Assembly (NCBI GenBank): GCA_017591395.1
Contig: WEDG01000729.1
Span: forward strand, 1-64,000
Reading direction: 5' to 3'
Length of the DNA: 64,000 nucleotides
DNA from: Schistocephalus solidus
Lineage: Eukaryota; Platyhelminthes; Cestoda; Diphyllobothriidea; Diphyllobothriidae
A model generated the notes under the pieces. The model had not been told where the DNA came from. It worked only from the letters and a program-made list of their open reading frames with translations, and ran no database searches. Within the stretch, counting starts at the first letter, position 1, and every line of letters starts with the position of its first letter. A program made the position numbers and the translations under genes. Of this stretch, positions 1 to 64,000 are shown piece by piece.

Positions 1-173
1 TCGAGATTGAGCCCCAAGGCACAACGTTACGAGTGAGTTCTGTCAGTACCTACTAATGTTTTCATCCTTGGAGTCTGCGGTCCGAAACAGTATGGAATTG
101 TGCTGGACTCTGTAGCGACTCTCCCAAACCAAAGGTGTCCTGCTTTTCTCTCCCAAGTGGGGTCCTCATTTCG

Positions 174-346
174 CTGCTGGACTGTCGTGCTGACTGCTGC
201 TCCTCTGCGGTCTGTCTGACTGCGACAGTCCACCCACCGCCTCCTCGGTCAGCGAGGAAACAGGGGTGGCCACGACAGCCGCCTTGAAAGCCTCGCTTTC
301 ACTCCGCGCCCGCCTGTCTGCCCTTCCTGCGCATCGCTGCCTTCAC
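174..346 (+). pseudogene. UBR exon 8 copy in block A, both splice sites lost
   Basis: The sequence matches exon 8 at 46,882-47,113 in opposite orientation. The acceptor AG of block C is CG here (tttcg), several indels shift the frame, and the exon breaks off at CGCATCGCTGCCTTCA, joining straight to intron sequence caaacaaagagtgg. About 450 bp, including the exon end and the splice donor, are missing. It cannot be spliced as in block C. Confidence 0.75.
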
Positions 347-1372
347 AAACAAAGAGTGGTAAAAGCAGTATCCGCTGAGAAAGATAGGCCAGCCCATGTA
401 CATATAAGAAAATTCCCACTTTAATAGAGGAGAAGAAAGGGGGTTCAAATGATAAAACCCTGAGACGGTCCCCGATATCTTCTAGTATTAAACCCCACCG
501 CAGTAATCCCGTTAATCGAGCATTTCAAAACGTTTGTCCCGTATTCCTGAGATATTGCCAAAGTAAAAATTGATTTCTGATTTTAAAACTACCTTGTGAA
601 TTACATGCAGTAAAACCACATATGGTGTGCTAGGGTACCCGTTTACGATCCTAGTTCACGTTGTTGCTTCCATTCAATTCTCCGAAACTATGCGAACCTC
701 CCACGCCTTTGGACTGGTAAGCATACGTTGGGAGTGTGGTGTAGGTGTTCATTGGGAAAGCATAACGGTTTATTTTTAACATTTGTGACCGAATCTCAAT
801 TGGTCGCTGGTCGTTCTGTACAGCTTCATTCAGTTCAGATCCTTCCTATGCTAGATTTTCCAAGTAACTGCTGTTTCCCTCCAGTCTAGCTACATTTTCA
901 CTTCCGACATTGTGCATTCTATCGTGAGAAGTACAATCGTGGAAAAGCTGAAAATGAACATTCTAGGCTTTCATTTGCTCCGTTCTTTTATGAGGAAAAG
1001 AATTAAAATTGCAGTCGCTATGCGAGGATCGAAGCGTGAGACGTGAGCCACGATCGAAACTAGCATCTTCAGTCGTGCGAGAGACTCAATTTATCTCGGC
1101 TTGCGCTCGCTTGCCATCGAGCTCACATCTGGAAATGGAGACGAGAAATGGGAGCAGGGCGATCCCAATGGAGACATCATTAGGGGCAGATTCCCCGGCA
1201 GGTGTCTGATTTCTGCACCGATAAATATTCTGACGCCAATATATCTTCCTCCTCCCTTGCTTCTGGTTTAATCACAAAGCTTATCGGTACCCTGGTGAGA
1301 TCGACTTGCCAGCCATCCACCGTATCTTGGCCGCTGAGTTCGTTTAACATGCTTTTGCGCAAATCTCTACAG

Positions 1373-1718
1373 ACAAGCCGATTGATGAGTTCATCGTCCT
1401 GCTGGCTTACCTGGGCTTGCCACTGGGACCTGAAGACCTGCTCGCTGTACCTCTCGTAGATTTCGATCTGAACGATGCCAATGAGGCACTCAGTGAAATC
1501 CCGGAATGATTCCCCAGTTCTTTGGCACGTCTCACATCACCTCATGGTGTCTTGGTGGGTGCGCTCACACAGTCAGAACCTCCTACTCCAGACTGCGCCA
1601 ACAGTTGACGCCTCGGGAATTACAGTGAGTGCACTTTTGCCCGAGCCGCAGATTTGTGTGCATCTCATTCGCCTGCCTCGCACGTTAGTCTGTTTTGCCC
1701 TGGCGGGCCGAATGGAAG
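1373..1718 (+). pseudogene. UBR exon 9 copy in block A, frameshifted, donor lost
   Basis: The acceptor ctctacag is kept, but numerous indels break the frame (for example in the KSQRND and LITSW regions). After GAATGGAA the donor gtaagt and about 190 bp of intron are missing; the sequence continues with gctagtttctgtgaacg, which in block B lies further into the intron. Confidence 0.78.
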
Positions 1719-2135
1719 CTAGTTTCTGTGAACGTTCCTTTTTGATAGAAAATTCAATTCTGCAGCGTTGGCCATCAACAACTTCAACCGCCGCGCTGGC
1801 CCGTGCGCCTTTGTCGTTCGAGAAAGATTGTGGAAACTTGTCTCCTCGTTCACAGGTTGCATGGAGGACCTTTGAGAGGGGATGGCTCCCGCTTCTTGTC
1901 TATCCTTCTATCAGCCACTAGTGCAACAAGGCACAGTGGTCGACAGGTTGACCATTTTTCTTCTTTATCCAATTTTTGCACTTTTGCCTGATTCTCCTGC
2001 CGTTAGGTTTTACCGTTCGAGACACTACGTGGCTCCGTTTGTCTTCTCCAAAAGTTTCCTGCGATATTGTTACAAGATGCTGCCACTCTGCTGTCCATTT
2101 GCTTCAAACCACTTGCTTCATATCACACTTTTAGA

Positions 2136-2453
2136 AATGAACACCTGAAGCCAGCGCTCCCTTTGTATTCGAGCCTCGTGCCTGTTTGTGGCACAGTCGC
2201 GTCGTTCCTCTCTACCCCAACTCCGCAGCAATCAGTAGCATTGGGGCTTTGACTTTCGCCATCCACGCTTTCGGCTCAGAACGCCAGAGCAGCGACATGC
2301 AAATCCCATCGCAGGCCGTAACCATGCAGGTTACGCATTCATCCTTCTGCTGCAGATGGGTAACCTCTCTCCTCTCCGACCATGCCCGACAGATCACCAA
2401 GTTTCCAGAGCTCTACCGAGATGAGTTTGGTGAACCCGATACCCACCCTGAGG
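2136..2453 (+). pseudogene. UBR exon 10 copy in block A, frameshifted
   Basis: Homologous to exon 10 in blocks B and C: the CLVCGT region, the HAGYAF region and YRDEFGEPDTH can all be recognised but lie in different frames because of single-base indels. An extra C near the end turns DTHLR into DTHPEV. The donor gtatga is still present. Confidence 0.78.
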
Positions 2454-2501
2454 TATGAACTACTAATGAGGCCGAAGGGCGACCGAAAAATTAATAGCTC
2501 G

Positions 2502-3735
2502 GGTTTTCTATTACGATAGTTTCAGATAGTCTTTGAAAAATGAAGTGAATTCTGTACTGATTTTTCATTTTCTTCAGTCAACTGCCCATAAGTGTACATT
2601 TCGTTCGATGTGTTTGGTAAAACCTTCAAAAATAATATATTTCTTAAAAGTATTTACCGAAGTAGCGACTTTTTGGCCTTTCTTTCAATGCAGACGAAAT
2701 TCTAGATTATATTTTGCAGACTCACTTAACCATGCGAAAACTCGCAGCCGTGAAAAACGAACGTGCACAACAAAAGCCGGAAAATATATGCCTATAATTA
2801 GGTACGAAATTTCTATAATAAGTTACCGTTTTTAAAAGAGTGCTTTAGTTAGATGTTTCGCTGTCGAATGCCTGCGTAATTAACGTTTTTCCAAAGTGAA
2901 TTCAAAGAGTGCTGGAACCCTTTGACCAAATTTTCGACTTCACTTAAAGGTTGGGATGCAATTTCTGTTGAAAAATTAAATAACTCACTTTTATATTTCT
3001 TTTGAAGCCTTTTTCGATATCTTTGCTTACTCTGCAGTCTAGTTCTGCTTTCAAAGCACAGAGATTGGCCGATCTTTGCGATAACATGTTAATTTTTCGC
3101 CCCTTTTCAGGTTTTCTTATTAATTTATAGTCAACTGCAGACCGAAATTGTCTTTGCAGTTTCGCGTATCCCCGGACAGCGAAAAAGTCGCAGTCGTATC
3201 ATCGCGTCTCGTATAGTATGCGCGTTTAAAGTCCTAACTATCGGTGGTAAAACAAAAGTACATTCACAAAGTTTGACTACAGCGTTTTCGGGATAAAACG
3301 TCATACCTTTGCAAAACGTGATTTTTAAACTAAATATGCCATCATTTTTCCGAAAACAATGTGAGCTCTCAAAATCTGCATTTACCTGATTTTTCTTTAA
3401 AAAGAAGACAAATTTTGCGTTCTCTGAAGGATATATTCAAATTATTCCGCCTTATATTAATGTTCATTCATAGTACTGCACACAGAAGCAAAATGGCTTT
3501 GATCTGTAGTCCTGCTGTCCTCGTAATGAAAATTCCTGGATAGCAAGAACGACGTCGGCTGCTCGTTTTAGTCCTGCTTTTCCAGAATTAAACTGATCTG
3601 AGAGGTGAACTCTTTATTAGTACACATGTGCGCATCGTTTATTTACATGAGCAGGAGCTCACACCATAAAATTCGCCTGCCTTTGCTACTACCTCGAAAT
3701 TCTGATGTAGGCATTTTATGAGCTAAGCACAATCT
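2502..3735 (+). repeat. AT-rich module, copy 1, upstream of a LINE
   Basis: Starts gttttctattacgat and is homologous, in the same order and orientation, to 54,157-55,030 inside UBR intron 6. Recognisable matches include the stretches around the tagtcaactgcagaccgaaattgtctt and aaaacgtcat motifs. No convincing ORF. In both places it is followed directly by LINE sequence. Confidence 0.75.
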
Positions 3736-3744
3736 ATCAGCAGA

Positions 3745-6700
3745 TTGTGTGTGTAGCCGGATTGGCAAGGGATGTAGGTACTTTGTTGTGGCACCACACA
3801 GATGCATTTTGGTCGCTCCATTTGTCTCTGTACAGGTGGTGGGTGCTCCTGTGGCCGCCTCTAACTGTTACTCCAACTCTCGCACCTGTGGTCTTCGAAG
3901 TTCGGTTCTTCCTCGGCGGCTGCACTCGGGCAACCGTCACGACCGGCGGGCTAGCAGTGGGGTCTCCCGGTGTTTGTAGTGTGTCTCCGTCACTCGGTGT
4001 CGTCTGACTCCAAACTCCTACCTCTCAGAGTCGCTGCGGCGTGCGACAGCGGCTTCGGGTAGGCGTGGTTGGCTAACGGTTAAACCAGGTTGGTTTTTGG
4101 CACTTTCAAACCTGACCGTTGCGCATATGGGAGTTTTCCGGCGGTACGATCTGGGATGTCCGCGCGGCCCATATGGACAGTGACTGTCGTCTTTCCTCGG
4201 GGAAGGCTAGAAAAGAAAAGTGCTTTAAAATTGCTGGTTATCGTCTGCGCTTCGCGGCTCCGTCGCGTGCTCGTCAGGTCATCGCACTACGTTGGGTCGT
4301 GAAAAGCTCAGGCAAACGGGTACGTGCGTCGTCCCTCGCCATACCGACGCCGTGCAACGAAAGTCGCTACACGTCAGCGGCCTGGAAATGTTCTTTCAGC
4401 TGCAGACCAATCCTGGGAGCAACTGGCCTTGACGGGACGGCGCTGGAGCTCTCGGGAACTGGCGCTGCTACAGGGTGGAAATTCACTTTCTCTCAGCGAG
4501 ACTTCAAGATTCTCTGGAGCTGGTTGAGGTGGGTGCCGGCTACTACACCTTCTTCTGGAGCGGCCGGCCAGCAGCAGAGTATCGCGATGCTGGTGTTGCC
4601 TTTGCCATCCGTAACGACAGCCGTGGGACGTCTGCCTGCCTCGCCGCAGGCAGCAATAATATCGCCTGATGAGGCCTCACGCCTGCCTTCTTTCGGAACG
4701 GGCCGGTTCGCCACCGCATCGTCAGCGCTCACGCTCAAATGACGAGCCTCTGATTCGGCCGAAGGATACTCTACTGAGGACCTTGCACGCCTTGCTGGCG
4801 ATCAGGCTGTACCGAAGGACAAAGCACTGATCCTTGATGGCGGTGGACGCGCCGCCTCGGGACGGCGTTACCGCGCTGCCGGGCAGGGATTGCTGGGTCC
4901 CCATGGTCTGCTGGCATGTAACGATAACGGCCTCCTTCTTCTGCGCACGTGTGAACTTTTCCGTCTCCTGCTGACCAGCGCAGCTTCCTGACGCGGGAGA
5001 AGGTCGTGATGAATGCACCGGTCGCAGGCGCTGGCATCTGCTGAGCTATGTTCTCGTTCTCCGGGAGGCGAGATTGACGGGACGCGCTGGTAAACCAAGG
5101 CGTCCTTGATGCCGATGGTTTGGACAGACACCACGTCAGTCATCTCCCAGTGCAGGCTCCTGACTGCAACCCCCGACAATGGCCTTAAAAGGTAAGAGGC
5201 CGCCAGGCATGATTGAATACCATTTCATTAAATTCTGCCTCGCTCGCTGATTTGATTTCGGCAAAGTGCAAAGCACGAGACAAATTGAGGACCTGCCATG
5301 CTCCAGATGATATGCTGCTTACCGTGGAGACAGGATGGTCGTCAACTGCAAAATGTCATCCAGTCGCAGTTCTCGAGGTCCTTTGGGACGCTAACGCCGT
5401 CGACTTACGTGACTGGTTTTTGACGACTGACGTTTCCGACACCAGCCGCTCTGCTTCCGCGGAGAAGAGTGGATCTGGCTACTAAAGCCTGCATGGACCT
5501 TTCGACTGACCACCAGCTACAGCAGTACCGGCAGCCTGCTGGCGGCTTGTACAACAACGCGGAGCTGGCAGTTGCCCGATGATCCGGAAAAGGAAGCTGA
5601 GGAAATCCAGGGTATGCTGAGACTGCGTGAAATGAAAATTTTTCCGAAGCGTCAGCTGGGACTCGCACCACTGCCTCAGCTCTGACGGCACAACACCGCT
5701 GACAGAGAAATCGCGAAAGTCTGGTAAGCGCTGGGCCGGGCGCTCCCGAGAGCAGTCCCACTACTCATCAGCCATCTCCGAGCTGCCGTGACCGCTCCCT
5801 CCGGTAGGATACGAACAATGAGCCTGGATCCCGTACCGCCTTCTCTACCAGAAAGCGTCGGGCCGTGCAGCAGATTTCCAGCCGGTAAATACACCGATCT
5901 GACCTGCAATCCCACCGGAAGTCTCCATAGCGCGGTGAGCCCCGGCTGATGTGCAGAGCTCACAACACTGCTTCCAGGAGATGTGGCAGCCAAGGGCAGG
6001 AGTCCTCCAGGTTTCCAGGGCGCGACCATCGTCCATCTCTGCAAACGGAAGGGGGAACCGGCAACTCTGTGATAATCACAGAGGCAGCGTCTGCGACAAT
6101 AATGGCGGGAACATCTTTCGCCTGCTATGCTTCTCGCACGCGTACTTGGCGACCACTTCCAGAGCAGGGCCTGCTCCCGAGAAAGTCATCTGTGGCTCTG
6201 CCTTTCGCGCGAACAACCGGATGTTATGCTTTGCTGCCCGCCAGCTACAGCATAGGGTGCTGGGAGATTGCGAACTCACCTATCTTGCAGCTGCGTTCGC
6301 TGGCAGCTAGCGCCTTGGAACGCGGTGAGTCGAGCGGACCGTGGAAAGAAGTTGTGCAAGAAATTTGCTGTCACTGAGGCAGGATCTGCACGGACGCTTA
6401 CGGTGCGTCAGCTTTCATGACGGGATGACGTTATGCGTCACTGACAATGGGACGGTATCGAAGCATTCGCAGTGACCAACGGAATGAAAGCAGGGCTGCG
6501 TGCTGGCCCCACCCTCTTCGGTCTCATGTTCTCGGCTATGCTGATGGACTGCCTAACGTGATGAGCAGCCTGGTATCCGCATCGCCTGCAGCTGACGGCG
6601 AGCTGACACAGCGTGTATGCGGGCTCCATCGTAAAGATACCGTGCGTAAGACCTAGGGCACCATCACCCGCAGCAGAGATCATCGCCTCCACTGCCCTCA

Positions 6701-7245
6701 CGCATCCTCGCGCTCACACTACTCGGGCCTATTCTGGTCTACACGCGCATCCATGACGAGATTTGCCACGTGCCGATAACACCGATACACCATGCACGCT
6801 CCGCTATTCTGAGCGCCACAGCCACCCCACTACCATGAATGCATACAGCCTCTACCGATTTCCTCCTACCCACTCGCGCCCCGCAGCGCAACTCACGCAT
6901 CGGTCGGTGGGTCACCTGCGAATCCATCGCACGGGCCTATTAGGACACGTGCGCGACAACCTCCGGGTACACCACGGAGCTCGCTATATCAGTGCACACT
7001 ACCTACACTAATATATCGACAACACCCTCACGTCACTGTTTGCAGGTATACGACGGTTTCCGAGAAACCCTGGCGGATACGCGCGATCCGTCAACCAATG
7101 CACCCTCACGCCTCACATCAAACAAAATGACCGGCTTGGACAGTGGTCTAATGGGTAGTGGGGAAGATGAATCGACGAGCTCAGCGCGATTTTCCTCCTA
7201 TAAACGCAATCTGACGCGCTTTGAAACTATCACGGTGCGCTAAAA
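3745..7245 (+). mobile_element. Decayed near-full-length non-LTR LINE (endonuclease, RT, C2H2 fingers)
   Basis: The plus strand carries a LINE of the same family as the minus-strand one at 16.2-19.7 kb. In order: a 5' region (3,745-3,990) matching 19,710-19,510 reversed; an AP endonuclease remnant (LVEVGAGYYTFFWSG, RDAGVAFAIRND at about 4,500-4,640; NDNGLLLLRTC near 4,930); RT fingers (FQGATIVHLC and NLCDNHRG region, 5,990-6,080); motif B KQGCVLAP at about 6,490; and finger sequences near 6,880-6,960 (THRSVGHLRIHRTGLLGH). Every domain is split by frameshifts and stops, so it is dead. Clade is probably RTE-like by the shape of the RT C-terminus; I am not certain. Confidence 0.75.
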
Positions 7246-7250
7246 TCCGT
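6880..7250 (+). repeat. LINE 3' end shared with block C
   Basis: This terminal LINE segment, including RIHRTGLLGH and the stretch of 'cgacaacaccctcac', is the reverse complement of 42,560-43,085. In block A it is joined to the whole element; in block C only this part remains. Confidence 0.7.
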
Positions 7251-8470
7251 GGCTTTGGAAGGATGCCAACTAACGGGATAACCTCGGACCGCGTGGTCAA
7301 GCGCAGTAGTAGTTTTGTGCGTGGGTAGCGGACTGCGAGAGTCCAGGCTGCAATGGCGCCTTCTTAATGTAGGCTTTTTATGGCACTCCACTCAGTGGGA
7401 TCCGAGCCGGTGTCGGTGGTATCGCCCAGGGCGGCTCCGGTCGCGCCAGCCACCTACGCGCACTCTCCAGCTCCGGTCTTCTTGACTTTGTTTTGACACT
7501 GCGTCAGGTGGGGAGAGAGAGTGCGTAGCTGTACGCGCAAGTGCACTATCCGCTTAAAACTAATTCGCTGCAGTGCATCCGTCCCTGCACCACCTGGTGA
7601 TGGAGCATACGGTGGACTTCGTCGAAATCGACGGTCAGACTGTCATGGTGTAGCTGTTGGCTACTCCGTTTCTCCGAGGCTGGTTGTGCCCGCTTCGTTT
7701 GCAGGTGAGAGGAGGGACGCATCTTTGTGCTTTATCGAGTGGAGCGAGAACTGCAACGACTCCCGAAGGTTCTTGCGGGCGTCAAAGACTCGTTGGACCT
7801 GCACTTACATCTCCTTGCTTTGTATTATCGTTGTGAGGTCTGAAATGTCTCCCATGAACTGAAAACGGCCTTCTTTTCAAAGCAAGATCGCCGTGCGGAT
7901 GCATCAGTTGCATGCCAGGTGAAAGCGGTTACTGCCCGCGGTCGATGTCACCCTAGGCAGAGTTGAAAGGGAGAGTGTGTATTATTATTATTGGTTATGA
8001 GAAAAGGACGTCACTTCTTGGTTTTTATGCAGATTGCTGCATATCCCTGTCGTGTTATTTGGCCTGGCTGTTTTCGTCCAGCCGTGGCGGCAAATTCTCC
8101 TAGTTATCCATCACCAGCCGGTTCGTCATCGACTCGATGCGTTTACTCAAGTCGGTTCAGCTTGATCTTGACATCGAAATTGATAGCGCCAGTTGGCCGT
8201 CTCTCATGTCATGCTATTAAACACGCCTCACTCGAATGCGCGCGTCACCCGGATGTCATCGAAGTTGGAGTCTGAGTCGCTCCTCCAGTCCAGTTTGTCC
8301 TGCTGGCTAAATGGGCTCTCTGCCAAAGTGTTAAGCAGCAGCTGATCACTTAGCAAAATCAAAGCTGGTCTGAGGTGAGGATAGCTATTAAAGCATAATT
8401 AACAATAACGCTGATTGGGGTGACCTGCCGAGATGCAATTTAGTGACTGGTCAGTAACTCTCTATAATTC
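7250..8470 (+). repeat. LINE 3'-tail / SINE-like repeat and UBR intron 10 sequence (block A)
   Basis: Contains a GC-rich repeat (7,290-7,640) also found at 15,450-15,840, 32,775-33,160 and, reversed, at 42,120-42,540, followed by sequence shared with 26,640-27,200 and 41,045-42,110. It lies between UBR exons 10 and 11 of this block. No ORF here is credible. Confidence 0.65.
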
Positions 8471-8479
8471 TCTTTTCAG

Positions 8480-8567
8480 GCGTGGATGCCGCTGTTTCTG
8501 GACGAAACCGCCTATCGGAGATTGAATGAGACCTGGCTGAAGCTTAGAGCTATTCAGTCTGCCCGTG
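8480..8567 (+). pseudogene. UBR exon 11 copy in block A, frameshifted
   Basis: The acceptor attctcttttcag is intact, but one C is missing from the GGATGCCCGCTG region and another from GCCCCGTGA, so the frame is lost and the native stop is out of phase. The rest of the exon (LFLDETAYRRLNETWLK) is recognisable. Confidence 0.78.
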
Positions 8568-9840
8568 ACCCGCTTTGCTTTCACGCAGGAGAGCTCGAGA
8601 ATCACGTCACACCTGGAGCGCCAGACTGATGGTGCTTATCAGATCAGCGTGTTTTTAACTATCTGGGCTCTTTTCCCCATTTCCGCTAGATTGCTCAACC
8701 CGTTTTTAAACAAGATATCATTTTTCAAACCTGCTGCTCCTCTGTCACCGGTTACACACCTGCCTCTAGCCAGACCTATTTTCTGACATTATCCTGCCTT
8801 CTTTCCCAGCGCCTGTAGGGCTTCTTAGCATTCTTTTCCGACTCCTCGCACCGGTACAAGAATTCGTTTGCGCACTTTTCAGAAAGCGGGGTAGATGTTA
8901 AGTCTGGGTTTCTGCGAGGTGTGAGTCTTCAACAGACTGGACACACGCACACAAATAATTTGAGTTTATTTCCCGAGCTCATACTTCTGGGCCAAATGTG
9001 CTGAAGAGGCCATTGAGAGTATGAGGATGACCGCCCAGCGAACAGTATGTCCATAATTTCGTAGCCTGCTAGGCAGGCGGGTTTAATTTCGGCTTTTCGC
9101 TTCTTGTATGCCTTGCACTTTGCATCACATGGGCACGGGCTTGGTGCTTCCATATCCCTGTTTTCCCCGACATCGACATGCTGTAGACCTTCGACATATT
9201 CAGAAGCGTGATCTGTGGAATGATGGCTGTAGGATGGTACAAGGACTTCAATATATTTCAAAGTCGCTTCTGGACGCGTATCGAACCTTGGGGATTTTTC
9301 TGTGCCTTGGGGATGCACAGTACTTCAATATTCGTTTCTGATTCACGCAATGGCTGTGTACATTTCGCTATGGGCTTTTCTGTCCCCTACATTCCCTTTG
9401 TCGAGGAAAATGGTTTGTTATAATTACGTCATACGGCTATGGCATCTATCTTTTGGGGCAGCTGTGACATCGGTATCGTGGTGAGGCTTTGTAATCTTCG
9501 TTTAGTAGTCTCGATTTGAGATTGTAGGGATCGCTGCCCAAGTTGAGTGCCTTCATGAGTGCGGGTTAGACTCGAAGGTCTGTTCAGCGTACCGCCTGCA
9601 TAAACGAGACAACAGAACTTAAAAGCCACATTTCCCACAACCATGTCTACCTTTTATGTATTTTATGTTAGTTGATCGGTTAGTTGGTTACACGGAGACA
9701 TGCAGTTTTGTAGAAAAGGTAGAAAAGCTAAACATGAGTGAACAAATCGAGCATAGCTTTGTCGGCTCACCTGCCAATGTGTCAGTTTTCTAGACTGAAA
9801 TTCTGAACTCAGTGGCAATGTCTTTTTCCATTTTTATTTC
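8568..9840 (+). other. Sequence downstream of UBR stop in block A
   Basis: Reverse complement of 40,930-39,680. It includes a 129-codon minus-strand open frame (8,929-9,318) whose counterpart in block C is 40,290-40,559 plus strand; the two disagree in frame, which argues against coding. I recognise nothing else here. Confidence 0.5.
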
Positions 9841-9940
9841 TGAATAGTTCATATGGCGTCACACCTGGATCACGTGGACGGTATGCGTAGCACCATAGCG
9901 AAAATCTAAAGAGGTTTCACCGTCCCACTTGCTGACTGCG

Positions 9941-10038
9941 CGACCTCGGTGGGATTCGAGAATCCAAGCCAGCAAATGGAAGGCTTTAGTGCAGCCAACT
10001 GCTTTGAGCCAACTTAATTCTGAGGTCACACCGAGCCG
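9941..10038 (-). pseudogene. tRNA-like sequence, disrupted copy (D1)
   Basis: Same tRNA-like sequence as at 27,392-27,463 but with an insertion between the box A region and the 5' acceptor strand, so the cloverleaf ends are separated. Box A-like TAGCTCAGTTGG is broken here. Confidence 0.5.
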
Positions 10039-10187
10039 TTGGTTTATTCACGACTGGGTCAAGTTACCCGCCCTGCCTATTGCAAACGTATGGAATGCAC
10101 TAATTCTGATACAGTAAGTTGACTGCCTTTAACAGGATTTCCTAAGCAATCAATCTAGAATCCACCAGAGGACTACCAGGCACAAGT

Positions 10188-10327
10188 AATCAGTAGAGGA
10201 TTTTTGGTGGATTTGAATAACTCCGCTGGCTAGAGCGTTTGCATATCTAAAGCTTCCCCTTGTTGGCCGCCGTTTTTACAATTGGATCAATAGAATTATT
10301 CAAATCGGCCAAATCTTCTACTAATTT
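10188..10327. repeat. Stem-loop repeat with tRNA-like centre (D1)
   Basis: Arms at about 10,188-10,222 and 10,293-10,327 are imperfect inverted repeats of about 35 nt. Between them is a box A-like CTCCGCTGGCTAGAGCG. Same structure as at 27,624-27,764. Confidence 0.6.
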
Positions 10328-10329
10328 CC

Positions 10330-12360
10330 TTATTTGATATTAACTATCGGAGTTCTGCGTTCCTTCTCTCGCTAGGTTTCCCCAACTTCGAGTTTCTCTT
10401 TCCATTTTGAGCAAAAGGATTATTTGTCTGCGTGGTACTCTCGTCTGCCGCCGCCCCTCCCAGCCCGAAATTTCGTCGTAACCCTTTTTCTGCCTTTGTC
10501 CCCTGCGCCGCTGTTTCCTAACTTACTTCCATCGTACTGACTCCTGCTACCATTAAGCACTATCCCTGACCACCTGAAAAGCGGGTACATATGGCCTGGT
10601 CCTCTGTGGGGATGGAAGTCTTAAACTGGGTGGGCAAACTCAAACAGATAACTGGGTCTGAACGGGCAATCAAGATGGACAACCGCATATTTATGGGTTA
10701 GTTCTAAAGAGAGGATAGGGATGACTTAAATGGCCGCCCAACGAGCGTACATGTCATAAAAGTGTGCTGTGTGGGTTTGGGTTGTATTTTGCTTTTATTT
10801 GGTCAAAATTTTCGCATACATGAGGCTGCGGCGGCTACATCATGCCTATTCACCATGACTTCAACCTGGTGTAGAGAGTCGACATTCGGATGCGCGCTCC
10901 ATGGAATGGTTGGCTTCAGGGCGGTTTAGGACTTCGTGATTTTTCAGTTCCTACCATATGTCTGCACCCGCCCGGACAATAAGACCTTTGCAGAATGGCT
11001 GCCCTCAGATCGGTGTAAGAGTGCGGTGGAGGGAAAGTACTCTCAAAGTAATGCAAACCCAATCAGGCATGTATACGCGTGTTGTAAACGTGCTGCCGTG
11101 ATCAACGATAGGTAACCGTTATAAAACTGAAGGACCAGCCCGAACGATATAGACACCCAGCGCCACTGTTTTGAAGCATTTGCCATTTTCGATTATAGCG
11201 TTTCGGCTAAGCCGGCGGCTGTGGAGATCACATTATAACCAATAATACACCCAACCCGTTCCACAAGGGAGAAGCCAACGGCATCTGGAGCAGCAATTCT
11301 CTATTCGCTACACAAGGGCAGGTTGCTGTGGGAATGGCTGGTTGCTTTTTGGAGCATAGCAGCGTCCGTTTGCTGTGCGGACGTTCAGCGGTATATTGGC
11401 GCTTGCTTGTCGCATGTCCGAGTCGGCACGAGGTGCGAATGGTGGGGCATGGAATCGATTGGGTCACGCGCCTAATGACAAGGGTAGTTATCAAACCAGG
11501 CCGGGCGACGTGCGGAAGATAGCCCTGGCGTGAGTGCAATCATGACTCAGCTCACGTCAAGTCGTGAGTGGATGACAGTGCGCTAGCGGGTGTCTGCAGA
11601 TTAACACGGTTGTCACGGCAGCTCGGCTGGAGAAAACGGACAGCAAACAAGCGGGGCATGGAGGTGGCTGCTACAGGGTACTACTACACCAGCATTCTCG
11701 CTCGCTCCGATAGTTTATATTAGAATTCACCCAGCCTGGTAATCGTTTTGACTTGGTCTCCTATAGGCTTGATGAGAAGACGCACCTCTTTTTCCAAATT
11801 TATTTTTATTACTGGTACATCTAGCTCTGACCTGCTGGGCGTGCTGCCGATTTACAGGCTCGGTACTAACTGCTCCAAATTATCTTTCGTCAAACTTGAT
11901 GAAACTGTCACCTCTTGTGTTTACCATTTCGTAATCTGGCATGATCAGTAAAATATCGCCACTTATTTTCTCGCTACGAAGCTGGTATACGGAATAAATT
12001 ATATGGAAGTGTTAGGACTATACCAAATTTTTCCCCGGCCCCCTTCCTCTGTTTAGAGCAGCTCCTCACAGATTTTAGGTGCTGAATCGTCTGTTCACAT
12101 TGAGATATTTCAGTTTTGATAGTCATGTGTCCTCTCGAGACCTTTGGTTATCGACTCTGATGTTTATCACCCGGTCGACCAACAACTCTTCATCTCTCCC
12201 GGTCTGCTTCCATACTGCAACGATTCCTGCTAGAGAATGCAAGCGTTCCTCCAACCGTTGTTTCTTTCTCCCTGAACCTGCACACTACTCTCTTTCCCCT
12301 TTTGCTTTGAGTCTTAATATCCCGCGGTTTTGTGCTAAAAGATTATTCAAAAGGCGATAA
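10330..12360. other. Unassigned sequence in D1
   Basis: Homologous to 27,770-29,740 but with many indels. A minus-strand frame near 11,228-11,539 and its counterpart at 28,693-28,920 share pieces (ADSDMR, RQYTAERP) but not a common frame. No domain recognised. Confidence 0.4.
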
Positions 12361-12387
12361 CTTCTTTTGGCATACGCTGCTTTTAAT

Positions 12388-12482
12388 GGAAATGTTGAAA
12401 CATAGTAGAAATTTAAACATAAAATCGATAATATTCGTACTTTTGTTTTGTTTTTAATTTCTACTACGTTCAAACATTTCCC
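12388..12482. repeat. D1-specific imperfect hairpin
   Basis: Arms GGAAATGTTGAAACATAG... (12,388-12,413) and its near-complement at 12,456-12,482 match at about 22 of 26 positions with a 43-nt loop. The equivalent site in D2 lacks it, so it is a D1-only insertion or rearrangement, possibly a MITE. Confidence 0.55.
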
Positions 12483-12599
12483 TATAACTGTACTTGCCTG
12501 AAGAGAAGTTATCGAGAGCAGCGCGTATGCTCGCCAAGTCGTCTTTTGAATCTTTTAATGGGAATTTTCTTAACTTTAGTATTGTTACTTTATTACAGC

Positions 12600-14300
12600 A
12601 AAAGGGCTTTGATATTCGGAAATGTGGAGGCCAAATATCCGAAAAATGCTTGATTCGATTTCAGGCAGGAAGTACGTGAGAACTGTAGCTTTACATTTCA
12701 GCGGAGTTATTTATAATTGCTCTGGCATTAAGAAATATAACTAAATTATTGGTATAACTGAAACTCATAGTTTTTATAGTAGAACATAAAGTCGTATGGG
12801 TGTGTTTAAGTACGATGGAGCAGAGTAGTTTATCAAGATCAAAATTGCACGCGATATAAGGACCTTACCTCAGTTTGTCATGACAAGCAAAGACGGCAGA
12901 TTTATAGTGTGATTTTCGGCCAAACATGAACTGATTGGGCAAACTATCCGGGTCAAAATATTACTTCTGAGGGTTCATTTTCCGGTGGCTGGAGATGCCA
13001 TAAATTTACGTGGTAACATTTAGACTAACCAGCTTACTACTTGCGTTCCAATGATTTATTGACGTCCCCACATCTTTTTATTCTGATTAATGTTGATTTA
13101 TCAACTATGTCTTCGTTTTACGCACGAGTGATTCGATACCGCTGTACGACTTTGGGGAAACAGAGTGGGCAGACTTCCTTGAGAAGCTCACCCGCCGATG
13201 TGGACAGTTTACCACCAGTCATTGCTGATCGGATGCCAGCACACCGTTTCCCAACCCGTAACGTGCGCGATTGTAGAACATTTATACATCGGGTTGCGAA
13301 CCTTCAGCTGTTTGTAGCATTTGCCCTCAAGCTCTTACCAATATAGAATACAAATGTATGTTACCCTTTACCAGAGACGAAATGTGGCGTGATGAACCCC
13401 CATCGCTATGCCCAGCTAATCGACCGACTCCCAGCCTAGTGTGCTCTTATAAATGCCGTTCTTTCACCCTGCTATCCATGACTCCTTTCTTAACATTTTT
13501 CTCTTCGTTGTGGGTGGTTGTTTAATTTAGCCCCTACAATCCACAAACTAAGAAGAATTGGACGCTCATGTGCGTGGGATCTAGCAAAGTTCGTGGCGGG
13601 CAAATGCTCGAATCGGACGACCTACTGCTGGAAGTGGTCTAAAAGCATGGGTGACATGTTGACTGGTTTCTTCAGCATCACTGCTTACCACCAGAGGATC
13701 CTAGATGAGCGCGTAGGAAGAGAGATCACAGTGAAACGCTGAAGGGTGTGCAAAGTCTTTCGAATTCTGTGGGACACTAAAAGAACTGGAAGCGGTCAAA
13801 TAGAGTGGCATTTGACGTCCCCGAAATGTGTAACGGAGCGATGGCCATTTTACAAAAGGCCCACATCAGGTCGATATGTGTGTGTGAGAGGATGGCCTCG
13901 AAAATCAAGTATAACTAAAGACTCAAACATGAAAGAATTTATGACAAGCAAAGTAAGTTGTTTTGCTCCTTTCCCGGTAATCAGCGCAGAGGGGCTAGTC
14001 GCCATTTGCGGCCAGTAGGAACTCATGCATCAGGCGATGCCAGGCCCAGCATGTGCTCTGGCTGTTTTGTGTTCTCTTTCACGACCAGGAGCGTTCCGAA
14101 CCCTCACACCTTGTCATCATAATTACGGTCCTATTTTACTGCATCGTTCCAGTCCTATCATTTCTAGCTATTAGTTTTTTAGGGAAACAATGTTTTCTCC
14201 TGTAGTTTTTTTTTAATTGGGGACACGCTGAACTCTGCCCTCAATTCTACCCGTAGGAGTTTTTATTCAGTTTCTTTCCTAGTTTACCATATAATTCAGC
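12600..14300. other. Unassigned sequence in D1 (same in D2 at about 29,860-31,610)
   Basis: Nearly identical in D1 and D2. Contains a repeat stretch (13,500-13,770) whose diverged reverse complement lies at 38,460-38,660. A 90-codon open frame at 13,746-14,018 (MCKVFRILWDTKRTGSG) is kept in both copies, but no domain is recognised and the recent duplication alone explains the conservation. Confidence 0.4.
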
Positions 14301-14472
14301 AATTTAGTATATATATATAAGGGAGATGGGCAGAGCCTTTGAAAACCTTATTTAAAAATAGTGCTAGCAAAATATGCAAATCTTCCATGGCGATAGTGTC
14401 ATTGGCGTCGACACAAGGTCAAGGCGCGCTCGTCCTCTCCTACAGGCGTGAACCTTTAGAGTCAAAGTTTTC

Positions 14473-14760
14473 ACCCGACATAGCCTCATTATTAGTCAGG
14501 TGGATCTGTTATACTAAGAAGTTTTTCCAAGCACGTATATAGATCCTTAGTTAAAATTGTGGTAGAAACATTTGATTTACAACAATAATCTGTCTGCTAT
14601 AACCGCTGTTATGGTCGACTTACCAACTGGCAGGAAATCTTTAGTGTCACTTTTTTAGCCGACATAGGCTCATTATTAGTCAGGTGGATCTGTTAAACTA
14701 AGAAATTTTTCCCAGCACGTATATAAGTCCTTAGTAAAACATTTGTCAGAAAATCATTTG
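14473..14760 (+). repeat. Two direct repeats of about 105 bp, 183 bp apart (D1)
   Basis: Units at 14,473-14,580 and 14,656-14,760 share gacatagcctcattattagt, gtggatctgtta and cacgtatata. Small differences show the repeat is older than the D1/D2 duplication. Confidence 0.7.
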
Positions 14761-14777
14761 CCTGAATTTTCCTAAGT

Positions 14778-15290
14778 TTGACCAAATTAAAGCCTCCTGC
14801 TAGCAAAAATGAGAACGAAAAGCTCAGCTCGTCGCAAGCTCTCAAACGTTGTTCCTTTGTAGCATCTAGTAGTCATAGCGGTGCTATGCCTATGCAGCCA
14901 GGTGTTAAAGGTAAGCAGCTTGATCTCTCTGCTTTACAAAATTGTAATAACTTTATTTTAAAGTATGGATCAGTTATTTCTATACTGGGGAGCTTATTCG
15001 ACGGTGACTTCTCTGCTATTCCCGCTCAGGAATGTCAACGTCTGGACTCTCTCCTCCATTTGGTTGCCTGTGAAACATTAGAACGACAGAAAAGAAATTA
15101 TAATTTTTCTTTTTAAAAGTGTTTCCCGAGACAGAAGACTTATTAAAGTGATCATAGACTTCCTGTACTCATGCGGCTTCAACTACAAATAGCGCAGGTC
15201 AAACAACTCTCCTCACTTATCAACTCAAATTTCACCAATCGAGGTGGACTCCATCAGAGCTTTTTTCTGGAAAGAATATTGCCCTTTTTA
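14778..15290 (+). pseudogene. LINE ORF1-like fragment (D1)
   Basis: The frame reads KNENEKLSSSQALKRCSF..., then LDLSALQNCNNFILKYGSVI and LVACETLERQKRNYNF. The ERxxRxxNFxxxxxPE pattern followed by an acidic stretch resembles the start of the RNA-binding domain in LINE ORF1 proteins (compare RKKRFIIQGLPD at 52,019). In D1 an extra TT interrupts it after NYNFSF; in D2 it continues to FPETEDLLK and, after a 1-nt shift, VIIDFLYSCGFNYKIAQV. Identity as ORF1 is tentative. Confidence 0.4.
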
Positions 15291-15439
15291 ACATTAAACG
15301 GCGTAATCCAGTTATTCGACTATGGATGGTGTCGGTAGGTTTATCGGTAGATGTACTTCGTCAACTGAATTTCGGTTTATGCTCCAAAGCTTGATAGCAT
15401 CCGTAAATATTGCGACATCACGACAGTTCTACCGTCGTA

Positions 15440-16190
15440 GTCCGACAATGTCCACCGTATGCTCCACGGAAGGGTGGTGCAGAGACGGTGACTTGCACGT
15501 GATTTAGTTTAAAGTGATAGTAGACTTGCGCTGTATCTACCGCACTCTCTCCTCCTCTCCCACCTGAGCCCGGTGTCATGAAACAGTCAAGAAGACGGCA
15601 GATGGGAGAGGGCGCAGGTGGCTGGCGCGGCCGGATCCGGCCCTGGGCGTACCACTACACCTGGCTCGGATCCCACGGAGTGGGGAGTGCCATAAAAGCC
15701 GCATTAAGAAGGAGCCATTGCAGCCTGACTCTCAGTCCGACAGTCAGCCGCTCCAAACAAAGCACACATTGGGCTGACTTCGTGTTCCGATTTATCCCGT
15801 CAGTTGGCAACCTTCCAAGCCAAACACTGTGATAGTTTCAAGCGCGTCAGATTATTTATAGGGGGAAAAATTCACTGAATCGTCAACCTCACTCTCCCCC
15901 ACCTCCACAATCAGACCACTGTCCGAGCCGGTAAGTTGTCTGATGTGAGAAGGATGCATTGTCTGACGGGTCGGCATACCCGTCCTCGCGCGCCACAGCA
16001 CGACCTGGCCCCATAACGTACACATCAAGATTCACTAAATCAGAGGATATTGAGGAGCCATCGCCGTCTGATTCTCAGTCCACTGGTCAGCCACTAGACA
16101 CACACAGCACATACACTGGGCCGACGGCGTGGTCAGGTGTAAGCGTCAAATTGACAACCTTCCAAGCCACGGTTTCTAGGACACCATGAT
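15440..16190 (+). repeat. GC-rich LINE-tail / SINE-like repeat cluster (D1)
   Basis: Includes a segment also found at 42,120-42,900 (plus) and, reversed, at 7,270-7,640: ccaccgtatgctcca, gggagagggcgcaggtggctgg, gaaggagccattgcagcctg. It occurs twice in succession with variation (15,690-15,840 and 16,050-16,190) and lies directly downstream of the minus-strand LINE 3' end. D2 counterpart 32,760-33,515. Confidence 0.6.
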
Positions 16191-17023
16191 ATTCTCAGGT
16201 ACGTGATGATGGTGAGGGTGTTGTCTATGTATTGCTGTAGGTAGTGTGCACTGATGTGGCTCAGCCTCCGGTGGTGGAGGTAACGGGTGTTTAGTATTGG
16301 AGTGTGGTCTCTATGATGGTGGGAGTAATGGAATTGATGCCAGGGGTGAGGGGGGAGTCCGAAGGAGGGTTGGCAGAATTTGACGTAGAAGTTGGAATTG
16401 CTGGATTGTTTTTGCATTGTGTCCGAAGATGTCCGACCAGACCGACTCGCGCACGGAAGGTGCTTTGACAGCGTGGGCATGTTGGAAGGCCCTGGACATT
16501 GGTGGTGTTGGTTCGGGGCACTGGTAACTTTCGTGCCGCTCTTTAGGTCTTGGCAACGGCGATCATGTTGGCTTCGTAGATTACTGCTCCTGTCTTCAAT
16601 GTCCTACTCCAAGCAGGTCGGTTCCGGGCGAGGGCCTCCTAGGTCGCGGGGCTGATTTGCAGTTGCTTCATCGATTTTTTTCAAAGGGTCCTTGTTGCGT
16701 CGTTTTTTGATCTCCCTGTCGTTCCAAATCTTCTGTGTCCGGTATCCTGTCTTGCCATGTCAGCTTTTAGTATGCTGCGAAGGCAGCTGAGGTGGAAGTG
16801 GTTGAGCTTCCGTGACTGCTTTTGGTAGATCGTCCACGTCTCCGCTCCATACAGCAGCGTCGGAAACATGACAGCCTTGTACATCTTGAGTTTGGTGCTG
16901 AGGTGAAGACCGTGTCGATTCCAGACCACGTTATGCATGCGTCCAAAGGCTTGGCTGGCTTTTGGAGATCCAATGGGCGATTTCATCGTCGACTTTAGTG
17001 GTGCGGGAGAGATTGCTGCCGAG

Positions 17024-17281
17024 CTACGTGAAGGTATCCACAGATTTAAGTTGGGCAGCATTGACATTGATGTGAGCTGTAGTGTAGATAGTATTTGGTG
17101 GCGGCTGATGCATCACAACCGTTTTCTCAGTGTTGATGTGAAGTCCGAAGTTGTCACAGGCATCAGCGAAGAGGTCCATGCTCCTTTGCATTTCCTCTTC
17201 TGTCGTTGCATTGAGTGCGCAGGCGTCAGCGAAGAGAAGTTCGTAGGTGGTGGCTGTGGAGACACGCGAGCGGAAGTGCAT
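17024..17281 (-). pseudogene. LINE reverse transcriptase palm with FADA in place of FADD (D1)
   Basis: Reads SRVSTATTYELLFADACALN, then EEEMQRSMDLFADAC and [16 protein letters not shown] motif C in this family is FADD; the second catalytic Asp is Ala (GCC instead of GAC). The same change is in D2. Confidence 0.8.
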
Positions 17282-17662
17282 CCGCGTTGGTTGAAGAGTC
17301 AGCCGTCCATCCGGTTGGCGATGCGGATCCCGTTGCGTTCTTCACGGTAGGCGTCCTTTAGCATGACAGAGAACATGAGACTTAGGAGGGAAGGTGCACG
17401 GACGCAGCCCTGCTTCACTCCGTTGGTCACTGCGAATGCTTAGGATACTGTTCCATTGACAGTAACGCGCGCCGTCATACCGCGGTGAAGCTGTCGTACC
17501 ATATGCGTGAAACGTTCAGGACAGCCGAATTTCTGCAGGAGTTTCCACAGCCCGTCGCGATTCACTGTGTCAAAGGCTTTCGTCAGATCCACGAATGTTG
17601 TGTAGAGGTGAGTCCGTATCTCCTGGCATTTCTATTGCTGCTGTCGAGCGGCGAAGATCACG

Positions 17663-17992
17663 TCAATTGTTCCTCGTCGGAAGCCACATGGGCTTTTCCG
17701 GGAGCAATCCTTGCTCCAGGTGAGCGTTCAGGCGATTGAGGAGAATGTGGGCAAAGTTCTTTCCGGTGATGTTCAGCAGCGAGATTCCTCGGTGGTTGTC
17801 GCAGAGGTTCCCTTTCTTCTTGTAGAGGTGGACAATGGTTGCGTCTTTGAAATCCTGAGGGACTTGCTCTTGGTGCCACATGTCCTGGAAGAGCACTGTG
17901 AGTTGGTTCATCAGTTGAGGTCCGCCATGCTTGTAAATCTCAGTAGGGATCGCGTCCGAGCAAGGTGCTTTCCCGCTGGATATTTGCTGCAC
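17663..17992 (-). pseudogene. LINE reverse transcriptase fingers (D1)
   Basis: Reads SSGKAPCSDAIPTEIYKHGG, VPQDFKDATIVHLYKKKGN and CDNHRGISLLNITGKNFAHI, the RT motif 1-2 region, with NRLNAHLEQGLLPE after it. Downstream the frame is lost before motif A. Confidence 0.8.
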
Positions 17993-18146
17993 GGCTCTGA
18001 TGGTTTCCTGGAGAGAGGGCGGGAGATCAAGGTCGGCATTGATTTCTACTTCAGGCAGGTGATCGATGGCGGCGTCGGAGATGGTGAAGGGTTGATTGAG
18101 AACGCTTTGGAAATGTTCTGCCCATCGCTTCAGGATTTACGTCTTC

Positions 18147-18629
18147 TCAGTGAGTAGCGTCGTGCCGTCGGCACTGAGAAAAGGGGCGGCGCATTTGATG
18201 GGAGGTCCATAGACAGCCTTGGTGGCGGCGAAGAAGTTCTTTCATTCGTTTTGGTCCGCGAACCCCTTGGATTTCCTCGGCTTTGCGCGTCATCCAGGCA
18301 TCCTGCATCTCCCGCAGCCCTTGCTGAACAAGGCAGCGACTTCGGTAGAAGGTTGTCTTGTTTTCAACGGTAGGGCGATTGACGTACGCTTTGTGCAACT
18401 GGTTCTTCTCGACGAGCAGAGCGTTGATAGCTGCGTCGTTGTAATCGAACCAGTCTTGGTGCTGATGACGTGCGCGGCCGACGAAATCCAGGGCGGTAGA
18501 TTGGATGGTGTCCCTCAGCTGACACCATAGGTTCTCTAAGGAGATGTCCGCGTCGGCGACTGGAAGGTTGGCTAGTCGGTTGGCCAGTTCGTTGCTGAAA
18601 TGGAGAGGGTGAGCAGGCATATTCAACAT
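18147..18629 (-). pseudogene. LINE endonuclease-RT linker (D1)
   Basis: Open frame of 160 codons beginning in HPLHFSNELANRLANLP and running through DTIQSTALDFVGRARHQHQD and NQLHKAYVNRP. This is the region linking endonuclease and RT in this LINE family. A frameshift near 18,250 (extra T after ttcattcgtt) separates D1 from D2. Confidence 0.7.
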
Positions 18630-18639
18630 AGAAGTTTTT

Positions 18640-18925
18640 CAACTACCCTTGTGGTCGCGTACCTTGGGGTCTTTGGCGTGGTGGCAGACGATGCCTCATC
18701 TTGGTGATGACGAGGCGGTGATCCGTCAATCCATTGGCACCGGGGAGTGCCTTTGTCACAAGGCACATCCAGTTTATCTCGTCGCCGGCACCTACCTCCT
18801 CCAGCTGACCCTACTCAGATAATCGTGTCTCGCTGAGAGCAGCAATGTCCACCTTGCAGCGCGCCAGTTCCCGAGCGACTAGCGCTGTCCTCCGTTCCGG
18901 CCGGTTGCTCTTGGGATTGTCAAAA
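18640..18925 (-). pseudogene. LINE endonuclease remnant with internal deletion (D1)
   Basis: Reads RTALVARELARCKVDIAAL then SETRLSE (catalytic Glu of the AP endonuclease), a TAG stop, QLEEVGAG, and then jumps directly to DEINWMCLVTKALPGANG and LTDHRLVI (the DH motif near the domain's end). The middle of the domain, with the GDFN motif, is missing. The same break is in D2. Confidence 0.75.
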
Positions 18926-19297
18926 AGGGATCAAACATTTCAGGCTGCTAGCGCGAGCAAGCTCACTCGAGCAGCCCGGAGGGTACGGTGGGGGCGGGTT
19001 TGGAGAGGAGTTGTTGTTGATATTGTTGAGAGTTTTTCGACCGCATGTAATTGCAATCTGCTAGCCACGGTCTGCTGCAGCTGTCATGAGACCCAGCATT
19101 TGTTTAGGGCACCTTTTTCTAGCCCTTCCCCGCAAGGGAGATAAGCAGTGCTGTTCCTACATAGGGTTGCTTAGTCATCCCAGGCGGCTACGAAACTCCA
19201 CTATGAGTCACGATTTTTGGTTTTGTGAGAGAACGACCGATTCGCCTGGGCCGCCTACGTGATTGCATGTTGCCCTCGCCGTAGGACTTTTTCGACC

Positions 19298-19460
19298 GTG
19301 GGGGAGGAGGGAAGGGTGAGGAGAGAGGAGAAGGGAAGAAGAGTAAATGAGAGGAGAAGAGGAGGGGAGGAGTCGAAGTAGGAGGGAGTGGACTGGGAAG
19401 AGGAGAGGGAGGACAGGTCGGGCGGGAGAGGGGAAGAGCAGGGGGAAGGGAAGAGACGTA
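19298..19460 (+). repeat. Polypurine (G/A) tract of about 160 bp (D1)
   Basis: Almost only G and A on the plus strand (gaggaggg, gaagggaaga and similar). It lies in the 5' region of the minus-strand LINE and produces the artificial Pro/Ser/Leu-rich frames on the other strand. Confidence 0.85.
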
Positions 19461-20029
19461 CCAGGTGTGAAGACCCACACAGCACCGGAGACTCACCTGA
19501 TTTATCCCGCCGGTCGTGCCGGTTGCCCGGGGTGTGGCCGCCGGGAAGAACCAGCTTCGAGGAGCTCCAGGTGAGAGTTGGGTACTAGCTAGAGGTGGCC
19601 ACAGGAGCATTCACCACCTATACGAGACAAATGGAGCGACCAAATACTACCTGTGTGATGCTATCCATAACTACACCACATGCCGACATAACAATCCAGT
19701 TCACTGAAAGGTCAGTGACCTACTTAATGAACAGAGTCCTGGGAACACCACTTTCGGCTGCAACCTCGTTCAACTGCTTGTCACCGACATGGCCAATTCG
19801 AGATCAGCTGAATAGGAAGCTTTGGGTCCAATCCAGGAGATAACCCCTGATGCCTGATTGGCTGCTTTTGTACAGGAGTCGCAGGTGTGGAAGAATAGTG
19901 AAGGCCTTTTTAAATTCACTGCAGCCTGCAGACAGTGTAGTTCCTCCATCAACTGCCCGCGTCCAACAAACGAAACAATAGTGTTAGTTCGTCACACAAG
20001 GCCGGACACCACGTTAGGCATCGGAGAGT

Positions 20030-20345
20030 AACTTCTGCTGTTCTAAGACGTGCATTTGCTCCCACTTAATTATTTTTTCCATAATTGTGCAGCAGATGAA
20101 AATGAGGCTGACTGGCCTATGCATTATTGTGTAGACCTGGATGTTATCTGTGCATAGCGGAGTGATCAGTGCTGATGTTCACTCGGTGGGTAAACAGCCG
20201 GCCTCGAAAGGCGCTGGGAAAAGTTTGAACAGTGGGTTTGCTAGTTCTCCATTGACCTCCTGCAGTAATTTTGGCTGTATCTGATCTGGACCCAATGATT
20301 TTGACACACAGTTCTTTGGGAACAGTCATTTCATTCTAAGACGCA
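20030..20345 (-). pseudogene. CR1-like reverse transcriptase fragment (D1)
   Basis: Across frames the minus strand reads GPDQIQPKLLQEVNGELANP, PTEXTSALITPLC and RPVSLIFICCTIMEKIIKWE. The GPDxIxPxLL and RPVSLxSxxCKxMEKII motifs are the RT finger region of CR1-like LINEs. No palm motif follows. It is frameshifted. Confidence 0.7.
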
Positions 20346-20449
20346 GTTTCAATCGTTGGACGCTCCTCTAAGTCTTAGTCGCTGAAATACTTCATCCACC
20401 AAAGGATATCCTGGACGACTGTTTACGTGCAGATATTTATGACAAGACG

Positions 20450-21110
20450 GAGTCTCTCTGTCCCTTTCTCTCTCACTCACTCACTCTTTTCTCTCTACCG
20501 TCCCCCCGCCATACGATTTTCCAAACGTACTGGCGAACGTATCAACTAAGACTACTAAACCTGACCCAAGTCAGTTTTGCCACCCCCCCCACCAAGTCAA
20601 TTTTCCATATACCAACCCTAAACGACACGACAATTACTCCATTAACCGAAGGAATTCCTTCCCCCAAGACGTTCGGCCGGCATACTGTTCTGTATCGCGG
20701 TTAATCGCGCATCTTTCGGCAGCTCCTCTCCACTTACACCACCTCTAGTCGTCCTAATTTCAGCGTCATCACTGCCTTGCACAACGTGCTCTGCTATATC
20801 CGCGCTAACGACCCTTTGATCTTCGCTCGACCATTCCTTTTTGTAATTGTTGAGCGGCTGTAACAAAGACCGCGTTCGAGCACATGCTGTACTAAGGTAT
20901 TAGAGCTGAATTCGAAGTGTCTTGGGTGTCGTTCCGACATATGGTTCTACTGATCGAAAATGGCAGCCAGTACCGCTGCAATGATAACAGGGAATGAGCA
21001 AGGTTATAACTAATTCTGTTTGTTATAGATCCTGATTTACAAGGCCATCGTCTCACACACATCGACCTGATGCGAATCTGTTGTCAAATGGCCATCACCA
21101 CTACATTTGA
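20450..21110. other. Unassigned sequence with TC-rich stretch (D1; D2 at about 37,780-38,440)
   Basis: A pyrimidine-rich microsatellite-like stretch (20,451-20,500) is followed by a 74-codon minus-strand frame (20,642-20,866) that is also open in D2. No domain recognised. Confidence 0.4.
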
Positions 21111-21135
21111 CCTCTTCTCCTGTGTGAAGAAAGGG

Positions 21136-21226
21136 TCACGGGGCAGACTGAATAGTTGCATGCTGCTGCCAGGTTCGTTTCAAATTTCGATAGGCGGCTT
21201 CATCAAGGAAAATCGGTGCGCCACGT
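21136..21226 (-). CDS. Fourth, divergent copy of UBR terminal exon (block D1)
   Basis: On the minus strand an acceptor ccgttttcag is followed by a 91-nt exon reading RGAPIFLDEAAYRNLKRTW, then QQHATIQSAP and TGA, with no frame break. Exon length, phase and stop match the other three copies, but it differs at about one residue in four from block C and has the W-Q-Q-H of the human proteins as I remember them. Its partner exon lies upstream at 22,021-22,080. It is absent from D2. Confidence 0.8.
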
Positions 21227-21229
21227 CTG

Positions 21230-22015
21230 AAAACGGAAGGATTTACAGTTACAGACAAGCCACTGGTGCGCACATTATCGGCATCGTTTTTATCATCGTC
21301 ACGGAGGGAAAGCTTTCTACTATGCGATCAGTCTGAGCCGAAGGGAAAATAAGATGAGTAGTGACGATCCTCTCGCTAGTGGATGACTGCGAGCTGATAA
21401 CCACAGCTGATGCAGGCATGCAGCAAAAAACTGACCACTATCACGGAGAAAGGGTAGAAAAAGATTTGGGTCAGGATTAAGGTTGCCCGTTGCATGTCAT
21501 CTTAATAACATTGAATTCCTTCACTTCAACCCGATTACATGTCCCCAATTTGTATCTCTTTTAATAACACGGTCTGTTCCGTTACTGTCCCGTTACTGCC
21601 TATTCCACCTGCTCCGTTGAAAAAAAAAACAATAATAAAATTCTTCCATATTAGAGACGTCCCTCAATTCTCAGAAGGTTTACGAAACCAATCCTTGAGA
21701 GAGAGAGAGAGGGTGAGGGGAGGATTTGGAGATCGTGTTAGATAATGCACGGGATAACGAGACTCCTCTGTGTTTGTTGCAAAGGAACGACCATGGAGAT
21801 GTGTGCACCGACAACTCGCATCTCACGATGAAGTCTTACCGAGTTCAAGCCTTTTTTCGCTTTTTCATCTCAGATATGAATCAGTTCCTGGAACTCTTTA
21901 TACACCCTGGTGTGACCTTGTGTCCACGTAGTTGACCCTATCTCACTTACCAAAGGAAACGCAGGCTACAACGGATTAAGGAGCTTGCAGAAAATATATA
22001 CTTAATGGAGTAATT
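21230..22015. other. D1-only sequence between the two UBR exon fragments
   Basis: On the minus strand this would be the intron joining the exon 10 fragment to the divergent exon 11. It has a GA microsatellite at about 21,697-21,713 and an A run at 21,621. It has no match in D2, and I see no other feature. Confidence 0.45.
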
Positions 22016-22020
22016 CCTAC

Positions 22021-22080
22021 CACAGGTCGACATCGGCTTCACCGAACTCATCTCGATAGGGCAATGGAAACTTCCTAAAT
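22021..22080 (-). pseudogene. Fragment of UBR exon 10 (block D1)
   Basis: Reads KFPLPYRDEFGEADVDL on the minus strand, matching the end of exon 10 (KFPELYRDEFGEPDTHL). The homology starts abruptly at the edge of a CR1 3' tail. The exon end is TG instead of AG before gtagga; joined to the terminal exon at 21,226 this would give TGA, so the pair is probably dead unless another donor is used. Confidence 0.68.
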
Positions 22081-22089
22081 GTAGTAGTA

Positions 22090-22262
22090 TTATATTATAA
22101 TTGTTTCTTCCGATTTCCTGTACTGACGGGGTGATAACCCTTTGTCCAACCTTCATTATCTGCCGGCGTTTTTTAATTTACAATGTCAGTGAAATCAATA
22201 GGGAGTTCAAAGGCGTCGCCAACCTATCCCTTCAAAAAACTGAATTGAAGTCATGGAAAGCA
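22090..22262 (+). mobile_element. CR1-like LINE 3' UTR fragment (D1)
   Basis: Matches 50,895-51,055, the 3' end of the CR1-like element: ataattgtttcttccgat, taaccctttgtc, tttttaatttacaatgtcagtg and the end aaaactgaattgaa. Strongly 5'-truncated. It abuts the UBR exon 10 fragment. Confidence 0.75.
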
Positions 22263-22452
22263 GAGCGAAAAACGGCAGTCCTAGGGACACACCCGACAGG
22301 AAGCTCGTAGATTAGCTGGTCAGACCAACGTGTGTTCTTCAAGGTCACGCCAACTTCAATTTCTGGAAAGTGGCTACAGTTTGCTAGGAGACCGAAAATA
22401 AAGTTCATTATATATGGGTGAGCGCGTGAGGGCAAATGCTACCAGCGGCCGA

Positions 22453-22686
22453 TCAGATCACATTTTGGGTTGTAAGCCGGACGCAGAAAAACCGTCGTAA
22501 AAAATCTATGTTCCCAAATTGTTGTAGTACTGTTCTGGATACGCACTTTGTACTACCTTGAATACAGGTTACGACAGCATACGCCGAGAAATGACTGTTG
22601 TTCAATCGTCTGTATCCGGGGGTGTACGGTAGCTGTGTTACTTCATGAAGTACTGTCAGTTTCGCGAGGAAATCACTGTACTTCAA
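22453..22686 (-). other. Repeat-associated open frame of 77 codons (D1)
   Basis: Reads LPYTPGYRRLNNSHFSAYAV then KCVSRTVLQQFGN. The same frame is open at 39,371-39,604 in D2 with a few replacements. It seems to be part of a dispersed repeat. Function unknown. Confidence 0.3.
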
Positions 22687-22899
22687 AGTTTACCCTCTCT
22701 GCGCCCCCTAAAGTCTTACAGTAGCATCTAATCGACTGTTCGTACAAAAATAATAACTGGTTTGGTTGATGAAAAAAGACATTGCCACTGAGTTCAGAAT
22801 TTCGGCCAAGAAAACTGACCCATTGGCAGGAATGGCAAGGCTATAATGATTTATTACTCATCTTTAGATTGAAATTTTTCTACAAAAAAAACTGCAGAA

Positions 22900-23340
22900 T
22901 ACGTCTTTTCTATATGTTAGGCTTGCAGCAATTGGATCATCCGTTTTAGCAATGTTCATTCCTAAAGCATTGTATGCTGTTTGAAAAATATATAACCTGG
23001 ATGACAGGTATTGCAAGATTTTATGAGCCCCAAATTGTATCTTCCTAATGTCAGATTTTCCTTTGCCAGAATGATTGAGATACGGTTTATTTTAAAAGTC
23101 TCCTTTCAAAATTTTCAGCCATAAAGGACTCCATTCACTGGGGATAAAATTGGTACGCAAAAGAGATAGCACTGGAAGAAAACAGAAGATCTAAGGAGGA
23201 AAACCGAATATATATAGTAACTGAAAGCTGCAACTGTCGGCATCGTGAACGGTCATCCGTAAATGCATCGCAAAATTGCGCCAGATTTTCTTCAAAACAG
23301 TAAAGTGTCGTTTGCTTATGACCTTCTTTTTGTACTCAAT
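22900..23340. other. Sequence unique to the D1-B junction
   Basis: AT-rich, without a match elsewhere in the window that I can see and without a credible ORF. Block B starts directly after it. Confidence 0.5.
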
Positions 23341-24369
23341 ACAAACATAGAGTGGTAAAAAGCAGTATCCACTGAGAAAGATAGGCCAGCCCATGTACAT
23401 ATAAGAAAATTCCCACTTTAATAGAGGAGAAGAAAGGGGGTCTCAAATGATAAAACCCCCGAGACGGTCTCGGTACTTAGTATCACAACCCCACCCCAGT
23501 AATCCTCGTTAATCGAAAGTAAATTTCAAAAAGTTTGTCCGTATTCCCTGAGATATGCCAGCTCATGTACAAAATTGGATTTCTGATTGTAAAACCGCCT
23601 TGTGAATTGGAGCATGCAGTAAAAACCACATATGGTGTGCTAGGGTACCCGTTTACGATCCTAAGTTCACGTTGTTGATTCATTCACCTCCGGAAACTAT
23701 GCGAACCCCCCACGCTCTCTTTTGACTGGCACATACGTGCGGAGTGTGGTTTAGGTGTTCGTTGGGAAAGCATAACGGTTTATTTTTTCAATATTTGAGA
23801 CTAAATCTCAATTGGTCGTTGGTGGTTCTGTACAGCTTCATTCAGTTCAGATCCTTCCTATGCTAGGATTTTCAAAGTAACTGCTGTTTCCACCAGTCTA
23901 GCTACATTTTCACTTCCGACATTGTGCATTCTATCGTGAAGTACAATCGTGGAAAAGCTGAAAATGAACATTCTAGGCTTTCATTTGCTCCGTTCTTTTA
24001 TGAGGAAAAGAATTAAATTGCAGTCGCTATGAGGATCGAAGCGTGAGACGTGAGCCACGATCGAAACTAGCATCTTCAGTCGTGCAAGAGACTCAATTTA
24101 CTGGTTTATGCCTGCTTGCCATCGAGCTCACATCTGAAATGGAGACGAAATGGGAGCAGGGTGATCCCAATGGAGACATCATTAGGGGCAGATTCCCCGG
24201 CAGGTCTGATTTCTGCACCGATAAATATTCTGACGCCAATATATCTTCCTCCTCCCTTGCTTCTGGTTTAATCACAAACTTATCGGTACCCTGGTGAATC
24301 GACTTGCCAGCCATCCACTGTATCTTGGCCGCTAAGTTCGTTTAATATGTTTTGCGCAAATCTCTACAG

Positions 24370-24730
24370 ACAAGTCGATTGATGAGTTCATCGTCCTGCT
24401 GGCTTACCTGGGCTTGCCACTGGGACCTGAAGACCTGCTCGCTGTACTCTCTGTGGATTTCGATCTGAACGATGCCAATGAGGAGCACTCAGTGAAATCC
24501 CAGAGGAATGATTCCCCCAGTTCTTTCTGCTTGGCACGTCTCATCACCTCATGGTGTCTTGTGGGTCGCTCCTCACACAGTCAGAACCTCTACTCCAGAC
24601 TGCGCCAACAGTTGACGCCCGAGATTACAGTGGTGCCCCCACTTTTGCCCGAGCCGCAGATTTGTGTACCCCATCTCATTCGCCTGCCTCGGGAGCACGT
24701 TAGTCTGTTTGCCCTGGCGGCCGAATGGAA
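24370..24730 (+). CDS. UBR exon 9 copy in block B, intact frame
   Basis: Acceptor aatctctacag and donor gtaagt bound 361 nt, exactly the length needed for phase 1 in and phase 2 out. It reads DKSIDEFIVLLAYLGLPLG and later PHLIRLPREHVSLFALAAEW without interruption. Where block C has an extra AT, this copy reads SQRNDSPSSF in frame. It is orientated opposite to exons 1-7, and no exon 8 precedes it in this window, so it is either an orphan fragment or the true gene end placed in inverted order. Confidence 0.8.
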
Positions 24731-25239
24731 GTAAGTTCCGTCTCTACTCCTCCTTTTCTTAGTAACTTTCAACTATTGACCATTGGTTTCATCCTTAACC
24801 AACATATTAACAGTTTCCTCTGGTGAATGCCTTTTTTTGCCTGGAAACGTTGACCGACGAATGCGGGTTGTTGGCATTATTGTGCAGGATGAAAAACATC
24901 CTCCCTTCTATCTCTAGTCTATGTGAACGTTCCTGTTTTGGATAGAAAATAAAATTCAATTCTGCAGCGTTGGCCATCAACAACTTCAACAGTCGCGCGG
25001 CTCCGTGCCCTTTGTCGTTCTGCAAGATTGTGGAAGCTTGTCTCCTCGTTCACAGGTTGCATGGAGTGACCTTGCGAGGGGATGGCTCCCGATTCTTCAC
25101 CTCTATCCTTCTATCAGCCACTAGTGGTCAACATGGCACAGTGGTCGACAGGTTGACCATTTTCTTCTTGTCCAATTTTTCGGCCCTTTTGTCTGACTCT
25201 CCTGCTGTTAGGTTTTACCGTTGAAATACTACGTGGCCC

Positions 25240-25950
25240 GGCATGAGTTAGTGGTTAATGTTGGGCCGTGGGCGCAAGTCCGTGAGCCGGGCACGCGAAC
25301 CCTTGTAAGGAGAGACCAAATCGATATCCTGTTTGATGCTGGTCGGGCTAGAGTGCAAGGCTTTACGGAATTTTTGCGCCTGTTTGTTGTTAGCCATGGC
25401 AATCCCTTCAGTTTCATCCGAATTGAAACCGTAATCGCACTCAAGGCCATGCACAAACGCGAGCCGCAAGGGGTTACTCCGGCGGATGGTTAGTTTATGT
25501 TTGTTAATATGAGTCACAATTCGTTGGCCACTATGACCAACGTAAGCGCAAGATGAGTTGGCACACGTAATTTGATTAATGGCATTAGTTTGTTGCTCTT
25601 TGGGTATGGAGTCATTTACTCGGAATAGCGTTGCACGCAGCGAGGACGCCGACCTGAGGGATATGGTAATACCAAACCGGTTTAATTGTCGGGTGATCAC
25701 TTCGGAGATTCTCTGCATATAGGGTAGTGGGAAAAATTTCACCAGCCCTGGTTCCTCATTGCTGTCAGAACTCTAAGTTTGTCTCTGATATCTGAGGCAG
25801 TTTTTCACGAAGCTGGCTGGGTATCCGTCTGACCGGAATAACCGATAAAAGTAGGCGAGTTTTTCCCTACGTAGATAATCGCTGCTGCAGTACATAGATA
25901 CATAATGTTAGTTTGATTATTTTCTGTGAGTTACTTATGCGAACTTTGTG
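25240..25950 (-). mobile_element. Penelope-like element fragment: RT end, linker and GIY-YIG start (block B)
   Basis: The minus strand reads FFPLPYMQRISEVITRQLNR, FGITISLRSASSLRATLF, then TNAINQITCANSSCAYVGHS and GQRIVTHINKHKLTIR. The last part is the N-terminal GIY-YIG-like motif (CxxCxxxYVGxSGQR) that ends Penelope-like polyproteins. The upstream end (25,780-25,900) holds the YRLFRSDGYPASFV region in another frame. It lies in the intron between UBR exons 9 and 10. Dead by truncation. Confidence 0.75.
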
Positions 25951-26092
25951 TACAGGCCACCAAAAGAAACTTTGTAGGTTTTAGGTAAGCTGCGTTGTCT
26001 TCTCTAAAATTTTCCTGTGATATTTTTGTTACAAGGATATGCCACTCCGCTGTTAATTTTCTTCTAACATTTGCTTCATCTGGCACTTTAAG

Positions 26093-26401
26093 AAATGAAC
26101 ACCCTGGAACCAGCGCTCCTTTGTATCCGAGCCTCTGCCTTGTTTGTGGCACAGTCGCTTCGTTCCTCTACCCCAAATCGCAGCAACCAGTAGTATTGGG
26201 TTTCGAATCGTCAGCCCCGTTTCGCCTAGAACGCCACATCTGTGACATGCAAATACACGTAGGCCGCAACCATGCAGGTTACGCATTCATCCTTCTGCTG
26301 CAGATGGGTAACCTTCTTCTCCTTTCCGACCATGCCCGACAGATCACCAAGTTTCCAGAGCTCTACCGAGATGAGTTTGGTGAACCCGAAACCATCCTGA
26401 G
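26093..26401 (+). CDS. UBR exon 10 copy in block B, intact frame
   Basis: The 309-nt exon fits phase 2 in and phase 2 out and reads NEHPGTSAPLYPSLCLVCG and then FPELYRDEFGEPETILR. It has the full GNLLLL where block C lacks one Leu codon. The acceptor is tttaag instead of the tttag of C, still AG. Coding differences from C (for example PETILR for PDTHLR) suggest real divergence rather than a pure duplicate. Confidence 0.82.
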
Positions 26402-27204
26402 GTATGAACTACTAATGATGCCGAAGGGCGACCGAAAAATTAATAGCTCGGTTTACTTTTTTCCGGCTTTCTAGACATATAAGCAACGCCCAAGGAGTGC
26501 TTAAATAAGCCCATTTTATTTAATCCTTTTCTGAACAGAAACAAGCATCCACTATTCTACTTGATTTGCGCTTTCTAAACCTTCAAGTTGCACGTACGTA
26601 CGGGATGCAGCCTGATTTGAAAGAGCATATAGTTTGGTTCGTTTCTCCGTAGGCTGGTTGTGCCCGCTTCGTTTGGAGGTAGGGGAGAGACGACTTTGTG
26701 TTTATTGACTTTGAGCCGAGACGACTGCACGACCTACAGAAGGTTCTTGCGTAGACGCAAGACTCGTTGGACCTGCACCATATCTCCTTGTATACCGTTG
26801 TGAGGTCTGGCTGTTCTGAAGAGCGTTTGGTCGTTCTATAAGCTGAGAGGTCTCTTTCAAGCAAGATCGCTGTGTGGGGCATCAGTTGCGTGCCAGGTAA
26901 AAGCCATTACTGCCCACGCGGTCGATGTCACCTAGGTCGAGTTCAAAGGAAGAGTGTGTGTGTGTGGGTATGAGAGAGAGGACGTTTTTAATTGCTTTTT
27001 GATATAGAGTCCTGCATATCCCTGTCGTGTGGCTGAATGGGCTCTCTGCCAAGTGTTAATCAGCAGCTGATCACTGAGCAAAAATCAAAGCTGGTCTGAG
27101 GTGAGGATAGCTATTAGGAATAATTAGCAATAACGCTGATAGGGGCTGACCTGCCGAATGCAATTTAGTGACTGGTTAGTAACTCTTTATCCTTCTCTTT
27201 TTAG
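26402..27204 (+). other. UBR intron 10 in block B
   Basis: The intron begins gtatga and ends ctttttag, about 800 bp. It matches blocks A and C over 26,640-27,200. 26,575-26,635 is different from both, exactly where C carries the LINE 3' end and its tail. A GT/GA microsatellite lies at 26,955-26,985. Confidence 0.6.
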
Positions 27205-27295
27205 GCGTGGATGCCCGCTGTTTCTGGATGAAGCCGCCTATCGAAATTTGAATCGGACCTGGCTGAAGCATGCAACTATCCAGTCTGCCCCGTGA
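27205..27295 (+). CDS. UBR exon 11 copy in block B, intact frame with stop
   Basis: Acceptor cttctctttttag and 91 nt to TGA, the same length as exon 11 in block C. It reads RGCPLFLDEAAYRNLNRTW, then LKHATIQSAP. The replacements (RNLNR for RRLNE, HATIQ for HEAIQ) make it closer to the divergent copy at 21,136-21,226 than to block C. Confidence 0.82.
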
Positions 27296-27391
27296 CCCTT
27301 TCTTCACACAGGAAAGCTCGAGGACCGTCAGACGTGATTATGCTTTTCTATAAAATCTAAGGGGGTTTAACCCACTTGTGAAAAACTGGGC

Positions 27392-27463
27392 GACCTCGGT
27401 GGGATTCGAGAATCCAAGCCAGCAAATGGAAGGCTTTAGTACAGCCAACTGAGCTACGAGGTC
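27392..27463 (-). tRNA. tRNA-like 72-nt sequence with perfect acceptor stem, abnormal anticodon arm
   Basis: On the minus strand the ends GACCTCG and CGAGGTC pair over 7 bp, box A is a perfect TAGCTCAGTTGG, and a box B-like GGATTCTCGAATCC is present. The total length is exactly 72 nt. The central stem AAGCC/GGCTT pairs perfectly but encloses 11 nt instead of 7, and the T-arm is irregular, so no anticodon can be assigned. It may be a degenerate tRNA, a tRNA-derived SINE head or an armless-type variant; decoding function is doubtful. Confidence 0.45.
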
Positions 27464-27623
27464 ACACCGGGAGCCGTTGGTTTATTCACACCTAGGTCAA
27501 GTTACCCGCCCTGCCTATTGCAACGTATGGAATGCACTAATTCTGATACAGTAAGTTGACTGCCTTAACAGGATTTCCTAAGCAATCAATCTAGAATCCA
27601 CCAGAGGACTACCAGGCACAAGT

Positions 27624-27764
27624 AATCAGTAGAGGATTTTGGTGGATTTGAATAACTCAGCTGGCTAGAGCGTTTGCTATCTAAAGCCTTCCCATTGTTG
27701 GCCGCCGTTTTTTAACAATTGGATCAATAGAATTATTCAAATCTGCCAAATGCCTCTACTAATT
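27624..27764. repeat. Stem-loop repeat with tRNA-like centre (D2)
   Basis: Arms at 27,624-27,658 and 27,730-27,764 match in about 30 of 35 positions as inverted repeats, with a 71-nt spacer starting AGCTGGCTAGAGCG. The form suggests a MITE or a tRNA-derived hairpin. Confidence 0.65.
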
Positions 27765-29370
27765 TCCTTATTTGATATTAACTATCGGAGTTCCTGTTCC
27801 TTCTCTCGCTAGGTTTCCCAACTTCTGAGTTTCTCTTTCCATTTTGAGCAAAGGATTATTTGTCTGCGTGGTACTCGTCTGCCGCCGCCCTCTCCAGCCC
27901 GAAATTTCGTGTAACCCTTTTCTGCCTTTGTCCCCTGCGCCGCTGTTTCCTAACTTACTTCCATCGTACTGACTCCTGCTACCATTAAGCACTTTTTCCC
28001 TGACCACCTGAAAAAGCGGGTACATATGGCCTGGTCCTCTGTGGGGATGGAAGTCTTAAACTGGGCGGGCAAACTCAAACATATAAATTGTCGTCTGAAT
28101 GGGCAATCAAGATGGACAGCCGCATATTTATGGGTTAGTTCTAAAGAGAGGATAGGGATGACTTAAATGGCCGCTCAACGAGCGTCACAAAAAGTGTGCT
28201 GTGTAGGTGGGTTGCTTGGCTTCCATATCATGCCTATTCACCATGACTTCAACCTGGTGAAGAGCGTCCACATTTTCGGATGCGCGCTCCATTGAATGGT
28301 TGGCTTCAGGGTGGTTTAGGACTTCGTGATTTTTCAGTTCCTACTCAATGTCTGCACCCGCCTGACAATAAGACCTTTGCAGAATGGCTGCCCTCAGATC
28401 GGTGTAAGAGTTCGGTGGAGGGAAAGTACTTCAAAGTAATGCAAACCTAATTAGGCATGTATACGCGTGTTGTAAACGTGTGCTGCCGTGATCAACGATG
28501 AGGGTAGACCGTTATAAACTCCGAAGGACGCCAGCCCGAATTATTAAGGATATTTTGCAGCGCCACTGTTTTGAAGCATTGTGCCCTGGTTGATTATAGC
28601 GTTGCGGCTGTCAAGGCTGTGAGATCGACTATAACCACACACACTAAATTCGTTCCATCTAAGGGAGAAGCCAACGGCATCTGAGCAGCAATTTATTCGC
28701 TACAAGGGGCAGGTTGCTGTGAGATGGCTGGTTGCTTTTGGAGCATAGCAAAGCGTCCGTTTGCTAGCGCACGTTCAGCGGTGTATTGGCCCCGCGCTTG
28801 TCGCATGTCCGAGTCAGCACGAGGGAGCGAATGGTTGGGCATGGAATCGATTGGGTCAAGGGTTTGAAGTTGACAAACCAGGCCGGGCGACGTGCGGAAG
28901 ATAGCCTGGTGTGAGTGCAATCATGACTCAGCTCACGTCAAGTCGGAAGGATGACAGTGCGCTAGCGGGGTGTCTGCAGATTAACACGGTTGTCACGGCC
29001 GTCGACTGAGAAAACGGACAGCAAACAAGGGGTGCATGGGAGGTGGCTGCTACAGGGTACACACACCAGCATTCTCGCTCGCTCCGATAGTTTATATTAG
29101 AATTCATCCAGCCTGGTAATCGTTTTGACTTGGTCTCCTATAGGTTGATGAGAAGACGCACCCTTTTTCCAAATTTATTTTATTACTGGAACATTTAGCT
29201 CTGACCTGCTGGGCGTGCTGCCGAATTACAGGCTGGCTACTAACTGCTCCAAATTATATTCGTCAAACTTGATGAAACTGTCACCTCGGTGTTTACCATT
29301 TCGTAATCTGGCATAATCAGTAAAATATAGCCACTTATTTTCTCGCTACGAAGCTGGTATACGGAATAAA

Positions 29371-29649
29371 TTACATGGAAGTGTTAGGACTATACCACAT
29401 TTTCCCCGGCCCCCTTCCTCTGTTTAGAGCAGCTCTCACAGCTTTTAGGTGCTGAATCGTCTGTTCACATTGAGATATTTCAGTTTTGATGTCATGTGTC
29501 CTCTCGAGACTTTGGCTATCGACTCTGATGCTTATCACCCGGTCGACCAACAACTCTTCATCTCTCCCGGTCTGCTTCATACTGCACCGATTCCTGCTAG
29601 AGAATGCAAGCGTTCCTCCAACCGTTGTTTCTTTCTCCTGAACATGCAC
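29371..29649 (-). pseudogene. Coiled-coil-like open frame (possible LINE ORF1 remnant), D2
   Basis: A 92-codon open frame with a heptad-like run (LERTHDIKTEISQCEQTIQ, HLKAVRAALNRG). The D1 counterpart near 12,030-12,280 is frameshifted. The look resembles the coiled coil at the start of LINE ORF1 proteins, but there is no diagnostic motif. Function unknown. Confidence 0.3.
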
Positions 29650-31617
29650 ACTACTCTCTTTCCCCCTTTTGCTTTGAGTCTTAATATCCCGCGGTTTTGT
29701 GCTAAAAGATTATTCAAAAGGCGACTTGGCGAGCATACGCGCTGCTTTTAATGGGAATGTTCACAACTTTAAAAGATTATTCCTCATCATTTGCTAAATC
29801 GGTATTGCATTCTTGTTCCCAGAATGGCGTAACCAAGCGCACAGCATCAACATTAGTATTGTTACTTTATTACAGCAAAAGGGCTTTGATATTCGGAAAT
29901 GTGGAGGCCAAATATCCGAAAAATGCTTGATTCGATTTCAGGCAGGAAGTACGTGAGAACTGTAGCTTTATATTTCAGCGGAGTTATTTATAATTGCTCT
30001 GGCATTAAGAAATAAAACTAAATTATTGGTATAACTGAAACTCATAGTTTTTATAGTAGAACATAAAGTCGTATGGGTGTGTTTAAGTACGATGGAGCAG
30101 AGTAGTTTATCAAGATCAAAATTGCACGCGATATAAGGACCTTACCTCAGTTTGTCATGACAAGCAAAGACGGCAGATTTATAGTGTGATTTTCGGCCAA
30201 ACATGAACTGATTGGGCAAACTTACGGGTCAAAATATTACTTCTGAGGGTTCATTTTCCGGTGGCTGGAGATGCCATAAATTTACGTGGTAACATTTAGA
30301 CTAACCAGCTTACTACTTGCGTTCCAATGATTTATTGACGTCCCCACATCTTTTTATTCTGATTAATGTTGATTTATCAACTATGTCTTCGTTTTACGCA
30401 CGAGTGATTCGATACTGCTGTATGACTTTGGGGAAACAGAGTGGGCAGACTTCCTTGAGAAGCTCACGATATTTCATGAAATACCACATCTACCGAACAC
30501 CCGCCGATGTGGACAGTTTACCACCAATCATTTCTGATCGGATGCCAGCACACCGTTTCCAACCCGTAACGTGCGCGATTGTAGAACATTTATACATCGG
30601 GTTTCGAACCTTCAGCTGTTTGTAGCATTTGCCCTCAAGCTCTTACCAATATAGAATACAAATGTATGTTACCCTTTACCAGAGACGAAATGTGGCGTGA
30701 TGAACCCCCATCGCTATGCCCCAGCTAATTGACCGACTCCCAGCCTAGTGTGCTCTTATAAATGCCGTTCTTCCACCCTGCTATCCATGACTCCTTTCTT
30801 AACATTTTTCTCTTCGTTGTGGGTGGTTGTTTAATTTAGCCCCTACAATCCACAAACTAAGAAGAATTGGACGCTCATGTGCGTGGGATCTAGCAGAGGT
30901 TCGTGGCGGGCAAATGCTCGAATCGGACGACCTACTGCTGGAAGTGGTCTAAAAGCATGGGTGACATGTTGACTGGTTTCTTCAGCATCACTGCTTACCA
31001 CCAGAGGATCCTAGATGAGGGCGTAGGAAGAGAGATCACAGTGAAACGCTGAAGGGTGTGCGAAGTCTTTCGAATTCTATGGGACACTAAAAGAACTGGA
31101 AGCGGTCAAATAGAGTGGCATTTGACGTCCCCGAAATGTGTAACGGAGCGATGGCCATTTTACAAAAGGCCCACATCAGGTCGATGTGTGTGTGTGAGAG
31201 GATGGCCTCGAAAATCAAGTATAACTAATGACTCAAACATGAAAGAATTTATGACAAGCAAAGTAAGTTGTTTTGCTCCTTTCCCGGTAATCAGCGCAGA
31301 GGGGCTAGTCGCCATTTGCGGCCAGTAGGAACTCATGCATCAGGCGATGCCAGGCCCAGCATGTGCTCTGGCTGTTTTGTGTTCTCTTTCACGACCAGGA
31401 GCGTTCCGAACCCTCACACCTTGTCATCATAATTACGGTCCTATTTTACTGCATCGTTCCAGTCCTATCATTTCTAGCTATTAGTTTTTTAGGGAAACAA
31501 TGTTTTCTCCTGTAGTTTTTTTTTAATTGGGGACACGCTGAACTCTGCCCTCAATTCTACCCGTAGGAGTTTTTATTCAGTTTCTTTCCTAGTTTACCAT
31601 ATAATTCAGCAATTTAG

Positions 31618-31641
31618 TATATATATATATATATATATATA
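31618..31641 (+). repeat. AT microsatellite, longer in D2 than in D1
   Basis: About 24 bp of alternating AT; the D1 counterpart (14,308-14,321) has about 14 bp. Confidence 0.9.
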
Positions 31642-31796
31642 AGGGAGATGGGCAGAGCCTTTGAAAACCTTATTTAAAAATAGTGCTAGCAAAATATGCA
31701 AATCTTCCATGGCGATAGTGTCCTTGGCGTCGACACAAGGTCAAGGCGCGCTCGTCCTCTCCTACAGGCGTGAACCTTTAGAGTCAAAGTTTTCAC

Positions 31797-32085
31797 CCGA
31801 CATAGCCTCATTATTAGTCAGGTGGATCTGTTATACTAAGAAGTTTTTCCAAGCACGTATATAGATCCTTAGTTAAAAATTGTGGTAGAAACATTTGATT
31901 TACAACAATAATCTGTCTGCTATAACCGCTGTTATGGTCGACTTACCAACTGGCAGGAAATCTTTAGTGTCACTTTTTTAGCCGACATAGGCTCATTATT
32001 AGTCAGGTGGATCTGTTAAACTAAGAAATTTTTCCCAGCACGTATATAAGTCCTTAGTAAAACATTTGTCAGAAAAATCATTTGC
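31797..32085 (+). repeat. Two direct repeats of about 105 bp (D2)
   Basis: D2 counterpart of 14,473-14,760, with the same two units and the same differences between them. Confidence 0.7.
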
Positions 32086-32099
32086 CTGAATTTTTCCTA

Positions 32100-32610
32100 A
32101 GTTTGACCAAATTAAAAGCCTCCTGCTAGCAAAAATGAGAACGAAAAGCTCAGCTCGTCGCAAGCTCTCAAACGTTGTTCCTTTGTAGCATCTAGTAGTC
32201 ATAGCGGTGCTATGCCTATGCAGCCAGGTGTTAAAGGTAAGCAGCTTGATCTCTCTGCTTTACAAAATTGTAATAACTTTATTTTAAAGTATGGATCAGT
32301 TATTTCTATACTGGGGAGCTTATTCGACGGTGACTTCTCTGCTATTCCCGCTCAGGAATGTCAACGTCTGGACTCTCTCCTCCATTTGGTTGCCTGTGAA
32401 ACATTAGAACGACAGAAAAGAAATTATAATTTTCTTTTAAAAGTGTTTCCCGAGACAGAAGACTTATTAAAGTGATCATAGACTTCCTGTACTCATGCGG
32501 CTTCAACTACAAAATAGCGCAGGTCAAACAACTCTCCTCACTAATCAACTCAAATTTCACCAATCGAGGTGGACTCCATCAGAGCTTTTTCTGGAAAGAA
32601 TATTGCCCTT
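32100..32610 (+). pseudogene. LINE ORF1-like fragment (D2)
   Basis: D2 copy of the fragment at 14,778. The frame is open from MPMQPGVKGKQ (32,212) to ETEDLLK (32,475), then needs one inserted base to read on through DFLYSCGFNYK and LINSNFTNRGGLHQSF. Confidence 0.4.
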
Positions 32611-35600
32611 TTTAACATTAAACAGCGTAATCCAGTTATTCGACTATGGATGGTGTCGGTAGGTTTATCGGTAGATGTACTTCGTCAACTGAATTTCGGT
32701 TTATGCTCCAAAGCTTGATAGCATCCGTAAATATTGCGACATCACGACAGTTCTACCGTCGTAGTCCGACAATGTCCACCGTATGCTCCACGGAAGGGTG
32801 GTGCAGAGACGGTGACTTGCACGTGATTTAGTTTAAAGTGATAGTAGACTTGCGCTGTATCTACCGCACTCTCTCCTCCTCTCCCACCTGAGCCCGGTGT
32901 CATGAAACAGTCAAGAAGACGGCAGATGGGAGAGGGCGCAGGTGGCTGGCGCGGCCGGATCCGGCCCTGGGCGTACCACTACACCTGGCTCGGATCCCAC
33001 GGAGTGGGAGTGCCATAAAAGCCGCATTAAGAAGGAGCCATTGCAGCCTGACTCTCAGTCCGACAGTCAGCCGCTCCAAACAAAGCACACATTGGGCTGA
33101 CTTCGTGTTCCGATTTATCCCGTCAGTTGGCAACCTTCCAAGCCAAACACTGTGATAGTTTCAAGCGCGTCAGATTATTTATAGGGGGAAAATTCACTGA
33201 ATCGTCAACCTCACTCTCTCCCCCACCTCCACAATCAGACCACTGTCCGAGCCGGTAAGTTGTCTGATGTGAGAAGGGATGCATTGTCTGACGGGTCGGC
33301 ATACCCGTCCTCGCGCGCCACAGCACGACCTGGCCCCATAACGTACACACCAAGATTCACTAAATCAGAGGATATTGAGGAGCCATCGCCGTCTGATTCT
33401 CAGTCCACTGGTCAGCCACTAGACACACACAGCACATACACTGGGCCGACGGCGTGGTCAGGTGTAAGCGTCAAATTGACAACCTTCCAAGCCACGGTTT
33501 CTAGGACACCATGATATTCTCAGGTACGTGATGATGGTGAGGGTGTTGTCTATGTATTGCTGTAGGTAGTGTGCACTGATGTGGCTCAGCCTCCGGTGGT
33601 GGAGGTAACGGGTGTTTAGTATTGGAGTGTGGTCTCTATGATGGTGGGAGTAATGGAATTGATGCCAGGGGTGAGGGGGGAGTCCGAAGGAGGGTTGGCA
33701 GAATTTGACGTAGAAGTTGGAATTGCTGGATTGTTTTTGCATTGTGTCCGAAGATGTCCGATCAGACCGACTCGCGCACGGAAGGTGCTTTAACAGCGTG
33801 GGCATGTTGGAAGGCCCTGGACATTGGTGGTGTTGGTTCGGGGCGCTGGTAACTTTCGTGCCGCTCTTTAGGTCTTGGCAACGGCGATCATGTTGGCTTC
33901 GTAGATTACTGCTCCTGTCTTCAATGTCCTACTCCAAGCAGGTCGGTTCCGGGCGAGGGCCTCCTAGGTCGCGGGGCTGATTTGCAGTTGCTTCATCGAT
34001 TTTTTCAAAGGGTCCTTGTTGCGTCGTTTTTGATCTCCCTGTCGTTCCAAATCTTCTGTGTCCGGTATCCTGTCTTGCCATGTCAGCTTTAGTATGCTGC
34101 GAAGGCAGCTGAGGTGGAAGTGGTTGAGCTTCCGTGACTGCTTTTGGTAGATCGTCCACGTCTCCGCTCCATACAGCAGCGTCGGAAACATGACAGCCTT
34201 GTACATCTTGAGTTTGGTGCTGAGGTGAAGACCGTGTCGATTCCAGACCACGTTATGCATGCGTCCAAAGGCTTGGCTGGCTTTGGAGATCCAATGGGCG
34301 ATCTCATCGTCGACTTTAGTGGTGCGGGAGAGATTGCTGCCCAGCTACGTGAAGGTATCCACAGATTTAAGTTGGGCAGCATTGACATTGATGTGAGCTG
34401 TAGTGTAGATAGTATTTGGTGGCGGCTGATGCATCACAACCGTTTTCTCAGTGTTGATGTGAAGTCCGAAGTTGTCACAGGCATCAGCGAAGAGGTCCAT
34501 GCTCCTTTGCATTTCCTCTTCTGAGGTTGCATTGAGTGCGCAGGCGTCAGCGAAGAGAAGTTCGTAGGTGGTGGCTGTGGAGACACGCGAGCGGAAGTGC
34601 ATCCGCGTTGGTTGAAGAGTCAGCCGTCCATCCGGTTGGCGATGCGGATCCCGTTGCGTTCTTCACGGTAGGCGTCCTTTAGCATGACAGAGAACATGAG
34701 ACTTAGGAGGGAAGGTGCACGGACGCAGCCCTGCTTCACCTGCTGGTCACTGCGAATGCTTAGGATACTGTTCCATTGACAGTAACGCGCGCCGTCATAC
34801 CGCGGTGAAGCTGTCGTACCATATGCGTGAAACGTTCAGGACAGCCGAATTTCTGCAGGAGTTTCCACAGCCCGTCGCGATTCACTGTGTCAAAGGCTTT
34901 CGTCAGATCCACGAATGTTGTGTAGAGGTGAGTCCGTATCTCCTGGCATTTCTATTGCTGCTGTCGAGCGGCGAAGATCACGTCAATTGTTCCTCGTCGG
35001 AAGCCACATGGGCTTTTCCGGGAGCAATCCTTGCTCCAGGTGAGCGTTCAGGCGATTGAGGAGAATGTGGGCAAAGTTCTTTCCGGTGATGTTCAGCAGC
35101 GAGATTCCTCGGTGGTTGTCGCAGAGGTTCCCTTTCTTCTTGTAGAGGTGGACAATGGTTGCGTCTTTGAAATCCTGAGGGACTTGCTCTTGGTGCCACA
35201 TGTCCTGGAAGAGCACTGTGAGTCGGTTCATCAGTTGAGGTCCGCCATGCTTGTAAATCTCAGTAGGGATCGCGTCCGAGCAAGGTGCTTTCCCGCTGGA
35301 TATTTGCTGCACGGCTCTGATGGTTTCTTGGAGAGAGGGCGGGAGATCAAGGTCGGCATTGATTTCTACTTCAAGCAGGTGATCGATGGCGGCGTCGGAG
35401 ATGGTGAAGGGTTGATTGAGAACGCTTTGGAAATGTTCTGCCCATCGCTTCAGGATTTACGTCTTCTCAGTGAGTAGCGTCGTGCCGTCGGCACTGAGAA
35501 AAGGGGCGGCGCATTTGATGGGAGGTCCATAGACAGCCTTGGTGGCGGCGAAGAAGTTCTTTCATTCGTTTGGTCCGCGAACCCTTGGATTTCCTCGGCT

Positions 35601-36306
35601 TTGCGCGTCATCCAGGCATCCTGCATCTCCCGCAGCCCTTGCTGAACAAGGCAGCGACTTCGGTAGAAGGTTGTCTTGTTTTCAACGGTAGGGCGATTGA
35701 CGTACGCTTTGTGCAACTGGTTCTTCTCGACGAGCAGAGCGTTGATAGCTGCGTCGTTGTAATCGAACCAGTCTTGGTGCTGATGACGTGCGCGGCCGAC
35801 GAAATCCAGGGCGGTAGATTGGATGGTGTCCCTCAGCTGACACCATAGGTTCTCTAAGGAGATGTCCGCGTCGGCGACTGGAAGGTTGGCTAGTCGGTTG
35901 GCCAGTTCGTTGCTGAAATGGAGAGGGTGAGCAGGCATATTCAACATAGAAGTTTTCAACTAACCTTGTGGTCGCGTACCTTGGGGTCTTTGGCGTGGTG
36001 GCAGACGATGCCTCATCTTGGTGATGACGAGGCGGTGATCCGTCAATCCATTGGCACCGGGGAGTGCCTTTGTCACAAGGCACATCCAGTTTATCTCGTC
36101 GCCGGCACCTACCTCCTCCAGCTGACCCTACTCAGATAATCGTGTCTCGCTGAGAGCAGCAATGTCCACCTTGCAGCGCGCCAGTTCCCGAGCGACTAGC
36201 GCTGTCCTCCGTTCCGGCCGGTTGCTCTTGGGATTGTCAAAAAGGGATCAAACATTTCAGGCTGCTAGCGCGAGCAAGCTCACTCGAGCAGCCCGGAGGG
36301 TACGGT

Positions 36307-36322
36307 GGGGGGGGGGGGGGGG
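36307..36322 (+). repeat. Run of 16 G
   Basis: The D1 counterpart (near 18,988) has only five G at this point. Either a real length change or a homopolymer error. Confidence 0.9.
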
Positions 36323-36624
36323 CGGGTTTGGAGAGGAGTTGTTGTTGATATTGTTTAGAGTTTTTCGACAGCATGTAATTGCAATCTGCTAGCCACGGTC
36401 TGCTGCAGCTGTCATGAGACCCAGCATTTGTTTAGGGCACCTTTTCTAGCCCTTCCCCGCAAGGGAGATAAGCAGTGCTGTTCCTACATAGGGTTGCTTA
36501 GTCATCCCAGGCGGCTACGAAACTCCACTATGAGTCACGATTTTTGGTTTGTGAGAGAACGACCGATTCGCCTGGGCCGCCTACGTGATTGCATGTTGCC
36601 TCGCCGTAGGACTTTTTCGACCGT

Positions 36625-36788
36625 GGGGGAGGAGGGAAGGGTGAGGAGAGAGGGAGAAGGGAAGAAGAGTAAATGAGAGGAGAAGAGGAGGGGGAGGAGT
36701 CGAAGTAGGAGGGGGAGTGGACTGGGAAGAGGAGAGGGAGGACAGGTCGGGCGGGAGAGGGGAAGAGCAGGGGGAAGGGAAGAGACGT
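36625..36788 (+). repeat. Polypurine (G/A) tract of about 160 bp (D2)
   Basis: D2 counterpart of 19,298-19,460, with a few single-G length differences. Confidence 0.85.
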
Positions 36789-37359
36789 ACCAGGTGTGAA
36801 GACCCACACAGCACCGGAGACTCACCTGATTTATCCCGCCGGTCGTGCCGGTTGCCCGGGGTGTGGCCGCCGGGAAGAACCAGCTTCGAGGAGCTCCAGG
36901 TGAGAGTTGGGTACTAGCTAGAGGTGGCCACAGGAGCATTCACCACCTATACGAGACAAATGGAGCGACCAAATACTACCTGTGTGATGCTATCCATAAC
37001 TACACCACATGCCGACATAACAATCCAGTTCACTGAAAGGTCAGTGACCTACTTAATGAACAGAGTCCTGGGAACACCACTTTCGGCTGCAACCTCGTTC
37101 AACTGCTTGTCACCGACATGGCCAATTCGAGATCAGCTGAATAGGAAGCTTTGGGTCCAATCCAGGAGATAACCCCTGATGCCTGATTGGCTGCTTTTTG
37201 TACAGGAGTCGCAGGTGTGGAAGAATAGTGAAGGCCTTTTTAAATTCACTGCAGCCTGCAGACAGTGTAGTTCCTCCATCAACTGCCCGCGTCCAACAAA
37301 CGAAACAATAGTGTTAGTTCGTCACACAAGACCGGACACCACGTTAGGCATCGGAGAGT

Positions 37360-37675
37360 AACTTCTGCTGTTCTAAGACGTGCATTTGCTCCCACTTAAT
37401 TATTTTTTCCATAATTGTGCAGCAGATGAAAATGAGGCTGACTGGCCTATGCATTATTGTGTAGACCTGGATGTTATCTGTGCATAGCGGAGTGATCAGT
37501 GCTGATGTTCACTCGGTGGGTAAACAGCCGGCCTCGAAAGGCGCTGGGAAAAGTTTGAACAGTGGGTTTGCTAGTTCTCCATTGACCTCCTGCAGTAATT
37601 TTGGCTGTATCTGATCTGGACCCAATGATTTTGACACACAGTTCTTTGGGAACAGTCATTTCATTCTAAGACACA
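37360..37675 (-). pseudogene. CR1-like reverse transcriptase fragment (D2)
   Basis: D2 copy of the fragment at 20,030-20,345, almost identical in sequence and with the same breaks. Confidence 0.7.
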
Positions 37676-38439
37676 GTTTCAATCGTTGGACGCTCCTCTA
37701 AGTCTTAGTCGCTGAAATACTTCATCCACCAAAGGATATCCTGGACGACTGTTTACGTGCAGATATTTATGACAAGACGGAGTCTCTCTGTCCCTTTCTC
37801 TCTCACTCACTCACTCTTTTCTCTCTACCGTCCCCCCGCCATACGATTTTCCAAACGTACTGGCGAACGTATCAACTAAGACTACTAAACCTGACCCAAG
37901 TCAGTTTTGCCACCCCCCCCACCAAGTCAATTTTCCATATACCAACCCTAAACGACACGACAATTACTCCATTAACCGAAGGAATTCCTTCCCCCAAGAC
38001 GTTCGGCCGGCATACTGTTCTGTATCGCGGTTAATCGCGCATCTTTCGGCAGCTCCTCTCCACTTACACCACCTCTAGTCGTCCTAATTTCAGCGTCATC
38101 ACTGCCTCGCACAACGTGCTCTGCTATATCCACGCTAACGACCCTTTGATCTTCGCTCGACCATTCCTTTTTGTAATTGTTGAGCGGCTGTAACAAAGAC
38201 CCGATTCGAGCACATGCTGTACTAAGGTATTAGAGCTGAATTCGAAGTGTCTTGGGTGTCGCTCCGACATATGGTCCTACTGATCGAAAATGGCAGCCAG
38301 TACCGCTGCAATGATAACAGGGAATGAGCAGGTTATTACTAATTCTGTTTGTTATAGATCCTAATATACAAGGCCATCGCCTCACACACATCGACCTGAT
38401 GCGAATCTGTTGTCAAATGGCCATCACCACTACATTTGA

Positions 38440-38640
38440 CCTCTTCCAGTCCAGGGACTTTGAACGCCTTCGACAACCTTCCAGAGTTCCATTGCCATCC
38501 GTCTTCCTACGCCCATATCGAGAAACCTCTGGTGACAGGCAGTGATGCCAAAGAACCGAGTCGGCATATCACCCGATAGATCCCACGCGCATTAGCGTCC
38601 AATTCTTCTTAATTTGTGGATTTTAGGGGCTAAATTAAAC
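38440..38640. repeat. Diverged inverted copy of part of D (13,500-13,700)
   Basis: The reverse complement of 38,460-38,655 matches 13,505-13,700 (aatttagcccctacaatcca, gaagaattggacgct, gcatcactgc, caccagagg). It sits exactly where D1 and D2 part ways. Confidence 0.6.
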
Positions 38641-39215
38641 CGCCACCCACAACGAAGAGAGGCGACCTATTACAAGCGTTTGGCATGCTGCTTTGTCAGG
38701 ATTGTTGCCTTGCATCCGAAGACTTGAACTGGCCACTACCACTACTTTGAGAGGACATCTTCTGAAGTTACGTGTGACTAGGGGCGAGACTGGACGCAAG
38801 AAGGTTCTTCTTCTCAAGCAGAGTGATTAAGGCCTGGAATGCTCTGCCTGCAGACATCATGTTCTCATCCGTTGACACTTTTAAACGAAAATTTGGCCGG
38901 TACAGCCATATGTACTACCACTGGATCAGAAACTAACACATTACCCTCAAGCTATCCCATCTCGGAATTTATATAATCGAACATACTACTTCCTTTTTTA
39001 GTAGCACTATACTATAATTGTTTCTTCCGATGTCCTGTAGTGACGAGGAGGAAACCCTTTGTCCAACCTTCATTATCTGCCGGCGTTTTTTAATTTACAA
39101 TGTCAGTGAAATCAATAGGGAGTTCAAAGGCGTCGCCAACCTATCCCTTCAAAAAACTGAATTGAAGTCATGGAAAGCAGAGCGAAAAACGGCAGTCCTT
39201 GGGACACACCCGACA
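38640..39215 (+). mobile_element. CR1-like LINE C-terminal and 3' UTR fragment (D2)
   Basis: Recognisable out of frame: RT C-terminus (GDLLQAFGMLLCQDCCLASE; compare 50,530-50,600), the KVLLLKQS and IKAWNALPADI region (38,790-38,850), then the 3' UTR and end aaaactgaattgaa. D1 has only the last 170 bp of this. Confidence 0.75.
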
Positions 39216-39370
39216 GGAAGCCCGTAGATTAGCTGGTCAGACCAACGTGTGTTCTTCAAGGTCACACCAACTTCAATTTCTGGGAAGTGGCTACGGTTTG
39301 CTAGGAGACCGAAAAATGAAGTCCATTCTATATGGGTGAGCGCATGAGGGCAAATGCTACCAGCGGCCGA

Positions 39371-39604
39371 TCAGATCACATTTTGGGTTGTAAGCCGGAC
39401 GCAGAAAAACCGTCGTAAAAAATCCATGTTCCCGAATTGTTGTAGAACTGTTCTGGATACGCACTTTGTACTGCTTTGAATACAGTTTTCGACAACATAC
39501 GCCGAGAAATGACTGTTGTTCAATCGTCTGTATCCGGGGGTGTACGGTAGCTGTGTTAATTCATGAAGTTCTGTCAGCTTCGCGATGAAATCACTGTACT
39601 TCAA
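39371..39604 (-). other. Repeat-associated open frame of 77 codons (D2)
   Basis: D2 counterpart of 22,453-22,686; reads LPYTPGYRRLNNSHFSAYVV. The replacements keep the frame open, but the sample is too small to infer selection. Confidence 0.3.
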
Positions 39605-40930
39605 AAGTCTACCCTCTCTGCGCCCCCTAAAGTCTTACAGTAGCATCTAATCGACTGTTTCGTAAAAAAATAATAACTGGTTTGGTTGATAAAAAAAGAC
39701 ATTACCACTGAGTTCAGAATTTCAGCCTGGAAAACTGACCCAGTGACAGGACTGGCAAGGCAAAACTGATTTCTTAATCATGTTTAGATTGAAATTTGTC
39801 TACAAAAAAACTGCATGCCTTATGTAACCAAGTAACCGATCAAATTTACTAAAAAATACATAAAAGGTAGACTGGTTTGGAATGTGGCTTTTAAGTTCTC
39901 TTGTCTTGTTTTGCATACATTGTGCTGGACTTAGTCTAACGCGAACTCATAATGCTAATCCTAACCGCAATCCTCACCCCAAATCGAGACTACTTAAACG
40001 AAGATTACAAAGCCTACAACGATACCAATGTCACAAGTGCCCCGAATTGTGAATCGTAGATGCCATAGCCGTATGACGTAATGATAACAACCATTTCCTC
40101 GACAATGAAATGTAGGTGACAGAAAGCCCCATAGCGAAATGTTCACAGCCATTGCGTGAATTATGAACCAAATATTGCAGTACTGCGCCATCCCCAAGAT
40201 TCTACGCCGTCCAGAAGGCAGATCGAAATATATTGAAGTCCTATACCCTCCTACAGCCATCATTCCATAGATAACGCATCCGAAAATATTTGAAGGCCTA
40301 CAGAATGTCGATGTCGGGCAAAAAAAACAGTATGTGGAAGCTTAACCAAGCCCGTGCCCATGTATGCAAAGTGCAAGGCATACAAGAAGCGAAAAGCCGA
40401 AATTCAAACCCACCTACCTCGCAGACTATATTATGGCACATACTGTTCGTTAGGCGGTCATCCTTATCCCTCTCAATAGCCCTCTTCAACAAAAGAGCCC
40501 AGAAGTATGAGCTTCGGGATATAATCAAATTATTTATGTGCGTGTGTCCAGTCTGTTGAAGAATCCCACCCCAGCAGAAACCCAGACAACATCTACTCGC
40601 TTCTGCAAGTGGGCAAAAAATTCTTATTAATGCTGAGAGGAGTCAGTAAATGGAAAAGAATGCTAAGAAGCACAGGCGCTGGGAAAAAGGCAGGATAATG
40701 TCAGAAAATAGGTCTGGTTGAAGGCGGGGTGTATAACCGGTGACAGGGGAGTAGCAGGTTTAAAAAAGGATATCTTGTTTAAAACGGGTTGAGCAATCTA
40801 GCGGAAAAGAGCCCAGATTGTTTATATAAAAGAACCTAATCGTAAAAAATTGATCTGATCAAAAAGCATCATCAGGTCTGGCGCTCCAGGTGTGACGTGA
40901 TTCTCGAGCTCTCCTGCATGAAGCAAAGGG

Positions 40931-41021
40931 TCACGGGGCAGACTGAATAGCCTCATGCTTCAGCCAGGTCTCATTCAATCTCCGATAGGCGGCTTCATCC
41001 AGAAACAGCGGGCATCCACGC
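40931..41021 (-). CDS. UBR ligase exon 11: terminal exon with stop codon
   Basis: Acceptor ttctcttttcag supplies G, completing Arg with the AG left by exon 10. The 91-nt exon reads RGCPLFLDEAAYRRLNETW, then LKHEAIQSAP and TGA. This matches the extreme C-terminus of UBR1/UBR2 (RGNPLHLxxxRYxKLxxxWxxH), though it stops about 20 residues earlier than I remember for the human proteins. The same exon occurs in blocks A, B and D1, always about 91 nt. Confidence 0.85.
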
Positions 41022-44000
41022 CTGAAAAGAGAATTATAGAGAGTTACTGACCAGTCGCTAAATTGCATTCGGGAGGTCACCCTCTATCAGCGTTATTGTT
41101 AATTATGCCTAATAGCGATTGTCGTAAGGTCAGTGAAAAACAATCCAGCCGACGCAAAAGATTGAAGGAGTAGCCAATGACAGTTCAAGCACAAATGAAG
41201 TCAGATTATCAATCCAAACGATGTAAACGCTCAGCAATTAAGCGCAAACGACCACTGGCTATGAGCACGTCATTCCGAAAGGCACGAATGGATGCTATCC
41301 ACCATAAATTGTCCAGGGCTTGAAGTTCCATTAACAGCCTGAGGAATCAATTTGCCAAAATTTGCGAGCAGTGACCATACACCAATATTTTCTTACTTTC
41401 ACCTCAGACCAGCTTTGATTTTTGCTTAGTGATCAGCTGCTGCTTAACACTTGGCAGAGAGCCCATTTAGCCACCAGGACCTATTTGACAAACTGGAATG
41501 GAGGGCGATCAGACTAAACTTCAGTATAATTCGTGTGACGCACATTCATTACGGTGTGTTGAAAAGCATGACATGGGAAACGGCCAACTGGCGCAATAAA
41601 TTGGACGTCAAGATCAAGCTGAGCCGAGCTGAGGAAATGCACTGAGTCGGATGATTAACCGGCAGGTGTTGGATAATTAGGAGCAAACTCGCCGCAACGG
41701 GGTTGGACAGAAAACACCAGTCTAAATAACACAAGACAGGGATATGCAGGACTCTATATCACAAACCAATTAAAAACGTCCTTTCTCATACCCACACACA
41801 CACTCTCCCTGTGAACTCTACCTAGGTGACATCAAGCGCGTGGGCAGTAATGGCTTTCACCTGGCACGCAACTGATGCCTCTCACAGCGATCTTGCTTCA
41901 CAGAAATCTTTCAGTTCATGGGACGACAGCCAGACCTCCCAACGGTATACAAGGAGATATGGTGCAGGTCCAACGAGTCTTGCGTCTACGCAAGAACCTT
42001 CTGTAGATCGTGCAGTCGTCTCGGTTCAAAGTCAATAAACACAAAGTCGTCTCTCCCCTACCTCCAAACGAAGCGGGCACAACCAGCCTACGGAGAAACG
42101 AGTAGCAAATAACACACAATGACAGTTCGACCGTCGATTTCGACGAGGTCCACCGTATGCTCCACACCAGGTGGTGCAGGGACGGTGACTTGCACGTGAA
42201 TTAGTTTAAGTGATAGTAGCCTTGCGTTACAGCTACCGCACCTCTCTCTTCCTCCCCCAACTAAGCCCGGTGTCAAGACAGAGTCAAGAAGACCGGAGAT
42301 GGGAGAGGGCGCAGGTGGCTGGCGCGACCGGAGCCGCACCTGGGCGTACCACCACACCTGGTTCGGATCCCACGGAGTGGGAGTGCCATAAAGGCCACAT
42401 TAAGAAGGAGCCATTGCAGCCTGACTGTCAGTCCGCCAGTCAGCCACTACACACAAAACACACAATTGGGCTGACCACGCGGTCCGAGTTATCCCGTCAG
42501 TTGACAACCTTCCAAGCCACGGCTTTTAGCGCACCATGATAGTTTCAAGCGCGTCAGATTGTTTATAGTGAGGAACATGCGCTGAACTGTCGACCTCACT
42601 CTCTCCCCCACCCCCACCATTAGACCACTGTCCGAGCCAGTCAGTGGCCTGATGTGGGAGTGGGCGCATTCGCCGACGGATCGGCGTAACCGTCTTCGCG
42701 CGCCACAGCACGACCTGGCCCCCATGACGCACACACCAGGATTTACTTACTCAGGAGATATGGAGGAGTTATCGCCGTCTGACTCCCAGTCCACTGGTCA
42801 GCCACTCGACACACACAGCACATACACTGAGCCGACGGTGTGGTCTGGTGGAAGCGTCAGATTCGCAGCCTTCCCAGCCACGGTTTCTAGGAAACCGTGA
42901 TATACTCTGGTAAACGGTGATTGTGAGGGTGTTGTCGATGTATTGGTGTAGGTAGTGTACACTGATGTAGCTAAGCCTCCGGTGGTTTACCGCAGGTTGT
43001 CGTGGAGGCGCACGTGTCCTAATAGGCCCGTGCGATAGATTCGCAGGTGACCGACCAGACCGATGCGTGAGTTGAAGTTACGGGCGCAAATCAAGCAGAA
43101 TAGTGGATGCTTGTTTGAGTTCAGAATAGGATTAAATAAAATGGGCTTATTTTAGCACCCCTTGGGCGCTGCTAATATGTCTAGAAAGCCGGAAAAATGT
43201 AAAACGAGCTATTAATTTTTCAATCGCCCTTCGGCCTCATTAGTAGTTCATACCTCAGGTGGGTATCGGGTTCACCAAACTCATCTCGGTAGAGCTCTGG
43301 AAACTTGGTGATCTGTCGGGCATGGTCGGAGAGGAGAAGGTTGCCCATCTGCAGCACAAGGATGAATGCGTAACCTGCATGGTTGCGGCCTACGTGTGTT
43401 TGCATGTCACAGCTGTGGTGTTCTAGTCGAAACGTGGATGGCAAGTCAAACCCCAATGCTACTGATTGCTGCGAGTTGGGGTAGAGGAACGACGCGACTG
43501 TGCCACAAACAAGGCAGACGCTCGGATACGAAGAAGCGCTGGTTTGAGGGTGTTCATTTCTAAAAGTGCCAGATGAAGCAAATGGTTAGAAGCAAATTAA
43601 CAGCGGAGTGGCATATCTTTGTAACAAAATACCGCAGGAAACTTTTGGATAAGACAACGCAGCTTACCTAAAACCTACAAAGTTTCTTTTGGTGGCCTGT
43701 ACACAAAGTTCGAATAAGTAACTCACAGAAAATAATCAAACTAACATTATGTATCTATGTACTGCAGCAGCGATTATCTACGTAGGGAAAAACTCGCCTA
43801 CTTTTATCGGTTATTCCGGTCAGACGGATACCCAGCCAGCTTCGTGAAAAACTGCCTCAGATATCAGAGACAACCTCAGAGTTTTGACTGCAATGAGGAA
43901 CCAGGGCTGGGGAAATTTTTCCCACTACCCTATATGCAGGGAATCTCCGAAGTGATCACCCGACCATTAAACCGGTTTGGTATCACCGTATCCGTCAGGT

Positions 44001-44251
44001 CGGCGTCCTCGCTGCGCGCAACGCTATTCCGAGTAAATGACTCCATACCCAAAGAGCAAAAAACTAATGCCATTAATCGCATTGCATGTGCTTATGTTGG
44101 ATATAGTGGCCAACGACAAGGGACTCAGATTAACGAACGTAAACTAACCATCCACCCACGTAACCCCTTGTCACCGTGCTTGCGCATGCCCTTGAGTGCG
44201 ACCAGGGTTTCAGTTGGGATAAAACTGAAGTGATTGCGATGGCTAACAAAA

Positions 44252-44297
<46 letters not shown>

Positions 44298-47200
44298 CTA
44301 ATTGAAGCAAAAATGCGCGTCCCCGGGCATAAATCAGAAGAAGAGGCGATCACGGGAACAATAGGTTTAATATCCTGACGTTTCAAAATCAAACAAGATT
44401 CCATCGTCGGAGGTAGGTTCAGTACGGCGCCTCACAGTATTTATGGGTTCTGAACATGCTGGCTCTACAGCTATTCGTGCAGGATGCACTGCAGGGGGGC
44501 GGGGGAGTTAGTTGCTGTCCTGCTGATCATTGATTTTTATTCTCCCTCGCCTCGCCTGGGGGCTGTGTCGGGATGGCAAGTGTCATTGACCTCGTCTGCA
44601 TTGCCCGCGTTTGGTGTACCGGAACCCGCATGTCTGTTTCTCGTCCCTCGTTTGAATCTGTCCGTGCACGGCTCATCGGTGGTTGCTGAGTCATTGCCGG
44701 TGTCTCCGTTCCTATCGGGTTGGAGACGCTCATCATCGGTTTTCGTGCGCAAACTAAGTTCACCTGCGTCCACGTTCATGCCTGGCCGGAGGTCTTGCTG
44801 GTTTGCGTTCTCCGCGGTTATCCCCTCGAATGTGTTGGTGCGTGGCCTAGGTTCACTCAGGCATGTGTTCTGGCTCGTTATGCGATTGCTTGCCACCGCG
44901 AACAGTCTGACAGGAACAGGACTAGTGGTAGAAGGGAGGATGTTTTTCATCCTGCACAATAATGCCAACAACCCGCATTCGTCGGTCAAGGTTTCCAGGC
45001 AAAAAAAGCATTCACCAGAGGAAACTGTCAATAGGTTGGTTAAGGATGAAACCAATGGTCAATAGTTAAAAGTTACTAAGAGAAGGGGGAGTAGAGACGG
45101 AACTTACTTCCATTCGGCCACCAGGGCCAACAGACTAACGTGCTCCCGAGGCAGGCGAATGAGATGGGGTACACAGATCTGCGGCTCGGGCAAAAGTGGG
45201 GGCACCACTGTAATCTGGGGCGTCAACTGTTGGCGTAGTCTGGAGTAGAGGTTCCGACTGTGTGAGGAGCGACCCACAAGACACCATGAGGTGATGAGAC
45301 GTGCCAAGCAGAGCGAACTTGAGGAATCATTCCTATCTGGGATTTCACTGAGTGCTCCTCGTTGGCATCGTCCAGATCGCAATCCACAGAGAGTACAGCG
45401 AGCAGGTCTTCAGGTCCCAGTGGCAAGCCCAGGTAAGCCAGCAGGACGATGAACTCATCAATCGACTTGTCTGTAGAGATGTGCACAAAACATATTAAAC
45501 GAACTTAGCGGCCAAGATACAGTGGATGGCTGGCAAGTCGATTCACCAGGGCAAGAATTGAATGGTACCGATAAGCCTGTGATTAAACCAGAAGCAGAAA
45601 GCAGACCTGCCGGCGAAGCTGTCCCCTAATGATGTCTGCATTGAGAGAACCCTGCTCCCAATTCGTCTCCATTTCATATGTGAGCTCGGTGGCAAGCAGG
45701 CATAAACCAGTAAATTGAGTGTCTTGCACGATTGAAGATGCTAGTTTCGATCGTGGCTCACGTCTCACGCTTCGATCCTCATAGCGACTACAAGTCAATT
45801 CTTTTCCTCATAAAATGACGGAGCAAGGGAAGGCCTAGAATGTTCATTTTCAGGCTTTCCACGATTGTACTTCACGATAGAATGCACAATGTTGGAAGTG
45901 AAATTTCAGATCGACTGGTGGAAACAGCAGTTACTTGGAAAATCCTAGCATAGGAAGGATCTGAACTGAATGAAGCTGTACAGAACGACCAGCGACCAAT
46001 TGAGATTCAGTCTCAAATATTGCAAAAATAAACCGTTATGCTTTCCCAATGAACACCTACACCACACTCCCAACGTATGTACCAGTCAAAAGAGAGCGTG
46101 GGAGGTTCGCATAGTTTCCGGAGGTGAATGAAGCAACAACGTGAACTAGGATCGTAAACGGGTACCCTAGCACACCATATGTGGTTTTTACTGCATGCTC
46201 CAATTCACAAGGTAGTTTTTAAAATCAGAAATCCAATTTTTTTACTTTAGCTGGCATATCTCAGGGAATACGGACAAACGTTTTGAAATGTATTCTCGAT
46301 TAACGAGGATTACTGCGGTGGGGTTTAATACTAAGTATCGAGACCGTCTCAGGGGTTTTATCATTTGAACCCCCCTTTCTTCTCCTCTATTAAAGTGGGA
46401 ATTTTCTTATATGTACATGGGCTGGCCTATCTTTCTCAGCGGATACTGCTTTTTACCACTCTTTGTTTGTATTACCTACAATAAGAGTTGGGCACGAGCA
46501 TGGTACTAAAATCTCATAATTATCCTCTTTTCAAGAATAAAAGATACAATTTATACATGAATAAAATTTAAAAACAAAGCAATTTGCTACCGAGTGACCT
46601 CACAAAAGAATACTTCTATGCCAAAAAAGATTTACGAAGTTAGAAGGGCATCGAAACCAAATGGGAAAATGCATGCTACTTAAGTAGCCATTCTTCCGAA
46701 TGTGGTTTCTGCAGGCGGCCGGAAAGAAGCTCATTCAGCATGCTGAAATGACTGAAATCCTTTGGGATTATGCTGCATGCGACAACCTCATAAAAGTATT
46801 CAATTCTGGTTGATAAAACGTTTTAGAATTTCGGTAAAAATTTCTTGAGCTATTGAACATGTAATGAGAAGTGAAAACTACCGGTGGAGGGCTGGCAGAG
46901 TGCGGTGGGCACCTCGATGTTGGTAATCTCCTGCAGGATGAAGGCAGCGATGCGCAGGAAGGGCAGACAGGCGGAGCGCAGGTAAGCGAAGAGGCTTTTC
47001 AAGGCGGCTGTCGTGGCCACCCCTGTTTCCTCGCTGACCGAGGAGGCGGTGGGTGGACTGTCGCAGTCAGACAGACCGCAGAGGAGCAGCAGTCGGCCAC
47101 GAACAGTCAGCAGCTAAATGAGGACGCAGGAGAGAGAAAAGCAGGACACCTTTGGTTTGGGAGAGTCGCTACAGAGTCAACACAATTCCATACTGTTCGG

Positions 47201-50200
47201 ACCGCAGACTCCAAGGATGAAAACATTAGTAGGTACTGACAGAACTCACTCGTAACGTTGTGCCTTGGGGCTCAATCTCGAGCCCCGCCAGCAGCCGCAC
47301 TGGAAAGACAACAAACCTATGATGCACTGGTTTAGAGCGTTGAACGTCTAACCGACAGGTCACGGGGACGAGTCTTGGGCGGGAGACCACATAGGATTGA
47401 GTATGGCTGGCTGATGACGGCTAATAAGCTAGAAATTGTTATTCCAGTCTCCCTCGTCTTTGTCGGTCATGTCATTCTAACCAAAACATTACCTGGAATC
47501 GGCCTCCGTCTGTAAGCTCAGCTGTTATTGCAGGGTAGGTTTCAAACACACGACCGCCTATCCTGCTGTATAGCACTAGAGACAATGAGAAAGCAGGGGT
47601 CACTAGATCGGGAGTAGTGAAATAAGGTTTATTTCATAAGCGACGGTGAAAGAAGTGGTTTTGAGACTTTACGTGCTGTTCGTTGTCACAATCCAATTAA
47701 GCTTTCTCTTAATGGCTGTTTTGAGGAACTCATTTTTTTTGGATTTAATTGCGGTAACTGATTCGTGCAAACGGTAGACTTGTAAATGCACTTCGTGAAC
47801 AACATTCGTTTTACGAAAAGAATTCGGTAAAGGGCGATTGTACGAACACTGCAGCGAAAAATGCTGTACCATTCGCTGCTCAATTCAGTGACTTACGTTT
47901 TAGTATGCATTAACCTGTTACCCAAAATCTTTAGTTGTGCCAGTTCTCCGCATGTGTTGGCTTTGGGATGTGCCTGTTATGCCAACGCCATTGAGTGCTT
48001 AATCTCATTGTGTATTTTCTGCGTCAGGCTATGCGTTGTCGTCAAGGTCAGTTCTTCGAGGTTTGTTTTCCCGATTCGCTCAGAGTTTCAGAAAACAGTT
48101 GATGCGCCCAAGCAGGCCAATCCAGGCTCTAACTTCTCGTCAGGCTTGCTTAGGAGTATCTACAAACAGGCTGAGTCATTCATTATCCATTATCAGCATC
48201 GCGCGCGTTTCGAATTTAGGTTCAAATTTCTGAACTCTAAGGAATTTATTTTCTTCAAGAATTTTGGCCTACTGTCCACTATTAGCTTTCCGGTACCAGA
48301 AACTGGATTTCATTCAACGATAACTTCGTCCTCACAACTTTTCAACGGATTTTCGCAGATCACGGACTTCCATCGAGTCGGCTCTCCCTCGTGTCGACTG
48401 TTTGAGAACCGAGACAAGCAACTTCTTCAAAGGCTGAGTTACTCTACTAAACTTATTCGTTGAAGGCATCATATTTCGAACACACTTGATAAAGATCTCT
48501 CTGCCGAATTCATCTAACACCGTATTAGGACGAAAATATCCAGCCTACTCCTACAAGATAACAGCCAAGAGTAGTGACGCAGAGCCTCAAGAACCACTCA
48601 AGAATAAGCAAAAGGCGAAAGGTAAGACCACAAGGACGGGTCGCAAAAACCTGAAGGGAATGATTTCAAACTCGCCAGAAAAGCAATCGAAGATACAAAA
48701 TGAAATTGATCAGGATATACGAATGCATGAGCTAAAAAACACGGTAGATAACGATTAACTAAAATAGTATCCAGGTCACGCGCGCTTCATCAGAGGCAAA
48801 TATAGAGGAGCTGTTGCCCACCGAATGGATGACACAAAGTGGACCCACAGCGGTAGTACCTCCCCAAGCCAAAGACGTTGAAGCCAGTATTGGGGAAGCC
48901 CCAACATTAGCCAGGCAGGACGTCATGGTGGATGTGTGCTGACTTATGTCAGATATGGCCTGCTCGTGTCAAAAAAAGGAAAAGCTCGCGTGCGAAACTG
49001 AAGCCATATGGCTCACCATCAGAACGCCGGGGTCCCAAGCACTTGAGATCCGAACGGTCTACCAACCACCGAGAAACGATCCGCAGTCAGATAGTAGTCT
49101 GATAGATGATTTAGAATCGTTTGCTAGTCGAGCCGAAGGTATGATTATAGGCAACTTTAACGCTCCGAATATCGATTGGAATCTGAGCTCGGCACCAGGC
49201 TCGGAATTAAACTTCGATCGCCGCCTACTAGAAGCTATACACAAACGCTTCTTAACTCAACACGTCCTGGCTCCGACCAGAATACGTGAGGGGCAAAAAG
49301 CTAATTGTTTGGACCTTGCATTGACAAAGGCGCCTGACAGCGTAGATGTTGTGAACTGTCTATCCCCACTGGGCAAAAGTGATCACGTAGTCCTACAATG
49401 GGAATATTCACTCTTCAATGTCCCCTATCGAAGCATCACAGTCTACTCTTTCAAGCCTCCCTCGCTGCAGGCAGATTGCAACCAGATTGGAAGACCGCAT
49501 GGATTTCCCCGATACATAAAACAGCAGCCGGGCTTCCACAAATAACTACAGGCCGGTAAGTCTCACCTCCATATGTTGCAAGATTATGGAGCGAATCATC
49601 AAACGTGAACTGATGCAGTTTCTGGAGCGGCATCATCTTATCTCTGACGCGCAGCAAGGATTCCGCAGAGGAAGGTCCTGTTAAACTAATTTGCTCTACT
49701 GTCTGGAACGATGGACCCGAGCGGTCGATGAAGGAAATGTAGTGCACGCAGTGTACATAGACTTCAAGAAGGCCTTTGATAGCGTGCCTCACCAACGTCT
49801 CCTATACAAACTCAACCGTAAGGGGCAAGCTTTTGAAGTGGATCGAAAACTTCTTGATTGGGCGATCTCAGATTGTCCGTCTTGGCGATCAACAATCGGC
49901 GGAGGTGGCGGTTGAGATTTGGGTTCCTCAGGACTTCCTTATATATATTGATGACTGCGTAACTGGCTTGGACTGTGACACCGCCATGTTTGCTGACGAT
50001 ATAAAGCTTTGGAAGGTCATCCACAACGCAGCTGATGAAGAAAATCTACAGACGAACTTGCATCGAATCGAGGAATGGTCGCACAACTGGCTCCTTCCAT
50101 TCAATGCTACTAAGTGCAATATTCTGCGATTCGGCAGAACCAGCTCCGGGCACCAGATAATTTACTATCTGGACGACACACCGCTACCAGAGGTAGAGGC

Positions 50201-53200
50201 TCAGAAAGATCTAGGAGTATGGGTCACGCCCACACTGAAGCCATCGTTCCATTGCTCAAAAGTAGCAAAATCTGCCATGTCAAGCTTGTATCTAATTAAG
50301 CGAGCGTTTGCAAAGTTAGACAAAGAGTGCTGTAATAAGGTCTTTGGGATGTCCGTGCGACCACTATTGGAATTTGCCATACAAGCCTGGAGACCGTGGT
50401 CTGTCAAAGACCACAACACCCTTGAGAAGGTCCAAAGACGCGCAACCAAGCTTGTTCAAGGTCAAAGCTGCCTGCCTTACGAGACACGATTGTCCAATCT
50501 TGATCTGTTTCCTCTGGACTATAGACAGCTTCGCGGCGACCTAATACAAGCCTTTCGCATGCTGCGGAGTCAGGATTGTTGCCTTTCATCTGGCGACTTC
50601 TTTGAGCTGGCCACTATCACTACTTTGCGAGGGACATCCCATTAAAACTACGTAAGACAGGTGCAAGACTCGACACAAGAAGGTTCTTCTTCTCCAACAG
50701 AGTGATTAAGGCCTGGAATGCTCTGCCTGCGGACATAATCATGTTCCCATCCGTTGACACTTTTAAGCGGAAATTTGACCAGTACAGCCATAAGTACCAC
50801 CACGACATCCGAACCTAACACACTTCCTGAAACATATTCCAATCCACAATTTTCGCGTCATATAACATACTACTCCATATTTTTGATTAATATTATTTTA
50901 TAATTGTTTGTCCGATGCCCTGTAGTGTGACGGGGAGATAACCCTTTGTCTAACGTCTATTGTATGTCAACCTTTTTTAATTTGCAGTGTCATTGATATC
51001 AATAGGGAGCTCAAAGGCTTTGCCTCTATTTCCCTTAATAAAACTGAACTGAACTGAAATATTCTGTCTAGCTGATTGTGAAATTTATACCGAGTAACTC
51101 GTTATAACAAATACTTTTAACAACTTCCACTAGCAGACGTAGTTAAGAACGTTCGAGGGATTTCATTAATTTGCAAAAAAGGCGGAGTAGATAATTCATA
51201 TACTGCTTGTGTAAAACCGCTGGTACTGTAAACCTACACCTAGCCACCCGTTAATTCTTAAGTCACCACACAAGAATTCACAAAGTCATGCCGCAAGCCT
51301 GAATTGAACCCGCGACCACCAACACGATGGCAACGCTCGTTAACCACTCGACCACCTCATCACGGCGGCGGGCGCTCTCTCAAATTAATATGCACGCTAT
51401 TGACAACACTGCCATTTGTGGAGGCTGTCAGAAACTGTCCATGAAGCTAAACCAGCTCGAGGATGAGATAAGGCAAATAGAATATGCGCTAAAAGGCACC
51501 TCTAAAGCAGTAGATGCCACTCAGGAGTCCACTGAGCGACTTACTAGGAGCAAAACTATTGATACTCGATCAAAGGGTATCCCAACAACAACTTAGACAG
51601 CTTCAACGACTACCGAACAACAAGTACGAATAGCGCAGGACAAAAACAGTCCGCCTAAAACAAAAAAACCGTCCAAAACGCAAAACTGACACCAAGAAGG
51701 AAAAAGCCAATGGACAACCGACATCGAGAGATTCCTCAAAAAAGCTCAAACACAGGGCTTTGACCATTGCCTTGTCCTCCACAGGAAATACTGAGATTCT
51801 CACACCAAGCACAAGCAGTGGAATTGATTCCCCAACCGAAATTATCACCTGCGATTCAAAATCGTCGAACCCGTGGAATTCACCGAAACCAAAAAAAACC
51901 GGATCAAAGCCAACACATAGCCAATCAGCATCCGATCCATCGTCACCAGTGCGCAACGTAAAACCTTCCCCCCAGATAGTGGAAGACAGCGTCGTAGGTA
52001 CAAAAAATGCCACGGACAGAAAAAAAAGATTCATAATACAGGGACTACCTGACTCCACAGCTACCACTCACGTAGACCGATATTCTGAAGACATGAACCA
52101 CTTTCATGAACTCCTGAACAATATACTGGAACCTAATACGTAGATTGAACTGGAAACTGCAAGGGAGCATCTGGCTGATTCATGTGACCTCCGCAATGCC
52201 CCCCCCATTGAACTCCCCTCCCCCAAGGGCGACAGGTTTTTCTCCTAAATATCACCGGGAGTTTTTTTTCACTGTCTGCTTTTTTTCAACTATGTTCCAC
52301 TATGTTGGCCCCGCCAACTTATCGAGATACTATTTTTTTGATACCACAACTCGCATGTACAGAAAGGGAATTCAAAGGTGACTCACCTACATCTCCCTCA
52401 AATATACTGATACTGATACTGTTACTGACAGCGGCAACTAGGTTTTAGGATCCCGCAATATGTAGGCTGTGGTTCATCCCCTTTTTTCCTATGAACCGGA
52501 GTTTCATCAAATCCGCATTATTTGGTGCCGTATCAACTTAAAGTAACCTAGCCTAATCTTCTTCAGCAAAAAAAGACAAGCTAGGGTTTGCAAAGTTCGC
52601 AGTATTTGGCGCTCTATCAGGTGAGAGGGGAACTTTGCTAAAAATTGCCCAAACCAACTCTTCGTCGACAAAAAAGATAATTCAGTGGTTTTAACGTTCA
52701 CAATAGCATTCAATATGCATAAAGGGCAGAAACAATCAATCGTTTAGGTTCAAAAATGCGAATTGAAAGGCAAAGTGTAAACTAAAGGGACGTACCTTGT
52801 TGATCAGCCACAGGGACACATGCGGATCCACCTCAGAGTAAACGGACTCCTGCTGATCACTCTTCGTGACGTCTAGTTCCTTTTCGTTTCCCTGCCAGGA
52901 GAGCAGAGCCTGCACCAGGAGAGCCAAGTAACAGAGACGCAGGAGAAAGGCCTCATGTGAGTCACCGATGGGCAAGCGGGGGAAACCTTCATCACAGGCA
53001 GCCAGTGGCGGCGTCTCCGATCGGCGATCGACGCCCTCATCAGTAGCGTCGCTATCTGCCTCAGAAGTTCCCATCGTCCGCAGAGATTGCAAGCGCTGGC
53101 ACTCCACAGCGGCACTCTCCTCCTCCAAACCCGGTCGCAGGAAGAGCAGATTCACGAACAGGAAGGTGATGTCTGTCTGCAATGGTTAAAGCCATCCAGA

Positions 53201-56200
53201 TGGGGTTAAGGTGCATGCAAAAGTTTACAGACAAATCTGTTGCAACACGCAAAGGCACGACGACCAGGAAGGAATATGGACGAAAGTGGTTTGCGGTTCG
53301 TGGTGCACATTGATGGCAACAGTATCCCTGTGCTACTAGCCAACAGGCAATGACCGTTGTCGATTCTGTCGGCATCAGAGGTCACGAAATTACAGAGCAA
53401 TACTACTCATGTTAAGCAGCCACGCCCACAGTAGTCCTCTTCCAAAATAAAATTTTATGGACCTTCATCGACAAGTAAACTTGGCTTTTTAGTTGTGGTG
53501 GTGGTGGATGGATCGGATGGATTTCATGAGTTACGGCCCATTTCGCGAAATCAGCGCACACTGCGTCCATCAAAGTTTTACACCAATAAAGAACCGATCG
53601 TTAGGAAATATATGGCTTTTTGTGGTTTACAAATTAACATTACAATGTCTGGAAAATGCTAATTTTTTTGAATAGTTACGAATTACGAAAATTTGAAAAA
53701 TTAACCTAGTTGAGTAAACTGAAGTTGTAAATGTATAGGAAGCCTGTCCATGCAATGAAACGAGTGAATAAAGCAGAAAAAGCCTAATTACTTTTTAAAA
53801 TATTCTTTGTCTGAATTTTTCCCATACATATTCTTCTAGATTAAGCGCAACATAAAGTACGGCCGTCATCAAGCAGCCTAACATAAAAGTGTATATTCCA
53901 ACACAGTTTCACAAAAAATTGGTAGTTTTTCTTCCGTTTATACATGGTCTTAGATGCATTTGACCAAGGCAAGCAGATTTTCGCTTCATTGCGCCGATAG
54001 GGACCTCACAGGAGTATAATATTTCATAAGCTTACATGTTCACAGGTCAGTCAATGACTAATAAATTTAAATAGAATCGTCAGGTGCAATCGTAAACGTA
54101 CCATTTGGTGCATATAAACATGAATATTCTATTGATAAATTTCTCTATAAATATTTCGGGTTTTCTATTACGATGAGTTGCAAATAGTCTTTGAAAATGA
54201 GGTTAATTCTTAACGATTTGCAGTGTCTTTAGTCGACTGCCCATAAATGTACATTTCGTTTGATGTGTTTGGTAAAACCCTCAAAATAACATATTTCTTT
54301 AAAGCATTTACCGAAGCAGTAACTTTTTTGCATTCTTTCTAATGCAGACGGCCGTTTGGGTCATATTTGTAGACTCAGATTTTGCGATAAAATGTGAATT
54401 TTCTGCCCCTTCCGTTTCAAGTTTCCTTATTCATTTATAGTCAACTGCAGACCGAAATTGTCTTTTCAGGCTTCGCGTACACCGTGACTGTGAAAGGTCG
54501 CGGTGTATCATCGCGTCTAGTATATATGCGCGTTTAGGGTCCTAACTATCGGTGTGGTAAAACAAAGTACATTCACAAAAGTTTATTACAGCGTTTTTGG
54601 GGACAAAACGTCATATCTTTGCAAAACTTGATTATTTAAACTAAATATGCCATCATTTTTCCGAAAACAATGTGAGCTCTCAAACTTGCATTCACCTGAT
54701 TTTCGTGGAAACAAAATTTTCCGTTCTCCGAAGGAATATATTCGAAATTTTTCCGGGTTATATTAATGTTCTTTCATAGTACTGCGCATAAAAGCAACAT
54801 GTTTTGATCTGTAGCTTGTAATAACGTAGGAAAATTTCTGGATAGCAAGAAACGTCGGATTTTTCTCTATTTAGCCACGTTTTCCCATGAATAAACTGCT
54901 CTGAAGTGATCTCTTTATTATTAAACAGCATTTTGTTCATCAATTTAATACAAAAAACAGAACTTACACTTTAAAATGCCTGCCCTGCTACTACCTCGAA
55001 TTCTGATATAGACATTTAATGAGTTAGGCAATCTACTGTATATGGATCTGACAAAGCCTTTGGCACGGTGAAGCACGATGGACTCTGGAAATTCGTGCAG
55101 AAATTGGGATGTCCTGAGCGATTCACACATATGGTGCGTTTGTTCCACCAGAGCATGATGGCACGCGTCACGGAAGATAGGCCCTTGTCAGAAACATTCG
55201 CAGTGAAGCAGGGCTGGGTAATCACTCCCACCTTCTTCAGTCCCATGTCCTCTGCAATGCCGATGGACGCCTATCAAAGCCCATTTTGCAATGCATGGCG
55301 CATGCAGGCCCAACATTGGGCTGACCATTAATAAAGACAAAATGGTATTCAAAAAACCAACCGTCACCAAACAGGGCCTACAAAGCTCCCCGCATGAACA
55401 TAAACAGCGCTCAACTTCAAGCCATTTACAACTTCGCCTACGTAGGCAGCACGCTTTCCAACACCATCCAAATCGACGATAAAGTGGCACACCATAAGAA
55501 CCAGTTAGGCATTTGGCTGGCCGCAGAAATTCGCGTGAAAATGTCACAGTGTCTGCATCAACACCGAGCTCAAGATGGATAAAGGTGCCATTTTTTAGAC
55601 ATTGCTGTATGGAGTAGACAACCGGATAGTTTACAAGAAACCAGTGCGGTGGCAAGACCTTACACCCCAACTGTTTTCGGATAATCCTAAAGTTCCTGGA
55701 TACATGACTTCAGGAACTAACCGGAGTCCTCAGTATCCATGTCATATTGAGGGAGCTACGCCTACGCTGGAGCAGTTACCTTGTGTGGATGCACAAGGGG
55801 TGATTACCCAAACGCCTTCTCTAGGGAGATATGGCTGAGGATGCTCACCGATCAGGTGGCCAAAACCGACACTTTAATAAGGGCATCTTGAAGACGCCCT
55901 TAAAGCGCCCGCAAAGCAATCCAGTGAACTTCAAAGACCTCGTCCAGAACTGATCTACCCAGCGAAGAGTAGTGAAAACTGGAGATGCTATCCATGAAGC
56001 CAATCCGATCGACGTCGCCAAAGTTAAGATAAAAGTACGCAAGTTTCTGGTGACTCCGATTAGCAAGGCCCGCAGTTAATCCGTCGTAAAATGCCCGCAT
56101 TGTCAGTGAAACGTTTGCGCTCGAATCGGCCTCGTCCGATATCTCCAGAGCCAATGTACTAACAATCTCATGATAATAAAGTTCCTGGTCAAGTGATCGT

Positions 56201-59200
56201 GTCTCCTTCCTGAAGCAGTTGAAGTAGTGCCCTGGCTCAGGGCTGCTTCATGAGGGCTTAGGTGATAAGAGATTTCAAAAAGGGATCCAATTTTGGTGAT
56301 AACGGGCACAGTACCAGAAAAGTGTAAAAGAAACCAACCTCCCACAAGACGCTGGCGCAAGCCGACTAGGTATCAGATCGCTATGTGGGAGAGCGACCAA
56401 TAAAAAGGAGTCTCGGTGGAGGCTGCTGCCAGGACACCAGCGTGCCAGTTAACTACGTCAGCAAGATGACTAGCCGCGAGCACCTCAGTGGGCACACCGA
56501 CAACTAGCTGGAGCTCGAGATGCGTAGACAAAACATGGCACGACCTGCAGTTCGATGCACGAACTGACGTCTGCCAGCAGAAAACGGGGAGACTGCACAA
56601 TCATTCGTACTGACCTTAGCTTCTCAGACAACCCATTTCCGTAGAATTATCAGATTTAATATTTCCTTGAAATATTACAGTTGGAGCAGTGCCCTGGCTC
56701 AGGGCGAATACATGCGCGCTAAGGTGTCACGTACGCATAAAAGAGATCCAATTTCGAAACAGCGTGCACAGTGTCAGAACGAGGGTGTAAAAGAAACCAA
56801 CCTCCCACAAGACGCTGGCAGACAGATAAGGAGTGGTGAAATATTCTTCTCTGCATTCGCTGGTGCCGTCGTTGATCGAGGGCGAGGAGGTTTGACGGAC
56901 AGTGGATGGTGAGAAATCGTTCACCACCTCGGTGGATGCGCGCCCATCGACGGTTTCGCAGGTGGTAGAGACACCTTGACGGTGATATTCTGGTAGAAGC
57001 AAGCGCCATAGACGTGCAGCGTCCTGCGTAACAGCAACCCTAGTAACGGGTTCAAGCAAGTCGCTTGCCATGCACGCAGCATCACGACAACAGCCTACAA
57101 CGGTAGATTGATTTGATTGATGGTGAGGCGTATGCCGAATTGAAAGCTGACAAACGGATAAAGCATATTGCGTGCGAATGGGCACATGAAAAGAAAACTT
57201 AGGATAGGCTAACCAGAATCTGTAGCCTCAGATGGAGCAGGAGAGAAGTATGAATACCACCACCACCAGTCTGGGTCATTACGCCGCTGGAGCCAGCAAT
57301 CCGCGTGAGCACACTGACCAGTCTCGTCGTCAGAGTCCTGACAAGCAGGACGACAGCCACGCGAAACGGGTGCTAAACGGGCGTGAGCTTGGAAGGTAGC
57401 GCGCAATAGATAGCCAAGACTCGTCTTATAGTAGTCGCTCAGGCCTTCATTAAAGAAGTTGGTAGCGGGACTTAAATGCCGCAGATACTGGAAGAGAACG
57501 GGAATAAATAAAGATTCTGATTTAGATAGAACTCACAAAAAAAACAAAAGTCAAACGGCCGAGAACCTGACTTCAGGTACACTTACCCGCTCCCATACCA
57601 CCAAAGTGTAGGCCACGGTATGTCGCAGAGCGCGCCATTCGCAGGCGGCCAACCAGACGGCACGCAGACCAAGAGGTTGAGTACGTTCCACAGATGCCCT
57701 GAAATCGCTCACCCATTGACGGCAACGGGTAACCGAATCAGGAGGAAAAACACTGAGCGGCGTTGTGGTTGTCTCATTTGCACTGTCTTTGCTCCAGATA
57801 TCATCAATGTCGAGGCCGGCAAAGTGGGCAAAGTCGCGAAGTTGGGCGAAACAGTTGTGGATGCCGAGGTAGAAGTCGTGGATGGCCTGTTTGCAGGTCT
57901 TGATATCTACCGGTCTCGACAGGGTTCTTGAACGAGGAATTTGCCACTGGGCACAAAATTTTCCAAATAGCTTTTGGTAAAAAGAGAACACATGGAAGAC
58001 AGCAGTAGGATTAGACTAGGTCATAACGTCAGCAGGTAGTAATAAGTGCAGTCCACGAACCAGTATAATGCCTAGGTCTGTGTGTTGCAGAACAACATAC
58101 CATCCACAGTCGCCCATAAATTGGCAGGTGTGAAAAACAAAAATAAGCGCATTTGAGAACGTACTATCCGGCCGAGAATCCCGACTAAGCACAGCCAGAC
58201 GCCGACCAAGAACTCGTAAGGCGGTTGAGATCCGCAAGGATTTCGATGCCGGTTGTATCAGAGTGGGTAGTGTAAGCTGTGTCTCGCGCCTTGTGAAGGC
58301 TGATCTGCAGGTCCGGAAGACCTTAGTGAGATGGGCCTGTAGTTCGGAGAGTCGCTCAGATGAGATGGTCTCTGCTTTACATATGCCAGACTTCGCGTTC
58401 CAAAGCCCACCTCTGATTGACTTAAACAAGTCAATGAGACGGTAGAGATCTTTTAGCGAGGCCGGCAAATCCTTGTTCTGCTGGACATGAAAGAGATGAG
58501 AACAAAAGATTTTGTTAGCTGTGTGTCGTAGAACTACTTGCCTTTCATGTCAAAGACGGTGTAAATACCGAATATATGCGCGTAGACTCATCATCTTTCG
58601 CCGGCAAACAACAGGACATTTGCTTAATTGTGAAATATCAGGTGAAATTTGAATTGCATTTAGTAGCAAATGAACAACTGGTGTCTTTTGGTTTTGAGGG
58701 GAAGGAAGACAGGCTGGATTTGGGCTAAATCTGAGGTTTTCGGAAATTTCCTATGCTATTTAATATCCCAGAACAAAAACTAATGTTTTTGTGCACTGTG
58801 CTATAGAAGGTAATTAAAACAAGTAAGGAAGATCTCAGATAAATACCTCCTGCAACCGGAAAATATAATCTTAATTCAATGAAAATCATGTGAAGACAAG
58901 TGTAAGGAATCACGTTGTTTTCCAGAAGCACGAAATGAATCGAACTTTAATGATTATGTTTTGCTCATTTCTGGCGTTTTTTGCCACAAAACGCCGTAAT
59001 AAACCTGTTCATCAGTATTTTGTTTTACTGCGCCGAATATTAGACCCATAAACAAAATAAATATAACATAATGTGATGAGATATACCTAGAAAACCTAGG
59101 TTTAATTGAAAGCAAGCGATAAGATATTTTTTGGATAATCTAGTTTCAGCTAATCTAGGATTAAGATCGGGTTTAAAAATACTCATAAAAGAAAAAAAGC

Positions 59201-60244
59201 TTTTTAAAACCGAAATGCACACTTTATTCAAGTATTAAGTTTGAAGATAACGCAAGTAGCCATCGAATGAGAGCATGCTTTCAATAAAATCTAATTGAAC
59301 TTAAAATGACTTCAAAAATCAATGGGTAAAATGCAGTTAACATAAAATTTTAAGAAATTTACTTTTGGCATGTTTCCAGCTAAAAGTTCTTTCAAAAGTC
59401 GATATCTGATGTAATTGTAATATCTTAGGATTAGGCTGCCCGGTTAGTAATAGAATACCCCTACTGAAGTAAACTTTTTTCGATTACGAAACACATTTCA
59501 GCGCGGTCAGCAACACCTTCAAATATCGCAGAGCGTGGTGACAGCGCAATCTCCGACTCTGAAGCCCTATTTTACTTTGGAATATCAAGAGAATTAGCGT
59601 AAGATCCCTTCCTCATATTTTTTTATTTTCAAATTGCCAATATGGTTGGCGTTCACCAAAACGTCAACACGTAAGTATATTATGTCAATTGCTACCATTA
59701 CAATGAGCTTAGTATCATCAGAAATCTAACATACCTGATGATCAGGTGCACTACCAGAAAACGCCAACGGAGGCCGTTCATCCAGCCAACGCTGAAGTTG
59801 CCTCAACCACACAGTCAGCTCGTATCTGCTCTGGGCGGCAGTCAGCTGGCGAGGCAGCCAGACCGGGCTGAGACCATCTGTGACGTGGTCGTAGAGGGGA
59901 AGATCGAAGTTTGAGAGAGCACTACAGACGGGACACTTGAACTTGTCGATTCGCCTGGAGCACCAAGAAAGAGGCCACAACGGAGTCGCAAACCCAATGA
60001 GGGGTGGAAAATAAAGAAGAATAGATGAAAAATGGGTTAACTTACACTACAGAAGAGAGATAGTTCATCTGGCGAGTGTTATTTGCCTTGCAGTCGGCAT
60101 GCATCACGTGTGGACAGAAAGCGACGAAGGTGCCCTCCTCGTCGATAGGGTCACGACTGGCGAGGAGGGGGCGAGGTAACCACGAATCCGCGGCTGACGT
60201 GGTGGTACCCATTTTGCCTGAGTTCAATTGGCCTCCGTAATCAT
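40931..60244 (-). CDS. UBR1/UBR2-type N-recognin E3 ubiquitin ligase, C-terminal part of gene (11 exons seen)
   Basis: This multi-exon gene encodes the C-terminal half of an N-end-rule E3 ubiquitin ligase. UBR1/UBR2 proteins recognise destabilising N-termini, recruit a RAD6-type E2 through a RING-H2 finger and act in cytosol and nucleus. Seen in order: RING-H2 second half (CPHVMHADC, then KFKCPVC), a long helical region (HTVAYTLVVWER; FLLRLCYLALLVQALLSW; YLRSACLPFLRIAAF), then the UBR autoinhibitory C-terminal domain (LPREHVSLL, CLVCG, YRDEFGE, RGCPLFLDEAAYRRL) ending in a stop at 40931-40933. I matched these to remembered human UBR1/UBR2 motifs in the same order. Splice phases agree at nine of ten joins. 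The UBR box and N-domain are not seen and should lie past 64,000. Exon 9 has a 2-bp frameshift relative to block B, so the gene is either broken or carries a sequencing error. UBR1 and UBR2 cannot be told apart, so no symbol is given. Confidence 0.85.
42560..43085 (-). mobile_element. LINE 3'-end fragment with C2H2 finger (block C)
   Basis: On the minus strand this reads through the last finger-like sequence GLVGHLRIYRTGLLGHVR and into the 3' tail. It breaks off at 43,085 and joins UBR downstream intron sequence. 5'-truncated insertions are usual for LINEs, but block A has the longer form at the equivalent place. Confidence 0.65.
43254..43559 (-). CDS. UBR ligase exon 10: autoinhibitory C-terminal domain with CxxCG
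   Basis: Acceptor ggcacttttag and donor gtatga bound 306 nt whose first base completes the Lys left by exon 9 (EW-K). It reads NEHPQTSASSYPSVCLVCG, equivalent to the PxLCLxCG element of UBR1/UBR2, then CDMQTHVGRNHAGYAF (the family has CxxHxxxCGAGxxIF, so one Cys is Arg here) and FPELYRDEFGEPDTHLR, equivalent to YPAPYLDEYGETDPGLKR. One Leu is missing against block B in GNLLL. It ends in phase 2. Confidence 0.85.
43757..44255 (+). mobile_element. Penelope-like element fragment (block C)
   Basis: Counterpart of 25,240-25,950 in the inverted block. It is open for 158 codons: LAYFYRLFRSDGYPASFVKN, FFPLPYMQGISEVITRPLNR, RIACAYVGYSGQRQGTQI. Part of the first Cys motif (ANSSC) is deleted. An AT microsatellite follows directly. 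Confidence 0.75.
44256..44296 (+). repeat. AT microsatellite
   Basis: About 20 AT/TA units between the Penelope-like fragment and further repeat sequence in the UBR intron. Confidence 0.95.
44297..44960. repeat. Unassigned insertion in UBR intron 9 (block C only)
   Basis: Contains cctgacgtttcaaaatcaaa and a minus-strand frame of 172 codons (44,537-45,055) that runs into UBR intron sequence shared with block B, so the frame is not one gene. The gaaacgtc-like element resembles the terminal part of Penelope-like elements. Tentative. Confidence 0.35.
45108..45470 (-). CDS. UBR ligase exon 9 (2-bp frameshift relative to block B)
   Basis: Acceptor catctctacag supplies AC, which with the G left by exon 8 makes Asp. 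It reads DKSIDEFIVLLAYLGLPLG, equivalent to the CSYLSLP helix of UBR1/UBR2. After about 54 codons there is an extra AT (CAGATAGG instead of CAGAGG in block B), shifting frame. The second part is then read in another frame as RLRQQLTPQITVVPPLLPEP and PHLIRLPREHVSLLALVAEW, the conserved LIxLPxDYxxLL element. The length is 363 nt where 361 is needed for phase. Either the gene is truncated here or the base call is wrong. Confidence 0.78.
46470..46870 (-). other. Part of UBR intron 8 found only in block C
   Basis: AT-rich, no ORF. Blocks A and B lack it; in A the deletion also removes the end of exon 8. Confidence 0.6.
46882..47113 (-). CDS. UBR ligase exon 8
   Basis: Acceptor gtcctcatttag and donor gtagtt bound 232 nt, phase 0 in and phase 1 out. 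It reads LLTVRGRLLLLCGLSDCD, a Ser/Thr-rich linker, then LFAYLRSACLPFLRIAAFIL and an Ile/Val-rich tail. The YLRxxxLPFLRxAAF block matches the conserved PYLRCAALFF segment of UBR1/UBR2. Block A has a broken partial copy of this exon (174-346); block B lacks it, beginning just inside the following intron. Confidence 0.78.
47320..47480 (+). repeat. tRNA-derived SINE-like element in UBR intron 7
   Basis: A box A-like GGTTTAGAGCGTTGAACG with a clover-like continuation (CTAACCGACAGGTCACGGG) is followed by a non-tRNA body containing gctgatgacggctaataagc. This head-plus-body form is typical of SINEs. I remember the body motif from other flatworm sequences but cannot check it. Confidence 0.5.
47861..48463 (+). 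other. Unrecognised 200-codon open frame in UBR intron 7
   Basis: A long frame with a Cys- and Leu-rich hydrophobic start, on the strand opposite to the UBR gene and just upstream of the CR1-like LINE in the same orientation. The frame uses a non-ATG or internal start, and I recognise no domain. It may be the 5' region of the LINE. Confidence 0.25.
48946..49440 (+). pseudogene. CR1-like endonuclease domain with GNFN
   Basis: Reads EAIWLTIRTPGSQALEIRTV, YQPPRND, then GMIIGNFNAPNIDWN, CLDLALTKAPDSVDVV and LGKSDHVVLQWEYSLF. The catalytic Glu and the SDH motif are present. The expected GDFN is GNFN (AAC), replacing the catalytic Asp. A frameshift just before 48,946 separates it from the upstream RHGGC-type sequence. 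Confidence 0.8.
49520..50820 (+). pseudogene. CR1-like reverse transcriptase, motif B deleted
   Basis: NYRPVSLTSIC-like sequence (49,545), QQGFRRGRSC (49,655), AVYIDFKKAFDSVPHQRLLY (motif A, 49,750-49,810), then VEIWVPQDFLIYIDDCV, where the family has VPQGSVLGPxLFLIYIND: eight residues including the motif B Gly-Ser-x-Leu-Gly are absent, in frame. Motif C AMFADDIKLW (49,980-50,010) is intact. The frame then runs open to 50,645 (KDLGVWVTPTLKPSFHCSK; QRRATKLVQGQSCLPYETRL). Confidence 0.85.
51285..51370 (-). repeat. tRNA-derived SINE-like element
   Basis: The minus strand has a box A-like GTGGTCGAGTGGTTAACGAG and a box B-like GCGGGTTCAATTCAGGC about 35 nt apart, the spacing of a tRNA, but no clean acceptor stem. 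It touches the start of the ORF1 remnant at 51,327. Confidence 0.5.
51327..52430 (+). mobile_element. CR1-like ORF1 remnant joined to a 3' UTR
   Basis: A coiled-coil start (CGGCQKLSMKLNQLEDEIRQ then IEYALKGTSKAVD), a Lys/Pro/Ser-rich middle, and DRKKRFIIQGLPDS, the typical start of the LINE ORF1 RNA-binding domain (frame 51,760-52,143). Within 150 bp follows a 3'-UTR-like stretch ending in tactgatactgatactgtta repeats. The whole endonuclease-RT ORF is missing, so this is an internally deleted element. Frame breaks lie near 51,600 and 51,650. Confidence 0.65.
52430..52795. other. UBR intron 7, 5' part
   Basis: Contains two diverged direct units of about 95 bp (around 52,515 and 52,605: atttggtgccgtatcaa versus atttggcgctctatcag). 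Otherwise nothing seen. Confidence 0.4.
52796..53176 (-). CDS. UBR ligase exon 7
   Basis: Acceptor accattgcag and donor gtacgt bound 381 nt in phase 0 on both sides. It begins TDITFLFVNLLFLRPGLEEE, has an acidic low-complexity middle (about residues 25-65) and then FLLRLCYLALLVQALLSW, equivalent to the conserved hydrophobic xxxHxxQILL helix of UBR1/UBR2. It ends VSLWLINK. The intron before it is about 3.6 kb and holds a LINE fragment; the one after is about 5.7 kb and holds a CR1-like LINE. Confidence 0.75.
53177..54156. other. UBR intron 6, 3' part
   Basis: AT-rich intronic sequence between exon 7 and the AT-rich module. No ORF or repeat recognised. Confidence 0.5.
54157..55030 (+). repeat. 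AT-rich module, copy 2, in UBR intron 6
   Basis: Same module as at 2,502-3,735 but about 350 bp shorter through internal deletions. It lies directly before a LINE reverse transcriptase fragment on the plus strand. Confidence 0.75.
55040..55850 (+). mobile_element. Non-LTR LINE reverse transcriptase fragment in UBR intron 6
   Basis: Reads KHDGLWKFVQKLGCPERFTH, MVRLFHQSMMARVTEDRP, FAVKQGWVITPTFF (motif B region, QGW for QGC), then after a deletion FGLTINKDK-like sequence, NINSAQLQAIYNFAYVGSTL and IQIDDKVAHH. Same family as the LINEs of blocks A and D. The palm motif C region is deleted (between about 55,300 and 55,315). Opposite strand to the host gene. Confidence 0.75.
55850..56226 (-). other. 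Unassigned open frame in UBR intron 6
   Basis: An 84-codon minus-strand frame (55,900-56,154) reads DEADSSANVSLTMRAFYDGL and KLAYFYLNFGDVDRIGFMD. The LAYFYxxF segment is vaguely like Penelope-like linkers (LAYFYRLF at 43,790), but there is not enough to assign it. Confidence 0.25.
56226..56822. repeat. Two direct repeats spanning the end of UBR exon 6
   Basis: 56,226-56,360 and 56,687-56,822 share agtgccctggctcagggc, gatccaattt and gtgtaaaagaaaccaacctc plus ccacaagacgctggc. The second unit holds the true exon 6 end and donor; the first lies downstream in the intron and repeats the exon end and a second donor. Confidence 0.75.
56802..57094 (-). CDS. UBR ligase exon 6
   Basis: Acceptor ctaccgttgtag follows a pyrimidine-poor tract and the donor is gttggt. 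Length 293 nt fits phase 1 in and phase 0 out. It reads CCRDAACMASDLLEPVTRVAV, then LWRLLLPEYHRQG, a Ser/Thr-rich stretch, and ends EYFTTPYLSASVLWE. No catalytic motif is expected here. The exon's last 20 nt, its donor and about 115 nt of intron are partly duplicated 461 bp downstream in the intron (about 56226-56360). Confidence 0.68.
57214..57487 (-). CDS. UBR ligase exon 5
   Basis: Acceptor cgttctcttccag and a weaker donor gttagc bound an exon that starts YLRHLSPATNFFNEGLSDYY and continues with LGYLLRATFQAHARLAP. This is the helical segment that in UBR1/UBR2 follows the TIQ element. A Cys- and Trp-rich stretch (CWLQRRNDPDWWWWYSY) is unusual and may be lineage-specific. It ends in phase 1 and the next exon supplies GC to complete a Gly codon, which supports the odd donor. 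Confidence 0.72.
57587..57946 (-). CDS. UBR ligase exon 4
   Basis: The donor gtaagt at 57581-57586 is strong. The most likely acceptor is gtgcccag, giving WQIPRSRTLSRP and exactly 120 codons in phase 0. An alternative acceptor, ttaccaaaag, would add seven codons. Near its end the exon has LRHTVAYTLVVWER, resembling the conserved TxAxTIQxxE segment of UBR1/UBR2 that follows the RING region. It is followed 99 nt downstream by exon 5. Confidence 0.7.
58101..58477 (-). CDS. UBR ligase exon 3: helical region after RING
   Basis: The acceptor tgtccagcag fits phase 0 after exon 2. The reading begins NKDLPASLKDLYRLIDLFK and stays open for about 125 codons, with Arg- and Leu-rich helices (STALRVLGRRLAVLSR). 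The best consensus donor (gtatgt, 58095-58100) leaves phase 2, which conflicts with the phase-0 start of exon 4. Either a weaker donor a little further down is used (the frame stays open to 58016) or a small exon is missed. The family assignment rests on position and frame continuity, not on a specific motif. Confidence 0.6.
58480..59730. other. UBR intron 2
   Basis: About 1.25 kb of AT-rich sequence with short A/T runs. No ORF or mobile element recognised. Confidence 0.5.
59735..59954 (-). CDS. UBR ligase exon 2: second half of RING-H2 finger
   Basis: Acceptor ggtgctccag and donor gtatgt bound a 220-nt exon whose first base completes the codon left by exon 1. It starts RIDKFKCPVCSALSNFDLP, the last Cys-x-x-Cys of the RING-H2 finger followed by the conserved CxxLSNxxxP element. 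A helical stretch with LRQLQRWLDERPPL follows. It ends in phase 0 at CAG. The intron to exon 1 is only 91 nt, so the RING-H2 half-exons sit close together, unlike the long introns downstream. Confidence 0.82.
60046..60244 (-). CDS. UBR ligase exon 1 of window: first half of RING-H2 finger
   Basis: The exon is bounded by acceptor tctgtcag and donor gtaagt, reads DYGGQ... and ends in phase 2. It contains GTFVAFCPHVMHADC, matching the central Cys-x-His-x-x-x-His-x-x-Cys part of the UBR1/UBR2 RING-H2 finger (CGHVMHAVC in the human protein, from memory). The first Cys pair of the finger is expected in an upstream exon that I cannot find. After HADC the family normally has a Trp; here it is KANNTRQ, so the E2-facing side may differ. 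The last codon is completed by the next exon. Confidence 0.8.
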
Positions 60245-60309
60245 CTGACAGAATAGGCCAGTGAAATTAAACAAAACGCAAGTAAATCAATTAGAGTAGA
60301 TTACAGAAA

Positions 60310-61260
60310 GATACAATTTAAATGGTGCAAACAGAGTGTCATTGGAATGTAGGACGGCACAAATCCTCTGACATTGGAAGTGAACCAAATACCACGAAAC
60401 GAACTGCGCCAGTATGCTCCTCTTCCCATTAGATACAGGAAGCAAGGTGACCGCAAAACCTCCTGAAACTGAAATGTACGGGGTTTGCCAGAGAGTGAAT
60501 GAAAATCTGTTCTTGAATTCAGCAACAACGGTAGTTTAACTGCCGCAACTGACGATATCCTCAGCGCTGCCCACGAAGTTAGATGAGCGTGAATTATTTT
60601 ACAGACTTGCGCAGACTCTACCGGAATCGCTCTTCCCTCGCACACCTTGCTTCGATGTCCAGCCAGTGTCAAGACGCACAAAGTGCTTCTCGGGTCTAAT
60701 GGTTGACAAAATACAATACAGTCAAACACCCCCAAAAACAATCGGCCAATATGAGATGAACTCCAGCTTAGCAAACAAGTACGCAGTGCAAGGACGAACG
60801 CTGAGACAAAAGAGACATTCACGTGGGGTGGGAGGCCACGAGAGGGTTGATCCAACAAATACAATCCAACCCCGAATCCGTCAAGGAATGCCGAGACTCC
60901 GTTAAGAGGAATGCACAATTTGGATGGAACAACTACCGTGTAATTGGGAGAGGTTAGAGGCGTCAGATGGACCACTTTTGCATCAAAATCATGCGACAGT
61001 ACAACATCGACAACTTGCGCGTGCATTATTTTATAGCGAGCAGACTTGCACAGCTTCTAACGCATGCATCCAACCCCCCCCCCACCTACTTTTTTCCGAT
61101 GTTCAAACAGTGTTAAAATGACCAAAGGGGCGTTCGGGTCCATTGTCTGACAAAAAGCAATACAATTAGGCCCTGTAAACAATCAGTCAAGAGGGTGCGA
61201 ACTCCACCTCGATAAAAAAAGCCGCTTACAACATGTATGCTGTTCGTTTCACAAGTGGGT
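60310..61260. repeat. Two diverged direct repeats of about 300-450 bp upstream of UBR exon 1
   Basis: Units around 60,590-60,790 and 61,010-61,210 share gcgtgaattattttacag / gcgtgcattattttatag, cttctcgggtctaatgg / cgttcgggtccattg and gacaaaatacaataca / gacaaaaagcaatacaa. The 241-codon minus frame here (60,301-61,026) spans the repeat and is not believable as a gene. Confidence 0.55.
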
Positions 61261-61474
61261 CAAACGAATAAGTAAATTAGACTGAACAGCATTTGAAAAG
61301 ACGAAATTATTTGGGGAAATAGAAACTTTAATGCATATAATTTCGAGACTAGTCCCTCAGCTCGTCGTCAGACTACGGGGTGTGCACAGGAACAATTAAG
61401 TAAGTAACCGTGTTTAACAAAGTATTTTATGGTTGGGCGAAATCCGAACCAATACGCATTGAGTGCATTTTTTG

Positions 61475-61810
61475 TCATCCTGTCGTGAGTGGTTCTGCGC
61501 AATTGAATTTGATTTTGTATGCGGCATCCAAATCGATATGCCGGTTGATGTATGCCTCATCTGAGTACCTTGCTTCCACGAATTCACGGCCTTTTCTGGT
61601 TGGGCAGGTGCAAACAATCCGTGTTTTTTCCCATGCAAATGTATGCCCTGTTTCCAGTGTATGCATAGCCACTTGAGATATATGGTCTCGTCTTCTAACC
61701 GCTAACTGATGTTCGTGTAGGCGGGTTGAGACAGATTTCCCAGTTTGCCCACAATAAACGGTATTACAACTGGAACATGGGATTTTGTAGACAACACCTT
61801 TTTTTATCAA
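61475..61810 (-). CDS. GIY-YIG endonuclease domain of Penelope-like element
   Basis: An intact 111-codon frame: KGVVYKIPCSSCNTVYCGQT, GKSVSTRLHEHQLAVRR, ISQVAMHTLETGHTFAWEKT, then KGREFVEARY. The two tyrosines, the CxxC, the Arg of STRL, the HEH and the Glu of REFVEAR are where Penelope-like GIY-YIG domains have them. The domain looks undamaged although the RT part is broken. Confidence 0.85.
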   Translation of the reverse strand: MIKKGVVYKIPCSSCNTVYCGQTGKSVSTRLHEHQLAVRRRDHISQVAMHTLETGHTFAWEKTRIVCTCPTRKGREFVEARYSDEAYINRHIDLDAAYKIKFNCAEPLTTG

Positions 61811-62189
61811 GATTGCTAACCTGGGAGCGTAAAATAGATGTAGGGTAGTGTGCTACTTGTTTCTGGTGTCTTCTTAGCTGTCTTTCGACAAGCTCTGATA
61901 CATTTTTAATGTATGGGAGAGTTCACCAGGTAATTGTTTTGGATACCTGGGTGGCTGTATTGTTTGAAATACCTTTATCTTTGGATTCTTGCCGCTTCAG
62001 GCATCGATGCTCGAAGTCACGCGGGTATCCATTTTTAAAGAACAAGTTAAAGTGGTATTTCATTTCTGCTCGATAACTTTCTTCATCAGAGTAGTGTGTT
62101 TTGGCTCGATTTAGGAGACTGTAGACAGAACTCCTTTTTTGAGAGACAGGATGATTACTCTCAAAGTGTAGGATGACCTCAGAATATGT

Positions 62190-62790
62190 TTAGTTGCGGT
62201 AAACTGAGGTGTGGAGTGATCCATAAGTTTTCCGATGTACGAGGATATCCAGAAATGGGAGTTGTTCATCAGCTTCCGTTTCGAACGTGAATTCAATTGC
62301 GGTAAATGTGAGTTTAGATTTTTGTGGAGCAGGTCTAATATTTCTTTCTTGATGATGACAAATTGATCATCTACGTATCACAGCCACAGTTTTGGGATAA
62401 CATTAGGGAGCGCTATCGATTCTAATTTCTGCATTACGGCTTCGGCTGGAAGCCGGATATGGGCGACCCCATAGGGACCCCTTTAGGTCCTTGATAGCAT
62501 TGGCCGGAGAAGGAAAAGCTGGTTTCTAGACATAGGTCTAGGATTTAGAGCAAAGCATTAGCATGTACATTAGTGGCGTAGGCCTGGAGTAGTTCTTCGG
62601 TGCATGATCTCGCTAAATCAAGAGGGATCGAGGTGAAGAGCGAGACCACATGGAATGAAACCATTACCTCGTCAGGTGTAACTGTCACTCCATTTAATTT
62701 GTCTATAAAACTTTTTGAATCTTTAATAGAGTATTTAGAGTTCTTTGTAAGTGGATGTAGTTGGCGAAATATATAAATATGATATTGAGA
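62190..62790 (-). pseudogene. Penelope-like reverse transcriptase, motif A Asp replaced by His
   Basis: VMVSFHVVSLFTSIPLDLAR: the family has VSFDVVSLFT, so the first catalytic Asp (GAT) is His (CAT). GVPMGSPISG and YVDD are intact. TGA stands directly before YVDD, where Arg or a similar residue is usual. A 1-nt shift follows SPISG. Confidence 0.8.
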
Positions 62791-62829
62791 ACAAGATTCT
62801 GGACAAACGAATGATAAATTTGAATGTGC

Positions 62830-64000
62830 TCAGTGTGGAGAGACGGCTTTAAAGCCAAAACAAATTCGAGCTGCCCAGCTTATCGGCTGGCTGACCTGTT
62901 CGACCAAGACTTCCTAATGACGCAACCTGCCAGAGGTGAATGCCACAGAGTAAGTTGGATTATGAATTCCTCCTCGACGACTGGCAGCGAAATAATGAAG
63001 ATAAATCGAAAATGTAGTGAGTAAATGGATAATATTGTTGGGCTTCTAAAAGAGATCTACGCGTTTGGTGACAGAATTGAGAGGCAAAAGTAACACAATG
63101 GAAACTGATCTATCGAGGAATTACAAAAGACAAGAAGAGAGAGAGAGGTGCGATTTCTAAGTTCTGCTGGGTGAAAGAGAGGCTAGCTGACCCCGTAGTC
63201 ACCAAATAACGTCCACAGCCGTAGGAGCGATTTGGGGAAAAAAAGGGCTGCACAGACAGAGAGAGAGGGGCGGTACCTAGTCGTTCAGATGAGAAGACGG
63301 CAGACCTGGACGTTTTTATCTTCTTCTTATTCTTCTTTTGGTCCTCTTTTCTACTTCGACGGGTACACCGGAGGGCAGGTTAGCGAAGAGGTGAGGCAGC
63401 GAGGAGGGCAACATCCGTTCGTTGCCAACCGCCGCGGCGACCGTTGACGTCGCGATTGCCGCCAAAGCACGGTTAGGCTGGGTTGAGCAAAACGGAGACG
63501 ATGAATACAAAATACAAACACGAAGGCTGAAGTTGAAGGATTGGCAAACAACCCAAAGCCAGATAGCAAACTAGTTTCCAAACGGGGCGTTCACTAGGCC
63601 GCACCTTAGTTTTGCTACTATTAACTTTAAATTTAAAAAAACGTAACTGGGGCAAGAGGCGAGTGACGGAGGTAGACGCTATGATAGCTAACCAATCGCG
63701 CTTTTCAAGCGTGTAGAATGCACCAGTTCAGGTGGCGGCACCTCGGTATTGATTGTACAAGTTTGCAATGCTCAAGGCTTGTTGCAATAAAAAGTTGCTG
63801 CCACTCATATTTCCCTAAATCTGACCCTGGCGCGGCGTGTTGTTGAAATAAAAAAGGTGCTGTAAATACGCTCTATCAAAATCTGTCGTTTGACATTCTG
63901 TTGCATCTTTCTACACTCAGACCTCTGGAGCATTATTCGCATCATTCAAAATTCTACTGGTTTTTCGATGTGCCCATTTACTGCTTGCGTCCTACATCAC
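62830..64000. other. Sequence at window end, probably UBR intron
   Basis: No exon of the expected UBR upstream region is recognised. A GA microsatellite (63,135-63,147), a TTC-rich stretch (63,318-63,340) and a GC-richer patch at 63,360-63,480 are present. The C2H2-LINE, CR1 and Penelope families are not seen here. Confidence 0.4.

What the first reader, a model, noticed from the sequence alone, without database searches (positions are those of the whole stretch)
1..47281. UBR ligase 3' end present as inverted copies in an A-D-B-D-C array
Exons 9-11 of one E3 ubiquitin ligase occur as plus-strand blocks A and B and minus-strand block C, separated by two copies of a 13-kb block D. Only C is in line with exons 1-7. 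Such an array could produce truncated ligases carrying only the autoinhibitory C-terminal domain, or antisense RNA to the main gene.
Basis: partly seen in the sequence, partly recalled or inferred. Interest (0 to 1): 0.75.

Follow-up and report, generated by a model that had tools for sequence, protein, structure and literature searches.

The report
Tapeworm UBR gene tail, partly false array
A tapeworm ubiquitin-ligase gene does have extra copies of its tail end that lack its front, but the outermost copy in this window is a noisy assembly mosaic rather than a separate copy, so the five-block array cannot be taken at face value.

Summary
The window is the first 64 kb of a 130,878-bp contig (C612) of a 603.7-Mb genome, most likely the tapeworm Schistocephalus solidus.

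Block A (1 to ~12.4 kb, including the start of D1) is not an independent copy. It has 49 private indels in about 2.1 kb (B 6, C 8). Its diagnostic bases switch from C-type (1-~700) to B-type (~1000-1724) to the type of another contig, C6395 ("K", 2039-9700). The noise stops near 12.4 kb, and base 1 is the contig start. A is best read as a chimeric, poorly polished contig end.

K is a clean, diverged, 3'-partial copy. A public S. solidus gene model is almost identical to C and not to K, which argues for a paralogue and against an allele. Sparganum proliferum has two front-truncated gene models of the same gene, in a separate clade.

Best reading: real, lineage-specific partial duplication of a UBR1/2-type gene, plus a false duplicate at the contig end. 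Antisense control and truncated ligases were not shown.

The parts
1..12396 (+). Block A and the first 2.5 kb of D1: noisy mosaic at the contig's left end (C-type 1-~700, B-type ~1000-1724, K-type 2039-9700); contains garbled e8-e11
9901..22896 (+). Block D, copy 1 (clean from about 12.4-12.57 kb on)
21116..21264 (-). Copy E: last exon (e11) remnant with acceptor and stop, about 74% DNA identity to A's e11
22009..22073 (-). Copy E: 65-bp fragment of e10 (81.5% to C, 78.5% to B)
23325..27322 (+). Block B: 3'-partial copy holding e9-e11 only
24357..24731 (+). B, exon e9 (open; tblastn limits)
26061..26402 (+). B, exon e10 (open; tblastn limits)
27200..27292 (+). B, exon e11, last coding exon
27352..39815 (+). 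Block D, copy 2; lacks E and has a longer LINE 3' piece (38661-39166)
39693..47281 (-). Block C: 3' end of the in-line UBR1/2-type gene, e8-e11 and 3' flank
40937..41026 (-). C, exon e11
43253..43561 (-). C, exon e10
45107..45477 (-). C, exon e9, with a 2-bp insertion relative to B and K that shifts the frame
46886..47113 (-). C, exon e8 (missing from B)
52784..60188 (-). C gene: upstream exon pieces e1-e7 inside the window, with the second part of the RING at 60188-59729

Best explanation
In a tapeworm, most likely Schistocephalus solidus, one UBR1/2-type ubiquitin-ligase gene (C, about 47 kb) has been partly duplicated around its own 3' end. The real pieces are B (last three exons), E (an old remnant) and K (a longer 3' part on contig C6395), set among retroelements and two copies of block D. 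Block A is not one more copy. It is a poorly polished contig end whose sequence runs through C-, B- and K-type sequence in turn. Shown: the mosaic, the noise and its end near 12.4 kb, the clean copies B, C, E and K, and public S. solidus sequence of C type with a further e10 copy behind it. Inferred: the species and assembly, that the mosaic arose when the assembler mixed reads of several copies, that K lies left of D1 facing C, and that repeat-mediated rearrangement made the copies. B and E are most likely decaying by-products; K may still be under constraint.
For: A-private indels 49 against 6 (B) and 8 (C) in about 2.1 kb, and 49 against 3, 6 and 5 (B, C, K) with K added. Type switches along A: 16 of 17 C/K sites C-type at 1-345; 7 of 8 C-private and 0 of 9 B-private states at 346-700; 9 of 10 B-private, 1 of 21 C-private and 0 of 17 K-private at 1001-1724; 10 of 12 K-private at 2039-2505; 61 of 67 K-type at 8700-9700. 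Base 1 is the contig start. K is clean and shares A's extra insertion and lack of the PLE piece. Public S. solidus P0010 pairs with C (99/96) and not with K, and carries an extra e10 after its own last exon. C against K: 61 replacement and 41 silent changes. Nine chaperonin genes show no second copies in this assembly. A similar noisy echo at another contig end (C5436).
Against: In A 3.45-7.9 kb identity to K, indels left out, falls to 86-96%, and three of the 300-bp windows (3901, 5401, 5551) had no match of 120 bases or more, so that part of A may come from something other than K. K ends where the single-copy part of the gene begins, as an assembly bubble between two haplotypes would. P0006, another S. 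solidus protein, is K-like in e4 but closer to C in e5 and e7. No reads, depth or RNA could be examined.
Confidence: 0.65

Rival explanations
1. Haplotypes, not paralogues: K is the other allele of C's 3' part, joined to D in the flipped direction because the inverted repeats B and C can recombine and invert D2; the array then mixes two haplotypes.
For: K follows C612 from about 46.6 to 65.0 kb, and no second copy was found to the right of that (65.05-68.0 kb outside a repeat, and 75.0-75.8 kb). K's tail meets D's start and C's tail meets D's end, which an inversion between B and C would give.
Against: C and K differ by dS 0.069 and 6.2% of 11,315 aligned columns, high for alleles, while public S. 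solidus P0010 is almost identical to C. Nine of nine chaperonin genes have no second copy. BUSCO duplication 0.8% if the assembly is ASM1759139v1. P0010's extra e10 copy suggests C-type and K/B-type sequence in one scaffold.
Confidence: 0.17
2. B and D1 are false duplicates as well: the assembler strung repeat paths together and only C, K and one D exist.
For: D1 and D2 are nearly identical over 8.0 kb (38 mismatches, 34 gap openings) but not at the right end; a noisy echo occurs at another contig end.
Against: B is clean and has private states of its own: 14 of 1283, 20 of 447 and 16 of 214 compared columns. It shares a PLE piece with C that K lacks, and lacks e8, which both C and K have. D1 holds E, which D2 lacks.
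Confidence: 0.12
3. The A-D-B-D-C array is real throughout, and A is a fast-decaying pseudogene or a true recombinant of C, B and K.
For: The blocks are contiguous in one contig. Gene conversion could make a mosaic.
Against: Private indels are about as frequent as private substitutions divided by two to three in A (49 indels, 118 substitutions) but far rarer in B (3 and 50) and C (6 and 42) in the same alignments. The noise covers genic, repeat and D sequence alike and ends near 12.4 kb, which decay of a gene copy would not do.
Confidence: 0.05

Closest known systems
False duplication of the error-laden ('homotype') kind in long-read assemblies (PMC9516828, passages seen)
   Same: An extra, error-rich copy of sequence present elsewhere, here at a contig end.
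   Different: A mixes at least three source copies; the read-depth test that defines the class could not be run.
UBR1/UBR2-type N-recognin E3 ligases
   Same: C-terminal domain PF18995, RING-type exons and colinearity with a full-length paralogue on C3112.
   Different: B, E and K as seen here lack the UBR-box part; no ligase activity was or could be tested.
Sparganum proliferum gene models SprV_0100503400, 3600, 4500 and 4700
   Same: Several models of the same gene, 87-92% alike, close in locus-tag number on one 123-Mb contig; 4500 and 4700 start at the same internal exon and lack the UBR box.
   Different: Other 5' breakpoint than K; orientation not seen; separate clade (100/100). 3400 and 3600 may be two halves of one gene.
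Full-length paralogues in the same genome: C3112 (public protein P0013) and C2638 (public protein P0009)
   Same: Same family and the same exon order (C3112).
   Different: Old paralogues, about 43-68% alike in protein to C.

Membership tests
False (homotype) duplication: block A | Excess of errors against the other copies | tested here: met
   Private indels A 49, B 6, C 8; with K added 49, 3, 6 and 5
False (homotype) duplication: block A | Sequence is explained by copies present elsewhere in the assembly | tested here: inconclusive
   Type switches C, B, K, but 3.45-7.9 kb fits K at only 86-96% and three windows gave no match
[quoted passage not shown]
   No reads held
Haplotig (false heterotype duplication): K against C | Divergence of the order of the species' heterozygosity | tested here: inconclusive
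   6.2% mismatches, dS 0.069; the species' heterozygosity is not known here; nine chaperonin genes show no second copies
Haplotig (false heterotype duplication): K against C | Another individual's single gene equally close to both | tested here: not met
   P0010 pairs with C, 99/96; P0006 is mixed
UBR1/2-type E3 ligase: C gene | C-terminal PRT6_C domain | tested here: met
   7.7e-21 with B's exons; 1.7e-5 for C's e10 alone; P0010, the public C-type model, 3.3e-32
UBR1/2-type E3 ligase: C gene | UBR box | tested here: inconclusive
   The exon at C612 88259-87885 aligns to the C3112 paralogue and resembles a UBR box by eye; alone it gives no Pfam hit
UBR1/2-type E3 ligase: C gene | RING domain | tested here: inconclusive
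   Two exon pieces joined give weak RING hits, best 0.0021, below the curated cut-off; colinear with C3112
UBR1/2-type E3 ligase: K and B | UBR box and complete RING | tested here: not met
   Absent from B; K's contig ends at the C612 65.0-kb equivalent, before those exons

The most novel reading that the evidence does not exclude
Diphyllobothriid tapeworms have, separately in at least two genera, kept front-truncated copies of a UBR1/2-type ligase (RING-side exons and the C-terminal regulatory part, without the UBR box) next to the full gene, and these act as regulators or decoys of the full ligase.
Probability: 0.1. Interest if true: 0.6.

Novelty: new member of a known kind. Interest (0 to 1): 0.3.

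Why it matters
It separates a real, lineage-specific partial duplication of a protein-degradation gene from an assembly artefact that would otherwise be counted as one more copy. Indel-rich contig ends in this assembly should be discounted in gene counts. The recurrence of front-truncated models in Sparganum proliferum makes the locus worth one expression check.

Tried and rejected
Looked for relatives in IMG/VR viral contigs: 7 pattern matches, none confirmed. Rfam at gathering scores: 0 matches. Tandem repeats: one AT array. A fold-back read was considered and rejected, because B and C lie about 12.4 kb apart and are diverged. A as a true recombinant was rejected because of its indel load. 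K as an allele is kept as a rival.

The copy number of D in the genome was asked for ten times and never answered, nor was a search for other contigs with the D1-E-B junction. So copies of D elsewhere are unknown.

Papers: searches on Sparganum with ubiquitin gave 2 papers and on tapeworm segmental duplication 16 papers, 10 listed (listings only); neither listing showed this duplication, and no wider claim of absence from print is made. The Ligula genome paper is not held. PMC12301072 and PMC12471100 were seen as passages.

Full report
WHAT WAS CHECKED. The description of the sequence is right as far as it goes.

THE GENE. A query made of the B exons (first residues partly C-like) hits Pfam PF18995 (7.7e-21, profile positions 258-451 of 451) and PDB UBR1 and UBR2 (6.6e-7 and 4.3e-5). 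Comparison with a paralogue on contig C3112 shows colinear exons from C612 88259 to 40937, so the gene is about 47 kb long and the window holds only its 3' part. The exon at 88.2 kb resembles a UBR box by eye and aligns to C3112; alone it gives no Pfam hit. The last four coding exons are called e8-e11 here: C has all four, B the last three.

THE SOURCE. The window is C612:1-64000 of a genome of 603,688,359 bases in 8019 contigs; C612 is 130,878 bp long and base 1 of the window is its first base. Public S. solidus proteins match this assembly closely. P0009 matches C2638 at 98, 99, 87 and 79% in four stretches. P0013 matches C3112 at 91-100% in 20 of 25 tblastn stretches; the other five, at 68-81%, include long ones that look like runs across introns. 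P0010 matches C at 96-100% in several stretches and its e10 is identical to C's. The species is therefore most likely S. solidus. A published S. solidus assembly was made with Flye from Nanopore reads (mean coverage 20x), polished with nanopolish and Pilon, with 15,357 scaffolds, 625,207,408 bases and BUSCO duplication 0.8% (PMC8400842, passages). That G000 is that assembly with short scaffolds left out is my inference. That P0010, P0003, P0006 and P0009 come from another, European, assembly is recalled, not shown by a call.

BLOCK A IS NOT A COPY LIKE THE OTHERS. In three-way alignments of three exon regions (about 2.1 kb of A), A has 36+9+4 private indels, B 2+3+1, C 6+2+0. With K (contig C6395) added, A has 35, 10 and 4; B 1, 1, 1; C 5, 1, 0; K 2, 2, 1. 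A also changes type. Of 17 sites at 1-345 where C and K differ, A is C-type at 16. At 346-700 it has 7 of 8 C-private, 0 of 9 B-private and 2 of 20 K-private states. At 701-1000 it is in between (6 of 10 B, 2 of 8 C, 0 of 11 K). At 1001-1724 it has 9 of 10 B-private, 1 of 21 C-private and 0 of 17 K-private. At 2039-2505 it has 10 of 12 K-private, 2 of 23 B-private and 0 of 12 C-private. At 8381-8599 it has 4 of 4 K-private. At 8700-9700, 61 of 67 sites are K-type. A sliding comparison agrees, with 4-32 gaps per matched 300-bp window in most of 1-12.4 kb. It also shows the weak part: between about 3.45 and 7.9 kb, identity to K with indels left out is only 86-96%, and windows 3901, 5401 and 5551 had no match of 120 bases or more. 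Against D2, gap openings per 500 bp of D1 are 17, 15, 24, 17 and 11 up to 12396, and 0-6 in the 500-bp windows from 12572 on. For comparison, K against C (11 pieces, 11,315 columns, both clean) has 6.2% mismatches and 3.0 gap openings per 500 bp. A is best explained as a chimeric, poorly polished contig end. How assemblers produce such ends is recalled knowledge; error-laden false duplicates as such are described in PMC9516828 (passages). A second example: bases 43-3010 of C5436 repeat C2638 with 28 mismatches and 44 gap openings.

WHAT IS REAL. C and its upstream exons lie in clean sequence. B is clean and its three exons are open. K, on C6395 (33,461 bp), matches the start of D1 (12991-9901) and A in reverse, then window 46.6-63.6 kb and C612 63.8-65.0 kb. 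A query of window 57-59 kb finds C612 and C6395 (94-96%); the other matches, of the 40 candidates scored, cover only about its last 300 bp at 74-84%, a repeat. C612 75.0-75.8 kb has one match in the genome. C612 65.05-68.0 kb has no second match outside a repeat at about 65.5-66.7 kb (only the best candidates are scored). The last ~36 bases of C6395 leave the homology and look, by eye, like a repeat seen elsewhere in the window. In the sequence held, K is thus a 3'-partial copy without the UBR-box exon and without the exon at 66.9 kb that holds the first RING cysteines (named by eye).

SELECTION. C against K over 11 exon pieces: 61 replacement and 41 silent changes, dN 0.032, dS 0.069. The replacement share, 0.60, is below the neutral share of about 0.76 by about 3.8 standard errors (my arithmetic). 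B against C: 34 and 15, within about one standard error of neutral; B against K: 30 and 16. C has a 2-bp insertion in e9 and K a 1-bp difference in e8 that shift the frame; P0010 is in frame at the e9 place. Sequencing error and true change cannot be told apart here.

PARALOGUE OR ALLELE. Control: the chaperonin family PF00118 gave 42 exon matches, which I tally as 9 N-terminal and 9 C-terminal ends (C2261, C2294, C5260, C3630, C3657, C2399, two genes on C187, and C4936 with C2911 taken as the two ends of one gene), that is nine genes and no second copies. In a tree of e1-e7 (15 rows) P0010 and C are sisters (99/96) with K outside and the three together at 100/100; in a tree of e9-e11 (12 rows, C left out because of its frame shift and P0010 standing for it) B and K pair at 83/84 only. 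After its own last exon P0010 carries an extra e10 that matches K in 94, B in 92 and C in 91 of 103 residues. P0006 matches K in 100 of 101 residues of e4 but C better in e5 (90 against 88 of 92) and e7 (121 against 118 of 127). P0003 is 86-89% to K, B and C. So public S. solidus data hold more than one copy type. The chief point on the other side is that K stops where the single-copy part begins, as an assembly bubble would.

OTHER TAPEWORMS. Of the 17 proteins found with the long query, three are Sparganum proliferum SprV_0100503400, 4500 and 4700; SprV_0100503600 came. Of these four only 3400 has a UBR box by Pfam (PF02207, 5.6e-12). 4500 and 4700 start at the same internal exon, and 4500 is fused to a reverse-transcriptase frame (RVT_1 1.1e-5, below the curated cut-off). 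3400 and 3600 may be two halves of one gene. The three long ones form their own clade (100/100), with 4500 and 4700 sisters (97/95). So partial duplication happened separately in the two lineages, or the copies were homogenised. These are gene predictions, and their orientation was not seen.

HOW IT LIKELY WORKS. B and E look like by-products of rearrangement in repeat-rich DNA; a review of diphyllobothriideans gives repeats as about half of these genomes (PMC12471100, passages). K could be a gene or a young pseudogene. A truncated ligase acting as a regulator is conceivable because yeast Ubr1 has an autoinhibitory domain (PMC3172311, passages), but nothing here tests it. Antisense RNA is not supported: each copy is sense in its own direction.

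LEFT UNEXPLAINED. The middle of D1 and D2 (12572-20571) differs by 38 mismatches and 34 gap openings in 8.0 kb, but the right end (22082-22896) by 47 mismatches in 815 bp. K, D1 and D2 compared at 12572-12991 differ only by 4 D2-private sites in 418 columns; just left of it, K- and D2-private sites are about 2% each. Recent conversion and an assembly echo would both fit.

Noticed in passing
window 12572-20571 and the D2 counterpart 29849-~37900: D1 and D2 are nearly identical in the middle (38 mismatches in 8.0 kb) but about 6% different at the right end: conversion or a second assembly echo.
   Followed up: partly
window 25248-25772 (-), 43745-44233 (+) and 61475-61852 (-): Pieces of Penelope-like elements: a weak GIY-YIG hit at the first (0.017, below cut-off), the others named by eye. 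One piece sits at the same intron place in B and C and is absent from K.
   Followed up: partly
window 48943-50645 (+): LINE with an endonuclease (PF14529, 4.9e-10) and a reverse-transcriptase piece (PF00078, 0.0035, below cut-off) in an intron of the C gene; its 3' end recurs in D1 and D2.
   Followed up: no
L047 (C5436:43-3010) against L048 (C2638): Another contig start that repeats part of a different UBR paralogue with more gap openings (44) than mismatches (28): false copies at contig ends may be common in this assembly.
   Followed up: partly
C3112 100.7-154.2 kb; C2638 9.9-12.1 kb: At least two further, old UBR-family paralogues in the same genome.
   Followed up: partly
Sparganum proliferum P0014 (SprV_0100504500): Gene model in which a reverse-transcriptase/GIY-YIG frame runs into a front-truncated UBR copy; fusion or annotation error.
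   Followed up: no
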